Shown: positions 1 through 36,479 of the stretch, one piece after another
Position numbering within the stretch: position 1 is the first letter of the stretch
Layout of the letters: each line of letters starts with the position of its first letter
IMG/VR virus record: IMGVR_UViG_3300031902_000552
Coordinates: 1-36,479 of that record
Length of the DNA stretch: 36,479 bases
Strand: one strand, 5' to 3'
Source of the DNA: a virus
Program-made: the position numbers and the translations under genes
Notes under the pieces: generated by a model
What the model saw: only the letters and a program-made list of their open reading frames with translations
The model's database searches: none
Told to the model about the DNA's origin: nothing

Positions 1-127
1 CCTATGATCGCAGTCAGATCACCAGCGCGTTCTTCGAAGCACGCACGGGCACGCCGGTGCGCGAGACGCTGGCCGAGCTGCTGCTGAGCTGGGATGTGAC
101 GGGCGATGATGGCAAGCCCTACCAGCC
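1..127. repeat. Terminal direct repeat, left copy (circular contig overlap)
   Basis: Bases 1-127 are identical, base for base, to 36353-36479. The reading frame of the chaperone gene begun at 36277 continues without interruption across the join. The length of exactly 127 is a common maximum k-mer of de Bruijn assemblers, so this is best read as the assembly overlap of a circular (or circularly permuted) molecule. It is not good evidence for a physical terminal repeat. Confidence 0.97.
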
Positions 128-275
128 GCCCGAGTCGGCCAACGGCAGCCGGCCCGCCGAATGGCTGAAGCTCTTTCGCCCGATCCCCGACGATGTGATC
201 ATGGCGGTCTATCGCGGGCTGCTGGACGACTTCTACGCGGGAAAACCAGCCGGCGGCGACTCGTCCGCTTCCTGA
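1..275 (+). CDS. Tail assembly chaperone, short form (lambda gpG-like), 3' part
   Basis: This is the C-terminal part of a gene whose start is at 36277; the window cut splits it. Joined across the 127-bp repeat it encodes about 116 residues, beginning MKLSKLTASRPTQ and ending AGGDSSAS. In siphoviruses the short chaperone and its frameshifted longer form coat the tape measure protein and recruit tail-tube subunits; neither stays in the virion. No sequence motif is diagnostic. The call rests on position, between the major tail protein (34647-36269) and the tape measure (472-3735), and on the frameshift site at 239-245 that leads into a second overlapping frame. A GTG at 57 lies inside the gene and is not its start. 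Confidence 0.85.
   Translation, partial: YDRSQITSAFFEARTGTPVRETLAELLLSWDVTGDDGKPYQPPESANGSRPAEWLKLFRPIPDDVIMAVYRGLLDDFYAGKPAGGDSSAS
239..268 (+). promoter_or_regulatory. Programmed -1 ribosomal frameshift signal
   Basis: The heptamer GGGAAAA (239-245) sits in the zero frame as G GGA AAA, the canonical X XXY YYZ layout, and differs only in its last base from lambda's G/GT slippery site GGGAAAG. Seven bases downstream, 253-268 can fold into a hairpin with stem GCGGCG paired to CG-CCGC (one bulged T at 264) and a three-base loop. A -1 slip moves ribosomes into the frame that is open to 466. Confidence 0.85.
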
Positions 276-466
276 TTGGCAAGGGCAAGAACCCGGCGTA
301 CATGCAGCCGCCGTGGTGGTACACCTTTGCGAGTCGCCGCCTGCGCCAGAACTATTCCGGCGTGCCACCGTGGGAATGGGAGCGCCATCCGCAGTGGCAT
401 GATCGCGTGCTGACCATCCTGTCGGCCGAGCATGAGGCCGACGACGCCACCAGGGGATCGGGGTAG
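245..466 (+). CDS. T-domain of frameshifted tail assembly chaperone (gpGT-like)
   Basis: This frame is expressed only by a -1 slip at 239-245; it has no convincing start or ribosome-binding site of its own. After the AAA codon, translation continues TSRRRLVRFLIGKGKNPAYM and runs through a Trp-rich stretch (PPWWYTF, then PPWEWE and HPQWHDR) to the stop at 466, adding about 73 residues to a fusion of about 180. In lambda the T extension binds major tail protein while the G part binds the tape measure. The stop lies 5 bases before the tape measure start, the usual gene order. The in-frame ATG at 161 overlaps the G frame and is unlikely to be used. Confidence 0.83.
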   Translation, partial: TSRRRLVRFLIGKGKNPAYMQPPWWYTFASRRLRQNYSGVPPWEWERHPQWHDRVLTILSAEHEADDATRGSG

Positions 467-471
467 GCATT

Positions 472-3400
472 GTGACGACGCTCCAAGGACTCATCTCCAA
501 AGTCGGAATCGATCTCAGCGATGTCACGCCCGGGATCGCAGCCGCGAACGCGCAGATCGGGCAGGGCATCACGCAAGCCACCACGCAGGCCCAGGGCGGG
601 CTGAATCAGCTGCGCGGTTCCTTTGATGTGCTCAGCCAGGCCGAATCTCAGGCCGAACAGCAGGCGATTCGCACGGCGCAGGCCCAGGCGCGCGCAATGG
701 TGGCCGAGGGGGATCGCGCCGGCGCGGTGCGCGTGCTGGCGCAGGCGCAATCCGAGGCGCGCGGCATCTCCGAGCAGACCAACTTCCAGATCCAGGCCCA
801 GATCGCCAACCTCGAAAACGGCTCCAGCATGGCGGAGCAATACGGCGCGGCATTGCAGAGCAGCATGACCAGCGTGCTGGGCCCGGTAGCCGTCGTGACT
901 GCTGCCATCGGCGTCGCCACTGGCGTCGTCACCTCCTTCGCCGATGCCTTCAAGTTCGATGCCCAGCTCGAAGCGACCACGAAGTCAATCAATGTCCAGC
1001 TCAACGGCGTGCGCGATAGCGCGACCGTGTGGGCGCAGGCCAAAGCCTACGGCGACGAGTACAAGGTCACGCAGGAGGATATCAACGGCGCGATGGTGTC
1101 GGCCATGCCGATCATTCGCCAGTCGCACGCCAGCATGGAAGAGATCCTGGGCGACTTCGACCGGCTGAAGATCCGCTCCCCAGAGAAATCATTCCAAGAT
1201 GCGGCCCGAGCGCTGGGTGAGCTGCAAGCCGGGCAGGCCGTCAGCATCGAGAAATTATTCAACGTGCCGGCCAACGATGCCAACCGGATGAAGAAGGAGA
1301 TCGAGGGTGGCGCGGATGCCGTCCAGGTGCTCTCGGACTATCTGGACACATCGGGCATTGGGATGGATGCGCTGAAGGCGAATACCGAGGGCGCGATGGG
1401 CGCGCTAAAGGATTACGCCAAGGCAATGGAAGGGCTGACCATTGCGGAGGGCAACTTTGCCAAGGGGCCGGGGATCGGGCTACTGAGTGGAGTGAGCGTT
1501 GTCATTGGCGATCTGACCAAGATGCTGGGCGACGGACAAGGCGGGCTTGGAGGAATCTTCAAGAACACCACGGCACTGACCGAGGCGAACACAGCCGCGC
1601 TGCTGGCCTTTCAGGCGACGCTGTATACCACCGGCGATATGGAGCGGGCGCTGGCGGCGGCGGCGAGCGTCCGCGCGCAGGTCTATACCGACCAGGTCGC
1701 GCCTGCGCAGCAGGTGGAGACCGACATTGAAGACATCCGCGCGCGCCGTATTCAGGCAAGTGTCCAAGCGGAAACGGATCGCGTCGATGTCACGCGACTC
1801 TCTGAAGCTGAGCAAACCAAGCTCGCCAAAGCATTGGAGGACACCGGCAATCGCGCTGAAGCTGCCTACACCAAGGTTGCGCAGGCGCAAACCGACGAGC
1901 AGGAAAAAGGCCAGGCTGCTGCGCAGGCCCACGCCGAGAAGCTCGCATCCCTGGCTGAGCAGAACGCCGACCGGCTTCGCGCAATCGATGCGACCGCCAG
2001 CGCTGCGCGGGCCAAGGCCACCGACGATCTGCATGATCGCGTTCGTGCGGCCACCGAGGATGGCAATCGGCGTCTCGTGGCGCTGGAGACGGCCTACGAG
2101 GACGATCTGACCAGCAAGCGCGCCGCAGCGGCCGCGCGCGCGGCAAGCATCGACGCAGATCTGGCGCAGAAGATTCTGGATGATCGCGCGAGCAGCGCCC
2201 GCAAGCTGGCGGATATCGAGACGCAGATTGGCGCGGCCGCGCTTGTCAGCGCCCAGGCCAGCGCAGATCGGCAGATCGCGCTGGGGGCGCAGCTGGCGCA
2301 GGCGCAGACCGACGCCGCGACGAAGCTGGCGACGTTCGAGCAGGCCACCCTGGATGCCCGCGCGGCGGCGCAGATCGCCTATCAGCAGCGCGTGAGTGCG
2401 GCCCAGGCCAGCGCGGATCGCAGCGCTGAGGACGCCGCGCGCACCGCCAGCCGCCAGCAGGAGGATGCGGCCACCCGCGCGAGCGACCAGGCCGCCGATC
2501 GCCAGACCGCCGACGCGGATCGCGCGCAGGCGCACGTCGATCGATTGCTGGCCATTCAGGCCAAAGCCAGCGGTGGCGGCGGGGTCGGACAGATCACCAC
2601 GCTGAGTGGCGGGCGCTTTACCACGGCGGCGATGGATGGCAGCGGTGCCGGCGGCACATCCGTATCCGATCAGGTGGCGGCGGAAAACGCACGCTACCAG
2701 GCGCAAGTGGATGCCCAGGCGCGCAGCGAAGCGCTCACCGATAGCCGGGCGGCGCGCGATGCCGCGACGCAGCGCACCCGGGCGGCCGAGGATCGCGCAA
2801 TCAAGGAACAAGATCTGGCGGCCGCAGCGGCCCAGATCGACCGCGACTACGCCGCCCAGCTTCAGAAGGCCCAGGATGCTGCCGATAAACAACGGGGTGT
2901 CCTGGCCCAGGCGGCGGCCGACAAGCTGGCGGCGATCCAAGCGGCCGCGCGGGCTGCGGACGCCGCCGCTGCCACCAGCGACGCGGCAACCAATGCCCGG
3001 ATTGCTGAGCAAATCGCCAAAGAGCGTGAGGCCCAGGCGCTGCGCGAAGCCGATGCCACCGCCGCAGCAACGCGCGCGCATGCGGAGCTGATCACGCAGA
3101 CGAATGCGGAGCTCGCGACACGCCAAAACAGCTATGACGTTGCGCGACGGGCGGCCCAGGCCGCGACCGCGCTTCAGATCCAGGACGAAAACACCGCCTA
3201 TGCCAAGCGCCTGGTCGAGACCGAACGGCAGCGCCAGGCCGCGATTGCCGCGCAGGCGACTGCGGATGCGCAGGCAGCCGGGCAGGAGGCGAAGGCATAC
3301 AAACAGCAGGAAGACGCGCGCGCCACCGCCTATGCCAAGCAAAAAACCCAGCTTGAAACCGCGCTGGGCGAGCAGCTGGCCGCGTATACGAAAGCGCAGG

Positions 3401-3735
3401 AGGACATCGGCAATATCACGCATACCGAGGCGGATCGGCGCGAGAAGCTGATCGCCGACTCGTATGGACGGCAGGCTGCGGCGCAGCGGCAGGCGTTCAA
3501 CCAGGCGTTTGGCGCGCTGATTAGCGGCGCGCAGCCCGGTGGTGATCGCTCGTATGATGCGATTGAGGATGCGCGGGCGCTGCGCACGGCGGGTGGCACC
3601 GCGATCTCGATCGGGAACATCAGTCTGCCGAATGTCACCGACCCGAAAAGTTTCTTGAGCGAGCTGCGCCGCCTGGTGATTAACGACGTGCGTGCAACCG
3701 GCGGCGACGCGAATGCGTACTGGGGCGGCGGATAA
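472..3735 (+). CDS. Tape measure protein
   Basis: This 1,087-residue protein would set tail length and be ejected with the DNA. At the roughly 0.15 nm per residue typical of siphovirus tape measures it predicts a tail near 160 nm. A hydrophobic segment lies around residues 132-160 (SVLGPVAVVTAAIGVATGVV). From about residue 410 to 1010 the chain is very rich in Ala, Gln, Asp and Arg with heptad-like spacing, consistent with a long coiled coil, broken by a Gly-rich patch near 695-730. The C-terminus ends in GGDANAYWGGG. The start is GTG at 472, just after the chaperone stop at 466, with a G-rich stretch upstream as weak ribosome-binding site. No lytic-enzyme domain is apparent inside it. Confidence 0.93.
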   Translation: MTTLQGLISKVGIDLSDVTPGIAAANAQIGQGITQATTQAQGGLNQLRGSFDVLSQAESQAEQQAIRTAQAQARAMVAEGDRAGAVRVLAQAQSEARGISEQTNFQIQAQIANLENGSSMAEQYGAALQSSMTSVLGPVAVVTAAIGVATGVVTSFADAFKFDAQLEATTKSINVQLNGVRDSATVWAQAKAYGDEYKVTQEDINGAMVSAMPIIRQSHASMEEILGDFDRLKIRSPEKSFQDAARALGELQAGQAVSIEKLFNVPANDANRMKKEIEGGADAVQVLSDYLDTSGIGMDALKANTEGAMGALKDYAKAMEGLTIAEGNFAKGPGIGLLSGVSVVIGDLTKMLGDGQGGLGGIFKNTTALTEANTAALLAFQATLYTTGDMERALAAAASVRAQVYTDQVAPAQQVETDIEDIRARRIQASVQAETDRVDVTRLSEAEQTKLAKALEDTGNRAEAAYTKVAQAQTDEQEKGQAAAQAHAEKLASLAEQNADRLRAIDATASAARAKATDDLHDRVRAATEDGNRRLVALETAYEDDLTSKRAAAAARAASIDADLAQKILDDRASSARKLADIETQIGAAALVSAQASADRQIALGAQLAQAQTDAATKLATFEQATLDARAAAQIAYQQRVSAAQASADRSAEDAARTASRQQEDAATRASDQAADRQTADADRAQAHVDRLLAIQAKASGGGGVGQITTLSGGRFTTAAMDGSGAGGTSVSDQVAAENARYQAQVDAQARSEALTDSRAARDAATQRTRAAEDRAIKEQDLAAAAAQIDRDYAAQLQKAQDAADKQRGVLAQAAADKLAAIQAAARAADAAAATSDAATNARIAEQIAKEREAQALREADATAAATRAHAELITQTNAELATRQNSYDVARRAAQAATALQIQDENTAYAKRLVETERQRQAAIAAQATADAQAAGQEAKAYKQQEDARATAYAKQKTQLETALGEQLAAYTKAQEDIGNITHTEADRREKLIADSYGRQAAAQRQAFNQAFGALISGAQPGGDRSYDAIEDARALRTAGGTAISIGNISLPNVTDPKSFLSELRRLVINDVRATGGDANAYWGGG

Positions 3736-3748
3736 CTGAAAGGCGCAT

Positions 3749-4084
3749 ATGTATAGCAGTTCGAAGATCCACACCAAGCAAAGCCCGGACATCATGACCG
3801 TTGAGGCGGGGGCGGCCATCGACATCAAATCTGGTGCGGCCATCAAGGCCAACGGCACCCAGGCCAGCGCCATCAACACCTTGACCGGCGGCACCGGCGG
3901 GGCAGCGAGCGACGCGCTGCAAGTCATTCCTGATCCGGCGGACTCGCCCGCAACGGCTGATGCGCTTCGTGATGATCTTGTCGCGAACGTGCTGCCGACA
4001 ATCCGCAACGACATCGCAGACGTGACAGCTAAAGTGAACGCAATGCTGGCCGCCCTGCGGGGCGTGGGTGCGATTGCACCATAG
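3749..4084 (+). CDS. Small structural protein, head-fibre-like
   Basis: A 111-residue protein. Its N-terminal half is Gly/Ala/Thr-rich and its C-terminal half is a predicted helix (DALRDDLVANVLPTIRNDIA, then VTAKVNAMLAALRGVGAI). That helix resembles the conserved end of phage head-fibre and capsid-decoration proteins, which typically reads as repeated 'VNALLAALRAAGL'. The position between tape measure and distal tail protein would equally fit a small tail or tip protein. It starts 13 bases after the tape measure stop, preceded by GAAAGG. Family assignment is by eye and tentative; a structural role is likely. Confidence 0.6.
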   Translation: MYSSSKIHTKQSPDIMTVEAGAAIDIKSGAAIKANGTQASAINTLTGGTGGAASDALQVIPDPADSPATADALRDDLVANVLPTIRNDIADVTAKVNAMLAALRGVGAIAP

Positions 4085-4095
4085 TGGGGTAGCGA

Positions 4096-5298
4096 ATGGC
4101 CCGACCCACGCTCGAATTTTCGTGTGCCTTTGGGCAGAACCCCTTCGCGGCGCTGTCCACGCTGACCTGGACGGACATCACCGCCGATGTGCGGATCGAT
4201 CCGCTCGTCAGCGGGACGCCGATCAGCATCACGCGTGGCCGGCAGAGCGAGCTGGGGCGGGTCGAGGCCGGCAGCATCAGCCTGACGCTGGATAATAGCA
4301 GCCGGAACTATGATCCGGAATACACCAGCAGCCCCTATTACCCGAATGTGCGACCGATGACCCGCTGCCGGCTGCGCGCGCGCTGGCCGGCGGGCGGCAC
4401 CTGGTTCACGCTCTTCACCGGCTATGTCAGCGCCTGGACACCGCAGTATCCCGGCGGACAAGTGGCGGTGGTGCGCGTCGCCGCCAGCGATGCCTTCAAC
4501 GCCCTGGCGCGCGCGACGGTCAGCTACCTCAGCACGGAATATATTAACCATGCCATTGGAACGATCTTGACCCTGATCGGCTGGCCGGCGGCGGATACGT
4601 TCCTTGAGAACGCGCAGTCACAGGTGCCGACCGGCCCCTACCTGAATCAGAATCCGCTGCAACTGATTCAGTCGCTGACTGAGGCGGAGAATGGGCTGTT
4701 CTACGTGCAAGGCGATGGGGTGCTGCACTTCCAAGATCGGCACTGGCGCATTCGGAATGCCACCAGCTGGGGCACATTCGGGAATGGCGTCGGCGAGCTG
4801 CCGTACATCGACGCGAGTCTCAGCTACGATGAAACCTTGATTTACAACGATGTCCGCGTGCAGCGTATCGGTGGGGCGCTGCAAGAGGCGATCGATACGG
4901 CTTCGCAGGCGAGCTACGGCCCGCGCCTGCTGCCCAAGTCAGGCATTCTGCTGGGCAGCGACCTTGAGGCGCTCGGGCTGGCGCAGTGGCTGCTGCTACG
5001 CTACAGTACCCCGACGCTGCGGATGCCGCAGATTGCGCTGAACGGCGACCTGGCACCAACGACGCTGTGGCCGCAGCTGCTCGGCCGTGATATCTCGGAT
5101 AAGATCACGGCCATCGTGCGGCCCGTTGGCGGCGGCACGATTACGAAGACCGCGCGGATCGAGGCGATGCAGCACACGATTGGCCTGGACGCATGGCGGA
5201 CGACCTGGCAGCTCAGCATGGCCGGCGAAGATCAGTATTGGAAATTGGACGATAGCGCGCTGTCGGTGCTCGGCACCACGACGCGGCTGGCGTATTAG
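4096..5298 (+). CDS. Distal tail / baseplate minor tail protein
   Basis: A 400-residue protein directly after the tape measure region, where siphoviruses encode the distal tail and baseplate hub proteins. The N-terminal third (WTDITADVRIDPLVSGTPIS, then RGRQSELGRVEAGSISLTLD) resembles the beta-rich opening of minor tail proteins of actinobacteriophages and related phages. The last third contains GRDISDKITAIVRP and a WRTTWQLS strand, also typical of that group. Enriched in Tyr, Trp and Thr with no catalytic motif. It likely forms the tail tip to which the fibre (5308-6024) attaches. Only 11 bases separate it from the previous gene, so it is co-transcribed. Confidence 0.72.
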   Translation: MARPTLEFSCAFGQNPFAALSTLTWTDITADVRIDPLVSGTPISITRGRQSELGRVEAGSISLTLDNSSRNYDPEYTSSPYYPNVRPMTRCRLRARWPAGGTWFTLFTGYVSAWTPQYPGGQVAVVRVAASDAFNALARATVSYLSTEYINHAIGTILTLIGWPAADTFLENAQSQVPTGPYLNQNPLQLIQSLTEAENGLFYVQGDGVLHFQDRHWRIRNATSWGTFGNGVGELPYIDASLSYDETLIYNDVRVQRIGGALQEAIDTASQASYGPRLLPKSGILLGSDLEALGLAQWLLLRYSTPTLRMPQIALNGDLAPTTLWPQLLGRDISDKITAIVRPVGGGTITKTARIEAMQHTIGLDAWRTTWQLSMAGEDQYWKLDDSALSVLGTTTRLAY

Positions 5299-5307
5299 GA
5301 GCGAATC

Positions 5308-6024
5308 ATGGCCTGGACAGCACCCGCGACCTATTCGGTTGGTCAGGTGGTGGCCGCCGTGGATCTGAATTTGATCCGCGATAACCTGAACTACCTCAAA
5401 GGCAACGCCGGCCCAGTGGCGCTGGCCGACGCGCTCAGCATCGCGGTCAATGTGAATACCGCTGGTGGACTCACCGTGGTAAACAGCAATGCCGGCAGCA
5501 GCGCTCTGAGTGGCGTGGTGCTCAATAACGATGGCGGGAATGTGGCGGGGCTGTATCGCAATAGCTCCACCAACACGGCCTACGGCGGTGCAAACTCGCT
5601 TAACCTGCTGACCACCGGCGCGCATCCGTTCGGTTTTTCGACCAGCAACGCGCTGCGCATGTTGATTGACGCGAGTGGCAACGTGGGGATCGGCACGGCG
5701 AGTCCGCTGAGCAAACTGCATGTGGCGGGCGCGAGTGGCAGCAACGCAGTGATGCTCGCTGCCACTGGGGTCGGGGCAACGCCCGTCGTGCTGCTGCCTA
5801 CCAGTAGTTTTAGTAAATTCCTGATTCCCTTTGGCGGATGGAAAGACGACGTGAATAGTCTGACCAATGTGTTTAGTGCGCAAACGCTCCCGCCCGGCTC
5901 AACACTGCCCTTTGGGGTTGGCGGCAACACGGCGCAGCTGACGACCACGAGCGGAGGACTTTCCGTCAATCGCACCGCTGGCACGGGGACGTACTCACTG
6001 GTGCTGTGGGCGCTCTTTATATAG
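5308..6024 (+). CDS. Tail fibre / receptor-binding protein
   Basis: A 238-residue protein rich in Asn, Ser, Gly and Thr. The N-terminal segment (VGQVVAAVDLNLIRDNLNYL) matches the helix found at the start of many phage tail-tip proteins. Around residues 118-145 it has RMLIDASGNVGIGTASPLSK, the beta-structured repeat common in trimeric fibres. The C-terminal domain lacks the Ser-Asn motif of the self-cleaving S74 chaperone, so it probably trimerises without autoproteolysis. The ribosome-binding site TAGGAG lies just upstream of ATG 5308. It is the best candidate for host recognition in this genome. Confidence 0.8.
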   Translation: MAWTAPATYSVGQVVAAVDLNLIRDNLNYLKGNAGPVALADALSIAVNVNTAGGLTVVNSNAGSSALSGVVLNNDGGNVAGLYRNSSTNTAYGGANSLNLLTTGAHPFGFSTSNALRMLIDASGNVGIGTASPLSKLHVAGASGSNAVMLAATGVGATPVVLLPTSSFSKFLIPFGGWKDDVNSLTNVFSAQTLPPGSTLPFGVGGNTAQLTTTSGGLSVNRTAGTGTYSLVLWALFI

Positions 6025-6033
6025 GAGACAGGC

Positions 6034-6267
6034 ATGATCGACCGCATCCAAGCCCGCCATGACGCGCTCGCCGCGCAGCTCGCCGAGGTGCAGGCGCAGT
6101 ACGATGCGCTGGAGTCGACCTTGCACGCGCTCGACCGGCAGCTGTGCGCGATGGCCGGGGGATTGCAGGAGCTCAACGCGCTGCGGGCGGCGGATGCCGC
6201 GCCCGCGCAAGCGCCGAACGGCCTGGACGCGCTGCTCACTACGGATGCAGGGCTAAGGCAGGGGTGA
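6034..6267 (+). CDS. Small coiled-coil protein of the tail operon
   Basis: A 77-residue protein that is mostly one amphipathic helix (residues 1-50, IQARHDALAAQLAEVQAQYD onward), then a short Ala/Pro-rich tail. It follows the fibre gene by 9 bases with a good GGAG site before ATG 6034. Proteins of this shape after fibre genes are often fibre-assembly chaperones or tip components; nothing in the sequence decides between them. Confidence 0.7.
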   Translation: MIDRIQARHDALAAQLAEVQAQYDALESTLHALDRQLCAMAGGLQELNALRAADAAPAQAPNGLDALLTTDAGLRQG

Positions 6268-6501
6268 CTCATCGCACGCAACGCGCCACGCGGCGTGGAG
6301 ATCGCGCAGCGGGCGGTCGTCGATTGCCTCCTGCACGATCAGCCAGGCCGCGAACGCTGGGGCGTAGTGAAACACGGCGGCGATAGCGTGCGCCTGGGCC
6401 GCACGCGGCTGATCGCGCAGCGTGAGCGCGTCGATAATGGTGCGCCATGGCATGGTGGCGGTGATCTGCACGGTTTGCCCGCTTTCTGCTGGAGGAGCCA
6501 T
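6253..6501 (-). CDS. Hypothetical 82-residue protein
   Basis: Read leftward from ATG 6501 (MAPPAESGQTVQITATMPWR), ending inside the 3' end of 6034-6267 with a 15-base overlap. Its composition is balanced and protein-like (FHYAPAFAAWLIVQEAIDDR), unlike the Arg/Ser-rich shadow frames. No ribosome-binding site is clear upstream of the ATG, and the same stretch carries the possible 5' end of the plus-strand gene ending at 6832. The open frame extends upstream to 6837, but that extension looks like shadow sequence. Real gene probability is about even. Confidence 0.45.
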   Translation of the reverse strand: MAPPAESGQTVQITATMPWRTIIDALTLRDQPRAAQAHAIAAVFHYAPAFAAWLIVQEAIDDRPLRDLHAAWRVACDESPLP

Positions 6502-6832
6502 CAAAGTATACCGCATCGCGCTGCTGCTGGCGCTGCTCATCACCGCCCCGCCGCCGCCATTCACCGCACGCTGGCAGGGATCGTCGGTTGCCCGGCTCGT
6601 GTGGCAACAGCCCGCCGACGTGGCCCTGACCTGCCTGTCGCGCAATGCGACGCTGATCCGCTGCTGGGCCGATCTGCCCGCCGGGCCGGTCGTGATCGCG
6701 CTGGGCAGCGTGGGGCCATTGGACGCCGCGTACCGCTCGCACGCGGGCGATGTGTTCGTGCTGGCGCTGGATGGACTGCGGGAGCGGGCGGCGCTGCGCG
6801 GGGTGGTACGGCTGGCGGTCGTCCGGCGGTGA
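6461..6832 (+). CDS. Small exported protein at end of the tail operon
   Basis: The convincing part begins near 6506 with a signal-peptide-like run VYRIALLLALLITAPPPP, followed by about 85 residues with two Cys (ALTCLSRNATLIRCWADLPA) that could form a disulfide. The stop TGA at 6830-6832 touches the terminator palindrome, as expected for the last gene of an operon. The start is uncertain. GTG 6461 is in frame, but the only strong ribosome-binding site, GGAGGAG at 6491-6497, precedes the non-standard codons ATC 6500 and GTA 6506. It may be a lysis accessory (outer-layer disruption) or an envelope protein; no family is recognised. Confidence 0.55.
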   Translation: MICTVCPLSAGGAIKVYRIALLLALLITAPPPPFTARWQGSSVARLVWQQPADVALTCLSRNATLIRCWADLPAGPVVIALGSVGPLDAAYRSHAGDVFVLALDGLRERAALRGVVRLAVVRR

Positions 6833-6887
6833 GGCACAAAAACGCCCGCCCCGATCAGCGCTGATCGGGGCGGGCGTTTTTGTGCCT
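6832..6887. terminator. Bidirectional terminator, 56-bp perfect palindrome
   Basis: Two 28-base arms meet with no spacer and pair perfectly: AGGCACAAAAACGCCCGCCC onward, mirrored to end GTTTTTGTGCCT. The GC core is flanked by an A5 run on the left and a T5 run on the right, so it terminates in both directions. It lies between the plus-strand gene ending at 6832 and the minus-strand gene ending at 6892. Confidence 0.93.
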
Positions 6888-6891
6888 GGAA

Positions 6892-7416
6892 TTAGGGGAT
6901 ACGCACCTGACAGCCGCACAGCAGATCGAGGATGACGGGCGTCGCAAGATCCTGGCGCTCGTGGCCGGGCCGATAGTGCGCGACGCTGCGCCCACGTGGA
7001 TCGACCACGAGCACATCGCGCACGCCACACGCGAGGTAGAACGGTGCGCCCTCGTCGCCGATGTCTTTTTCCTCATAGCCCAGGCTCAAAATCTCAATCA
7101 CCGCTGCCGGCAGCAGATCCAGCGCCGAATCCGTATCCGGCGGCTCCACACAGAAGATCGCGATGTCGGGCCGCTTGATGCTGGAATCGGGATCGGGGAA
7201 GCGAATGAACACATCTTGCAGGCTGTAGCAGGCGCAGCCGTCGGTGCGACCGGGGATCGGTCGGATCGATGCCTCAATCCGCTTGGCGGCCTTCTGGTGG
7301 CGGACGGCGGGGCTGGCTTCCCACTTGGTATGCCCGCGCACATATTCGAGCCGCACGGGCGCGCCGCTGGCGTCGGTGTGCAGCATCAATTCCAGCGGGT
7401 CGGTGGTGGTGGTCAT
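6892..7416 (-). CDS. Uma2-family (DUF820) PD-(D/E)XK endonuclease-like protein
   Basis: A 174-residue protein of the Uma2 family, a restriction-endonuclease-like fold whose cellular role is poorly known. Visible marks are RPDIAIF (Asp84), AAVIEILS (Glu108), a nearby Lys117 (YEEKDIG) and the VLVVDPRGRSVAHYR strand near 136-150. The middle is less canonical than in its neighbour: the usual 'SPSTRRRD-KL-LY' segment is altered to SLGYEEKDIGDEGAPFYLAC. It starts at ATG 7416 behind GGAGGAC and follows 7423-7998 by 6 bases, so the two are translated from one message. Paired divergent Uma2 copies suggest a dimer or two specificities, which is inference. Confidence 0.85.
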   Translation of the reverse strand: MTTTTDPLELMLHTDASGAPVRLEYVRGHTKWEASPAVRHQKAAKRIEASIRPIPGRTDGCACYSLQDVFIRFPDPDSSIKRPDIAIFCVEPPDTDSALDLLPAAVIEILSLGYEEKDIGDEGAPFYLACGVRDVLVVDPRGRSVAHYRPGHERQDLATPVILDLLCGCQVRIP

Positions 7417-7422
7417 ACTGAC

Positions 7423-7998
7423 TCAGTCCTCCGTTGTCGGCAGGCCCGCGAAGATCCGTGCCAGTGGCACCGCGAACCCCGGCAGCAGCGGCGACGTGAG
7501 CGTGTCGCCGTCGCGCAGCGCGAGCGCAAGCGTCAGCCCCGCCGCCGCTAATCGGTACACGTCGATGGATCGGCGCGGCCAGTCCACGATCCAATATTCG
7601 TCGCAGCCGGCGCGGCTGTACAGCTTCAGCTTGGTGTCGCGGTCACGGCGGGCGTTGGCACCGCCGGGGGAGAGCACCTCCACTACCAGCTCGGGCGCGG
7701 CGTAGAGCTTGCCGCCCGTGCCCAGGATGGCCGCGAGGCGCGCGGTGCTGGCCCAGACCACATCGGGCGCGACATCATCATCATCGGCGAGAATCAGGCC
7801 CGGCGCAATGGCGGCCATGCCACGGGTGTCGGGCAGCCCCCAGGCGTCGAGCAGGCCACTCAGCCGCCCACACACGACCTGGTGATGCCAGTTTGGTTGC
7901 TTCGACACGTACAGGTCTCCATCAATAATTTCGCGGCGCTTCCCATCGTCGGGGAAGGCCAACAGATCGGCGGATGTAAAGCGGGTTGCGGTGGTCAT
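7423..7998 (-). CDS. Uma2-family (DUF820) endonuclease
   Basis: A 191-residue Uma2 protein with the complete family signature: N-terminal FTSADLLAFPDDGKRREIID, APDVVWAS (Asp79), ELVVEVLSPGGANARRDRDT (Glu107, Lys123) and AGCDEYWIVDWPRRSIDVYR. The Asp-Glu-Lys set matches a PD-(D/E)XK metal-dependent nuclease site. Uma2 genes are greatly expanded in cyanobacteria and Chloroflexota, where they are mostly chromosomal; a tandem pair inside a phage genome is less usual. ATG 7998 overlaps the stop of the upstream HTH gene by 4 bases (ATGA). Confidence 0.93.
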   Translation of the reverse strand: MTTATRFTSADLLAFPDDGKRREIIDGDLYVSKQPNWHHQVVCGRLSGLLDAWGLPDTRGMAAIAPGLILADDDDVAPDVVWASTARLAAILGTGGKLYAAPELVVEVLSPGGANARRDRDTKLKLYSRAGCDEYWIVDWPRRSIDVYRLAAAGLTLALALRDGDTLTSPLLPGFAVPLARIFAGLPTTED

Positions 7999-8270
7999 GT
8001 GGTTTCAACCTCCAATCGGGCACGGCTGCGGCGCTTGGCCGCAGCAACGGGCGACGGCGCGTCGTCAGCGGGCCGTCCGCGCTGCGGCGGTTGCGCGTCC
8101 CACTGCGCCTTCAGCGCATGCACGCTCCGCGCATCAATCAGCCAGCGCCCGCCACGCGTGGCCGGGCCGAGCCGCCGGCCGATGAGGTCGCCGCGCTTGA
8201 GCAGCAGCAGGATATAGTTTGCGGAGCGGTCGAGCAGCTCCGCCGCCTCTGCTGGGGTCATGTCGTCCAT
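7995..8270 (-). CDS. Small helix-turn-helix protein (excisionase/MerR-like)
   Basis: A 91-residue protein. Residues 1-50 (MTPAEAAELLDRSANYILLL, then GDLIGRRLGPATRGGRWLID) form the winged helix-turn-helix of excisionase and MerR-type DNA-binding domains: a short helix, a recognition helix and a beta-wing carrying the Arg-rich turn. A basic tail follows. In temperate phages such proteins direct excision or regulate an operon. Being first in line before two Uma2 genes, with 4-base overlap, it may be their regulator or guide. The ATG at 8270 is preferred over GTG 8273 because GGGAGA stands at better spacing. Confidence 0.75.
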   Translation of the reverse strand: MDDMTPAEAAELLDRSANYILLLLKRGDLIGRRLGPATRGGRWLIDARSVHALKAQWDAQPPQRGRPADDAPSPVAAAKRRSRARLEVETT

Positions 8271-8470
8271 CACGAATCTCCCTTGAACAGCTCGCCATCC
8301 TGATCGCGTTCATCGCGCAGCTCCAGCACCGCATCCACGAGCGGCCAGATCATGCGCCGCAGATCGCGCTCCATTGCGCGCTGGCTCGCCCGCACAATCG
8401 CGACGAACGCCGCGCTGAAGAATACGATCGCGCACAGCCCACCGATGATCAACAGCGTTCGCGTGTCCAT
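8270..8470 (-). CDS. Small single-pass membrane protein
   Basis: A 66-residue protein with one N-terminal transmembrane helix (TLLIIGGLCAIVFFSAAFVA, residues about 4-24) and a charged cytoplasmic tail (MERDLRRMIWPLVDAVLELR). The start is ATG 8470, preceded by GGAGG at 6-base spacing; the upstream extension of the frame to 8545 runs through a hairpin and is not used. The stop overlaps the next start by one base (TGATG). Function unknown. Confidence 0.72.
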   Translation of the reverse strand: MDTRTLLIIGGLCAIVFFSAAFVAIVRASQRAMERDLRRMIWPLVDAVLELRDERDQDGELFKGDS

Positions 8471-8522
8471 TGCAGACCTCCTCTGATCCGTGTCTATCCC
8501 AAGGGGCACACGATAGGCGGTG

Positions 8523-8553
8523 GGTGTGGGGTGTGCTGTCCACACCCCACACC
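8523..8553. terminator. Intercistronic hairpin
   Basis: A perfect 13-bp stem (GGTGTGGGGTGTG paired with CACACCCCACACC) with a 5-base loop, between the minus-strand genes 8562-8735 and 8270-8470. There is no T-run on either side, so it would attenuate or stabilise RNA rather than act as a full intrinsic terminator. It may lower expression of the downstream HTH-Uma2 genes. Confidence 0.6.
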
Positions 8554-8561
8554 AGCGGTTC

Positions 8562-8735
8562 CTAGTGTCCGTTGGAGCGGTTCAGCCGCGCAAGGTCGCG
8601 TTTAAGCGTTGCGATCAGCTGCTCCTGTGCCTGGATAAGCCGCGCGTTCAGCTGCCACATCAGCAGCGCACCCACGACACCTCCGACCACAAAGGCCAGA
8701 CCAAGCAACACCAGGAAAACCGTCATATCGCCCAT
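8562..8735 (-). CDS. Small single-pass membrane protein
   Basis: A 57-residue protein: a transmembrane helix (VFLVLLGLAFVVGGVVGALL), then an amphipathic helix (QLNARLIQAQEQLIATLKRD) ending NRSNGH. ATG 8735 stands 8 bases after a GGGGG run. It is the first gene behind the promoter at 8791-8819. Its shape recalls the gene at 8270-8470 and small phage holins or exclusion proteins, but no family can be named. Confidence 0.68.
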   Translation of the reverse strand: MGDMTVFLVLLGLAFVVGGVVGALLMWQLNARLIQAQEQLIATLKRDLARLNRSNGH

Positions 8736-8762
8736 CGTGTTCACCCCCTTTCGTAGCCGATT

Positions 8763-8819
8763 GTGTCAGGTTGCTTTCCCTGACACGTTAAATATACCAC
8801 GTTTCACAGTATTTGTCAA
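8763..8819 (-). promoter_or_regulatory. Strong leftward promoter with start-site inverted repeat
   Basis: On the minus strand, TTGACA (8814-8819), a 17-base spacer and TATATT (8791-8796) give a near-consensus sigma-70 promoter. The predicted start near 8784 coincides with a perfect inverted repeat, GTGTCAGG and CCTGACAC (8763-8770 and 8779-8786), separated by 8 bases. The repeat may be an operator or the 5' hairpin of the message. It drives 8735 down to 6892. Confidence 0.85.
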
Positions 8820-8842
8820 GCACGGGTTTGGGGAGGGTGAAT

Positions 8843-8884
8843 CACCACGGCCCCGATCTGCATTGCCAGATCGGGGCCGTGGTG
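8843..8884. terminator. Strong hairpin between two leftward operons
   Basis: A perfect 18-bp stem (CACCACGGCCCCGATCTG with its complement) and a 6-base loop CATTGC. No T-run follows in the leftward direction. It lies after the last gene of the 8902-17750 block and just upstream of the promoter at 8791-8819, so it likely insulates the two. Confidence 0.75.
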
Positions 8885-8901
8885 CGTTGGCGGGTGGGGG
8901 C

Positions 8902-9204
8902 TTACGAGCGGCGTGCGCGCGTGCGTCGTTGCGCCTGCCGCAGATCTTCAATCGTTCCTTTCAGCTCCACCACCGAGTCAAGATAGCGATCCGCCACGCC
9001 GCGCCAGAAGCGCGCGCTGCGCTGCCAGCGCCGCCATTGCCACGCGAACAGCAGCGCCAGGATCCACGGCAGCACGGTCAGGCCGTAGCGCAGCGTCAGC
9101 GCCAACAGCGCGCCGCCCACGGCATGCCACTGCGCGGCGGTGAGGGTGCCGGCAGCCAGGGTGCCGCCGGCGATCAGGCCGAATAGGGCCACGAATCGCA
9201 TCAT
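8902..9204 (-). CDS. Two-helix membrane protein
   Basis: A 100-residue protein with two transmembrane segments (RFVALFGLIAGGTLAAGTLT and VLPWILALLFAWQWRRW), then a basic cytoplasmic tail with a short helix (SVVELKGTIEDLRQAQRRTR). ATG 9204 overlaps the stop of the upstream secreted-protein gene (ATGA). Holins have this size and topology, but a better-placed holin-like gene lies next to the endolysin at 26552, so I leave the function open. Confidence 0.7.
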   Translation of the reverse strand: MMRFVALFGLIAGGTLAAGTLTAAQWHAVGGALLALTLRYGLTVLPWILALLFAWQWRRWQRSARFWRGVADRYLDSVVELKGTIEDLRQAQRRTRARRS

Positions 9205-9581
9205 CGCAGCCCCGCAATCGGATGTGCGGCGCGATAGGCGGCGGCTTCTGCCTGCATCTGCGCCACACGTGCGGCCAACTCATTCGCCACCGCCAGGCCG
9301 TCGCCACTGCATGAGAACGCAGTCACGAATCCATACGGATAGCCAATCGGGTCACTGACGGTCGCGCTCAGTTTCGCCGATGCGATTTCGTAGCTACACG
9401 CCTGCATGGCCGGCGCGCTGGTTTGCACTGCCAGACGCAGCCGGTAGATCGTAGCGCGACGTGGCACGACGATGGTTTGCACGACTGGGCGCGCGATGGT
9501 TGCGCGCGGCAGCGGCGCGGGGAGTGGCGCGAACGAGGTCAGCGGCAGCGCCAAAAGCAAAACAATCACGAGCTTGATCAT
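9201..9581 (-). CDS. Secreted protein with signal peptide
   Basis: A 126-residue protein starting MIKLVIVLLLALPLTSFAPL, a standard Sec signal peptide. The mature part is beta-rich (RRATIYRLRLAVQTS) with two Cys (ACSYEIASAK and AFSCSGDGLA) and ends in a short helix with AQMQAEAAAYRAAHP. ATG 9581 follows AGGAG at 8 bases and overlaps the upstream stop by 4 bases. No family recognised. It would act at or outside the cell envelope. Confidence 0.7.
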   Translation of the reverse strand: MIKLVIVLLLALPLTSFAPLPAPLPRATIARPVVQTIVVPRRATIYRLRLAVQTSAPAMQACSYEIASAKLSATVSDPIGYPYGFVTAFSCSGDGLAVANELAARVAQMQAEAAAYRAAHPIAGLR

Positions 9582-10330
9582 CGATTCCACTCCTGTGGCG
9601 ACGGCGTGATCACTACACCCGCATTGCCGCCATATGTTTCAATCCATTTCGCCTTGGCCTGTTCCTGGAGCACGCTCAGATCCGCGTCGTCGCACACTTC
9701 GACCATCTTGCCAGGAATGCCCGTTTGAGCACACGGCGGCGGCGGAGGTGGCGGGGTGGCGACCATCGGCACCTCGGGAGGAATCGGCGGCGCGGTCGGT
9801 CGAACGGCCAGATCTGCGCCAACCATCCCCAGCTGCGGCCAATCAGCGGCGCGTAGCCAGATCACGCCGCTGCCGGCGACATCCGCCTGAATCCAATCGC
9901 TGCCAAAGTGCGCGAGCGGTGTAATCACGCGGGTGGCCTCGATCTGCCAGCGCGGCGCTTCGTTGGGAGCGCCGTAGGCTGGCAGCATGGCGACGCCGGG
10001 GGTTGGGCGTTGGGGGATGGGAGCCCTGGCCGCTGCGGCGGGCGCGGCGCTGGGCACGGTGGCGGCGCGCGGTGGCATGATCGGCTGCGGCACGGCCCCG
10101 AAGCGGATGGTCAGCCCGATCAGCACCAGCCCGATCAGCCCACCGCCGATCAGCGAGATCAGACTGCGCGGCATGGGCACGCGGGCTGCCGGCGCGGGCG
10201 CGGGCGCGGCGCGGCGCATCGGTGGCGGCGCGGCATCCTCCGGTGCCGGCGTGGCCTCCTCCAGCGGCGGCGACAGGCGGATGAATCCGCGGCTGTCGCG
10301 GTCGTCGTCGGTAAAGCGGATGGTTGCCAT
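9578..10330 (-). CDS. Membrane-anchored protein with SH3-like extracellular part
   Basis: A 250-residue protein. Residues 1-55 are cytoplasmic, acidic then Pro/Ala-rich; a transmembrane helix (LISLIGGGLIGLVLIGLTIR) follows near 57-77; the remainder is outside. Residues about 125-165 (RWQIEATRVITPLAHFGSDW, then IQADVAGSGVIWLRAADW) have the pattern of a bacterial SH3 domain, which often binds cell-wall peptides. A Pro-rich linker (ATPPPPPPPCA) leads to a C-terminal segment with two Cys. ATG 10330 directly follows the stop of the upstream gene (TAAATGG). Wall sensing or surface modification is plausible, not shown. Confidence 0.68.
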   Translation of the reverse strand: MATIRFTDDDRDSRGFIRLSPPLEEATPAPEDAAPPPMRRAAPAPAPAARVPMPRSLISLIGGGLIGLVLIGLTIRFGAVPQPIMPPRAATVPSAAPAAAARAPIPQRPTPGVAMLPAYGAPNEAPRWQIEATRVITPLAHFGSDWIQADVAGSGVIWLRAADWPQLGMVGADLAVRPTAPPIPPEVPMVATPPPPPPPCAQTGIPGKMVEVCDDADLSVLQEQAKAKWIETYGGNAGVVITPSPQEWNR

Positions 10331-11545
10331 TTAGTGCCTGCTTTCGGTTATGTCGAACGACCAGCGCCCAAGATTTACCTGGCGCGCGCTTCCGTCCGCA
10401 ATCCAGCTGTCGCGCAGCGCGCCAGCGCTGGTGTCACCGATCCGAAGTTCTGCCGCCAGCTGCTTCAGCGTCCATGGTCGTCGCCCGAACGCGTCACGTG
10501 CTGCACGGAGATACGCGGCGTCGTGCGCGGTCGTCTGGCGTCGGGTGGCGTCGGGTGCCTCACGTGATTCTGACGACTGCAATCGTGAATCCGCGTGCAG
10601 CCGGAGGTCGGCAGCGTCACGACGTACCTGATCGCCGTCCCCAACCGCGATGCGCATGCCGTCCGCAGCGGGCATGGTCATCGTGGTATACGTGGCGGGG
10701 AGCGTGTCTGCACGTGCGATCTGTGCCGGCAGCGTGACAGAACGATCCTCGCGCACATGCAGGGTCGAGCCGGTCAAGCTCTCGCTGATATAGCCCATCA
10801 CATCCTGGATATCCTGATTGTCATCAAGCTCGCTGAACGGCAGCGCCGCGCCGCTGAGGGTCTTCACACTCTGCCCCACCTCGCGCAGCGTCTTATCGAT
10901 GCCGCCCACAAGGCCGCGCATCACGCCGGCCAGTTCCTCGCGCTCAGCGACCGTCAAATTCGCAAAGCCGATCAGCGCCTTCTCTTGGGCACGGAGCAAG
11001 GTGGCGCGCAGGATCGCGATATCGGCCTGGGTTTGCAACTCGTAGCGCTTGACGATATGCGCCTGCTCCAGCTGGGCGGTGAGTTCCTCGCTGGAAACGG
11101 GTGCCCAGAGCAAGGCCGGAATGAGGATGAAGCCGATCAGGCCGATAAACACCTGCTGGTAGATCAGGCCGCTCTCGGCAGTCGCCGGCTGCGCAGCCCA
11201 CCAGGCGTATTGCAGCTGGAACGAGTAGTAGAGCAGATAAATCGACGCCCCCACCACGGCGATATGCCCCCAGGTCTGGGCGTTGACCCGCTGGAGCAGC
11301 ATGCCGGCGGGACTCCAGGGGATAAGGAAGCTGACCAGCGTCGGCGGGGCCAGCACCAGGATCGCCGTGAAGGCGATGGCGATTGGCTGGCTGGTGGTGA
11401 GCTGGGATTGGACGCCCCACCAATAGATCGCGCTGGCGATCATGCTGACGAGTGCGAGCAGCAGCAACACGCTTTTGGCCGTGATCTGCATCACGCCGTT
11501 GCGGCGCGTATTGCGGCGGATGTGGTCGAGATAGCGGCTGCTCAC
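10331..11545 (-). CDS. Polytopic membrane protein with C-terminal DNA-binding-like domain
   Basis: A 404-residue protein starting at GTG 11545, which overlaps the LuxR-type gene's stop (GTGA). Four transmembrane helices occupy about residues 20-155 (VLLLLALVSMIASAIYWWGV; IAIAFTAILVLAPPTLVSFL; GHIAVVGASIYLLYYSF; VFIGLIGFILIPALLW). A long helical region follows (residues 160-250), then an acidic linker. Near the end, AYLRAARDAFGRRPWTLKQL continuing to QVNLGRWSFDI looks like a small winged helix. This layout of membrane sensor plus cytosolic DNA-binding end suggests a one-component membrane regulator. Alternatively it may be a membrane anchor for the partition complex encoded just upstream. Confidence 0.62.
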   Translation of the reverse strand: MSSRYLDHIRRNTRRNGVMQITAKSVLLLLALVSMIASAIYWWGVQSQLTTSQPIAIAFTAILVLAPPTLVSFLIPWSPAGMLLQRVNAQTWGHIAVVGASIYLLYYSFQLQYAWWAAQPATAESGLIYQQVFIGLIGFILIPALLWAPVSSEELTAQLEQAHIVKRYELQTQADIAILRATLLRAQEKALIGFANLTVAEREELAGVMRGLVGGIDKTLREVGQSVKTLSGAALPFSELDDNQDIQDVMGYISESLTGSTLHVREDRSVTLPAQIARADTLPATYTTMTMPAADGMRIAVGDGDQVRRDAADLRLHADSRLQSSESREAPDATRRQTTAHDAAYLRAARDAFGRRPWTLKQLAAELRIGDTSAGALRDSWIADGSARQVNLGRWSFDITESRH

Positions 11546-11739
11546 GATCCCACCGCCTTCTCGCGCTGCCACGCCGCGATCAGACTGTCGCGGTCGTGCG
11601 CGCCCAGCTTGCGGTACAAGACGGCGATGGCGTCGGCGACGGCGATCACGCTGATGCCCAGCTTGTGCGCGATCATGCGGTTGGAGTGGCCGGCAGCGAA
11701 GAGATCGAGGATCTCGGTCTCGCGTGGGGTGAGGTTCAT
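11542..11739 (-). CDS. LuxR/GerE-type helix-turn-helix protein (single domain)
   Basis: A 65-residue protein that is almost only a GerE domain: LTPRETEILDLFAAGHSNRM (scaffold helices), then IAHKLGISVIAVADAIAVLY (recognition helix) and RKLGAHDRDSLIAAW. This is the DNA-binding end of NarL/LuxR response regulators without a receiver, so activity must be set by abundance or a partner. It is translationally coupled to the membrane protein at 10331-11545, an obvious candidate partner. The ribosome-binding site AAGGAG is 5 bases before ATG 11739. Confidence 0.88.
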   Translation of the reverse strand: MNLTPRETEILDLFAAGHSNRMIAHKLGISVIAVADAIAVLYRKLGAHDRDSLIAAWQREKAVGS

Positions 11740-11848
11740 GGTGACTCCTTTTGGATCGTACGCTACAATACGGCGGGGTGCGCTGCGGGTGACTCCCGGC
11801 GCGTGCGGCGTGGCTCTTTCACAGCCATGCCGCGCCCCATGGGATGAT

Positions 11849-12862
11849 CTAGGTCGCCGGGGGTGATCCTCCTTCCTCCAAGAGCGCGATCAGGGCATCG
11901 ATGTGATCGAGCGCCGTGTGATAGTCCGGTAGGCGGATCATGGTGTAGCTCGGCGCATGCACGAGTCGCGCGCGTTCCTGGGTTACGTAGGCGCGCGCGG
12001 CGGTGATTGCGATCTGTCGCTGGGCCTGCGCGGCCTGCCAGGTGGCGACCTGGACGCTGCCGCCCGCGCCGTTCGTGATCAGCGCCTGATCTGCGGCCTC
12101 GGCGGACTCGTAGGCGCGACGATCTGCGCCGGTCTCGCGCTCGGCTTTGGGCGTGCTGAGTATCCGCCGCTGGGCCTCGGCCAACGCCCGCTCCGGATAA
12201 TTGTAGTCGTGCGTTTTCCAGCCATCGGGCGCGATCAGGTGCGCCGGCGCGCCACGGCGATTCCATTGCCAGCCATCGGGCGCAGCGGGCCACGGCGCGG
12301 GCGGCGGCTGGCCGGGGCCGAGACGGGTGCCGCGCCGCTCGGGCGGTGGCGGGGCGTCGTCAAAATCCGCACCGGTGCGGATTTTGGTTACACGGATCGA
12401 TGACTCGATCTGGCGTTTCGTTGGCGGTTCTGGCGCGCTCAACGCCTGATCAACAAGCTCGGGCGGCGTGGACTCGCGCGCCAGCAGCGCCGCCGTTGAT
12501 TGTGTAAGCCAGTTGCGCGCAATCGCGTCGGCATACTGTGTATTCGCCATCGCCAGGCGGTGAATATTGAGCAGCCGCTCAGCGGTGTCGTCGCTGGTGC
12601 TGGTCGCCTCTAGAAAGATCTTCCACTCGCCGTGCTTCGCCAGCTCGTGTGCCTCGTTGAGCCAGCGGCACATATCCAACAGCGCCTCGCCGCTGCGCCG
12701 ACGTGCGCCGATGTAGTTGCGCGCAATCACTTGCAGCGGCTCGGGTAGCGCACCGGCCTGCGCGGGTAGCGCGGTGCCGTCCAGGTCGGCGCGCTGGCCG
12801 ACCGTGAAGCGCGTGCCGATCTTAAGCGTCGGCGCTTTGATACGATCAGTTAGTTTCCCCAT
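11849..12862 (-). CDS. DUF3102-like protein, candidate ParA partner (ParB substitute)
   Basis: A 337-residue protein overlapping the 3' end of parA by 13 bases. Residues about 45-125 (YIGARRRSGEALLDMCRWLN; HELAKHGEWKIFLEATSTSD; DTAERLLNIHRLAMANTQYA) match the pattern of DUF3102, helix-rich proteins often encoded beside ParA on phages and plasmids. A Pro-rich linker follows, then WQWNRRGAPAHLIAPDGWK and a C-terminal helical part. No classical ParB motif is visible, so it would be the DNA-binding adaptor of an atypical partition pair. The 109 bases after its stop (11740-11848) hold no recognised gene, and no clear terminator. Confidence 0.7.
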   Translation of the reverse strand: MGKLTDRIKAPTLKIGTRFTVGQRADLDGTALPAQAGALPEPLQVIARNYIGARRRSGEALLDMCRWLNEAHELAKHGEWKIFLEATSTSDDTAERLLNIHRLAMANTQYADAIARNWLTQSTAALLARESTPPELVDQALSAPEPPTKRQIESSIRVTKIRTGADFDDAPPPPERRGTRLGPGQPPPAPWPAAPDGWQWNRRGAPAHLIAPDGWKTHDYNYPERALAEAQRRILSTPKAERETGADRRAYESAEAADQALITNGAGGSVQVATWQAAQAQRQIAITAARAYVTQERARLVHAPSYTMIRLPDYHTALDHIDALIALLEEGGSPPAT

Positions 12863-13671
12863 CGGCTCCGCACTTCCTCGGCTAATGCTGCGTAGGCCGC
12901 TGCTCCTGCCGACGTCGGCGCGTAAGATGAGATCGGCTGCCCAGCGCTGGGCGCTTCGGCAAGGTAGGTGCTCAGCGGGATCTCGGTCGCGAACATCAGC
13001 GCGCCATACGCCGCCCGCGCTGCCTGGCCGATCTCGCGGCTGAGCGCCGTCCGTTTATCGACCATGGTGAGGACAATGCCGCCGATGTGCAGATCGGGGC
13101 TGATTGTCTGGATATCCTGGATCGTCTCGTTCAGCTTCTCCATCGCGTTCAAGGCCAGATACTGCGCTTGCAGCGGCACGATGATCGTGTCGGCTGCAAC
13201 GAGCGCGTTCGCCGTCATCAGGCCAATCGAGGGCGGGGAATCAATCAGGATGTAGTCGTACTGCTGCCGTGCGCAGCGTAGGCCGTTCTTCAGCAGCTGC
13301 TCGCGCCCGTACTTATTGGAGAGTCGCTCCTGCGCGCCGTCCAGGCGCCGGCTGGCCGGCAGTAGATCGACGCCGAACGCGGTGGTGATGATCGGCAGCT
13401 GCGTTGCCAGCGCTGGGTTTAAGAGCACTTCATAGATCATCGGATCATCGTCGCTGATTGCCACGCCCAGCGCGGTCGTCAGGTCGGACTGGTAGTCGGT
13501 GTCGATGCACAGCACGCGGGATCCGTGGCGTGCTAGCTCGACGGCCAGCGATGCGGTGGTGGTGGTCTTGCCGACGCCGCCTTTGGGTAAGACGAGCGCG
13601 ATGGTCTGGGCCGTGCGGTGCGCGGGTCGCACGCGGTACAGGGTTTCGGTTGGTTGTGTGTAGGCGATCAT
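12850..13671 (-). CDS. parA: ParA-family partition ATPase
   Basis: A 273-residue ParA/Soj-type ATPase that moves DNA cargo over the nucleoid. It has the deviant Walker A KGGVGKTT (residues 30-37, with both signature lysines), CIDTDYQSDLT for motif A', DYILIDSPPSIGLMTANALV for Walker B, and VPLQAQYLALNAMEKL. No N-terminal HTH is present, as in small plasmid (type Ib) and chromosomal ParA. The start is ATG 13671 behind GAGGAG. Five 8-bp repeats lie 20 bases upstream of the start. Its presence in a phage genome suggests maintenance as an extrachromosomal prophage. Confidence 0.95.
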   Translation of the reverse strand: MIAYTQPTETLYRVRPAHRTAQTIALVLPKGGVGKTTTTASLAVELARHGSRVLCIDTDYQSDLTTALGVAISDDDPMIYEVLLNPALATQLPIITTAFGVDLLPASRRLDGAQERLSNKYGREQLLKNGLRCARQQYDYILIDSPPSIGLMTANALVAADTIIVPLQAQYLALNAMEKLNETIQDIQTISPDLHIGGIVLTMVDKRTALSREIGQAARAAYGALMFATEIPLSTYLAEAPSAGQPISSYAPTSAGAAAYAALAEEVRSRWGN

Positions 13672-13690
13672 TCGGGTAGCTCCTCAAACG

Positions 13691-13730
13691 TGACAAGATG
13701 ACAAGATGACAAGATGACAAGATGACAAGC
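13691..13730. repeat. Five tandem 8-bp repeats upstream of parA (candidate centromere/operator)
   Basis: Five head-to-tail copies of TGACAAGA (the last ends in C) fill 13691-13730, between the parA start (13671) and the stop of the preceding gene (13730). Short tandem iterons just upstream of parA are a known form of partition site and autoregulatory operator in plasmids. Related simple repeats occur at 22690-22711 (GACAAGGAGACAGGGAGACA), so a low-complexity origin is also possible. Confidence 0.6.
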
Positions 13731-14164
13731 TAATTCTTCCTCAGCTGCCGCGCTGCCACCTCGGCCAGCGCCTCGCGCACCTGGTCGTCGGGCAGGGTGG
13801 CCTTGGGATCGCTGCTCTTCTCGGTCGCGACGGCCAGCAGCGCATCCATGCTGGCGAGGTCGTCCTCGGTGTATGTCCACTCGGCAAACAGCTTCTGGAT
13901 CGCCGCCAGGATCCCGGCCGCCGTGGCACCATCAGGGCCAACGTACCAGCTGGTCAGGTCGGTGCCGTACAGCGACATCCATGTGTGCCAGTGGCCGCTG
14001 ACGCGGTGCTGCACGGTGCCGGCGGCGACGACGTGCGCATCGAGCGTGCGGTGCTGCTCGGCCGCGTTCCAAGATTCTTCGGTTGGTAGCTGGTTCGTGA
14101 CCTGGCCGTGGCGGATCGCGTCTGGGTTGGGTGGTGGGACGCGCCGGCCTTTCTGCTTGCTCAT
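13730..14164 (-). CDS. Hypothetical protein upstream of parA
   Basis: A 144-residue protein starting MSKQKGRRVPPPNPDAIRHG. The N-terminus is basic; the middle has many His and Trp (HRVSGHWHTWMSLYGTDLTS); the C-terminal half is helical and acidic (FAEWTYTEDDLASMDALLAV). The start at ATG 14164 overlaps the upstream stop by 4 bases; the frame extends further upstream to 14242 but that part lies inside the neighbour. No family recognised. Its stop falls on the last base of the repeat array. Confidence 0.65.
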   Translation of the reverse strand: MSKQKGRRVPPPNPDAIRHGQVTNQLPTEESWNAAEQHRTLDAHVVAAGTVQHRVSGHWHTWMSLYGTDLTSWYVGPDGATAAGILAAIQKLFAEWTYTEDDLASMDALLAVATEKSSDPKATLPDDQVREALAEVAARQLRKN

Positions 14165-14628
14165 GGCTCGTTTCCTTCGTTCAGCAGCAGCGGTGGCATC
14201 CTGCCTGACTGATAAGCAGTTTCGATCTGCGGTGCCAGCCACTGCCCTACGGTCTGATTGTTCGGCATCACAATGTCAGCAATAAACTCGCGCTCAATCG
14301 TCGAAATCCCGCTAGCCACCGCCTCCAGCTTGGCCTTGATGATCAGCGCCAAGGCTCGCCAGCGCTGGCGCACGGCTTGGTCATAGGCGCTCTGCTGCGC
14401 CGCTGCGGTGCGCTGCCGGCCCTGTTCGGATTTCCGCAGCGCCGGATCGTTGCGGTCGGGCATCGGCATCAGGATGCGAACGTAGCGATCCTGGAGCTTG
14501 AAGCTGATTGCGCTCAGATCACCCTCCCATCCGTACTGGAACGCCGTCGCGCCGTAGCGGATCAGCATGCGCTCGATCTCGGCCCGCGAGCGCTCGACCG
14601 GGACATCGGTTTTCGCGGCGTAGGTCAC
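14161..14628 (-). CDS. Conserved-type phage hypothetical (YGATAFQYGW protein)
   Basis: A 155-residue protein beginning MTYAAKTDVPVERSRAEIER, followed by RYGATAFQYGWEGDLSAISF and a basic helix (RQRWRALALIIKAKLEAVAS). Proteins with this N-terminal 'PV-RS--EIER-L-RYGA--F-YGW' pattern are common in phage and mobile early regions, without known function. The start GTG 14628 overlaps the upstream stop (GTGA). It lies in the early leftward operon with replication and partition genes, so a DNA-metabolism role is a reasonable guess. Confidence 0.75.
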   Translation of the reverse strand: MTYAAKTDVPVERSRAEIERMLIRYGATAFQYGWEGDLSAISFKLQDRYVRILMPMPDRNDPALRKSEQGRQRTAAAQQSAYDQAVRQRWRALALIIKAKLEAVASGISTIEREFIADIVMPNNQTVGQWLAPQIETAYQSGRMPPLLLNEGNEP

Positions 14629-15092
14629 GCAGGCCTCGCTTTCGTTACTCTGTCGTAGGCGTAGATCGCTGAGCTGAGCGCGACAAGGCGATCATGCATG
14701 TCTGGTGCGGACGGAAGCGCTGCACGGCATTTGCGCGCCGCCATAACCACCGCATGCGCCGCCTGTAGCTCGGTGAGCAGCGCCGCGCCAGGGTGCTCAC
14801 GCTCCAGTATGCCTCGGGATAGTGCATCGATAGCCTGAAATGCGAGTCCATCAGGATGCCGTGCAATGTGCCCCATCGTTGCGATGACGTCACACAGCGT
14901 CGCCGCGTCGGCCTGCGCTTTCGCGCCGATCTCTGTCCACGCCAGCCGCGCGGTCTCGGCTTTCGCGGCCTGCGTGCGCGACGTTTCAACCAGCGCAAAC
15001 AACAGATCGATCTGTGCTTCCGTGATTGGGCCGCGCTGCATCCGGGCGCGCAGCGTGTCGAGATCGATTTCCACGGATTGTTGCTCGCTCAC
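14625..15092 (-). CDS. Hypothetical helical protein
   Basis: A 155-residue, mostly alpha-helical protein starting GTG 15092 (MSEQQSVEIDLDTLRARMQR) with AGGAG 7 bases upstream. Long Ala-rich helices (TSRTQAAKAETARLAWTEIG; LLTELQAAHAVVMAARKCRA) make up the rest. The frame extends to 15131 but the ribosome-binding site and the GTGA overlap with the preceding small gene fix the start at 15092. No function recognised. Confidence 0.65.
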   Translation of the reverse strand: MSEQQSVEIDLDTLRARMQRGPITEAQIDLLFALVETSRTQAAKAETARLAWTEIGAKAQADAATLCDVIATMGHIARHPDGLAFQAIDALSRGILEREHPGAALLTELQAAHAVVMAARKCRAALPSAPDMHDRLVALSSAIYAYDRVTKARPA

Positions 15093-15214
15093 TTGAACTC
15101 TCCTATCGCCGCCGCCACCAAGCGCCCCCACTGCGCCGCGCTGATGCGTCCGGCTTTGTAATAGGCGTTGAGCCGGGCGATGATCCGCGCGATCTGCTGG
15201 TGCTTAGTCGGCAT
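15089..15214 (-). CDS. Small 41-residue protein
   Basis: Reads MPTKHQQIARIIARLNAYYK, then AGRISAAQWGRLVAAAIGEFK. It has an excellent site, AGGAGG, 6 bases before ATG 15214, overlaps the upstream stop by 11 bases and the downstream start by 4 bases (GTGA). The tight coupling on both sides and a helix-turn-helix-like run make it a real gene. It may be a tiny DNA-binding or adaptor protein; no family is recognised. Confidence 0.72.
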   Translation of the reverse strand: MPTKHQQIARIIARLNAYYKAGRISAAQWGRLVAAAIGEFK

Positions 15215-15416
15215 CGGTTGCCTCCTTCGTTTCGCCCCGTTCGGTTAGGCCCAGCGCCACCGCGCAAAACCAGCAGTAGGGTTGAACGTGATAGCTCCCG
15301 TCGGCGTGGCGAGTCGCCTGCGCGGTGGTTGCCGGCGCGCTGCACCGATGCTGCACGGCGAGCTGGCGGCAACACGGCAGCGGCTCGACCAGCGTGATCA
15401 TGATGGTCTCGCTCAT
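15204..15416 (-). CDS. Small Cys-rich zinc-ribbon-like protein
   Basis: A 70-residue protein starting MSETIMITLVEPLPCCRQLA. Cysteines at LPCC, HRCSA and YCWFC, with His nearby, could bind one zinc. Start ATG 15416 overlaps the upstream stop (ATGA). The longer frame to 15677 is Arg/Ala-rich shadow sequence. Function unknown. Confidence 0.65.
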   Translation of the reverse strand: MSETIMITLVEPLPCCRQLAVQHRCSAPATTAQATRHADGSYHVQPYCWFCAVALGLTERGETKEATDAD

Positions 15417-15622
15417 GCATTCCCATCCTGACGCGCGATCACGCGCTCGCGGTACACGATGCGATTGCGTAGCCCCTGCGCCTCGGTTGCGAGTCCAGCG
15501 GCCTCGGCAGCGAACAGCTGTTCGCGTAGCGCGGGCAGCTCGGCGCGGAACTGCGTTGCCAGCGCGCGCTGACGGGCGGCCAGCGCGGCGTGGTAGCGCC
15601 GGCGGCGATCGTTGTCGCTCAT
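15413..15622 (-). CDS. Small coiled-coil protein
   Basis: A 69-residue protein, helical throughout: RRRRYHAALAARQRALATQF, then RAELPALREQLFAAEAAGLA and RNRIVYRERVIARQDGNA. Highly charged. ATG 15622 and the stop each overlap neighbours by 4 bases. No known family. Confidence 0.65.
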   Translation of the reverse strand: MSDNDRRRRYHAALAARQRALATQFRAELPALREQLFAAEAAGLATEAQGLRNRIVYRERVIARQDGNA

Positions 15623-15897
15623 CGTTCACCCCTGAGTTGCGCCGCCCGCCACCTGGCCAGCTGGCCGAGTGACCCATAGGCGGCGATCAGGTCGAGCGGC
15701 AGGCGGGATCGGGCAACACGCCGGTCGCACGAGTCCGCGAGTTCGTCCAGGCCGGCGCTGTTGGCCGCGTGGTGCTGGTAGCTGATCAGCAGGCAGGTGA
15801 AATCGTCGTGATCAGCGCTGCCAGAATGCAGATTGTAGGCTAGCACGGCCATGATGCTGGCGTGCAGATCCGGAAATGGCGTATCGGTGGCGATCAT
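15619..15897 (-). CDS. Hypothetical protein
   Basis: A 92-residue protein beginning MIATDTPFPDLHASIMAVLA and containing DDFTCLLISYQHHAANSAGL. Mixed helix with His and Cys residues but no recognisable motif. Overlaps both neighbours by 4 bases within the early leftward operon. Confidence 0.63.
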   Translation of the reverse strand: MIATDTPFPDLHASIMAVLAYNLHSGSADHDDFTCLLISYQHHAANSAGLDELADSCDRRVARSRLPLDLIAAYGSLGQLARWRAAQLRGER

Positions 15898-16151
15898 GCA
15901 TCCCTCCTACAGCTCGCGCAGATGCGCGCACCGTTGCACTCCCAACAGATCGCGGTCTGCCTGCGCGTCACGACGCCTTCGGCAGTGCAATCAGGACAGG
16001 TCACGCGATGCGTAAAGTCATCGGTATAGACATCGCCATCCCCCTCGCACTGCGCACACCGCACGACGACCGCGCGGGTGATCGTGCCCACGCCGGCGCA
16101 CTGGACACAATCGAGCGGTTTGCCGCAGATTTGGCAATCTCTGGACATCAT
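15894..16151 (-). CDS. DnaJ-type zinc-finger protein
   Basis: An 85-residue protein with six CxxC pairs: CQIC, CVQC, CAQC, CPDC, CWEC and CASC. The spacing with Gly (CVQCAGVG, CAQCEGDGD, CPDCTAEG) matches the Cys-rich central region of DnaJ and related zinc proteins, which holds two or more zinc ions and binds unfolded protein or DNA. No J-domain is present. Start ATG 16151 overlaps the upstream stop by 4 bases. Lying directly behind the helicase loader, it may assist replication complex assembly; this is inference. Confidence 0.78.
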   Translation of the reverse strand: MMSRDCQICGKPLDCVQCAGVGTITRAVVVRCAQCEGDGDVYTDDFTHRVTCPDCTAEGVVTRRQTAICWECNGARICASCRRDA

Positions 16152-17080
16152 GGCGTGCCGCGCAGGCGCTGATCGTCGGCGTCCATCAGGACAACTTCGC
16201 CGCGTGTCATCTGGTAGAGACGGCTGTAGGCGGCCTCCGACAAGGTGCCTTGATCCATCAGCTGCTCTAACGTTTTGTTGCTGGTGATGATCGTCCATCC
16301 GCACTTCGACCAGCGCCGGTTGATCACGTTGTACCAGACCTTTTGCACGCCGGTCGGATCTTTGCCGGGCCGGTTCTGGCCAAGGTCATCAATCACCGTC
16401 AGCCAGGCCTGCTCACCCGGCAGCATGCTCAGCCGCTCTTTGTCGGCAAAGTCGGCGGCCCAGCAGCGCTCCAGGTACGACACCTCTTCGATAAACACCG
16501 CCAGCTTGTGCATGGCCCGCGCCGCTAAGGCCGCGCCGGCGGCGAGATGGGTCTTGCCGGTGCCTTTGCCCGGATAGTACAAATGCAGCGCAACCGGCGG
16601 CTCCTGGTGGTAGTCGCCAGACGGCAGATCGTGAATCGCCGCCAACCAGTCGAGCACGCGCCCGTGGGGATTATCATCGCCCAGCGCGACGCGCAGCCGA
16701 TCCGGATCGAACGTCGCCAAGGTAAAGCGGGCGATGCGTGCCAGCCCCGGATCGCCCATGGTGCGCTCGGCCTCCAGCTGGCGTTGTGCCAGGTCGCTCG
16801 TACGATGCGCGATCTGCCGATCTTCGGCGTCCCATGCCTGCTGCTGCGCCTGACACACATTCCAGATCAGGAACGTGGAGCCGTTGTAGTGGCGGATCGG
16901 GACGGCGTGTTGCAGCTCGCTACAGCAGGGACAAGCGCGCGTGTCAGTCGCCAACAGGGGGCGCTTTCCGCCCGGCGACCTTGAGTCCGGGTGGGAGGAT
17001 CGGACGCTCGCGAATGCGCTCGGAAGGGAGGCGCTGATCGGGCGCATGGCTCGGTTGAACGGATCGATTCGGTCGCTCAT
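16148..17080 (-). CDS. dnaC: DnaC-like helicase loader (AAA+ ATPase)
   Basis: A 310-residue protein starting MSDRIDPFNRAMRPIS. A Cys cluster (RACPCCSELQ, residues about 49-53) near the N-terminus may bind zinc. The ATPase core has Walker A PGKGTGKTHLA (about 167-176), Walker B WLTVIDDLGQ (about 226-235), sensor-like WTIITSNKTLEQLM and the arginine-rich SRLYQMTRGEVVLM. This is the DnaC/phage P replicative loader group, which delivers host DnaB onto the origin; no helicase gene is present here. Its first 137 bases overlap the initiator gene 16944-17750 in another frame; AGAGGTG 5 bases before ATG 17080 supports that start. Confidence 0.88.
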   Translation of the reverse strand: MSDRIDPFNRAMRPISASLPSAFASVRSSHPDSRSPGGKRPLLATDTRACPCCSELQHAVPIRHYNGSTFLIWNVCQAQQQAWDAEDRQIAHRTSDLAQRQLEAERTMGDPGLARIARFTLATFDPDRLRVALGDDNPHGRVLDWLAAIHDLPSGDYHQEPPVALHLYYPGKGTGKTHLAAGAALAARAMHKLAVFIEEVSYLERCWAADFADKERLSMLPGEQAWLTVIDDLGQNRPGKDPTGVQKVWYNVINRRWSKCGWTIITSNKTLEQLMDQGTLSEAAYSRLYQMTRGEVVLMDADDQRLRGTP

Positions 17081-17750
17081 GGCACACCTCTGGCGCAATC
17101 ACGCGCTGCTGCTTTTTCCACTTGCCGACGGTAAACCAAAACGGCGTTTTCGCGAACGTTTGGGCGACGCGCAGATCCGCGTCGAAGTCGCCGACGGTGC
17201 CGGGCGGGCGCTGGGCGATGGCGCGGGCTAAGTCGCGATCCATGCGCGGTTCGGCCATCAGGCGTCGATAGAGCGGGGTGGTTGCAATCACAACAGCAGG
17301 CGCGCGCGACTCCTCCTCCTCCTGACTCAGAGAGTCATGTACCATTACGGGGGGCGTTGGGATCAGTAATTGATCCCTTGCCCCTCCCGGCGTCGAATCG
17401 GGGATCGGCAGCATTGGGACGGGCGATTTGCCTGCTTCGGGCAAGGGATCAATTGCTGATCCATCCGGTAACGGATCAAATGCTGATCCTTCCCGCGCGG
17501 GGAGCGCCAGCAGCCGAATCCAATAGCCACCGTGGCCACCGTTCATCGTCGGGTCTTTCTCGCGCTCGATAAACTTGTGGATGACCAGCTCGTGCATGAT
17601 CCGGCTGACGGTGCCCTCGCTGATGTGCCCGATCCGGGCGATCGCGTCCTGGCTGATCGCGCCCAGCTCGCCGATCTCCATGCAGGAATGCAGCACATCA
17701 AGGGCGCGGCCGGCGGCGAGCGAGAGCACAAAGGTTGCAGGGTGGTTCAT
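16944..17750 (-). CDS. Winged-helix replication initiator
   Basis: A 268-residue protein. Residues 1-90 form a winged helix (LDVLHSCMEIGELGAISQDA; ARIGHISEGTVSRIMHELVI; a wing at GGHGGYWIRLLAL), as in phage replisome-organiser and MarR-like proteins. The middle (95-150) is low-complexity and encoded by the GGATCA repeats; the C-terminal half has a basic stretch (FTVGKWKKQQRVIAPEVCHE). Order, initiator then DnaC-like loader, parallels lambda O-P, with the origin inside the initiator gene. ATG 17750 is preceded by AGGTG. The C-terminal 45 residues overlap the loader's N-terminus. Confidence 0.75.
   Translation of the reverse strand: MNHPATFVLSLAAGRALDVLHSCMEIGELGAISQDAIARIGHISEGTVSRIMHELVIHKFIEREKDPTMNGGHGGYWIRLLALPAREGSAFDPLPDGSAIDPLPEAGKSPVPMLPIPDSTPGGARDQLLIPTPPVMVHDSLSQEEEESRAPAVVIATTPLYRRLMAEPRMDRDLARAIAQRPPGTVGDFDADLRVAQTFAKTPFWFTVGKWKKQQRVIAPEVCHERPNRSVQPSHAPDQRLPSERIRERPILPPGLKVAGRKAPPVGD
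17359..17489. repeat. Three dyad repeats inside the initiator gene (candidate replication origin)
   Basis: Three 17-bp elements of form GGATCA-N5-TGATCC occur at 17360-17376, 17446-17462 and 17473-17489. The first, read on plus, and the second, read on minus, differ by one base; the consensus is GGATCAGCAATTGATCC. Copies 2 and 3 are translated in the same frame (SAIDPLP, SAFDPLP) but copy 1 is read in another frame (RDQLLIP), so the conservation is at the DNA level. Initiator-bound iterons inside the initiator gene are known in lambdoid phages. Confidence 0.72.
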
Positions 17751-17817
17751 CGCCGCACCTCACAGCGACGGTGCGGGGCTACGATGGGCGGTCGCATGGG
17801 CGATTCATCCGCGCCTA

Positions 17818-17846
17818 TTGACACAGAATCCATTTTCCGGTATGAT
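17818..17846 (+). promoter_or_regulatory. Strong rightward promoter
   Basis: TTGACA (17818-17823), a 17-base spacer and TATGAT (17841-17846): five of six bases match in the -10 and all six in the -35. It diverges from the initiator gene and leads into a short transcript ended by the terminator at 17979. Confidence 0.88.
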
Positions 17847-17884
17847 TCTTGCAGCAGCATAGTTCACTCCTGAAGGCGTTACGC

Positions 17885-17956
17885 ATGGGGCATCATCCCG
17901 GTGTAGCGCCTTTTGGTTATCTGGCGAAAGCAAAACGGGCGTTCGTGGTAGAATGA
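17885..17956 (+). CDS. Possible 23-residue leader peptide
   Basis: ATG 17885 opens a short frame (MGHHPGVAPFGYLAKAKRAF, then VVE) with GAAGG 7 bases upstream. It lies inside the short transcript and stops 22 bases before the terminator stem, an arrangement that would let translation influence the hairpins. No recognised family. It may be chance. Confidence 0.3.
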   Translation: MGHHPGVAPFGYLAKAKRAFVVE

Positions 17957-17978
17957 TCCGTATCAACTCCTTTGGTTT

Positions 17979-18014
17979 GGGGAAGGAAGCGCACTCAGCT
18001 TCCTTCCCCCTTTT
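17979..18014 (+). terminator. Intrinsic terminator
   Basis: A perfect 12-bp stem, GGGGAAGGAAGC (17979-17990) with GCTTCCTTCCCC (17998-18009), a 7-base loop GCACTCA, then C and TTTT. It ends the short transcript from 17853. Confidence 0.92.
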
Positions 18015-18171
18015 GCGTTGTCAAAACCACTTACAGCATGCTGATCTCCCCTCTCGCGAACCACCACGGCCCGCGCGGCTGGTGCATTGCCATGCGCGCA
18101 ATGCCTCAATCGCCCACGTCGTCGCGTTCCCAAGGTGGCGAAAGTCGCCGCTGTGCTAGAGGAGGTTTCTG

Positions 18172-19089
18172 GTGGCTGTCATCGCATTCCCGCGCCCCGT
18201 ATCGCGCACGCGTGCGCAAACAATGCGCACGCACATTCCGTCATGGCGAACCGCGCGGCTCGCTGACGGACGGCGACCCCGTGGCGTCGCCTCGTATGTT
18301 GCCAAGCTGGAACAGTTTCTGGAGTGGTCCGGCGAGATCACGCCGAACGATCTCACGGCTGACCTGATCGCGCGCTACAAGATCGCGCTGCATGAGCGCA
18401 ATCTGGCGATGGGAACCGTGCGCCATTGCCTGACCGTGCTGCGCGCATTTTGCGACTGGGGTGTCGCGCAGGGGCTGCTCGATAGTAATCCCGCGCTCGC
18501 GGTCGGCCATCCGCACGTGGAAGAGTCCGATCCTGATCCGCTCACGCGGGCGAAAATCGATGCCTTGCTGGCCGCGATTGACGAGCCGCCACAGTCACAC
18601 AAGCTGACCTGGCGGCGCAACCGGCGGGCGGTCATGCTCGGCCTGTATTGCGGTCTCCGAATCGCGGAGATCGCCGAGCTGAAATGGGGCGATGTCGATC
18701 TGGCGCGGGGCGAGATTATCGTCCGGAAAAAGGGCGGCAAGGGCGGCAAGAGCCGCGTGGTGCCGATCTGTGATGAATTGCTGGCGGAGCTGCGCCTGGC
18801 CAAGCACCAGCGGGTGGGCGATGCGGTGGTGGATCAGGGCGACGGGACGGCGCTGAGCGTCAAATCGCTCGGCCACATTTACGAGCGCTGGTTACGGCGG
18901 CGCGGGATCGTGTTGCATTCCCACCAGCTCCGCAAGACCTTCGCAACGGAGCTGTATATCGCTGGCGAGGATCTGGCGACGATTCAGCGGCTGCTCGGGC
19001 ATCGTGATCCGAAGACCACCATGCGCTATTTGGGGGCCAGCGCCCCCAAGGAACGGGCGGCGGTGCAGAAATTAAAATTCCGTAAGTAG
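18172..19089 (+). CDS. int: Tyrosine recombinase 1 (integrase / Xer-like)
   Basis: A 305-residue tyrosine recombinase with an N-terminal core-binding domain (YVAKLEQFLEWSGEITPNDL) and a complete catalytic set: Arg162 (YCGLRIAEIAEL), Lys in the KGGKGGKSR beta-hairpin, His251-x-x-Arg254 (HQLRKTF), His277 (LLGHRDPKTT) and nucleophile Tyr286 (MRYLG). Length and spacing fit XerC/D-like enzymes, so it may integrate the prophage or resolve dimers of a circular form. GTG 18172 stands 6 bases after AGGAGG. Between the terminator at 18014 and this gene, 18093-18114 contains GCATTGC and GCAATGC in inverted order, a possible arm or core site. Confidence 0.95.
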   Translation: MAVIAFPRPVSRTRAQTMRTHIPSWRTARLADGRRPRGVASYVAKLEQFLEWSGEITPNDLTADLIARYKIALHERNLAMGTVRHCLTVLRAFCDWGVAQGLLDSNPALAVGHPHVEESDPDPLTRAKIDALLAAIDEPPQSHKLTWRRNRRAVMLGLYCGLRIAEIAELKWGDVDLARGEIIVRKKGGKGGKSRVVPICDELLAELRLAKHQRVGDAVVDQGDGTALSVKSLGHIYERWLRRRGIVLHSHQLRKTFATELYIAGEDLATIQRLLGHRDPKTTMRYLGASAPKERAAVQKLKFRK

Positions 19090-19167
19090 GACTGGGGGAG
19101 TTCTCCCCCCATCTCCACCAGTCCTCCCGGTTCTTGGGCCACTTTACCGCATTCGAGTGCGGTAAAG
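19089..19167. terminator. Nested hairpins downstream of integrase 1
   Basis: Two stem-loops follow the stop. GGGGGA-GTTC-TCCCCC (19094-19109) lies within an outer GGACTGG/CCAGTCC pair (19089-19124). CTTTACCGCA-TTCGAG-TGCGGTAAAG (19142-19167) is perfect over 10 bp. There is no long T-run. The second has a tRNA T-arm look (TTCGAG) but lacks the G53-C61 pair. The pair may terminate int transcription or be part of an attachment region. The remaining stretch to 19448 shows no gene apart from the 28-bp repeat at 19364. Confidence 0.55.
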
Positions 19168-19363
19168 CCCCAGGACTGGGGCGTGCAACACTCGTTCATT
19201 TTACCCCAAACAGCGGTTTTAGCGGCTCCGAGCGCGGCAATTCGCCCACATCCCACGCGCCCCGCTGTCGCTGCATTCACGCGCAGATCGGGGTTTGCAA
19301 CGAGCGACGATCGGCAGAAGGCCGCACAGCGCGCCGCCGAAATTGATCCGTTCATACGTTCTA

Positions 19364-19391
19364 TCTCTTCACTTGGTAAGGTGCTGATGTT
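19364..19391 (+). repeat. 28-bp direct repeat, left copy, flanking cargo gene
   Basis: This stretch contains TTGGTAAGGTGCTGA and matches 20183-20210 at 26 of 28 positions in the same orientation. The two copies bracket only the secreted-protein gene 19449-20132. Confidence 0.85.
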
Positions 19392-19448
19392 CCCTCCCAC
19401 CGTGCGTGTGGCCGACATTGCGGTTGCCACGAATCACGGAGGGAAGCA

Positions 19449-20132
19449 TTGAAAAACCGGTTCTTCATCGTCGCCTGCGCGCTGGCGATCATTATCGGCG
19501 CAGCGCAGCTGGTAGCGGTACGGGCGCAAGACTGCACCGGCCAATCGTGTATCTATCTCCCATCCCAGCAGATGGGCAGTGGTGCGACCGCCGACGCGCA
19601 GAACGCGCCGACGACGACAGCGACTTCACCGCCCATCGTCGGAACCATACCGACGGGCATGAACGGCTGCGAGCTGAACCCGCCAACGCCCATAGAAGGC
19701 GCGCAGGCGTGGGTTATCGCAGGGACATACGGTGCCATTCCTTTCCGGTTACTCTGCGTCCGATTGGTTGTGCAAGGTCGTTTTTTCTACAACTTCACCG
19801 CACACGCGGTGGTGCATGGGCAGACACAAGACTGGGCATTTGATACGACCAACGGTGCCAGCGGCGTGGCTGAGCTTGGACTGGGCAGCCCAGACACCGC
19901 CGCTGGCGACACCATTCAGGTTGATGTCGCGGTGCCGTACTTGGATCGGATCTATATGGCACACACAAACTATGTGGTGCCAACGTACCCGACACTCACG
20001 CCGATGAATACGCCGACGAATACGCCATTGCCACCAACAAACACACCGACGGTCACACCAACGCGAACGAACACGCCGACGCCGACGAACACGCCCGTGC
20101 CACCGACGCCAACACTTACGCCCACACCATAA
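19449..20132 (+). CDS. Secreted Pro/Thr-rich stalk protein (cargo gene)
   Basis: A 227-residue exported protein. A signal peptide (FFIVACALAIIIGAAQLVAV, ending RAQ) is followed by a Cys-containing N-terminal part (DCTGQSCIYLPS), a compact beta-rich domain (about 70-175, RLLCVRLVVQGRFFYNFTAH; QVDVAVPYLDRIYMAHTNYV) and a tail of PTNTP and PTPT repeats (from about residue 180). Such tails are typical of Chloroflexota surface and secreted proteins. It starts at TTG 19449 with GGAGGGAA upstream. It stands alone between integrase 1 and the repressor and is flanked by direct repeats, so it looks like an acquired host-conversion gene, perhaps altering the surface of a lysogen. Confidence 0.78.
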   Translation: MKNRFFIVACALAIIIGAAQLVAVRAQDCTGQSCIYLPSQQMGSGATADAQNAPTTTATSPPIVGTIPTGMNGCELNPPTPIEGAQAWVIAGTYGAIPFRLLCVRLVVQGRFFYNFTAHAVVHGQTQDWAFDTTNGASGVAELGLGSPDTAAGDTIQVDVAVPYLDRIYMAHTNYVVPTYPTLTPMNTPTNTPLPPTNTPTVTPTRTNTPTPTNTPVPPTPTLTPTP

Positions 20133-20182
20133 ATGGGCCGATTGCACGTTCTTGTCGTACAACCGTTCGATTTCACTTCGTT

Positions 20183-20210
20183 TCTCTTCAGTTGGTAAGG
20201 TGCTGAGGTT
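20183..20210 (+). repeat. 28-bp direct repeat, right copy
   Basis: This copy differs from 19364-19391 at two positions (C to G and T to G). It lies 50 bases after the cargo gene stop. The rest of 20133-20295 shows no gene. Confidence 0.85.
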
Positions 20211-20281
20211 GCGAACGCGCCAACGGCACTATCCATAGCGGTTCGCTGATCTTCTTGGCAGTAGGGCAGCGAATCGTAGCA

Positions 20282-20340
20282 ATACGAACGCCCGGTTATG
20301 CAGCCTGTAACGACGGCTCTGCATGGCCGGGCGTTCGTAT
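20282..20340 (-). terminator. Hairpin overlapping the 3' end of the repressor gene
   Basis: ATACGAACGCCCGG (20282-20295) pairs perfectly with CCGGGCGTTCGTAT (20327-20340); ATGCAG/CTGCAT adds an inner stem. The right arm lies within the last codons of the repressor, so stop codon and terminator are interlocked. Confidence 0.7.
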
Positions 20341-20565
20341 GTTCGGATCATATTCCAAAAGTGCGTCCAAACCAACCCCGTAGAACGCGCAGATTTTTGC
20401 CAGCACATCCCCATCATAGCGTTCGGTGTCGCCCTGCTCCAGCCGCGTAAGCGCCCCGCGATCAACGCCGGCCTTCTCGGCAACCTCTACCAGCGGCACG
20501 CGCCGCCCCTCTCGCAACTCCAGTTCTTTGCGGAGCTGAAACGCCTTCGATATGATTCTTGCCAC
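20296..20565 (-). CDS. XRE-family phage repressor
   Basis: An 89-residue single-domain Cro/C1-type regulator: RRVPLVEVAEKAGVDRGALT (helix-turn-helix), then RLEQGDTERYDGDVLAKICA and FYGVGLDALLEYDPN. No C-terminal cleavage domain, so control by RecA-style autoproteolysis is unlikely. GTG 20565 has an ideal AGGAGG 7 bases upstream; longer starts at 20604-20607 lie beyond that site and overlap the promoter. It is divergent from 20718 across a symmetric operator, the standard immunity-region layout. Confidence 0.9.
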   Translation of the reverse strand: MARIISKAFQLRKELELREGRRVPLVEVAEKAGVDRGALTRLEQGDTERYDGDVLAKICAFYGVGLDALLEYDPNIRTPGHAEPSLQAA

Positions 20566-20594
20566 CGCGATACCTCCTTGATAAGTTGTAGCTG

Positions 20595-20707
20595 ACTCTA
20601 CCATCAAATATTGCTGTTGTCAACCAGCATATTCATGCTTGACAGCGGCAATATCAGTGCTATAATGTAGCTACAGAACAACAATACGTTGTTTCATAGC
20701 TACAACG
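20595..20707. promoter_or_regulatory. Divergent promoters and symmetric operator (immunity region)
   Basis: Rightward: TTGACA (20639-20644), 16 bases, TATAAT (20661-20666), both hexamers perfect. Leftward: TTGACA (complement of 20618-20623), 17 bases, TAGAGT (complement of 20595-20600). A dyad of two 15-base arms (20609-20623 and 20639-20653, 13 of 15 paired) places each arm over one -35 box, so one bound repressor complex can shut both. The rightward leader holds GTAGCTA (20667-20673) and TAGCTAC (20697-20703), which can form a start-site hairpin. Confidence 0.9.
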
Positions 20708-20717
20708 GAGCACCACA

Positions 20718-21491
20718 ATGCAGAAGCGCATCACCTACAACCGCGACAACCACGACTTCGATATGTTCCTGGACGACGCCTACCAGGGCAGCCGCGCACG
20801 GCACATTGAGGCCGAAGTGGAGCTGGATCGCATCGCCTACGACGCCGCGACGCACACCGCCGGCCCGCTCGACATGGCCGTCGAAGGCGCGCTGGAGCGG
20901 CTGGCCGAAGAGAGCGCGGGCGCGATGCGGCTGGCGCGGGCGGACAAGGACAAGGCCGGCGGCACCTTCTGGCAGCGCGCCGCTACCAGCTACACCAACG
21001 CCCTGATTGAATATCGCAAGGGCGTGCGGCCTGAGCTGCTGGCATCGGGCGCGTGGCTGCTGCCCAGCCGGCGGGCGGGCGAAGCACCGCATATCGTCCG
21101 GATGGATGGTGATTGGATTTGTTCGTGTAAGGCCGGCGCAGCGATGCATTGGAGCATCGCCCTGATTATCGGCTGCGAGGTCGCACAGGACGCCATGCAG
21201 CAGTTCGACGATGGCCCGCTCGACGATGATGCCGACCTGGTGGCCCAGGCCGCGCCGCTGATCGATGCGCTCGATACGCTGATCGACTGCGATCAGGATG
21301 CCGACGGCGATGAGCCGATGCGCTGGCGCATCGGGGCGGTGATGGCGGCGCGTGTGGCGTGCGACCCGCCGAACGAGCCGAATCCACTTGGCGATGAGGA
21401 AGGCGACAGCGAGCCGCCAGATCGCCCGCGTGCGCCGCTGTGGGATCGCATCGCAGCAGCACGGCGCGGAACCTATGCCTACGCGGCGTAA
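20718..21491 (+). CDS. First early rightward gene, SWIM-like zinc motif
   Basis: A 257-residue protein, first behind the repressed rightward promoter, with GGAG before ATG 20718. The N-terminal half is helical and acidic; residues about 130-155 read RMDGDWICSCKAGAAMHWSI, resembling a SWIM zinc motif (CxC...CxH) in which the third Cys is replaced by Met. A very acidic stretch follows (DDGPLDDDADL; CDQDADGDEP), and the C-terminus is basic. SWIM domains bind DNA or proteins. As first gene of the lytic-type operon it may be an early regulator or host take-over protein; no closer family is recognised. Confidence 0.7.
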   Translation: MQKRITYNRDNHDFDMFLDDAYQGSRARHIEAEVELDRIAYDAATHTAGPLDMAVEGALERLAEESAGAMRLARADKDKAGGTFWQRAATSYTNALIEYRKGVRPELLASGAWLLPSRRAGEAPHIVRMDGDWICSCKAGAAMHWSIALIIGCEVAQDAMQQFDDGPLDDDADLVAQAAPLIDALDTLIDCDQDADGDEPMRWRIGAVMAARVACDPPNEPNPLGDEEGDSEPPDRPRAPLWDRIAAARRGTYAYAA

Positions 21492-21547
21492 GTGGTGTCT
21501 ACGATTATTGAGGTGTATTTTATGCAGATTATATGAGGTCAAGCGCG

Positions 21548-21757
21548 ATGAATGAACTCCCAGCGCCGATGATTTTCATTATCAAGATTAATTTCGATTT
21601 CGGCATGCGCTATGTGCGCTATGCGCCCGAAGCTGACGGCACCTGGATCACCACGCGCTTTGTTGATGCGAAAGAATGGAAAACGCGGCGCGGTGCCGAA
21701 CGCTGGCTGAGTGAGCATTCCGATGTGCAGGCAATAGCGATCATCGACGGCATTTAA
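21548..21757 (+). CDS. Small hypothetical protein
   Basis: A 69-residue protein starting ATG 21548 (MNELPAPMIFIIKINFDFGM) with a beta-strand-rich first half and RRGAERWLSEHSDVQAIAII at the end. GAGG stands 9 bases upstream. It follows the 20718 gene in the same operon. No family recognised. Confidence 0.65.
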   Translation: MNELPAPMIFIIKINFDFGMRYVRYAPEADGTWITTRFVDAKEWKTRRGAERWLSEHSDVQAIAIIDGI

Positions 21758-21793
21758 TCCGAACGAATCCGACAAGCGAGGGGGTGATCAGCA

Positions 21794-21874
21794 ATGAAAT
21801 GGCACGGTGAACCACCGCTGGGCGGCGGGCCGATTGACCCGATCCCAGAGATTGACAACCCGAACGACGACTAA
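21794..21874 (+). CDS. Very small acidic protein (26 residues)
   Basis: MKWHGEPPLGGGPIDPIPEI, then DNPNDD. A strong GAGGGGGTGA site stands just before ATG 21794. The gene sits between two operon members and is too short for motif analysis; the good translation signal and in-operon position are the only support. Confidence 0.5.
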   Translation: MKWHGEPPLGGGPIDPIPEIDNPNDD

Positions 21875-21907
21875 CGGAAAACACGTCCATTGAAAGTGAG
21901 GCCCACC

Positions 21908-22690
21908 ATGACCATCGCCCGCAACACACCCCAGACCATCCAGGACTGCCCGATCCTCCAGTACGCCAGCGGCCACACCGAGGCGCTGCTGCCGGGCCTG
22001 AGCCGCTTTCAGGGCTTCGTGGGCTTCCACACCGAGGCCGGCAAGGACGCGGCCCTGGACGCCGCGCTCAAGGCCGCTGGCGTGCAGCAGATCACCATTC
22101 GCCACCCGCGTGCCGGCGCCGCCCCCGCGATTGTGCCGCACTGGTCATTCGGCGAAGCGATCCGCTTCTACCCGATCACAGGAGGCCCGCCGGCAACCAC
22201 GATCAGCGCCTGCCTGCGCAGCGGCGCGACCGCTGAGGCCGGGATCGGGCTGAGCTGGCCAGCCGGTGAGAAGTCACGCCTGGCCGTGCGCGGGCTAATC
22301 ATGGTCGGCGATGCGCCGGTGCTGGTGCAACTCAGTGTGCGCAGCACCATGACCGATCACCTGCTGGCGGCCCTGCTCGATCACTACCGCGTGTGCGCGG
22401 CGGCTGATGCGCTGATCAAGCGCGAGCAGCACCCGGAGATCGTGGCGTTCCACGAGCTGGCGCTACCGCTCAGCGCCGGTGCCGAGATCCCGGCCGGGCG
22501 TGGCGAGACCGCGCAGATCGCGCCGCTGCGCAGCGACCATCCGGCGGACGTGAGCAAAGCCTACATCAGCAGCTGCTGGCGCAAGAACGCGGTACAGGAT
22601 GCGGCGCTGGCGGCGTGGCCGGGGATCGTCGCGTGGAGTCTCGGGTACAAGAGCGGCGAGACGAATGGCGACAGTTCGTTGGAGGGGTGA
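21908..22690 (+). CDS. Hypothetical early protein
   Basis: A 260-residue protein starting ATG 21908 (MTIARNTPQTIQDCPILQYA), with GTGAGG 6 bases upstream. It has a mixed alpha/beta layout: FQGFVGFHTEAGKDAALDAA, a VRGLIMVGDAPVLVQLSVRS strand pair, then MTDHLLAALLDHYRVCAAAD and a C-terminal AYISSCWRKNAVQDAALAAW segment. I do not recognise a family. Position at the end of the early operon, before the terminator at 22714, fits an abundant DNA-metabolism protein such as a single-strand binding or annealing protein, but no motif shows it. Confidence 0.65.
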   Translation: MTIARNTPQTIQDCPILQYASGHTEALLPGLSRFQGFVGFHTEAGKDAALDAALKAAGVQQITIRHPRAGAAPAIVPHWSFGEAIRFYPITGGPPATTISACLRSGATAEAGIGLSWPAGEKSRLAVRGLIMVGDAPVLVQLSVRSTMTDHLLAALLDHYRVCAAADALIKREQHPEIVAFHELALPLSAGAEIPAGRGETAQIAPLRSDHPADVSKAYISSCWRKNAVQDAALAAWPGIVAWSLGYKSGETNGDSSLEG

Positions 22691-22713
22691 CAAGGAGACA
22701 GGGAGACAAGGGG

Positions 22714-22739
22714 ACGCCGGCGGAGATCTCCGCCGGCGT
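22714..22739. terminator. Bidirectional terminator palindrome
   Basis: ACGCCGGCGGAGA and its exact complement meet without spacer over 26 bp, between the convergent genes ending at 22690 and 22767. Preceded by a GACAAGGAGACAGGGAGACA-type simple repeat (22689-22711). Confidence 0.8.
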
Positions 22740-22766
22740 TGTCGTGTGCGTGGCGTGGGCGTGGCG

Positions 22767-23051
22767 TTAGCGCGGGCCGAGGAAGGTGGCCGATGGCTTC
22801 CAGTGCGCGGTCGTCTTGGCCGGGATCTGCATCGGCAGCCGGGTATGCGGGTTGATGCCGTTCCGGGCGCTGCGCTGGCTGAGCTTGAAGCTGCCGAAGC
22901 CGGTCAGGGTGACGGCCTGGCCGGCCTGGATCTTCTGCTGAATGGTGTCGAGGGCGGCGTTGATCACCTGCGCCACCTGCTTCTGGGTCAGGCCGGTGCT
23001 CGTCGCCACCTCGGCGATCAGGGCGGTCTTGCCGTACGTGGTCTCGCTCAT
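22767..23051 (-). CDS. HU/IHF-family DNA-bending protein
   Basis: A 94-residue protein of normal HU length: KTALIAEVATSTGLTQKQVA (helices 1 and 2), TIQQKIQAGQAVTLTGFGSF (the conserved GFGSF strand), then a beta-arm segment with RNGINPHTRLPMQIPAK. The DNA-binding arm Arg/Pro residues are present. Phage HU proteins compact DNA and aid replication, recombination or excision. AGGAG is 6 bases before ATG 23051. Upstream on this strand are two TTGACA hexamers (complements of 23101-23106-type TGTCAA at about 23100 and 23114) but no clear -10. Confidence 0.93.
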   Translation of the reverse strand: MSETTYGKTALIAEVATSTGLTQKQVAQVINAALDTIQQKIQAGQAVTLTGFGSFKLSQRSARNGINPHTRLPMQIPAKTTAHWKPSATFLGPR

Positions 23052-23125
23052 GGGGGTGCTCCTTTGTGTGAAGCCGATCCTGACGCTATCCTACGCGCGC
23101 TGTCAAGCATCACTGTCAAGTACCC

Positions 23126-23200
23126 CTGTGCTATACTAGCGCGAGATAACAGAAAACCCCTCCCTATGCTTGGCGGCTAGGAGGGGCTTCTGCTTATCTC
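23126..23200 (+). promoter_or_regulatory. Extended -10 promoter with structured leader RNA
   Basis: TG-C-TATACT (-10 at 23132-23137) is an extended -10 promoter without a clear -35. The predicted start (about 23144) coincides with a long hairpin, 23143-23200: GAGATAA pairs with TTATCTC at the base, AGAA with TTCT, and CCCCTCC with GGAGGGG near the top. The structure precedes the DUF4145 gene by 80 bases. The neighbouring HU gene points away, so this is a leader and not an upstream gene's end. Confidence 0.7.
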
Positions 23201-23280
23201 AAGGTAGTGCGCGTCAGCGCGTTGCTATTCTAGCACCCTGCGTGCTGGTGGGCAAGCGCTGCGCGGAAAGGGGCGTATCC

Positions 23281-23859
23281 ATGTCGCGGCGCATGGCACC
23301 GGAGCAACTGCCACTCTGGCACGGGGCTGACTCGATTGAGGCACGGATCTATCTGTGTGGACACTGCGGATCACAGGTCGGATCGGAGAAGGGATGGCAC
23401 ACCGTCCATCCTGGCCATGCGATCTATCTTTGTTCAGGGTGTGGCCGGCCAACCTATTTCACCTATGGGACACAGATCCCAGGTGTGGCCTATGGAGGCG
23501 ATGTGGAATACGTACCACCCGAAAGCGCCGCGATCTATCGCGAGGCGCGCAACTGTATGAGCGTCAACGCCTACACGGCGGTGGTGCTGCTCTGCCGCAA
23601 GCTGCTGATGCACATTGGCGTGGCGGAAGGTGCCGAGGAAAACAAGCCCTTTGCGTTCTACATGAACTACCTCGTGGATGCCGGGTATATTGCGCAGAAA
23701 TCGCGCCCATGGGTGGATCGCATTCGCAATAAAGGGAACGATGCCAATCACGAGATTGCGCCCATCACCCGCACCGACGCAGAAGAGCTGATCGCCCTGT
23801 CGCAGATGGTGCTCCAGCTCGTCTACGAATATCCCGGCCGTTTACCACCCCCGGCATAG
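23281..23859 (+). CDS. Zinc-ribbon plus DUF4145 protein
   Basis: A 192-residue protein starting ATG 23281 (AAAGGGG upstream). Residues about 27-60 contain CGHCG and CSGCG, a four-Cys zinc ribbon. Residues 85-185 (YREARNCMSVNAYTAVVLLC; RKLLMHIGVAEGAEENKPFA; WVDRIRNKGNDANHEIAPIT) are the DUF4145 domain, a HEPN-related helical fold found alone and fused to type I restriction subunits. The RNase motif of active HEPN proteins (RxxxxH) is not obvious, though RNKGNDANHE is close to that form. A defence or anti-defence role is possible. Confidence 0.82.
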   Translation: MSRRMAPEQLPLWHGADSIEARIYLCGHCGSQVGSEKGWHTVHPGHAIYLCSGCGRPTYFTYGTQIPGVAYGGDVEYVPPESAAIYREARNCMSVNAYTAVVLLCRKLLMHIGVAEGAEENKPFAFYMNYLVDAGYIAQKSRPWVDRIRNKGNDANHEIAPITRTDAEELIALSQMVLQLVYEYPGRLPPPA

Positions 23860-23943
23860 TCCACCAGTGGGCCTTTGCCCATCTGGTAACACGCACGCGC
23901 TACACTACTCGTGCTGATTTCTTTTAATAAACAGACTCAGCGG

Positions 23944-24000
23944 CAGTATTAGCCAGCAGCGAATATGCGCGGCGATCCTCAATGGATCGCCGCGTTTTTT
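23944..24000 (+). promoter_or_regulatory. Leader of integrase 2 with promoter-proximal terminator
   Basis: A weak -10-like CAGTAT (23944-23949) precedes CAGCAGCGAATATGCG and a perfect 11-bp stem, CGCGGCGATCC (23968-23978) with GGATCGCCGCG (23984-23994), then TTTTTT. Only 14 bases follow before ATG 24015, including its GGAG. A complete intrinsic terminator in front of the gene implies attenuation or termination of upstream read-through. Confidence 0.75.
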
Positions 24001-24014
24001 ATTGGAGCACATCG

Positions 24015-24980
24015 ATGTCCACCGCCTTGACCATCATCCAGCCCGCCGCCCTTGCCCAGATCGACCACGCCGGCGCGGCCGCGAACCGCGCAGCGGCCGG
24101 CCACGTCTTCAGCGCCTACGCCCAGCGCCGCCCGGTCAACACGCTGCGCCGGCAGAAGGCCGACCTCGATTGCTTTGTACACTTTCTCTGTACATGCGGC
24201 ATCGATGTACAGGAAAATCTTACATCCGATCCGGCGGCCTGGGCCGGTATCACCTGGGGACTCGTCGCGGCGTTCGTGCAGTGGGAGCTGAAGGCGGGCT
24301 ACGCGATTGGCAGCATCAACGTGCGGCTCTCGACGATTAAGACCTACGCGAAGTTGGCCACGCAGGCCGGCGCGCTCAGTCCGACCGAGTACGCGATGAT
24401 CCGCACGGTGGCCGGCTTTCGCTTCGGCGAGGGCCGCAACGTCGATGCCCAGCGCGCGCAGACGCGGCTCGGGGCGAAGAAGGAACATACCACCCCGATC
24501 GGGGCTGGCCAGGCGCTGGCGCTGAAAGACCAGGCCGATTCCCGTGACCAATTGCTCATGTGCATCCTGCTCGATCATGGGCTGCGCTGCGGTGAGGTGG
24601 CCGCGCTGGATGTGGCGAGCATCGACCTGGTGGCCGGCACGCTGACCTTCTACCGTGAGAAAGTGCATAAAACGCAGACGCACCGTCTGAGCAGCGACAC
24701 GCTGCGGGCGGCGATGAAGTACCTGGCTCAGCCGCGATCCGGGTCGCTCTTGGGGATGTCCACCCGCGAGATTAATCGCACAGTCGGCGAGCTGGGCGCT
24801 TGCCTGGGCATCGAACGGCTGAGTCCGCACGATATGCGCCATTTCTGGGCAACCGCTGCCGTGCGCGGCAAGACCGACATCAAGAGCTTGCAGGATGCCG
24901 GCGGATGGAGTTCGCCGGCGATGCCGCTGCGCTACGTCGAGTCAGCCGCGATTGCGAATGATGGTGTGCGGCTGGGCTAG
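24015..24980 (+). CDS. Tyrosine recombinase 2
   Basis: A 321-residue tyrosine recombinase. N-terminal core-binding domain: FSAYAQRRPVNTLRRQKADL to AGYAIGSINVRLSTIKTYAK. Catalytic residues: Arg191 (DHGLRCGEVAALD), Lys in REKVHKTQTHRL, His272-x-x-Arg275 (HDMRHFWA), Trp298 in place of the second His (AGGWSS), Tyr307 (LRYVES). The His-to-Trp change is found in active integrases. It is not a close copy of integrase 1. Start ATG 24015 has GGAG at 7 bases; the frame open to 23982 runs through the leader hairpin. Its terminator-controlled leader suggests regulated expression, possibly an excision or inversion function. Confidence 0.93.
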   Translation: MSTALTIIQPAALAQIDHAGAAANRAAAGHVFSAYAQRRPVNTLRRQKADLDCFVHFLCTCGIDVQENLTSDPAAWAGITWGLVAAFVQWELKAGYAIGSINVRLSTIKTYAKLATQAGALSPTEYAMIRTVAGFRFGEGRNVDAQRAQTRLGAKKEHTTPIGAGQALALKDQADSRDQLLMCILLDHGLRCGEVAALDVASIDLVAGTLTFYREKVHKTQTHRLSSDTLRAAMKYLAQPRSGSLLGMSTREINRTVGELGACLGIERLSPHDMRHFWATAAVRGKTDIKSLQDAGGWSSPAMPLRYVESAAIANDGVRLG

Positions 24981-25145
24981 GGTGGGCAGGCCCGCCCGTG
25001 GACGCGCGCAGCGCTTTTTTCGCAGCGCCGTACCGGCCCGCTGCGCGGCGAAGCGCCAGCGGTCGCGCTCGACGCGCATGGCGTGCAGCGCCGCCTCCAG
25101 GCGGAGCGCGCGGATGCACAGATCGGTGGCGTGACTATTCGGCAT
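24942..25145 (-). CDS. Small basic protein, antisense to integrase 2 end
   Basis: A 67-residue protein (MPNSHATDLCIRALRLEAAL, then HAMRVERDRWRFAAQRAGTA), helical and strongly basic. It overlaps the preceding gene by 11 bases and runs 39 bases into the integrase 2 coding end on the other strand. Function unknown. Confidence 0.55.
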   Translation of the reverse strand: MPNSHATDLCIRALRLEAALHAMRVERDRWRFAAQRAGTALRKKRCARPRAGLPTLAQPHTIIRNRG

Positions 25146-25566
25146 GGCGCGTCCCCTCAATCGCCTGTTTTAGCGCATCCATTTGCGCGATATGCTTGCC
25201 GCCGTCGTCAATCAGCTGCATCAGCAGCCCCACGATCTCGCCGCGACTGCCGGCGCTGGCCGAGGCGTCAGTGACCGCCTGTGCATCGGTCAGCACCCCG
25301 GCGGCGGTGCTGGCGCTGGCGTGGCCGCGCGCCTCCGTGAGCATCTGCGCGGCCCAGCCGACCATGATCGCCATCTGCTCTTTCTGGCTGCTGTACACCT
25401 CGCGCAGCTGCCCGACCAGGCCCAGTGTTTCGAGCACGTCGCGCATGGATTGGCGCACTTCCTCGACCGGCACGCGCGTCGATAGCGCCAGCTCGATCCG
25501 CGCCAGCGTGGCCTCGATCACGGCGGTGCGCTTCGCCAGCTCCGCCATGTCGCTATCCGCACTCAC
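25135..25566 (-). CDS. Coiled-coil protein
   Basis: A 143-residue, largely helical protein: MAELAKRTAVIEATLARIEL, then VEEVRQSMRDVLETLGLVGQ, a Gly/Ser/Ala hinge (SASTAAGVLTDAQAVTDASA), and a final helix (IVGLLMQLIDDGGKHIAQMD). ATGA-type overlap with the SH3-like gene. It may form a trimer or bundle; role unknown. Confidence 0.65.
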   Translation of the reverse strand: MSADSDMAELAKRTAVIEATLARIELALSTRVPVEEVRQSMRDVLETLGLVGQLREVYSSQKEQMAIMVGWAAQMLTEARGHASASTAAGVLTDAQAVTDASASAGSRGEIVGLLMQLIDDGGKHIAQMDALKQAIEGTRHAE

Positions 25567-25832
25567 GCGCGCACCTTTTCGAGCATGCCGAGCCAGACAT
25601 AGCGTTGGTCGAGCGATTGCACCCAGATGTTACTCTGGCCGAAGCCGGTGATTGTCTGCGACGTTCCCACCACCGGATCGCCGTACCAGTCCGCGCCGCA
25701 GCGCAGGCGCGTGATCATGTCGGATCGCTGATTCGCCGCTGTGCGAACGGTCGCGCCGCCATTTGCCCAGGCCAGCACGCGGTAGTGTGTCGGCGGATTC
25801 ACCAGGATCGCCGCTTTATTCATGGTTTGCAT
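25563..25832 (-). CDS. Small SH3-like (SH3b) protein
   Basis: An 89-residue protein. From residue 17, YRVLAWANGGATVRTAANQR then SDMITRLRCGADWYGDPVVG and NIWVQSLDQRYVWLGMLEKV follow the bacterial SH3 pattern ('-A-VR-A-N--S--I--L--G---' ending in a W-G strand). No signal peptide, so it would act inside the cell or as a virion part. First gene of a three-gene minus-strand operon set between plus-strand genes. ATG 25832 or ATG 25823 may be used; no ribosome-binding site decides. Confidence 0.68.
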   Translation of the reverse strand: MQTMNKAAILVNPPTHYRVLAWANGGATVRTAANQRSDMITRLRCGADWYGDPVVGTSQTITGFGQSNIWVQSLDQRYVWLGMLEKVRA

Positions 25833-25914
25833 GGGTGCATGCTACCACGCGGGCGCGGGTGCTCCGGTTCCGATCAGGGTTTGCTACGCCGCTGCTATGA
25901 TTCGGTGCTACGGA

Positions 25915-25977
25915 TGTGCTAGTATGGTGGCAGCAGCGAACACGCGCACGGCCCATCTGGGTCTGTGCGCGTGTTTA
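25915..25977 (+). promoter_or_regulatory. Extended -10 promoter with leader hairpin
   Basis: TG-C-TAGTAT (-10 at 25920-25925), then CAGCAGCGAA (25931-25940) at the expected start, and a stem ACACGCGCAC (25940-25949) with GTGCGCGTGT (25965-25974) followed by TT. The gene to the left is on the other strand, so the hairpin belongs to this transcript's leader. The start codon of the next gene follows at 25993. Confidence 0.72.
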
Positions 25978-25992
25978 GTATCAGGAACGATC

Positions 25993-26352
25993 ATGAACAG
26001 CTCCGCAAACATTGAAGACTTTGGCAGCGACGGCTACACGTATATTCGTGGCGATTTACAGCGCTATCAGACCAAGCGCGTGCGCACGATCATGCCGTCC
26101 GAGCCGGAGAACAATGGCATGTTCGAGACGCGCATGCACGGCCTGGCGCTGCAATTGCTGCTGCGCCCCGAGATCGCCTCGGTCTCGACCGAGATCGACA
26201 AGGTCAACGGCTCGGATGTGAAATGCACGGTCACGATCATCGAGTCGCCGCGCGTTGCGCCGATCGCGCCCGATGCGCGCCCCGCCGGCGCTGGTCGCTT
26301 TGGGCCGCGTGGCGTGCGTGGTGAGTCGCGCGGGCGGCGCTCGACTGACTAG
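25993..26352 (+). CDS. Hypothetical protein
   Basis: A 119-residue protein starting ATG 25993 (MNSSANIEDFGSDGYTYIRG) with AGGA upstream. Central HGLALQLLLRPEIASVSTEI and VKCTVTIIESPRVAPIAPDA give an alpha/beta core; the C-terminus is a disordered Gly/Arg tail (RGVRGESRGRRSTD) that may bind nucleic acid. Separated from the lysis genes by repeats and two terminators. No family recognised. Confidence 0.68.
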   Translation: MNSSANIEDFGSDGYTYIRGDLQRYQTKRVRTIMPSEPENNGMFETRMHGLALQLLLRPEIASVSTEIDKVNGSDVKCTVTIIESPRVAPIAPDARPAGAGRFGPRGVRGESRGRRSTD

Positions 26353-26360
26353 GTTCCATT

Positions 26361-26409
26361 GTTCGTCGTTCGTCGTTCGTCTATCGTCTATCGTCCTTCG
26401 TCTATCGTC
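26361..26409 (+). repeat. Seven degenerate 7-bp tandem repeats
   Basis: Seven head-to-tail units of consensus (G/T/C)(T/A)TCGTC: three GTTCGTC, then TATCGTC, TATCGTC, CTTCGTC, TATCGTC. They lie in the untranslated space between 26352 and the tandem hairpins. This could be a slipped-strand product, a protein-binding array, or a copy of a host intergenic simple repeat. Confidence 0.8.
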
Positions 26410-26531
26410 CTTGACCAGCCAGCGGTAACGCGCGGTCATCCTCATCCGAGGGTGGCCGCGTTTTTGTTCGCAGTTCTTGACCAGCAGCTCAGTAGCGCGG
26501 TCATCCCCAGTCTGGGGGTGGCCGCTTTTTT
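26410..26531 (+). terminator. Two tandem intrinsic terminators (duplicated leader element)
   Basis: Two related blocks each start TTGACCAGC and contain GCGCGGTCATCC. First: stem CGCGGTCATCCTC (26431-26443) with GAGGGTGGCCGCG (26448-26460), 13 bp with G-T wobbles, then TTTTT. Second: GCGGTCATCCCC (26497-26508) with GGGGGTGGCCGC (26514-26525), then TTTTTT. The second T-run ends 21 bases before the lysis-operon start. They insulate, or attenuate into, the holin-endolysin operon. Confidence 0.85.
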
Positions 26532-26551
26532 ATGTTCGGAGTAAGCGCATC

Positions 26552-26896
26552 GTGATGATCAGCCCACCCACCCACGCCGGCAAGATCGCCGACGCCCAGC
26601 GCCGGCGCCTGGAAGTCCTGGAGATCCAGGCGGCGGAGCTGGGCATCTCCACGCCGCCGCAGATCACGACCGAGATCGAGGATCTGCGGCACGCCCTGGC
26701 CGGCGATGTGCAGCCACTGGAGCCGATTAGCGCCGCGCAGCGCTACCAGGCGACCATGCGCGCCGTGATGCTGCTCAGCCAGCAGCTGGCGGCGGTCGAG
26801 GTCAAAGTCGAGCGCGTGTACTGGCTGCTGCCGCTGATTCTGTTTGTGTATTTATTTGCCTCGTTTGCATTGGAGCATCTGAAATGGCCGATTTGA
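26552..26896 (+). CDS. Holin-like protein with adaptor-type N-terminal segment
   Basis: A 114-residue protein. N-terminal helix pair RRRLEVLEIQAAELGI then STPPQITTEIEDLRHALAGD, a coiled coil (LLSQQLAAVEVKVERVYW), and one C-terminal transmembrane helix (LLPLILFVYLFASFALEHL). The membrane-anchored coil resembles XhlA-type lysis proteins, and it overlaps the endolysin gene by 13 bases. The N-terminal 'RRL--LE-QAA-YGI-TPP-I--EIEDL' pattern is familiar from bacterial NACHT/TIR signalling proteins, an unusual combination. Start GTG 26552 (GGAG 11 bases upstream) or ATG 26555. Confidence 0.68.
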   Translation: MMISPPTHAGKIADAQRRRLEVLEIQAAELGISTPPQITTEIEDLRHALAGDVQPLEPISAAQRYQATMRAVMLLSQQLAAVEVKVERVYWLLPLILFVYLFASFALEHLKWPI

Positions 26897-27549
26897 CATT
26901 CCGTTCCGCGCCGCGCATCTCGGCGGCGAGCTTCACCCGCGTGCTGACCCGCGCCGCCTCACCAGTTGCTGGCGATGCCGCGAATCTGTACGCGATTATC
27001 GTGTCCTACGGCCTCGATCCGGCGGTCGCGCTGGCCATGTTCGCGCACGAGAGCCGCTATGGCAACGATGGCGTGGCGCATCGCTCGTTGAACTGGGGCA
27101 ACCTGCGGCATGGGGCGCGGGCGTACAAGATTGAATCCGGCTTTGAGTTTTACCGCAATTGGGCTGACAGCCTGCGCGACTGGTGCGAGCTAATCAGGGA
27201 TCGCTACGTTGGCCAAGGGCTGGCCACGATTGAGCTGGCGATTCCGGTGTACGCGCCCCCTAAAGATCATAACGTCCCGGCGAAGTACATCGCCGCCGTC
27301 CATCAGCTCGTGGCGGCCTGGCAGGCGTCGGATGCCAATGATGCGGGCCTCGGGCCGGTCTCGCGGATCGTGGCCGTCAGCGTGGCGCGCGTGCGGGCAC
27401 TGCCCAATCTCGAAGCCGCGGTTGTCAGCACGAAAAGCAAGGGCACAGCGGTTGGCGGGCTGCTGGTCGTGGGCGCGCTGGTGCAGGGGAGCGTGACCTG
27501 GCTGAAGCTGCGCGACGGGCAGTTTATGCACAGCTCGGTGCTGCTATGA
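26884..27549 (+). CDS. Endolysin, glucosaminidase-like with C-terminal SH3-like domain
   Basis: A 221-residue cell-wall hydrolase. Residues about 33-155 (YAIIVSYGLDPAVALAMFAH, ESRYGNDGVAHRSLNWGNLR, FEFYRNWADSLRDWCELIRD, PAKYIAAVHQLVAAW) follow the FlgJ/LytG-type glucosaminidase fold, with probable catalytic Glu56 in AHESRYG. Residues 170-221 (EAAVVSTKSKGTAVGGLLVV; VTWLKLRDGQFMHSSVLL) form an SH3-like wall-binding end. No signal peptide, so export depends on the holin-like neighbour. Located at the head of the late operon and not after the tail genes. Confidence 0.85.
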   Translation: MADLTFRSAPRISAASFTRVLTRAASPVAGDAANLYAIIVSYGLDPAVALAMFAHESRYGNDGVAHRSLNWGNLRHGARAYKIESGFEFYRNWADSLRDWCELIRDRYVGQGLATIELAIPVYAPPKDHNVPAKYIAAVHQLVAAWQASDANDAGLGPVSRIVAVSVARVRALPNLEAAVVSTKSKGTAVGGLLVVGALVQGSVTWLKLRDGQFMHSSVLL

Positions 27550-27866
27550 GCGAGCACATCATTCAAGCCTATCAGCTGTTCCACGTCGTCGATGCGAAGA
27601 ACGAGACCATCGGCCACGTCAAGACCTACGCGCGGCATGGGGTCAAGTGGATCACCGATGTGTGGGTCGATCCTGAGCATCGCTGCCAGGGCCTGGCGAC
27701 GCGGCTGATCCACGCGGCGCTCGATGCGCACGTCGGCGAGGCGATCTATCTCGACGTGCATGGGTATACCAATCGACCGCTGAGCGATGACCAGCTGACC
27801 AGCTGGTACGGCACCTTTGGGTTTGTGGCCGTGGCGGGCGCGCCGGGCATGCTGGTGCGTTTGTAG
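27546..27866 (+). CDS. GNAT-family N-acetyltransferase
   Basis: A 106-residue short GNAT protein. The acetyl-CoA motif VDPEHRCQGLATRL (residues 41-54) has the R/Q-x-x-G-x-A loop; flanking strands KWITDVWV and AIYLDVHGYT, and the C-terminal YGTFGFVAVAG, complete the fold. Start overlaps the endolysin stop by 4 bases (ATGA). Phage GNATs may modify host proteins or RNA-polymerase factors; the substrate is not apparent. Coupling to a lysis gene is unusual. Confidence 0.85.
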   Translation: MSEHIIQAYQLFHVVDAKNETIGHVKTYARHGVKWITDVWVDPEHRCQGLATRLIHAALDAHVGEAIYLDVHGYTNRPLSDDQLTSWYGTFGFVAVAGAPGMLVRL

Positions 27867-27908
27867 TTCCCTGATATTCCCTGTTTCAAACAGGCGCTGG
27901 AAACAACG

Positions 27909-28361
27909 ATGAGTCAATTTCAACCCGGCATCAGCGGGAATCCAGCTGGCCGGCCGCGCAAGACGGAGCGCTACGCCGCGCAAAGCCAGACCGCCAACGA
28001 CCAGATCGCCCTCAAGCTGCCGGCGCTGCTGAAGGTGCTGCTGCGCGCTGCGCTCGATGGCAGCGCGGATATCCACGAAGACATTGACGAAGAGTGGGTG
28101 CCGGCGATTCTCGTGACCAAACGCGATAGCGAGGGCGGCGAGATGCCCCAGTTCACCGCCGATTCGCCCGAGGTCAATGCCGACGGCATGGTGTGTGTGA
28201 AGCGCCGGGTCAAGCGCAGCGTGCGCAACCGCGCCGCCGACGTGCGCGTGGCAGCCGATCTGCTCGATCGCATTCTGGGCAAGGCGGTCGCCGAGGTCGA
28301 GGCTGAGGGCGATGCAGCTGGTGATCATGTGGTGACGGTTCGAGTCGAGTACATCGGTTAA
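27909..28361 (+). CDS. terS: Terminase small subunit-like protein
   Basis: A 150-residue protein opening with MSQFQPGISGNPAGRPRKTE, the N-terminal signature of DUF5681-type phage proteins next to large terminases. The body is helical (ANDQIALKLPALLKVLLRAA; RAADVRVAADLLDRILGKAV), in line with an oligomeric packaging-site binder. It lies directly before the large terminase. A hairpin, CCTGTTT/AAACAGG, is at about 27877-27893 upstream. Role by position and motif; DNA specificity unknown. Confidence 0.78.
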   Translation: MSQFQPGISGNPAGRPRKTERYAAQSQTANDQIALKLPALLKVLLRAALDGSADIHEDIDEEWVPAILVTKRDSEGGEMPQFTADSPEVNADGMVCVKRRVKRSVRNRAADVRVAADLLDRILGKAVAEVEAEGDAAGDHVVTVRVEYIG

Positions 28362-28420
28362 TGATTATATCGTCGTGAAGTACACGATAGTTATTCTTAC
28401 TATACTTTTCTTGCTCAAAG

Positions 28421-28472
28421 TATCATAAGATCAGCAGCGAAACGCGCGATCTCTTACGAGGTCGCGTTTTCT
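28421..28472 (+). promoter_or_regulatory. Promoter-like -10 and leader hairpin before large terminase
   Basis: TATCAT (28421-28426) precedes ATCAGCAGCGAAACGCG and a stem AACGCG (28441-28446) + ATCTC with GAGGT + CGCGTT (28458-28468), one 2-base bulge, then TTTT. ATG 28473 follows 2 bases after. The only possible ribosome-binding bases (GAGG) are inside the stem, so folding would hide them. The region 28362-28420 is distinctly AT-richer than the genome. Confidence 0.65.
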
Positions 28473-29750
28473 ATGCCAACACTCACGATTCAACTCCCTA
28501 AGCCGCACGCCGGCCAGCGCCGCATTCTCGATGAACAACAGCGCTTTAACGTCGTCAACTGCGGCCGGCGTTTCGGGAAAACCAAAATCGGCCTGAACTT
28601 GCTGATTGAGATCGCGCTGGCGGGCTACCCGGTCGCGTGGTTTGCGCCGTCGTATCGCACGCTGCTAGAGCCGTGGCGCGAGGCGCTGAAGCTGCTCGGG
28701 CCGCTGATTGCGCACAAGAACACCAGCGAGCGCCGGATCGAGCTGATCACCGGTGGCGTGATTGAGTTCTGGAGTCTCGCCAAGGCCGATAACATTCGCG
28801 GCCGCAAGTACAAGCGCGTGCTGCTCGACGAAGCCGCGATGGTGCCGCACCTCAAAGCCGCCTGGGAAGAGGTGATCAGCCCGATGCTCGCCGACATGCG
28901 CGGCGATGCCTGGTTCTTCTCGACACCCAAGGGCAAGAACTATTTCCACGATCTCTTTGTGCGCGGTCAGGACGCGACCCAGCCCGAGTGGATGTCGTGG
29001 CAGATGCCGACCGCGACCAACCCGTTTATCAGCCCTGACGAGATTGAGACCCAGCGCCGCCAGCTGCCCAGCACGGCCTTCGAGCAGGAATGGCTGGCGC
29101 AATTTCTGGCCGACGGCGGGCTGTTTCGCAAGATCAGCGAGTCGGCGATCGCCGTGGCGCAGGTGGATGCTGCCGGCCGGCCAGCGCCGATCCTGAACCA
29201 CACCTATGTCTTTGGCCTGGACTGGGGCCGCGAGAACGATTACACCGTGATCAGTGTGGTCGATACCACCGCTGGCGAGCAGGTGTATGTGGATCGCTTC
29301 ACGGAGGTGGATTACGAGCTGCAAAAAGGCCGGCTGATCGCGCTGGTCGATGTCTTCAAGCCGCTGGCGATCCTGGCTGAAGCGAACAATATGGGCGGGC
29401 CGCTGGTTGAATCGCTGCGGAATAGCGGGCTACCGATCCAGCCGTTCTGGACGAGCAACAGCAGCAAGAAGGAGATCATCGACGGTCTGGCGCTGGCGAT
29501 GGAGCAGGGCAGCTTTCGCTTTCTGCCCGCTGCGGTGCAGCTCGCCGAACTGCGCAGCTTCGAGCAGACGCGGCTGCCGAGCGGGTTGTGGCGCTATGCG
29601 GCCAGCGGCAGTGGCCACGATGATTGTGTCATCGCGCTCGCCCTGTCGCATTATGCCAGCGTGAACGGTGTGGCGCAGCTGGTCGACAACCCGATCTACC
29701 GTGAGCAGATCGCCGAAACCGCCAGCGTGTGGGGGAACAGCGTCTGGTAG
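28473..29750 (+). CDS. terL: Terminase large subunit
   Basis: A 425-residue packaging motor. ATPase: Walker A NCGRRFGKTK (residues 29-38), Walker B RVLLDEAA (about 114-121), coupling motif WFFSTPKGKN. Nuclease: first acid in FGLDWGREND (about 248), second in ILAEANNMGG, third in GSGHDDCVIALAL (about 383). A short variant of the family, with both domains complete. Packaging type (cos or headful) cannot be read from this; no cohesive end is visible and the circular assembly is compatible with headful permutation. Confidence 0.95.
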   Translation: MPTLTIQLPKPHAGQRRILDEQQRFNVVNCGRRFGKTKIGLNLLIEIALAGYPVAWFAPSYRTLLEPWREALKLLGPLIAHKNTSERRIELITGGVIEFWSLAKADNIRGRKYKRVLLDEAAMVPHLKAAWEEVISPMLADMRGDAWFFSTPKGKNYFHDLFVRGQDATQPEWMSWQMPTATNPFISPDEIETQRRQLPSTAFEQEWLAQFLADGGLFRKISESAIAVAQVDAAGRPAPILNHTYVFGLDWGRENDYTVISVVDTTAGEQVYVDRFTEVDYELQKGRLIALVDVFKPLAILAEANNMGGPLVESLRNSGLPIQPFWTSNSSKKEIIDGLALAMEQGSFRFLPAAVQLAELRSFEQTRLPSGLWRYAASGSGHDDCVIALALSHYASVNGVAQLVDNPIYREQIAETASVWGNSVW

Positions 29751-29841
29751 CGCGCCGGAACTGCCCCCGAACTGCTCACAACCATTGTATTTTTCTATGG
29801 CGATGCGTGGTAGCATAGACAGCAACACTGATTGGAGCCTG

Positions 29842-31251
29842 ATGGCCGCACCATTCGATAGTCAGCGCGCCCTGCCCCCAAAGGATTTCAAACATCCCCA
29901 CGCCGAAGCGATTGCGTCGGCGTGGGATCGCTATGAGGGTCGCTACCCGCAGCCGCTGCTGGTGCAGCCGGGCGATCCCGACGATAACACCGTGGTGAAT
30001 CTGGCGCAGCCGATTATCGACAAGGGCATCTCGTTCCTGTTCGGCAAGGAGCTGACCTGGCAGGCCGATGAGACCGCCGCACGCGATAGCGGCGCGGAAA
30101 CATGGCTGAAAGAGGTCTGGGCCGCCAACAACAAGATGGGCCTGCTGCACGAGGTCGCGCAGAACGGCTTCCTGGGCGGCGTGGCCGCCATCAAGGTCAA
30201 CCCCACGCCCGGATCGACCGATCCGCCCCAGCTCGTCAACATCGACCCGGCCACGCTGACCCTGGCGTGGACGCCCGGCAACGTCGACGACATTTGCGGC
30301 TACGCGATCACCTTCGAAGAGGACGCCCAACGCCGCACGATCTGGTATCGGCAGGAGATCACGCGCGTCGGCGGGCGCGGCACCAACTGGCTGCTCAGCG
30401 ACTACCAGGCCGAGGCCGACGAGTCGTGGAAGCTGGTGAAGAAACCGACCGCGTGGCCGTTCCCGATCGCGCCGATCATCCACTGCAAGAACTTGCCGCG
30501 CGCCAACAGCGCCTGGGGCTACGGCGATCTGCAATCGGGCCGGCTGAATGAGGCGCTGAACACCATCACATCGTCAGCGCGCAAGACGCTGCGCATCCAC
30601 GGCACGCCGCAGACGGTCGGCAAAGGCGTCAAAGGCCAGAACCTCAAGCGCAACCCGGCCGGCATGTGGGAGATCGCGCGCGAAGACGATATCTACAACG
30701 TCGAGCTGAAGAGTGACCTGGCCTCCTCACAGGCCTACTACCACATCCTGCGCGCCGCGATCTACAGCGGCCAGCGCACGCCGGATATGAGCACCATCGC
30801 CGGCCAGCTCGGCACGCTGACTAACTTCGGCCTGCGCGTGCTGTTCGCCGATCTGATCGACATGAACAGCACCAAGCAGATCCTGTACGGCGGCATGATT
30901 AAACGGCTCAATCAGCTGCTGTGCATGATCGGCAAGCGCGGCAACGCGGTCAAAACCACGCTCAGCTGGGCCGATCCGCTGCCGGTCAACGGGCTGGATA
31001 AGGCCAATGAGATCGCCGTAAAGAAGAAAACCGGCCTCATTTCGGATGAAACGTTGACCGCCGAATACGGGGCCGGCTACGTCTATGCAGACGAAAAGAA
31101 GCGCCTCGACCAGCAGCGCGCAGCTGCGCCGGCGTTACCCGCACCAGCGAACGGCAGTGCGCCCGCGCCGGCAAGCGCTGCGATGGGCACCGGCATGCCC
31201 GTATCCATGATGGACGTTCAACCAATGCAACCAAAGGAGCACACCTCGTGA
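29842..31251 (+). CDS. Portal protein (SPP1 gp6-like)
   Basis: A 469-residue protein starting ATG 29842 (MAAPFDSQRALPPKDFKHPH) with GGAG 4 bases upstream. NTVVNLAQPIIDKGISFLFG, KNLPRANSAWGYGDLQSGRL and QRTPDMSTIAGQLGTLTNFG match the wing, clip and stem segments of SPP1-type portals. The C-terminus is Ala/Pro-rich. The dodecamer would hold terminase and, later, the connector. The frame is open upstream to 29668 but that region is terminase's end and a spacer with possible -10 TAGCAT (29811-29816). Confidence 0.9.
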   Translation: MAAPFDSQRALPPKDFKHPHAEAIASAWDRYEGRYPQPLLVQPGDPDDNTVVNLAQPIIDKGISFLFGKELTWQADETAARDSGAETWLKEVWAANNKMGLLHEVAQNGFLGGVAAIKVNPTPGSTDPPQLVNIDPATLTLAWTPGNVDDICGYAITFEEDAQRRTIWYRQEITRVGGRGTNWLLSDYQAEADESWKLVKKPTAWPFPIAPIIHCKNLPRANSAWGYGDLQSGRLNEALNTITSSARKTLRIHGTPQTVGKGVKGQNLKRNPAGMWEIAREDDIYNVELKSDLASSQAYYHILRAAIYSGQRTPDMSTIAGQLGTLTNFGLRVLFADLIDMNSTKQILYGGMIKRLNQLLCMIGKRGNAVKTTLSWADPLPVNGLDKANEIAVKKKTGLISDETLTAEYGAGYVYADEKKRLDQQRAAAPALPAPANGSAPAPASAAMGTGMPVSMMDVQPMQPKEHTS

Positions 31252-31823
31252 TTCGATCATTTGGGTTTCAACGATTCTTCGACAGCGACCCCGGCGGCGG
31301 TGGCGGTGCAGCTGCACCCGCGCCCGCCGCACCCGCAGCTGTACCCGTTCCAGCACCAGCACCCGCGCCCGCTGCCACTGCTGCGACCGACCGGCTGGCG
31401 CAGCTGGAGCGCGAGCTGAGCGAGACGAAAAGCAAGCTGACGGCGCGCGAGCAGGCCGAGGCCGAGGCGACGCGCAAGCACGCCGAGGAGCAGGGTAACT
31501 TCAAAAAGCTGTACGAGGATTCCCAGGCCGCACTGACCACCGCTGAGACGGCGCGGGCGGCCGAGCGCGCAACCGCCGCCGCGCAGGCCGCGCAGCTGGC
31601 GGCGGCCACGGCGGCGGGCCTCGATCCATCGCTCGCCGGTCGCCTGGTCGGCGCGACGCCCGAGGCGCTGCTGGCGGACGCGAAGGTGCTGGCCGCGCGG
31701 CTGCTGCCGAACGCGCCCGGCACCGGGGCGACCAATCCGAGCGCCAGTCGCGGCGCGGCCACGGTCGCCGATCTGATCAATGCGGACTGGGCCAAGCGCA
31801 AAAAGGGTGGCTTCCGCTCCTAA
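31248..31823 (+). CDS. Scaffold protein
   Basis: A 191-residue protein with an Ala/Pro-rich start, a long charged coiled coil (RLAQLERELSETKSKLTARE; QAEAEATRKHAEEQGNFKKL), an Ala-rich helix and a basic C-terminal tail (INADWAKRKKGGFRS), typical for coat-binding scaffolds (GP20/DUF4355-like). It lies between portal and coat; start GTG 31248 overlaps the portal stop (GTGA). Confidence 0.85.
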   Translation: MIRSFGFQRFFDSDPGGGGGAAAPAPAAPAAVPVPAPAPAPAATAATDRLAQLERELSETKSKLTAREQAEAEATRKHAEEQGNFKKLYEDSQAALTTAETARAAERATAAAQAAQLAAATAAGLDPSLAGRLVGATPEALLADAKVLAARLLPNAPGTGATNPSASRGAATVADLINADWAKRKKGGFRS

Positions 31824-31880
31824 TCCGCGCAGCGGCGTGCGTGCCGTTTCGCTTCTGGCATAGCGTAAGGAGACTTTTTC

Positions 31881-32750
31881 ATGGCAAACAATCTGGCCGC
31901 CTTTAACGCGGAAGTCTGGTCGAAGTCGCTGATCATGAATCTCGACAAGATCAACGTGATGACCAATCTGGTCAACGACGACTACGAGGGTGAGATCACC
32001 GGCAAGGGCAGCACGGTCAAGGTCAGGACGCTGGGCAACATCTCGATGGGCGACTATGGTGGCGCGATCACCTACCAGGATCTCGCGCCGAGCCTGGAGT
32101 CGATGGTGATCGGCGACGCGAAGTACTTCGCCTTCCAGGTCAGTGACATCGAGGAGGCGCAGAACGACATCGACGCGCTGAACGCCTACACCGGCCGCGC
32201 CGCCATCGCGATGAACGATACGGTCGAGGCCAAGCTGCTGGGCAACTACGCGGCGATCGCGGCCGCCAACAAGATCACCGGCGCATCCAGCGCGGCGATC
32301 GCGCTCGACAAGGACAATATCTATCAGTACTTTGTGCAGGCCCGCACGGTGCTCTCCAAGGCGAATGTCCCGAACACCGGCCGCTGGTCGGTGATCGACC
32401 CGGATACCACGGCGCTGCTGCTGCGCGCGCCCGAGTTTGTGCGCGCGACGGATCTGGGCGACCAGGTGATCGTCTCGGGACGGGTGGGCACCGACAGCCG
32501 GCCGGGCTTCGTCGGCCGCGTGGCCGGCTTCGACGTGTATGAGTCGAACAACACGCCGGTCGTGAGTGGCGCGAAGTACCTCCAGTTCGGCGACCGCTAC
32601 TTCATCAGCTACGCCGCGCAGATCAGCGACGTGGAGGCCATCCGCCTGCAGAACGCGTTTGCGACCGCCGTGCGCGGGCTGCTGCTGCACGATTGCAAGG
32701 TGTTTGCCGAGGGCGCGAAGCGCGGCGCGTCCATCAAGGCCGTGGCGTAG
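31881..32750 (+). CDS. Major capsid protein
   Basis: A 289-residue coat protein starting MANNLAAFNAEVWSKSLIMN. The VRTLGNISMGDYGGAITYQD, YFAFQVSDIEEAQNDIDALN (E-loop and spine helix) and TGRWSVIDPDTTALLLRAPE, VGRVAGFDVYESNNTP (P- and A-domain) pattern is that of the HK97-fold P22-coat-like or SPP1-neighbourhood coat proteins. GGAG lies before ATG 31881. No prohead protease gene or delta domain is present, in keeping with a separate scaffold. Confidence 0.93.
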   Translation: MANNLAAFNAEVWSKSLIMNLDKINVMTNLVNDDYEGEITGKGSTVKVRTLGNISMGDYGGAITYQDLAPSLESMVIGDAKYFAFQVSDIEEAQNDIDALNAYTGRAAIAMNDTVEAKLLGNYAAIAAANKITGASSAAIALDKDNIYQYFVQARTVLSKANVPNTGRWSVIDPDTTALLLRAPEFVRATDLGDQVIVSGRVGTDSRPGFVGRVAGFDVYESNNTPVVSGAKYLQFGDRYFISYAAQISDVEAIRLQNAFATAVRGLLLHDCKVFAEGAKRGASIKAVA

Positions 32751-32756
32751 GATGAT

Positions 32757-32833
32757 GGGGGTTGGGGGATAGGGGTTGGGGGTTGGGGGCCGCGCAAGGT
32801 CTTCCGATCCCTATCCCCCATCCCCCAACCCCC
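32757..32833. repeat. G-rich inverted repeat between coat and connector genes
   Basis: GGGGGTTGGGGGAT (32757-32770) pairs perfectly with ATCCCCCAACCCCC (32820-32833); three further G-runs (32772-32789) lie in the loop. RNA or DNA could form a hairpin or, with five or more G-tracts in a row, a G-quadruplex. It may reduce read-through from coat to connector genes or stabilise the coat message's 3' end. Confidence 0.8.
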
Positions 32834-32844
32834 AAGGGATTGCT

Positions 32845-33414
32845 ATGACCCCACGACCCACCATGACAACCTTGATCACGCGACTGGGCAAGCTGCTGCC
32901 GGCCGGCACGTCGTTCGACGACGACGATCTGCAAGGCATGCTCGACGATCACGCCTTCAGCTTCGATGCGCAGCTGGTGCCGCGCATGCCGTTCTACAAG
33001 CAGCACGAGGCACCGTATGAAAATATCGAGGCCGGATGTGGCGTGTATGTCGGCTACAACCAGGTGCTCGTCGAGGGCACCGACTACACGATCGACCTGG
33101 CGCGCGGGATCGTCAGCACGCCCGCTGCCGACCGGCGCGGCCTGATGATCCAGGGCAGCGCCTACGACCTCAATGCGGCCGCAGCGGACGGCTGGGCGAA
33201 GATCGCCGGCGGCTACGTGGGCGAGTTCGACATTGGCTCGCCGGACGGCAGTTTGAAGCTCAGCCAGCAATATGATCACGCAATCACGCAAGAAACGAAG
33301 TACCGTGCGAAGGCCTGGGCCACGCAATCGAACGTCGAGCGCAGCGACATGACCGGGAATCGCGATACGACCGCAGATCGGCTGCGCGACGGCTTTCGGA
33401 GAACCGAGCGATGA
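32845..33414 (+). CDS. Head-tail adaptor protein
   Basis: A 189-residue protein starting ATG 32845 with AAGGGA upstream. Acidic N-terminal helix part (ITRLGKLLPAGTSFDDDDLQ), a beta-region (GCGVYVGYNQVLVEGTDYTI) and a helical section ending RRTER. Position directly after the coat matches the first connector (gp15-like) that docks on the portal. Its own family is not recognised. Confidence 0.72.
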   Translation: MTPRPTMTTLITRLGKLLPAGTSFDDDDLQGMLDDHAFSFDAQLVPRMPFYKQHEAPYENIEAGCGVYVGYNQVLVEGTDYTIDLARGIVSTPAADRRGLMIQGSAYDLNAAAADGWAKIAGGYVGEFDIGSPDGSLKLSQQYDHAITQETKYRAKAWATQSNVERSDMTGNRDTTADRLRDGFRRTER

Positions 33415-33764
33415 GCATCGACAAGGGGATTGCACGCGGACAGCAGGCGATGCGCATGCTCCTGCGCGACGCGGCCCTGATCACACACACGCCGCTCGTG
33501 AGCGATGGGCGCGGCGGCTACGTGCCCGGCACGCCCACCGCCACCGCAACGGTAGCGAATGTGCGGCGCACGCTCGGCGCGAGCGAGCAGGTGATCGCTG
33601 ATCGGCTGGCGGTGGTGTCACCGGCGGTGATCCAGGTGCCGGTTGATACGGTGCTGGTCGCAAGCGACACCATCACGGTCAACGCGACGCACACCTTCCA
33701 GGTGGTGAGTCCGCTGGAGAACACGATCCAGCTGACCTTGAAGCTGCTGTGCAAGGAACTGTGA
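33411..33764 (+). CDS. Head closure / head-tail joining protein
   Basis: A 117-residue protein. After a helical start (QQAMRMLLRDAALITHTPLV) the beta-rich body (VRRTLGASEQVIADRLAVVS; VLVASDTITVNATHTFQVVS) matches the size and strand pattern of gp16/FII-type stoppers. Overlaps the adaptor stop by 4 bases. Confidence 0.72.
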   Translation: MSIDKGIARGQQAMRMLLRDAALITHTPLVSDGRGGYVPGTPTATATVANVRRTLGASEQVIADRLAVVSPAVIQVPVDTVLVASDTITVNATHTFQVVSPLENTIQLTLKLLCKEL

Positions 33765-33765
33765 C

Positions 33766-34194
33766 ATGGCCTACGAATCGCGCGTGATCATCGTCGAAGA
33801 CCACAGCGCCACAATCATCGCCGACCTGGCGCGCGCGGCGGCCGAGCTGCGCCACGAAACCGCCTGGCGGATTCTGACCAGCGCGCAATCGAACGCGCCC
33901 AAGCAGACTGAGAGCTTAGCCGTCTCGGTCTATGTCACGGATAGCTATGGCAGCGGCTACGCGGCAGCGGCGGCGGCGGCAGCGGCCAAGAATCCCGGCG
34001 TGGCGCTGGTGTCGGAGGTGCCGGCCGAAAGAGAGACGACGATCATCGCCTGGGCGGTCGCGCATGCCGAGCTGAACGAGTTCTACACCGGCGCGACGAA
34101 TCCCGGCGCGCACCCGTATTTCACGCCGGCGATTGAGGCCGAGCGACCAGGCTGGGATGCCGCCGTGGCACGGCTGGATGCGGGGCTGACGTGA
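33766..34194 (+). CDS. Tail completion protein (HK97 gp10-like)
   Basis: A 142-residue protein. RAAAELRHETAWRILTSAQS then NAPKQTESLAVSVYVTDSYG follows the HK97 gp10 pattern of a long helix, a 'P--TG-L--S' strand and a C-terminal region with GATNPGAHPYFTPAIEAERP. Located between stopper and terminator genes as usual. Confidence 0.8.
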   Translation: MAYESRVIIVEDHSATIIADLARAAAELRHETAWRILTSAQSNAPKQTESLAVSVYVTDSYGSGYAAAAAAAAAKNPGVALVSEVPAERETTIIAWAVAHAELNEFYTGATNPGAHPYFTPAIEAERPGWDAAVARLDAGLT

Positions 34195-34634
34195 CCGCTA
34201 GTGCCACCGAGACCGGCATCATCGCGATCTGGCTGTCGAGCATCTTGACCGCCGATAGCGGCGTGGGCGGCGTGGCGACGCTGGCGACCGGTGGTATTTT
34301 CGAAGAGATCGACCCGAATGGCGGCGGCTATCCGAAGGTGATCTTTCGCTTTCAGGGTGGCAGCGACTACGCAGCGCTGGGCGCGGCGCGGCGAGTGTAT
34401 GTCAACGCGGTCTACGCGGTGTACGGCGTGTGGCAGCTGCCCAGCTACGGTGGCGCGCTCGATGCGATTGCCGCCCGGATCGACACCGTGCTGAATGGCC
34501 AGGCTGCGTCCGTTGCCGGAGGTCAGGTGCTGGCGTGCGTGCGGATCGCGCCGCTCCAGCTCGCCAGCGTGCGCGACGGTGTGGCGACCCGTATGCTTGG
34601 CGGAACGTTCCGCATCTACAGCCAGAAAGCATAG
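34191..34634 (+). CDS. Tail terminator protein
   Basis: A 147-residue protein starting GTG 34191, overlapping the previous stop (GTGA). The strand-helix layout (YPKVIFRFQGGSDYAALGAA; RRVYVNAVYAVYGVWQLPSY; ALDAIAARIDTVLNGQAASV; RMLGGTFRIYSQKA) is that of lambda gpU-like terminators, which cap the tail tube. It directly precedes the tube gene. Confidence 0.78.
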   Translation: MTASATETGIIAIWLSSILTADSGVGGVATLATGGIFEEIDPNGGGYPKVIFRFQGGSDYAALGAARRVYVNAVYAVYGVWQLPSYGGALDAIAARIDTVLNGQAASVAGGQVLACVRIAPLQLASVRDGVATRMLGGTFRIYSQKA

Positions 34635-34646
34635 GAGACCAGCGTT

Positions 34647-36269
34647 ATGCCCAATGATCAGATGACCGTCTTTCGTCGACCGATCCTCGGCCTGGAGGCC
34701 ACTGCCGGCGTGCAGGTCACGCCATCGAAAGTCCTCGGCAGCATGGAGATCACCGCCGCGTTCAATCCCATGGTGGCCACCGCTGGGCCGATGGGCAATC
34801 TGCTGAACACGATTGCGGCCACCAACTATGAGGACACCAAGGTCAATCTCAAGAGCACGCCGCAGTGCGTGTACGATGAGATGCCGTATCTGCAATGCAG
34901 CCTGATCAACAATGTCACGCCGACAATCCCCGGCGGCGCGACGCTCGCACGCCTCTGGACGACGGTGCTGAACGACACCAGCGCCAATCTGGCCGCGTCG
35001 TTCACCTACGAGGTCGGCGACACGGTACGCGCGGCGCGGGGTGGCTACCTGGTGCTGACCGACGGCACCTGGTCGGTCGATTTCGACAAGGGGCTGATCT
35101 TCAGCGGCGCGGGCTTCGGCCAGAAGATGCTCGACGATAAGCAGCGCTACCTGCGCACCACTGGCGTGCCGGCGGGCGGCACGATCACGATCCTGGCGAC
35201 GCTGGCCAGCGCGATCACCGGCGCGATTGCCAACAGCGCCACCGGCGCGACCGTGCAGACCGCCCTGCGCGCGCTGCCGACGATTGGCGCGGCGGGCTGT
35301 ACCGTCAGCGGTTCTGCCGGCGGGCCGTGGGTGGTGACGTTTGCCGGCGAATTGGCGACGAAGAACGTTCCGCTGATCACCCTGGAAGCGAACAACCTCA
35401 CCGGTGGCGCAACGCCCAACCTCACGATTGTCGAGACCACGCCCGGTGTGGATGGCACCAGCGCTGAAGTGCAGACGCTGACACTGACCGGCGTGCCGAC
35501 CGGCGGATCGGTCATCCTGGGCTTCAAAACCAATTCGACCACGACGCCGGCAGTGGTCTTCAATGCCGCCGCCAGCGCCGTACAGACCGCGCTGCTGGCC
35601 ATGCCGCTGTTCGCCACGGGCGATGTGGTGGCCAGTGGTGGGCCGCTGCCGGCGGTGATTCCGCTGGCGTTCGGCGGGCAATACGCGAATGCCGAGCTGC
35701 CCGTGCTGAGCATCACCAATGCGTTGACCGGTGGCACTGCGCCCACCGCGACGCTTGACCGGCTCGCGCCGGGGGCCACCACCGCGCCGCTGGTGCCGAT
35801 CCTGGGCGCGCAGTTCGATTACTTCCTCGCCACAACGATGGTCGGCCTGCTCACCCAAACGGTCAAGCAGCAGCGGCTGTTCAATTTCCAGATCAAGATC
35901 GACAAGCGCTACGGGCCGATTAAGCCGCTCAACACGAGCAACAACGGCACCTACGCCGGGGTGGCCGAGCTGAATCCGGGCCTGACCGTGAGCTTCAGCG
36001 TGGGCGCGGATGCCGAGGGCATGGCCTGGCTGAGCGCGCTACGGGCCAACACCATGCTGTTCGTGCGCCAGCTCGCGACCGGGCCGCTGATCGAGGCGGG
36101 CTTCCCGTATTTCTTCAAGGCGGATCTGGCGATCTTGCTCACCAAGGTCAACCCGATCAAGGACGGCGCGGGCCTGGCGCAGATCGACTTTGAGGGCGTG
36201 ATTGGGCACGACAACACGTCGGGAACGGGCATCACGCTGGCGACGCAGTGCCTACTGCAAGCGTTATAG
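34647..36269 (+). CDS. Major tail (tube) protein with duplicated decoration domain
   Basis: A 540-residue tube protein. The tube fold is split: an N-terminal half (residues 1-172) and a C-terminal half (about 380-540: FNFQIKIDKRYGPI; VAELNPGLTVSFSVGADAEG; FFKADLAILLTKVNPI). Between them lie two tandem copies of an Ig-like module (about 173-275 and 280-378), each with VQTALRALPTIG or VQTALLAMPLFA, a strand pair and LTGGATPNLTIV or LTGGTAPTATLD. Such modules decorate the tail surface. It is about twice the size of a plain tube protein. Ribosome-binding site GGAG before ATG 34647. Confidence 0.9.
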   Translation: MPNDQMTVFRRPILGLEATAGVQVTPSKVLGSMEITAAFNPMVATAGPMGNLLNTIAATNYEDTKVNLKSTPQCVYDEMPYLQCSLINNVTPTIPGGATLARLWTTVLNDTSANLAASFTYEVGDTVRAARGGYLVLTDGTWSVDFDKGLIFSGAGFGQKMLDDKQRYLRTTGVPAGGTITILATLASAITGAIANSATGATVQTALRALPTIGAAGCTVSGSAGGPWVVTFAGELATKNVPLITLEANNLTGGATPNLTIVETTPGVDGTSAEVQTLTLTGVPTGGSVILGFKTNSTTTPAVVFNAAASAVQTALLAMPLFATGDVVASGGPLPAVIPLAFGGQYANAELPVLSITNALTGGTAPTATLDRLAPGATTAPLVPILGAQFDYFLATTMVGLLTQTVKQQRLFNFQIKIDKRYGPIKPLNTSNNGTYAGVAELNPGLTVSFSVGADAEGMAWLSALRANTMLFVRQLATGPLIEAGFPYFFKADLAILLTKVNPIKDGAGLAQIDFEGVIGHDNTSGTGITLATQCLLQAL

Positions 36270-36276
36270 GAGCGCT

Positions 36277-36479
36277 ATGAAACTCTCGAAACTCACCGCG
36301 TCGCGCCCGACTCAGGCCACGCTGGAGGTGCTTGGCGAGCCGATGGTTGCCACCTATGATCGCAGTCAGATCACCAGCGCGTTCTTCGAAGCACGCACGG
36401 GCACGCCGGTGCGCGAGACGCTGGCCGAGCTGCTGCTGAGCTGGGATGTGACGGGCGATGATGGCAAGCCCTACCAGCC
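36277..36479 (+). CDS. Tail assembly chaperone, 5' part (continues at position 1)
   Basis: ATG 36277 follows AGGAG (36268-36272) and opens MKLSKLTASRPTQATLEVLG, with AFFEARTGTPVRETLAELLL further on. The window ends in mid-gene; the final 127 bases repeat 1-127, and the gene goes on to the stop at 275 or, after the -1 frameshift, to 466. Confidence 0.85.
   Translation, partial: MKLSKLTASRPTQATLEVLGEPMVATYDRSQITSAFFEARTGTPVRETLAELLLSWDVTGDDGKPYQ
36353..36479. repeat. Terminal direct repeat, right copy
   Basis: Identical to bases 1-127. Removing one copy gives a circle of 36,352 bp. Confidence 0.97.

Follow-up and report, generated by a model that had tools for sequence, protein, structure and literature searches.

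Uma2 proteins occur in many copies in some of their hosts and have no known function, and a compact operon in which they stand with partner genes makes the question of what they do experimentally tractable. Such an operon lies in the window, meaning the whole 36,479-base virus record analyzed here, and raises the question of whether its genes form a unit and what that unit would do for the phage carrying it. The record is circular-ended (the same 127 bases stand at its start and at its end) and encodes terminase, portal, scaffold, major capsid, and tail genes as well as two tyrosine recombinases, a CI/Cro-type HTH, HU, and ParA; this combined gene content therefore points to a temperate tailed phage, perhaps one maintained partly in a plasmid-like manner. 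No close phage relatives were found (terminase at most 51% and MCP at most 38% identity), and the terminase relatives are other phages, with Uma2 absent from both the records and the genomes of L004, L005, and L008. Separately, the genome of L009 was seen to hold six Uma2 genes, with none in its phage stretch as far as seen.

Organization of the cassette

The cassette lies close to the end of the tail module, in the orientation opposite to the tail genes, and comprises the following features:

8843-8884, no strand assigned: 18-pair stem-loop upstream of the promoter (read from the sequence)
8791-8819, minus strand: sigma70-type promoter TTGACA-17-TATATT of the cassette (motif scan; like promoter in L055, L085, and L086)
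8763-8786, no strand assigned: perfect inverted repeat GTGTCAGG-N8-CCTGACAC, candidate HTH operator (directly after the -10)
8562-8735, minus strand: TM2, 57-aa single-helix membrane protein with a charged C-terminal tail (ORF/translation)
8523-8553, minus strand: hairpin of 13 pairs in the TM2-TM1 gap, lacking a T run (shuffle test)
8270-8470, minus strand: TM1, 66-aa single-helix membrane protein with the tail motif RDLRRxxWPL (ORF, tail comparison)
7995-8270, minus strand: HTH_17 (truncated MerR/Xis-like) protein with an invariant PPxRGRP basic tail (Pfam, alignment, model)
7423-7998, minus strand: Uma2B, PD-(D/E)XK nuclease-like (D79, E107, K123; Pfam, alignment)
6892-7416, minus strand: Uma2A, divergent Uma2 subfamily (D84, E108, and K117, the last in a GYExKD motif; Pfam, model)
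6833-6886, no strand assigned: perfect 54-nt palindrome with a T run on both strands (read from the sequence)

Much of what an earlier note on this DNA had described was borne out: the five minus-strand genes in the order TM2, TM1, HTH, Uma2B, and Uma2A; the TM2 start at the ATG at 8735, after AAAGGGGGTGA; the two Uma2 proteins (Pfam Uma2 at 109.9 and 62.1 bits against a cut-off of 27); the HTH protein (HTH_17 at 28.0 bits against a cut-off of 27); and the consensus promoter at 8819-8791, which agrees with 11 of 12 consensus positions. The tight overlap that it ascribed to the genes corresponds to close junctions at TM1/HTH (1-nt overlap), HTH/Uma2B (4-nt overlap), and Uma2B/Uma2A (6-nt gap); TM2 and TM1 do not overlap, and the 91 nt between them contain a strong hairpin. 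Its catalytic pair Asp79/Glu107 had been placed in the second Uma2; these residues belong to the first-transcribed Uma2 protein (7423-7998), and their equivalents in Uma2A are Asp84/Glu108.

The closest relatives of Uma2A (64%, in G017), Uma2B (69%, in G358), and the HTH protein (62%, in G029) all lie in one order of Chloroflexota, which we take to be Chloroflexales, and the host was therefore placed there, as a probable Chloroflexales-like bacterium. The GC content of the cassette (0.657) is near that of the phage (0.645), so by composition the cassette does not look recently acquired.

Recurrence of the TM2-TM1-HTH core

When the phage HTH protein was used as a query against 82 genomes of the order, five matched at E ≤ 1e-3, four strongly and the fifth weakly. 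Among the strong loci, L055 (G066:C125) reads TM2-TM1-HTH-Uma2A, L085 (G438:C560) reads TM2-TM1-HTH followed by a convergent HTH_3/toxin-like gene pair (the HTH_3 match of this pair was established on its L055 copy), L086 (G424:C194) reads TM2-TM1-HTH on a contig that ends 352 nt after the HTH gene, and L072 (G029:C113) carries HTH-Uma2A without TM genes. Thus TM2 and TM1 stand directly upstream in three of four strong loci (L055, L085, and L086) and Uma2A directly downstream in two (L055 and L072). In these cassettes a small DNA-binding gene adjoins the Uma2 gene on its upstream side and is, by its junction, translationally coupled to it, as in type II toxin-antitoxin systems, with a 4-nt overlap in both the window and L055 and an HTH/Uma2A junction of a few nt in L072. 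No Uma2 gene was seen within reach of the L085 and L086 cores, and the core can therefore exist without Uma2, as read from homologous contigs that are short (3.0-5.1 kb) in three of four cases.

The grouping of membrane, HTH, and Uma2 genes proposed earlier was thus upheld in that their association recurs at other loci, with the qualification that Uma2 is optional and exchangeable; a conserved five-gene order was not found, as the full set of five appeared nowhere else in the search. Judged from these comparisons, the cassette core is TM2-TM1-HTH, and Uma2 appears as exchangeable cargo behind it.

The conservation of the two membrane proteins is uneven. The TM1 tail is more similar to its three homologues than shuffles are (fractions 0.004, 0, and 0), while the TM2 tail exceeds shuffles against L086 (0.001), is marginal against L055 (0.06), and does not exceed them between window and L085 (0.95); the dN/dS of TM2 between L055 and L085 is only about 0.56.

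With a profile of the HTH protein, 158 genomes of the class yielded no additional strong member, a search of a 400-genome phylum sample at E ≤ 1e-8 returned only G029, G066, and a weak match in G251, and no HTH match was found in 26 genomes of one family or in PLSDB plasmids. Searches for Uma2A, HTH, and TM1 in IMG/VR gave none, as did those for Uma2A and Uma2B in INPHARED phages. Weaker HTH_17 matches (L130, L131, L153, and L155) lie beside ParA rather than TM or Uma2 genes and were not counted as cassettes.

These distributions bear on the model of the earlier note, in which the membrane proteins would place HTH-guided Uma2 at the site of DNA entry for superinfection exclusion or host-DNA degradation. 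The model draws on an operon with its own promoter in which two single-pass membrane proteins are encoded together with a DNA-binding protein and nucleases, and small prophage proteins are described as known exclusion factors (PMC10883804). We regard it as improbable, given that L072 has no membrane genes and L085 and L086 have no Uma2. For degradation of host DNA, a further point against it is that takeover nucleases would be expected to stand under lytic control, whereas the operon has a sigma70-type promoter of its own.

Promoter, candidate operators, and hairpins

By count alone the promoter would not be significant, as the scan found two such sites in the window against 1.0 expected. All three TM2-TM1-HTH homologues (L055, L085, and L086) have a like promoter upstream of TM2, and together with the window they share TTGACA or TTGACT, 17 bases, and then TATATT, CATAAT, or TACAAT; in all four loci a Shine-Dalgarno sequence of GGGGG- or GGGAGG-type precedes TM2. 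A promoter motif built from L055, L085, and L086, for which only specificity constitutes a test, matched only these three and L072 in 158 genomes, with 0 matches for the reversed control. The L072 copy has three mismatches and lacks TTGACA.

The perfect inverted repeat at 8763-8786 has eight pairs, a value reached by 0.002 of mononucleotide shuffles, and occurs only once in the window, against 0 in 100 shuffles. Its arms resemble TCAG/CTGA, as do those of a repeat that likewise follows the -10 in L085 (7 pairs; 0.024 of shuffles), and exact pairing at this position was not significant in L055 (5 pairs; 0.22), L086 (0.97), or L072 (0.83). Another palindrome lies in the promoter spacer, with five pairs in L055 and L085 and four in L086; the spacer palindrome of L055 and L085 is absent from the window promoter. 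Palindromes thus sit in or behind the promoter, where they are candidates for an autoregulatory operator.

The gap between TM2 and TM1 holds a hairpin in all four loci, with z values from mononucleotide shuffles of -2.6 in the window, -3.2 in L055, -4.4 in L085, and -3.2 in L086. These hairpins are unlike in sequence and none has a T run; they may serve as an mRNA stabilizer or processing site. At the downstream end, the palindrome at 6833-6886 is probably a bidirectional terminator that closes both the cassette and a convergent plus-strand gene; the motif scan, which demands a loop of at least 3, did not list it. At the upstream end, the stem-loop at 8843-8884 would insulate the cassette against minus-strand genes lying farther upstream. 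Overall, the cassette has its own predicted promoter, putative insulating hairpins at both ends, and a recurring core, with Uma2 genes that vary by locus in number and origin.

The HTH and membrane proteins

The structure model of the HTH protein (pLDDT 77.5) shows a winged HTH over residues 1-60 and a poorly predicted tail. The motif PPxRGRP in this tail is invariant in all five HTH rows, and we take it to resemble an AT-hook. Foldseek ranks BldC and a mycobacteriophage Xis highest (E 0.01-0.02), with Xis at about 0.02 next to BldC, and there are weak PHROG excisionase matches (E 0.004 and 0.03), so that the protein could be read as an excisionase or other recombination factor and the operon as part of the integration module. 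The gene is not beside a recombinase: the nearer recombinase gene starts about 9.9 kb from it (at 18172) and the other about 15.7 kb from it (at 23982). The genes conserved alongside it encode membrane proteins and Uma2, and next to the four homologues, on their short contigs, no recombinase was seen. On this distance and these partners we rejected the excisionase reading, to which we give very little chance.

An even slighter chance is given to TM2 and TM1 being holin/antiholin-like lysis proteins. In favor of this, both are short phage proteins with a single helix, encoded close to the tail module's end; the lysin-like gene lies elsewhere, at 26884-27549 (weak PHROG endolysin match, E 0.008), and the TM2/TM1 pair recurs with the HTH gene beside non-lysis genes, and on these two grounds the reading was rejected.

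Active sites and exchange of the Uma2 proteins

Both Uma2 proteins keep the PD...E...K pattern, which is the catalytic motif. Across 25 Uma2A rows, R82-P83-D84, E108, and D118 are conserved at 100% and K117 at 96%; across 42 Uma2B rows, P78-D79 and E107 reach 100% and K123 98%. Both proteins therefore look catalytically intact, as far as conservation indicates. Unlike that of Uma2B, the Uma2A lysine lies inside the GYExKD motif and at another place, which leaves a catalytic role of K117 uncertain. The Uma2A model (pLDDT 83) aligns to known Uma2 structures, with 1wdj at Z 16.0 over 146 residues followed by 9y1l (14.7), 3ot2 (14.4), 6okh (14.3), 3ijm (11.6), and then 8.5; Uma2B matches 9y1l and 6okh by sequence. 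The dN/dS is about 0.13 for Uma2B (window/L088) and 0.24 for Uma2A (window/L049), values that show purifying selection on the phage copies.

The Uma2A genes of the cassettes do not share one history. Between L055 and L072, the HTH proteins agree at 93% over 78 aa (89% over 90 codons) and the Uma2A proteins that follow them at only about 40%. On a 25-row tree, in which one long branch was flagged and the partial copies L078 and L079 were left out, the three cassette Uma2A require 3 changes, and a single clade was rejected (p-AU 9e-42). Closely similar HTH genes preceding divergent Uma2A, together with a tree that rejects a single origin, therefore argue that Uma2 is exchangeable. The phage also carries a different Uma2 (Uma2B) between HTH and Uma2A.

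A comparable arrangement was found on two further contigs of G066 (C72 and C50), where another HTH gene has a small TM gene directly upstream and Uma2A directly downstream (loci L168 and L169). This HTH protein falls below the HTH_17 cut-off (E 0.006 for the C50 copy), and both it and the TM protein are unrelated to those of the first set. In L168 the HTH/Uma2A junction is a 1-nt overlap, the TM protein is intact, the promoter region holds an AAGTATA..TATACTT palindrome with a GC-rich hairpin before the promoter, and Uma2A lacks the segment that would contain E and K; in L169 the TM protein is altered and Uma2A runs into the contig end. At E ≤ 1e-3 the second HTH type has matches in four of the 82 genomes, of which two are weak. 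The combination of a small TM protein, a MerR-like HTH protein, and Uma2A thus arose with two unrelated HTH/TM sets, both rare. Counted over 31 places (L049-L079), such an HTH gene stands upstream of Uma2A in four (L055, L072, L078, and L079) and is absent in 27; the 99 rows of the Uma2A neighborhood table repeat the same place under several locus ids, and no percentage was taken from them. L171, 48% alike to the second HTH type, is surrounded by phage-like ORFs, and no Uma2 was seen there; no cassette was found at L172 or L173.

The main rival reading is that Uma2 is a neutral passenger, abundant enough to land by chance behind an HTH gene at an insertion-tolerant operon end, with no gain for the phage. 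Uma2B-like matches occur in 60 of the 82 genomes, with up to 28 per genome; Uma2A is mostly solitary, and no conserved neighbors of the solitary copies were found; the cassette Uma2 are of several origins; and the Uma2A copy of L168 is decayed. Against mere accident, Uma2 was captured behind an HTH_17-type gene with two unrelated HTH/TM sets, the stop/start junctions are tight, and the catalytic residues are kept with the low dN/dS given above. We consider the passenger reading unlikely, while granting it appreciable weight.

A possible role in defense or addiction

The reading that we tentatively prefer, at somewhat short of even chances, is that the operon is a self-contained moron-type accessory cassette of a temperate phage, in which HTH-regulated Uma2 effectors would act in defense and/or addiction. 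Mechanistically, the HTH protein would bind the palindromes in and behind the promoter and thereby let the operon set its own expression level in the lysogen, the Uma2 proteins, one or two depending on the locus, would be the effector nucleases, and the HTH protein, perhaps with the cytoplasmic tails of the membrane proteins, would restrain or place them. If this balance were broken, by foreign DNA entering at the membrane or by loss of the element, Uma2 would cleave DNA, and the outcome for the prophage would be defense against other phages and/or an addiction module. Under this accessory-cassette reading, we infer that the HTH protein is an autorepressor and a possible antitoxin.

Uma2 in other virus records is consistent with such a setting. 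Among six other IMG/VR records with Uma2B-like genes, three (L163, L164, and L165) have Uma2 between an XRE-type repressor and a recombinase, an interval that often holds lysogen-expressed accessory genes; L161 has a recombinase downstream of Uma2, and no such placement was found in L160 and L162. In PADLOC, both Uma2 proteins match the HMM of the phage-defense candidate PDC-S03 (E 8e-26 and 1e-11), to our knowledge a single-gene candidate without known tested function, and a literature search found no paper naming it. The position between repressor and recombinase, taken with the literature and PADLOC context, therefore suggests a self-regulated, lysogen-expressed effector cassette, for which a defense or addiction role may be inferred.

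Elements of this arrangement have precedents. DUF820 was assigned to PD-(D/E)XK with structure 1wdj (PMC1913061), many Uma2 copies occur in some cyanobacteria and Thermus (PMC9403480, PMC1274311), and DUF820 proteins were TA-associated around hydrogenase genes (PMC4963859). In PMC2701414, Uma2 is called a "likely solo toxin", rarely beside known antitoxins and mostly in cassettes of paralogues, and truncated MerR proteins are predicted to act as antitoxins to PIN nucleases. As in those truncated-MerR/PIN pairs, a small truncated-MerR HTH gene adjoins a nuclease gene in a mobile-element setting with possible autoregulation, and a MerR-type HTH gene directly upstream of a nuclease gene would also fit an autorepressor/antitoxin (cf. 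PMC2701414); unlike them, the effector is Uma2 and not PIN, and there are extra membrane genes. Both proteins belong with the Uma2 family (PF05685, COG4636, DUF820) by Pfam score and fold, as described above, and differ from the usual family setting in that two non-orthologous Uma2 genes follow a MerR-like HTH gene and two membrane genes in a phage. No description of the cassette was found in the open-licence literature on Uma2/DUF820 and Chloroflexi prophage nucleases.

It is conceivable, though we would not expect it, that these genes represent a new class of mobile conflict module made of small TM proteins, a truncated-MerR HTH protein with an AT-hook-like tail, and interchangeable Uma2, in which the HTH protein would be both repressor and antitoxin or targeting partner. 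Were this so, the large orphan Uma2 family would acquire defined partners for the first time, along with a function in prophage defense or addiction. The recurring module links the unexplained Uma2 nuclease family to definite, testable partner genes.

Phage morons and lysogenic-conversion cassettes typically have their own promoter and terminators, lie opposite to the tail genes, and carry non-structural cargo. The present cassette appears to resemble them in each of these features, and departs from them in the internal exchange of cargo behind an HTH/membrane core that is also found in bacterial genome contigs.

Genes around the cassette and its homologues

Above the cassette, the window carries a run of minus-strand genes (8902-13671). 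Besides ParA and a DUF3102-like protein, this run encodes several membrane or exported proteins that are assigned to no family.

8902-9204, minus strand, membrane or exported protein
9201-9590, minus strand, membrane or exported protein
9578-10330, minus strand, membrane or exported protein
10331-11572, minus strand, membrane or exported protein
within 8902-13671, minus strand, DUF3102-like protein
12850-13671, minus strand, ParA

On other contigs of the class, HTH_17 proteins distantly related to the cassette HTH are encoded next to ParA genes (loci L130, L131, L153, and L155). In two bacterial genomes, a conserved pair of convergent genes flanks the cassette (L055:1146-1801 and L085:1282-1937); one gene encodes an HTH_3 protein and the other a small HigB-like protein, with about 77-80% identity between the two loci. 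Elsewhere in the window, this one phage encodes two tyrosine recombinases that differ from each other.

18172-19089, tyrosine recombinase
23982-24980, tyrosine recombinase

Uma2 genes in other viruses and in bacteria

Recombinase genes adjoin Uma2 in four other virus records, and in three of these four loci an XRE-type repressor lies on the opposite flank of Uma2.

L161:4962-5567, Uma2
L163:5022-5591, Uma2
L164:1990-2559, Uma2
L165:4968-5537, Uma2

Among the bacterial genomes, G171, G346, and G413 each hold 21 to 28 Uma2B-like matches, a large expansion. Among the Uma2B matches listed, nuoF (NCBIfam TIGR01959, above cut-off) is directly upstream of the Uma2 gene at 9 of 30 loci (L091, L092, and L100-L106), an adjacency resembling that in cyanobacteria, where, according to PMC4963859, DUF820 genes lie alongside the hoxEF diaphorase genes.

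Follow-up and report, generated by a model that had tools for sequence, protein, structure and literature searches.

A repeated candidate leader element of Chloroflexota phages, found mostly before late genes

Genes of the window

The window, i.e. the whole stretch of DNA analysed, is a virus record of 36,479 bases with a G+C content of 64%, which encodes portal, scaffold, major head and sheath-like proteins, together with a terminase large subunit (TerL; 28473..29750, plus strand). This TerL is 59-60% identical to the TerL proteins of Kouleothrix L127, G061 and G062, and that of L127 in turn has matches among the PHROG terminase families; a contig of Kouleothrix aurantiaca (Chloroflexota, Roseiflexaceae) carries a TerL 59% identical to that of the window. 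Other assigned genes encode a tyrosine integrase (24015..24980, plus strand; Pfam PF00589, PHROG 216), a second tyrosine integrase (18223-19089), an HTH repressor (20296-20607, minus strand), HU (22767-23051, minus strand; Pfam) and a ParA homologue. It can be inferred that the source of the window is likely a temperate phage of a bacterium related to K. aurantiaca. A gene at 25563-25832 (minus strand) is called on coding statistics only, the gene at 25993..26352 (plus strand) has no assigned function, and that at 26555..26896 (plus strand) gave no family match in family searches. No tRNA or tmRNA was found in the window.

Stems and promoters in the window

Five copies of a leader, each with a motif, a stem and a T-tract, lie on the plus strand in front of some of these genes. 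Copy 1 (23954..24000; CAGCAGCG motif, stem 23967-23995, T-tract; 31.4 bits, z -5.1) stands before the integrase gene at 24015, preceded by a possible but weak -10, CAGTAT (23944..23949, score 3 of 6). Copy 2 (25931..25977; CAGCAGCG motif, stem 25939-25975, short T-tract; 25.8 bits, z -6.6) follows an extended -10, TGCTAGTAT (25917..25925), and precedes gene 25993. Copies 3 and 4 are in tandem before gene 26555, the former (26416..26466) with the imperfect motif CAGCCAGCGG, a stem at 26430-26461 and a T-tract (17.7 bits, z -4.7), the latter (26482..26530) with an CAGCAGCT motif and its complementary AGC, followed by a stem at 26497-26525 and a T-tract (26.1 bits, z -5.6). Copy 5 (28432..28471; CAGCAGCG motif, stem 28444-28467; 30.6 bits, z -3.8) has a possible, modest -10, TATCAT (28421..28426), and its T-tract runs into the TerL start codon. 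The bit scores come from a search with a covariance model made from 17 copies, in which the five window copies took the top ranks; the model also found extra copies in related loci, most of them with the same -10.

The original prediction was that stem-loops of one kind lie at or near the start of most recognisable promoters in the window. All seven stems that it listed are present at or near the positions given, and two more of the family type, at 26430 and 26497, were absent from its list; the idea of a single class at most promoters was not borne out. When the nine leaders were folded as RNA, z-scores ranged from -3.2 to -6.6 relative to dinucleotide shuffles, with at most 2 of 200 shuffles as stable as the real leader. 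By a stricter, ungapped stem score the stems at 8763 (19.4), 20667 (13.5) and 23143 (16.8) are unremarkable, since 7-23% of random positions reach 16-20, whereas the scores at 25940 (32.5), 23968 (30.5), 17874 (25.3) and 28441 (22.2) are reached by approximately 2-5% of positions. The proposed promoters are likewise uneven; those at 8819 (minus strand), 17818 and 20639 match sigma-70 sequences at 11-12 of 12 positions, those at 25920 (TGCTAGTAT) and 23132 (TGCTATACT) match the extended -10 only, and the -10 candidates at 23944 and 28421 are weak on their own. It had also been argued that the genes upstream of 23143 and 25940 are on the opposite strand; this is secure for HU by its Pfam match, and for 25563-25832 it depends on the coding statistics.

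The shared sequence is as described, CAGCAGCGAA being present at 23954, 25931 and 28432 and nowhere else in the window. As an exact motif, it proved too narrow: together with a nearby GCGCG it is found in at least 120 viral stretches, nearly all of which lack a stem. The real motif core is GCAGCG(A), not CAGCAGCGAA. The combination of GCAGC[G/T], stem and T-tract occurs four times in the window; 60 dinucleotide shuffles averaged 0.1 and never gave more than 1.

Of the remaining stems, the perfect 8-bp TGTCAGG/CCTGACA dyad at 8763..8786 (minus strand), at a strong promoter, and the long bulged hairpin at 23143..23200 (plus strand), behind TGCTATACT, lack both the motif and a T-tract and are not family members. 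The same holds for the TAGCTAC dyad at 20667..20704 (plus strand). It lies where the promoters of the HTH repressor gene and gene 20718 (plus strand) diverge, and probably represents operators. At 17818..17915 (plus strand) a strong promoter is followed by GCAGCAGCA and a stem with UUUUG (z -3.2); this leader is absent from the covariance model matches, and its stem, at 17874, may be a degenerate family member.

A leader family in Chloroflexota phages

Approximately 40 copies with a single layout were collected from six genomes, taken to be Chloroflexota (G001, which is Kouleothrix, G032, G038, G056, G080 and G094) and nine viral records, the window included, by a pattern scan of viral contigs with a fold filter, by searches of whole records and by searches of Kouleothrix-related genomes; prophage location was judged by neighbouring gene families. 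In most copies the layout begins with an extended -10 (TGCTATAnT or, more broadly, TGnTATA(C/G)T), followed after 4-20 nt by GCAGCG, mostly with A next. After a further 0-8 nt there is a G+C-rich stem of 10-17 bp, in the main free of mismatches and usually starting GCGC, then a T-tract that directly abuts it, usually a Shine-Dalgarno sequence, and a start codon some 40-115 nt after the motif; in the window-type TerL copies, the start codon is directly 3' of the T-tract. At least four T are present in the eight bases after the stem in 35 of the 40 copies, which thus have the form of an intrinsic terminator.

The genes behind the leader recur between phages. TerL proteins of one family follow it in the window, Kouleothrix, G061 and G062, and those of an unrelated family (phrog_38) in G038, G056 and G094. 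Portal genes follow it in G080 and L474, and acidic scaffold-like proteins, so called from their composition and position near portal or head genes and without PHROG matches, in G038, G056, G032 and G080. In G063 the gene behind it encodes an amidase; in G038, G056 and G061 a small membrane protein that may be holin-like is encoded there. Relatives of the window gene 25993 have it in G061, G062, G063 and probably L291. The same leader is therefore found before corresponding genes (TerL, portal, scaffold-like protein, membrane protein, 25993 family) across phages, and its occurrence in phages with unrelated terminases implies that different lineages have either retained this signal or come to share it. 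There are limits to its range: no such leader precedes TerL in relatives at approximately 52% identity or less, and in the L301 relative (59%) stem and T-tract are present with a diverged motif. Two leaders are hard to reconcile with a scheme of late genes alone, namely those of the integrase gene at 24015 and of a gene in G080 that is ParB-like; these two are the main units not plainly late.

A stem was demanded by the searches behind most copies, so the family was judged against chance by two tests that do not make this demand. Taking the 30 bases 5' of the copies, which earlier searches had not used, an extended -10 scoring at least 6 was found for 9 of 28 copies (a set that includes orthologues from G061/G062, so is not fully independent), compared with 1.2% of shuffled upstream sequences and 0.34% of positions drawn at random from these records. 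A search of 120 genomes for an extended -10, GCAGCGA and CGC gave 32 distinct sites, compared with 3 for the reversed pattern, and all 10 of its sites in phage-type contigs are followed by a stem and T-tract. Conserved host-gene sites with the -10 and motif, at genes for a CBS-domain protein, transaldolase and thioredoxin reductase (names assigned by eye from the protein starts), have no comparable stem. Motif and stem are thus coupled in phages, the -10/motif pair alone bringing no stem. In viral contigs of other hosts, the -10/motif pattern finds mostly stemless sites. The possibility of a general host leader was considered and set aside, since 400 related genomes gave no clear case of the complete element at a host gene.

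Searches of Rfam gave no match above the gathering threshold for the window and 16 loci, nor did a permissive search of 23900-28500 give one. As far as can be tested here, the GCAGCG leader family appears to be new, and the sequences are best explained by a leader that would act in cis and that recurs in phages of Chloroflexota, mostly before late genes.

Folding and covariation of the leader

The original prediction named covariation in relatives as a check on the stems, and this was seen in part, in that stem sequences vary with pairing kept. Pairing is held in 96% of cells, with changes on both sides in 8 of 9 pairs, counts that are partly circular because the arms were registered by hand. 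Unsupervised RNAalifold analysis of four scaffold leaders, a small but independent check, recovered the main stem with compensated pairs and placed an additional 3-bp hairpin, GCG-N5-CGC, stacked against it. In 7 of the 9 copies with a long enough spacer, the spacer ends in the exact complement of the last three bases of the motif, including one copy in which a GCT motif ending is matched by AGC; the pattern was seen in 0 of 20,000 spacer shuffles. In many other copies the 3' arm of such a hairpin would share bases with the bottom pairs of the main stem. The modelled folds suggest a GCG-N3-6-CGC mini-hairpin at the motif.

These observations bear on whether the element might act as DNA, with GCAGCG and the dyad bound, where transcription starts, by a repressor or activator of the phage and RNA folding being incidental. 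The motif is asymmetric and has one orientation relative to the gene, and repressor-type dyads do occur in the window (20667), as such a reading would lead one to expect; but the dyad sequence varies while pairing and the T-tract are kept, the reverse of what an operator would show, and the spacings from -10 to motif and from motif to stem are both variable. A DNA-level element is thus regarded as very improbable.

Possible function of the leader

With the T-tract touching the stem in nearly all copies, the form of the element argues for a terminator, which lies before the first gene and, as placed by the predicted -10, within a few tens of nucleotides of the transcription start. One use of such terminators would be as insulators, i.e. 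ordinary terminators that protect each unit from transcription arriving from upstream, with the promoter elsewhere or with weak read-through. The TerL copies of L127 and L264, which have no clear -10 and are sited between co-oriented genes, could be of this type. An extended -10 upstream of the stem is, however, present in 25 of the 40 copies, and the TerL copies leave no promoter space between stem and start codon. In L463 two copies are back to back and divergent, so cannot be ends of upstream genes, and the neighbour of copy 2, at 25563-25832, is on the opposite strand; a fixed motif would, moreover, be superfluous to an insulator. Insulation is thus considered quite improbable.

The main rival is that the stem protects the 5' end of the message by blocking 5'-dependent decay, with the U-tract serving as a landing site for the ribosome (S1) and with no termination; insulation and a DNA operator are less likely than this. 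The stem would start approximately 10-25 nt from the predicted start and a Shine-Dalgarno sequence follows in most copies, both of which are consistent with protection and enhanced translation. Protection from decay, however, requires neither a T-tract nor the GCAGCG motif, the abutting T-tract is terminator-like, and in the TerL copies there is no room for a Shine-Dalgarno sequence after the stem. On balance, this role appears rather unlikely.

Judging by its position, the stem would be met by polymerase initiating at the promoter of the same leader. Such self-inflicted arrest makes sense only if the stop is conditional, and attenuation relieved by antitermination is therefore the favoured reading. 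RNA would start from the extended -10 promoter, with the GCAGCG(A) motif near its 5' end, and the stem and T-tract would act as an intrinsic terminator, stopping transcription approximately 45-60 nt after the start, such that each unit would be off by default until RNA polymerase reads through. During late infection, antitermination would act at the 5' motif, which could form the 3-bp mini-hairpin stacked on the main stem, so that many dispersed late units could be switched on together; relief might come from a factor of the host or the phage, or RNA polymerase might be acted on by the RNA itself. A point against this reading is that 15 of the 40 copies have no convincing -10. Attenuation close to the promoter, with antitermination at GCAGCG and the mini-hairpin as its relief, is judged, from the sequences, to have a little better than an even chance of being correct.

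The original prediction had offered a put-like or attenuator RNA family, read by a phage or host factor, as an alternative to 5' protection. An attenuator family holds up for the GCAGCG copies, because position, motif, stem and T-tract are conserved before corresponding late genes of diverse phages; it does not extend to 8763, 20667 and 23143, and a put RNA as such and a phage factor are hypothetical. With respect to a factor acting in trans, BLAST found none common to the carrier phages; a host-encoded or strongly diverged one may exist. A single protein, at window 13730-14164, was found to be shared by the window phage and the G038 region; because none of the five remaining host genomes searched has it, it was rejected as a shared phage regulator. 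A second NusG-family gene is present in G001, G032 and G056, with only one found in G038, G080 and G094; a NusG paralogue was thus not found in all hosts, these being draft genomes. It may be that no phage protein is needed, the leader RNA acting in cis by means of a GCAGCG mini-hairpin that engages freshly started host RNA polymerase and takes it past the adjoining terminator, with polymerase arriving from upstream being stopped. Such a mechanism is considered unlikely; if it were correct, late units would be gated one by one, in phages whose terminases are not related to one another.

No paper on gene timing in Chloroflexota phages was found in the open-access literature, to which the search was confined, so an earlier description may exist elsewhere; knowledge in this area appears very scant. 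The leader provides a concrete repeated regulatory element, comprising promoter, motif and stem, and under the attenuation model short leader RNAs are expected, as is one switch governing many late genes at scattered positions. The leader may also assist annotation, by marking the starts of late transcription units where phage genes have no recognisable relatives.

Comparison with known systems

Repeated, oriented inverted repeats are found just before many phage start codons in cluster K mycobacteriophages, as the SAS/ESAS elements (PMC3203893). These differ in consisting of a 13-bp GGGATAGGAGCCC at the start codon and conserved 17-bp repeats, with no T-tract or -10 described in the available text of that paper; all leader copies listed differ from them in both motif and layout. 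The ESAS are the nearest repeated start-linked inverted repeats in phages, built of different parts.

In the HK022 put system, as may be the case here, a 5' leader RNA with stem-loops is tied to suppression of termination (PMC9378689). However, put is approximately 70 nt long, has two larger stem-loops, lies before early genes and has no terminator stem after it (PMC9378689); the leaders described here have a predicted 3-bp mini-hairpin and a terminator-like stem, and so do not share the put architecture. Antitermination by GafYZ, a further parallel in function, turns on the phage-type structural genes of the Caulobacter gene transfer agent (PMC11150451), but this involves one promoter, with a binding element between -35 and -10 and a terminator after the first gene (PMC11150451).

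With lambdoid Q at PR'/tR', a promoter-proximal terminator holds the late genes off until antitermination (PMC6606751), as proposed here, the difference being that the Q system has a single late promoter (PMC6606751). The Q binding element, between -35 and -10, and the -10-like pause element (PMC6606751) are not evident as conserved features of the leaders. A conserved -35 or -35/-10 spacer element, considered as a further candidate, was not seen among the copies; no conserved positions of the kind expected for a Q- or AlpA-type binding element occur upstream of TGnTATAnT among 25 copies.

In Pseudomonas aeruginosa, the promoters of alpB and PA0807, on which AlpA acts, have intrinsic terminators that begin 26 and 54 nt downstream of the transcription start (PMC7969949). 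As with the leaders, these terminators are ahead of lysis or phage-like operons, and, as proposed for the leaders, several dispersed units are under one switch (PMC7969949). By contrast, the AlpA binding element is between -35 and -10 and AlpA has two target operons (PMC7969949), whereas the conserved element here is downstream of the -10 and in the transcribed part, with four to five leader copies in one genome. No AlpA-like factor was identified, and, because there is nothing conserved between -35 and -10 and no factor was found, the leaders are not filed under either AlpA or Q. By analogy, AlpA would nevertheless be functionally the closest of the known systems, as would Q at PR'-tR'.

A stem and T-tract accompanied by a diverged GAGAGCGCCGAGAGCGCC repeat is found at two loci (L261, 8798-8852; L264, 3073-3127, minus strand), and possibly represents a drifted member of the leader family. 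This element stands before the gene downstream of that for the terminase large subunit (TerL) in G061 and G062, two genomes with a TerL related to that of the window. Degenerate short repeats, e.g. GTCTATCGTCC and GACGACCGACGACC, occupy the intergenic stretches immediately 5' of some leaders (window, 26352-26415), including on the Kouleothrix aurantiaca contig (L127, 40-90 and 820-870).

The long bulged hairpin at window 23143-23200, which has a G+C-rich core and is downstream of the extended -10 TGCTATACT, sits between the HU gene (minus strand) and the DUF4145 gene (plus strand); both the leader motif and the T-tract are absent at this hairpin. In the 17818-18223 region, a strong promoter, with GCAGCAGCA directly 3' of its -10, precedes a pair of terminator-like stems (17874 and 17979), beyond which lies the second integrase gene.

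The TAGCTAC-type dyads at window 20584-20704, positioned between the divergent promoters of an HTH repressor gene and gene 20718, are probably immunity-type operators of the window phage. The 65-residue protein encoded at 11542-11739 (minus strand), which comprises hardly more than a LuxR-type (GerE) helix-turn-helix, is a candidate small regulator.

Because the same sequence occurs at both ends (about 1-127 and 36353-36479; minus-strand matches at 86 and 36438, offset 36352), the record probably represents a circular genome, or a circularly permuted one that has a direct terminal repeat.

An extended -10 followed by GCAGCGA, as in the phage leader, is present at conserved host genes of Chloroflexota relatives, in these cases with the stem absent, i.e. 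at genes for a CBS-domain protein (L433-L436, L438 and L457), transaldolase (L450-L454) and thioredoxin reductase (L444 and L445). It may be that GCAGCGA has a role at transcription starts in such hosts that is separate from the phage leader.

Follow-up and report, generated by a model that had tools for sequence, protein, structure and literature searches.

What does a phage of green non-sulfur bacteria do with a run of five small genes that encode one lone helix-turn-helix (HTH) protein and four membrane or secreted proteins? An earlier note on this DNA had seen in them an envelope-spanning sensor with a transcriptional output, assembled from pieces not usually found in phages. The whole stretch of DNA analysed here (the window) comprises 36,479 bases and is a virus record of IMG/VR. 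It carries a 127-nt direct repeat at its termini and is therefore probably a complete phage genome, circular or terminally redundant. The host of the phage belongs to the green non-sulfur bacteria (Chloroflexales). A search for a close prophage gave relatives of its terminase in 15 of the 158 genomes from the Herpetosiphon class (that of G001), with a best identity of 61% in G064, and relatives of its head protein in 2 of 26 genomes from a single family. The terminase, portal, major head and sheath-like genes lie on the plus strand. A minus-strand run of genes starts at about 17750 and heads downward, in the order MarR-like, DnaC/IstB-like, ParA, DUF3102-like and then the cluster in question. 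The latter consists of five minus-strand ORFs (8902-11739), each of which abuts its neighbour or shares 4 nt with it, much as the earlier note had described. The features of the region are:

12850..13671, minus strand: ParA-type ATPase, upstream of the cluster and in the same direction (PF13614, 3.8e-46; phrog_164, 5.2e-63)
11849..12862, minus strand: DUF3102-like gene, upstream of the cluster and in the same direction (PF11300, E 6.3e-5, just under the gathering score)
11751..11768, no strand assigned: palindrome just upstream of the GerE start, candidate operator, sole exact copy in the window
11542..11739, minus strand: lone GerE/LuxR-type HTH protein, 65 aa (PF00196)
10331..11545 (ORF opens at 11572), minus strand: membrane-winged-helix fusion, 404 aa from the GTG at 11545, 413 aa from 11572
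10769..11545, minus strand: host-type membrane part of the fusion, four predicted helices plus a helical portion in the cytoplasm, ORF residues about 10-268 (identity to Chloroflexales chromosomal proteins)
10331..10546, minus strand: C-terminal winged helix of the fusion (AlphaFold and structural neighbours)
9578..10330, minus strand: bitopic partner, 250 aa (homologue downstream of every fusion gene)
9201..9581/9590, minus strand: secreted protein with two Cys, 126/129 aa (62% identity to 9859-10188 of phage record L095)
8902..9204, minus strand: two-helix membrane protein with a coiled tail, 100 aa (two hydrophobic stretches by hydropathy)
8843..8884, minus strand: GC-rich terminator-like hairpin with an 18 bp stem, after the last cluster gene
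8791..8819, minus strand: near-consensus promoter TTGACA-17-TATATT of the next unit (promoter scan)

The four junctions inside the cluster read GTGA, TAAATG, ATGA and ATGA, as expected for translationally coupled genes. The GTGA overlap joins the stop of the GerE gene to the start of the fusion gene at 11545, which is probably the true start, since the relatives begin at the residue encoded there. The hairpin region (8780-8901) folds with -49.2 kcal/mol (z -5.2); having no T run, the hairpin itself is absent from the list produced by the consensus terminator scan. The promoter beyond it is one of two near-consensus sites in the window, against 0.01 expected by chance. When three mismatches are allowed, the palindrome ahead of the cluster is found twice against 0.74 expected, which is weak evidence for an operator. 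The product of the first gene belongs to the GerE family (PF00196, E 8.4e-13, 48.2 bits against a cut-off of 23.5), and the match covers residues 1-54 of the 65-aa ORF with no other domain, so that the reading of a lone GerE domain stands. We considered a LuxR-type quorum-sensing receptor and rejected it, since 11542-11739 encodes no autoinducer-binding domain N-terminal to the HTH.

The second gene, 10331-11545, had been described as encoding a four-helix membrane protein with a winged-helix-like C-terminus. Hydropathy gives three hydrophobic stretches (35-53, 66-84 and 141-159), and a fourth long helix (101-127) appears in a full-length AlphaFold model with a mean pLDDT of only 61, in agreement with that description. 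The low-confidence helices of this model are 32-58, 62-83, 101-127, 137-156, 161-203 and 208-239. The membrane part shares 60-70% identity with chromosomal proteins of Chloroflexales. The one from Herpetosiphon aurantiacus DSM 785 (L025) is homologous over ORF residues 10-272 (61% identity), but it has neither winged helix nor bitopic partner, and its gene has other neighbours (lipoprotein and nadD-like genes). A profile search for relatives of 10331-11572 (profile A2) returned 30 loci in GTDB genomes, and every title among them that names a group names Chloroflexota or a taxon within it. The family is present in 69 of the 158 genomes of the Herpetosiphon class. In a sample of the whole phylum, 40 of 400 genomes matched profile A4, 39 of them already known from the class search; the match in G374 is confined to the winged-helix part. 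A sequence search of the PDB with the membrane-family profile gave nothing above chance, and neither a fold search with the full-length model, itself poor, nor a direct search of annotated phage and plasmid records with the membrane protein returned a match.

Relatives without the winged helix also occur in phage records or prophage-like regions (L002, L003, L013, L024, L036, L041, L043 and L064), several of them near replication or FtsK-like genes. The core of the fusion is thus a conserved Chloroflexales host protein that is found in other phage-like loci as well, contrary to the notion that the cluster was built from pieces unusual for phages. On a tree of 48 distinct family members, 17 of which we labelled as mobile from their context, the mobile members need 9 changes, at least 4 of them forced by well-supported branches; the gene has therefore been taken up more than once by mobile elements. 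The window member falls on the Roseiflexaceae side, on a long branch and inside no well-supported set. The fusion is a host-type membrane protein that was copied from the host and extended by a tail of predicted DNA-binding type.

This tail, the last approximately 70 residues, has no counterpart in the usual chromosomal copies. Modelled in isolation by AlphaFold from an alignment of eight sequences (A7), it reaches a pLDDT of 82.2 and a pTM of 0.66 and adopts the order helix-helix-helix-strand-strand with a two-strand wing, as the earlier note had anticipated. Foldseek gave no match under E 0.001; its best hits were RbkR (8.1e-3), MarR-type regulators, IdeR and several O-methyltransferases, in which the winged helix is a dimerisation domain. 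With VIA-align, where results differing by at most 1 in Z count as tied, the top neighbours were SelB (Z 9.9, rmsd 2.0, 66 residues aligned), TtgV (Z 9.4, rmsd 2.4, 67 aligned) and HmgR (Z 9.3, rmsd 1.8, 66 aligned), and on these neighbours we assign the domain to the winged-helix fold. Its predicted pI exceeds 8.5 in seven of eight homologous domains (11.1 in the window, 6.8 in L035). The modelled fold makes DNA binding likely. A PDB sequence search with the winged-helix profile gave nothing above chance.

If the winged helix distinguishes the phage protein from its chromosomal relatives, what else comes with it? The next gene, 9578-10330, encodes a cytoplasmic tail with a DxxG motif, a single membrane helix, a Pro-rich linker, an SH3-like stretch and a pair of Cys (200 and 213). 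Three profiles, one each for the membrane family, the winged helix (A7) and the bitopic protein (A8), were run against 8,019 ORFs from 97 loci, a set cleared of known duplicates. The membrane protein and the winged helix are fused in ten loci: the window, L035, L042, L094, L095, L060, L061, L089, L066 and L088. In the last of these a contig end leaves only the winged-helix end of the membrane gene, and L087 was not counted, its winged-helix match lying on another type of protein. The three related genomes L060, L061 and L089 count as one lineage, so the ten loci represent eight lineages: five phage records (the window, L035, L042, L094 and L095) and three chromosomal lineages. The bitopic profile matched exactly ten ORFs, each directly downstream of one of the ten fusion genes. 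Among the 77 loci with the membrane protein, which are incompletely dereplicated (48 distinct membrane sequences), a bitopic homologue thus accompanies 10 of 10 fusion genes versus 0 of 67 membrane genes without the winged helix. Two of the ten loci, L094 and L095, took no part in building the bitopic profile.

Each of the ten bitopic proteins contains a single membrane helix, carries a Cys pair close to its C-terminus (two such pairs in L094) and shows a short motif of DxxG type in its N-terminal tail; in L095 the motif was recognised by eye. The Cys pair would lie outside the membrane. The SH3-like character holds at the level of the family: SH3_3 of Pfam is found in three of eight scanned relatives, at best with E 0.0038 and 17.8 bits against a cut-off of 27, and the stretch is missing in L035 and L066. 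The window protein has no Pfam match, and the matches of its relatives stay below the gathering score, so that for the window itself the earlier description goes too far. Phage records searched with the bitopic and secreted proteins gave no match, and no relative of the bitopic or the DUF3102-like protein was confirmed in the viral contigs searched. The chromosomal lipoprotein was tried as an ancestor of the bitopic partner and rejected (hhalign probability 0.5%). The fusion and its bitopic partner form a real, conserved module, which recurs in other phages and in genome islands.

How much of the remaining cluster belongs to this module? Its closest parallel is L095 (IMGVR_UViG_3300012204_000014, 36,908 bp), where the fusion gene is followed by genes for the bitopic protein (47% identity), for the secreted Cys protein (62%) and for a protein with four transmembrane helices, a coil and an HTH (4TM-coil-HTH), the last of these genes standing where the window has its two-helix gene. 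Past the module, tail-side genes lie on the opposite strand in both records, and the window ORF 6422-6832 has a 37% identical match among those of L095. Since homologues of the membrane protein and of 9578-10330 adjoin in other records, and L095 keeps three of the five genes in order, the cluster is beyond chance. The idea of a five-gene unit is only partly upheld: every one of the ten fusion loci has two of the genes, and L095 has three, but nothing corresponding to the GerE gene occurs in the nine module loci other than the window, and for the two-helix gene 8902-9204 no relative was found or recognised, module loci included. The secreted protein 9201-9581, with a signal-like N-terminus and two Cys, and the two-helix protein, with two hydrophobic stretches, are otherwise as first described; the former also has a weak match in L035 (39% over 41 aa, E 1.7e-4). 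The 4TM-coil-HTH gene adjoins the module in L035, L042, L094, L095 and L088, that is, in five of the eight lineages. A second HTH protein therefore lies beside the module in all five phage records, GerE in the window and 4TM-coil-HTH elsewhere. A relationship between the membrane family and the 4TM-coil-HTH protein is unsupported (hhalign probability 0.5%), and a PDB sequence search with one 4TM-coil-HTH protein gave nothing above chance. Membership of the SpdB family, which we take to be DUF2637, was rejected as well: there is no DUF2637 among the Pfam matches of 10331-11572 or of the five 4TM-coil-HTH proteins scanned (those of L042, L088, L094, L095 and L040, the last identical to L035).

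The chromosomal copies have neighbours of other kinds. In L066 the pair precedes an apparent large serine recombinase gene (named by eye, meaning here and below read from the protein sequence), with a DruM2-like methylase near, and in L088 a DruE-like helicase follows the pair. The neighbours in L060 and L061 look STAND-type, and L061 also has CRISPR-like repeats (all by eye). Because these chromosomal islands lie apart from phage genes, the pair can do without phage replication.

What could a membrane protein with a probable DNA-binding end and a strictly paired bitopic partner do? In ToxR, the DNA-binding domain and the outside domain share a single chain with one membrane helix; the periplasmic domain has two Cys, and a co-activator exists, as described in PMC7496328. 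Like ToxR/ToxS of Vibrio cholerae and CadC of E. coli, the module combines a membrane-anchored probable DNA-binding protein with a partner encoded by an adjacent gene, and that partner has a Cys pair in all ten loci, presumably outside the membrane. In the module, by contrast, the winged helix comes last, following four helices, and a second protein supplies the outside domain. The module has no sequence match to ToxR, ToxS or CadC, and we rejected membership of that family, since the winged helix sits at the C-terminus past three to four hydrophobic helices and the outside domain has an ORF of its own. Our preferred reading, held tentatively and by analogy, is that the cluster centres on a transmembrane DNA-binding pair that may work like ToxR/ToxS without belonging to them. 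The host-type four-helix protein would be extended at its cytoplasmic end by a flexible linker and the winged helix; the 9578-10330 product would cross the membrane once, with its SH3-like/Cys-pair domain outside and its short DxxG tail probably touching the fusion protein in the cytoplasm. The outside part could then read a wall or redox cue and alter the binding of the winged helix to DNA at its target genes, with input and output split over two chains, while the secreted Cys protein might modulate the outside part and GerE add local control. Of the sensor proposed in the earlier note, this retains an envelope-spanning architecture with a probable DNA-binding end, which the co-occurrence and the predicted winged helix support; neither result named in the note as a refutation, genes that never co-occur or a C-terminal part lacking a DNA-binding fold, was obtained. 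The roles suggested there, in quorum sensing, in choosing between lysis and lysogeny or in blocking superinfection, are conjectural.

The strict pairing of the winged helix with an outside Cys-pair partner fits a transmembrane regulator, and signalling is also favoured because the winged helix is basic in most of the family, because all ten partners keep the Cys pair and the cytoplasmic motif, and because the pair occurs in chromosomal islands and has a second HTH protein beside it in the five phage records. On the other side, dimerisation and RNA binding are further uses of winged helices, and proteins with these uses appear among the closest structural neighbours; two loci lack the SH3-like part, for which Pfam gives weak support; GerE is not conserved with the module; and the regions upstream of the modules contain palindromes but share no common operator motif. 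ParA and replication genes in the operon fit better with the chief rival, a membrane tether, which is possible though doubtful. In this case the winged helix, together with the second membrane HTH protein where present, would hold phage or island DNA at the membrane; that this would help replication, partition or stability, with the outside partner anchoring the complex to the wall, is equally doubtful. A one-direction operon shared with the ParA, DUF3102-like and DnaC/IstB-like genes speaks for such a tether (DUF3102 genes also lie upstream in L042 and L024), as do DnaC-like, DnaA_C, DnaB or actin-like genes near relatives in L042, L013, L024, L064 and L043. An FtsK-family gene lies 2.7 kb from the membrane gene of L024, and weak FtsK matches adjoin it in L043 and L013; FtsK-like genes near membrane-protein genes are seen only in loci free of the winged helix. 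There are precedents for tethers. The membrane protein p16.7 of phage phi29 has one helix and a homeodomain-like fold. The module protein, with four helices and a winged helix, is set apart from it by these features. For p16.7 it has been proposed that it brings viral DNA to the membrane (PMC4974454). SpdB2 of the Streptomyces plasmid pSVH1 is described in PMC4170104 as an integral membrane protein that binds dsDNA, interacts with TraB and serves plasmids, being encoded on a mobile element and linked to an FtsK-like DNA pump. The module protein resembles it as a probable DNA binder in the membrane, encoded on a mobile element, but SpdB2 is of another family and has no outside partner of such kind. 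Against the tether, the outside partner goes with the winged helix, and a plain tether does not need it; the pair is also kept in chromosomal islands with no replication genes seen near; and early phage genes adjoin replication genes in any case.

Two further roles have to be weighed against signalling by the pair. A host-like membrane protein with exposed partners might block or respond to competing phages, as superinfection exclusion or another anti-phage function. The repeated uptake of the host protein by mobile elements agrees with this, as do the DruE-like and DruM2-like genes beside chromosomal copies and the place of the module, which in the window and in L095 closes the early operon and faces the tail genes; accessory genes are usual in such a position. 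It nevertheless seems unlikely, as a simple exclusion protein needs no winged helix and PADLOC at E 0.01 gave no match for either module protein (10331-11545 and 9578-10330). The least probable account is that the membrane core mimics or replaces the host protein to the benefit of the phage, with the winged helix just for dimerisation or protein contact. The core is highly conserved in Chloroflexales without the winged helix, and dimerisation is a known use of this fold, but neither the strict pairing with an outside partner nor the basic pI of seven of the eight domains is expected from such a mimic. A bolder extension of the signalling reading, which we regard as quite unlikely, is that the pair is a mobile-element switch that senses envelope damage or a competing phage and turns on protective or exit genes. 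It would be just as much of a stretch to suppose that Chloroflexales phages and defence islands arrived at such a switch by copying a core host protein and adding a DNA-binding tail and a wall-facing Cys-pair partner.

For the membrane and bitopic proteins, scans against Pfam, PHROGs, NCBIfam and PADLOC that covered one or the other returned no family above cut-off. Membrane-anchored DNA-binding proteins are already known; in the open-licence PMC literature we found nothing on a two-gene membrane module of this type, nor a description of such a family with an obligatory partner. The data define a conserved two-gene membrane module, probably DNA-binding, and in five of eight lineages another membrane HTH gene adjoins it. 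If signalling is its role, phages would own a one-component transmembrane regulator with the sensor on a separate chain; if tethering is, the elements of Chloroflexales would possess an equivalent of the Spd machinery known from Streptomyces. Either reading offers a handle on an uncharacterised Chloroflexales core membrane protein that mobile elements have repeatedly acquired. Its usual chromosomal neighbourhood has the order lipoprotein, membrane protein, a protein of about 80 aa, NadD-like (named by eye) and HD-like; behind a second chromosomal copy (L009, L010) come genes for a two-helix protein and an Fpg-like protein (by eye).

The membrane protein related to the host-type part of the window gene 10331-11545 also occurs in a form that lacks the winged helix, in other phage-like loci. 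In three of the loci fetched for comparison (L013:8010-12566, L043:9971-12450 and L002:2746-5251), the gene for this shorter form is followed by one for a membrane P-loop ATPase, for which matches to FtsK/TrwB were weak at most. A two-helix gene sits between the two in L002 and L013. The membrane-protein gene comes directly after an M23 peptidase gene in L043 (8751-10019; PF01551, 6.8e-20) and in L036 (7314-7865), the latter peptidase being recognized by eye. In L062, a gene for an IscB-like protein (2059-3348, also by eye) lies near a divergent membrane-protein gene.

The winged-helix profile, built from an alignment of eight rows, also matched a protein of another kind, the 353-aa product of L087:6893-7954 (E 1.4e-5). 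The same contig carries a gene for a coupling-protein-like ATPase, named by eye. On the contig of L066, a chromosomal locus with a membrane-winged-helix fusion gene and a bitopic partner gene, two genes (L111:2580-4435), one nucleotidyltransferase-like and one for a membrane protein, have the looks of a CBASS-type pair when read by eye.

The window begins and ends with a 127-nt direct repeat (1-127 and 36353-36479), a sign that the genome in this record is complete and either circular or terminally redundant. Two tyrosine-recombinase genes (18172-19089 and 23982-24980) and a ParA gene are present in this phage genome, and a phage-plasmid lifestyle is possible. A perfect inverted repeat of 28 nt without spacer (6832-6887), located between convergent gene runs, is probably a bidirectional terminator. 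Two near-consensus sigma-70 promoters were observed in the window against 0.01 expected, the second of them at 20639-20666. Finally, two genes for Uma2-family putative endonucleases lie side by side at 6892-7998; PDC-S03, a candidate model of PADLOC, matched one of them (7423-7998).

Follow-up and report, generated by a model that had tools for sequence, protein, structure and literature searches.

A candidate in-gene replication origin of three dyads, paired with a MarR-like winged-helix initiator, in a phage genome

Embedded in a phage gene, a segment of about 130 bp carrying three short dyads is best read as the initiator-binding array of a replication origin located inside the initiator's own gene, in the manner of lambda O/ori; judging from sequence, we place the probability of this reading at roughly 85%. 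The window (the whole stretch of DNA that was analysed) is a complete IMG/VR virus record of 36,479 bases. The gene that holds the array (16944-17750, minus strand) encodes a putative replication initiator of 268 amino acids, consisting of an N-terminal winged helix, a dyad-bearing linker, and a C-terminal part, and it adjoins a gene for a helicase loader. Our preferred reading is an in-gene iteron origin that would be served by a MarR-like initiator, a protein belonging by profile to neither the Phage_rep_O nor the RepA_N family.

The dyads have the form GGATCA-N5-TGATCC, with invariant half-sites (GGATCA and TGATCC) and a free 5-bp spacer. On the plus strand they read GGATCA-GTAAT-TGATCC at 17360-17376 (copy 1), GGATCA-ATTGC-TGATCC at 17446-17462 (copy 2), and GGATCA-AATGC-TGATCC at 17473-17489 (copy 3). 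Copies 2 and 3 make up an in-frame, tandem direct repeat of 27 nt; copy 1 is inverted relative to copy 2: copy 1 on the plus strand (GGATCAGTAATTGATCC) and copy 2 on the minus strand (GGATCAGCAATTGATCC) differ by a single base, and together with their flanks the two make a 24-nt inverted repeat that is 96% complementary. Within the minus-strand gene the copies begin at offsets 261 (copy 3), 288 (copy 2) and 374 (copy 1), in frames 0, 0 and 2, and are translated as GSAFDP, GSAIDP and DQLLIP, respectively; the array spans nucleotides 261-391 of the coding sequence. A first-pass annotation of this DNA had reported three such dyads within 131 bases, the one-base difference between copies 1 and 2 on opposite strands, and the different frame of copy 1, all of which are confirmed here, with the correction that its start (17359) is one base early. 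It had also proposed counting the 17-mer elsewhere in the genome: the record contains exactly three exact copies, all within this gene, and an exact search of the entire 36,479 bases returned no further one. Just past the array lies ATGGTACATGA (17335-17345, minus strand), 11 bases encoding MVHD, which is identical at a like place in a related locus, L036.

The array is maintained at the level of DNA. When the protein was held fixed, three equal dyads with 6-bp arms never arose, whether codons were redrawn synonymously (0 of 20,000) or synonymous codons were permuted (0 of 20,000); at least two dyads appeared in 19 and 46 of the 20,000, respectively. The three-dyad array is also the only clustered array of its kind in the record. 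The arms use codons that the rest of the record seldom employs (GGA accounts for 5.7% of Gly, TCA for 7.9% of Ser). The recoding null and the rare arm codons therefore indicate that the DNA itself is constrained, and the earlier claim that selection acts on DNA and not on protein is borne out by the null (0 of 40,000), the rare codons and the change of frame. A freer statistic counts pairs of 17-mers, direct or inverted, that match at 14 or more of 17 positions and lie within 160 bp. Among the window's likely genes it picks out this one, and the corresponding gene scores just as high in two relatives, L005 and L006. In a wider, mechanically called set of ORFs, two minus-strand ORFs (6269-7030 and 32734-33435) also score high, the latter covering a simple heptad repeat.

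The N-terminal domain of the putative initiator (residues 1-81; 17508-17750, minus strand) is a winged-helix DNA-binding domain by its match to the Pfam MarR profile (PF01047) over residues 25-67 (E 1.9e-6; 28.1 bits against a curated cut-off of 24.6), as had been expected of the product; the homolog in L036 scores 21.4 bits, just under the cut-off, and a three-member winged-helix profile finds MarR-type regulators in the PDB (E 0.003). The dyads encode a Pro-rich, low-complexity linker, in agreement with the low-complexity coding sequence noted earlier at this spot. Profile searches recognised no replication domain in the C-terminal part, and the initiator matched neither the Phage_rep_O profile (PF04492) nor, up to E 0.1, that of RepA_N (PF06970). 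The likeness to lambda O that had been suggested thus holds for the layout, in-gene iterons, and fails for the protein, which lies outside the lambda O family. An AlphaFold2 prediction of the full initiator (pLDDT 44) shows helices and strands compatible with a winged helix and, after it, a disordered linker; at that confidence the model is too poor for a fold search.

Downstream, the last 137 bp of the initiator gene overlap the start of the next gene out of frame (16944-17080). That gene (16148-17080, minus strand) encodes a DnaC/IstB-like helicase loader (PHROG 50 DnaC-like loader, E 3.2e-22; Pfam IstB) whose relatives are 71-76% identical. Temperate phages classically arrange their early replication module in this way, with the loader gene after the initiator gene, as in lambda O and P. 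Out-of-frame overlap of the two genes is seen in three phages: over 137 bp in the window, 134 bp in L005 (6016-6149), and 116 bp in L006 (1635-1750). No match was found when the initiator and the loader were used as protein queries against phages and plasmids, nor when the loader was searched against genome contigs.

The relation between dyad and protein can be approached from either side. From the side of the DNA, we scanned 2.9 million viral contigs for two dyads lying 0-30, 31-60 or 61-90 bp apart, using no protein information, and four contigs were returned (L034, L035, L036 and L041). L036 carries two identical copies of GGATCAGCAGATGATCC in the linker of its protein, in two reading frames (GSADDP and DQQMIP), and its winged helix (the first 81 residues) is 62% identical to that of the window, while its loader differs, being only 27% identical to the window's. 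The linker of a longer L041 protein, which comes after a homologous winged helix (BLASTP E 9e-8; profile match), holds two dyads. In both, the array occupies a position in the coding sequence like that in the window, and the C-terminus differs from that of the window's initiator; the winged helix and the dyads are inherited together. When the winged-helix alignment itself served as scan query, L036 was the sole match. In L035 it is a Phage_rep_O protein (E 1.3e-16), the only PF04492 match, whose linker holds two dyads; AT-rich repeats come after them, as in the lambda origin. The records of L035, L036 and L041 hold no exact dyad copies beyond the paired ones, and the array DNA found no match among plasmids. 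The fourth contig, L034, is a 46-kb phage contig with nine near-identical copies of GGRTCAAAAATTGATCC at 7623-7854, spaced 23-30 bp and intergenic; a search of its record for the window's winged helix and for an O protein found neither, and the dyad word alone does not, therefore, imply an in-gene origin.

Starting instead from the loader, we find that L005 and L006, whose loaders are 72% and 76% identical to the window's, contain no homolog of its winged helix by profile search and no GGATCA-N5-TGATCC dyads. The only initiator DNA of the window that matches L005 is the 3' end (16944-17058, minus strand), inside the loader overlap. The winged helix of L006 is an HTH_36 domain and that of L005 a weak HTH_36 match, and each locus has an array of its own between the winged helix and the C-terminal part, absent elsewhere in its record: four TGTGAY-N6-RTCACA dyads in L005, and a GACA-N3-TGTC array in L006. 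Between these two loci the DNA is 88% identical up to positions 5320 (L005) and 376 (L006) and 77% identical again from 5832 and 1451; the block that does not align contains the winged helix and the array (plus one extra gene in L006), so domain and array have been replaced together. Covariation therefore runs both ways, with L036 and L041 on one side and L005 and L006 on the other, and points to dyads specific to the DNA-binding domain of the initiator. The first-pass annotation had tied its reading to conservation of the 17-mer in relatives that keep the protein: relatives that share the winged helix (L036 and L041) do have the dyads, and those that share only the loader and the C-terminal tail do not. 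Its broader proposal of a lambda-type in-gene iteron origin is strongly favoured on comparative grounds: the dyads follow the DNA-binding domain, other domains with the same loader have other dyads, and in L035 the same dyad recurs in the linker of a genuine member of the lambda O family.

In a survey of the window and 21 further, more distant loci found through the loader, the gene preceding the loader often has internal repeats beyond what the protein demands: they are present in 9 of 20 such genes, compared with 12 of 246 among other ORFs and none of 21 loaders, these being mechanical ORF calls in which some initiators are misassigned and from which the initiators of L005, L014 and L028 are left out of the 9 of 20. 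Taken singly, the initiators of these three loci score high for repeats. Several of the repeats found in such genes look like DNA signals. In-gene tandem repeats of 11 bp (of the CGACCGCCGGA type) precede DnaC-like loaders at 5005-5059 in L014 and 5498-5547 in L021; since units of 11 bp cannot hold one reading frame, they probably act as DNA and are likely in-gene origins of other phages.

Because the dyad word travels with the DNA-binding part in related phages, it is very probably the predicted docking site, that is, the origin. We propose that the initiator would dock on the array by its N-terminal winged helix, probably with a dimer on each 17-bp dyad given the fixed half-sites and free spacer, and would fold the array DNA into an initiation complex; melting would occur, the DnaC-like loader from the adjacent, overlapping gene would bring in the host replicative helicase, and replication would begin on the array or next to it. 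The stretch of linker that the array encodes would carry the DNA signal and not a conserved protein sequence. An AT-rich region stands beside the dyads in L035 and is hinted at in L036; near the array of the window no clear melting region was found, the 60 bp past it being 37% AT against 38-39% around. Nor was the inflection of cumulative GC skew seen that had been put forward as a check near 17.4 kb: the minimum lies at base 46, a weak test because skew in this record follows gene direction.

By profile matches, the record also encodes a terminase, a portal, a major capsid protein, a sheath-like protein, two tyrosine integrases (one of them at 18172-19089), and ParA (12850-13671, minus strand). 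Its TerL is 59% identical to that of a Kouleothrix aurantiaca contig, and the phages with the MarR-like initiator and the dyads probably have Chloroflexota hosts, an assignment from sequence that is a guess. Directly upstream of parA are five tandem TGACAAGA repeats of 8 bp (13691-13729; 100% match), a candidate partition centromere or operator and a hint of a plasmid-like prophage. The gene after parA (11849-12862) has a weak DUF3102 match, could encode a ParB-like partner, and has a 58%-identical stretch in common with a larger ORF of the L006 record. On the 3' side of the major capsid gene, the heptad TGGGGGT is repeated 4.9 times (32756-32820), and an inverted arm at 32804-32820 matches it, making a hairpin possible.

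Could the dyads serve something other than replication? The domain of the protein most resembles MarR-type regulators, a group in which autoregulation through palindromes is common, and the dyads might accordingly be operators by which the winged-helix protein represses or activates transcription inside its own gene with no part in replication start. We regard this as unlikely, as neither the region upstream of the gene nor any promoter holds a dyad, the array lies within the coding sequence, at nucleotides 261-391, with a comparable position in L036 and L041, the gene adjoins that of a DnaC-like loader, and the same dyad recurs in the linker of the lambda O-family gene of L035; autoregulation may take place alongside origin function. 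It is considerably less probable that the array is the parS centromere of the ParA partition system, even with parA 3.7 kb off, suggesting a plasmid-like prophage, and with parS sites often palindromic and repeated: the five exact repeats directly upstream of parA are the better candidate, and in other phages the dyads go with the initiator's winged helix.

Two further explanations seem to us hardly tenable. Copies 2 and 3, as an in-frame tandem repeat of 27 nt, could be taken for the by-product of a duplicated low-complexity peptide (GSAxDPLPx) or for a decaying minisatellite with no function as DNA; against this, synonymous recoding never yields three dyads, copy 1 has the opposite orientation and a different frame, the arms retain rare codons, and L036 uses an identical 17-mer in two frames. 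The tyrosine integrase gene begins about 0.7 kb from the dyads, and integrase core sites are short inverted repeats, so that the dyads might be accessory or core sites of this enzyme; they occur, however, in several copies in a coding region and track the winged helix of the initiator across phages, and an attachment site within the initiator gene would split that gene on integration.

More tentatively, and at somewhat less than even odds, we suggest that the window represents a new family of phage initiators, MarR-like and with an in-gene dyad origin, in which domain and origin move as one cassette independently of the C-terminus and the loader, and whose dyad also serves a lambda O-family initiator of no detectable sequence similarity, by convergence or by exchange of the origin word. 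The arrangement offers a way of finding origins in uncultured phages from sequence only, namely by checking, in the gene that precedes the loader, whether the linker holds dyads or repeats beyond what synonymous recoding explains, and the pairing of a winged helix with a DNA word in several phages provides a ready test set for recognition.

Among known systems, the closest in layout is lambda O/ori (PF04492; also the lambdoid phages P27 and 933W), whose iterons are 19-bp imperfect inverted repeats bound by O dimers (PMC7466680). As in lambda, short inverted-repeat iterons lie inside the initiator gene and the loader gene (P in lambda) adjoins it, and L035 has the very same dyad in an O-family gene; unlike lambda, the window's protein has no PF04492 match, its loader is DnaC/IstB-like, and its array consists of three 17-bp dyads, one of them distant and inverted, with no evident AT-rich block. 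Phage initiators of the HTH_36 type (PF13730; L006 and L012) likewise have a winged helix, a linker with in-gene repeats and a DnaC-like loader downstream, but the winged-helix family and the repeats are different. In RepA_N initiators (pSK41), the N-terminal winged helix binds Rep boxes central in its own gene, and the encoded linker is dispensable (PMC5703833); the present system differs in having no profile match to that family, a phage setting with its own helicase loader, and a MarR-like winged helix. Between pPR9 and pSK41, domain and origin were swapped as one block while the C-terminus was kept (PMC5703833), which resembles the block swap of domain and array between L005 and L006, so that domain-plus-origin exchange, known from a staphylococcal plasmid, is also found in unrelated phages.
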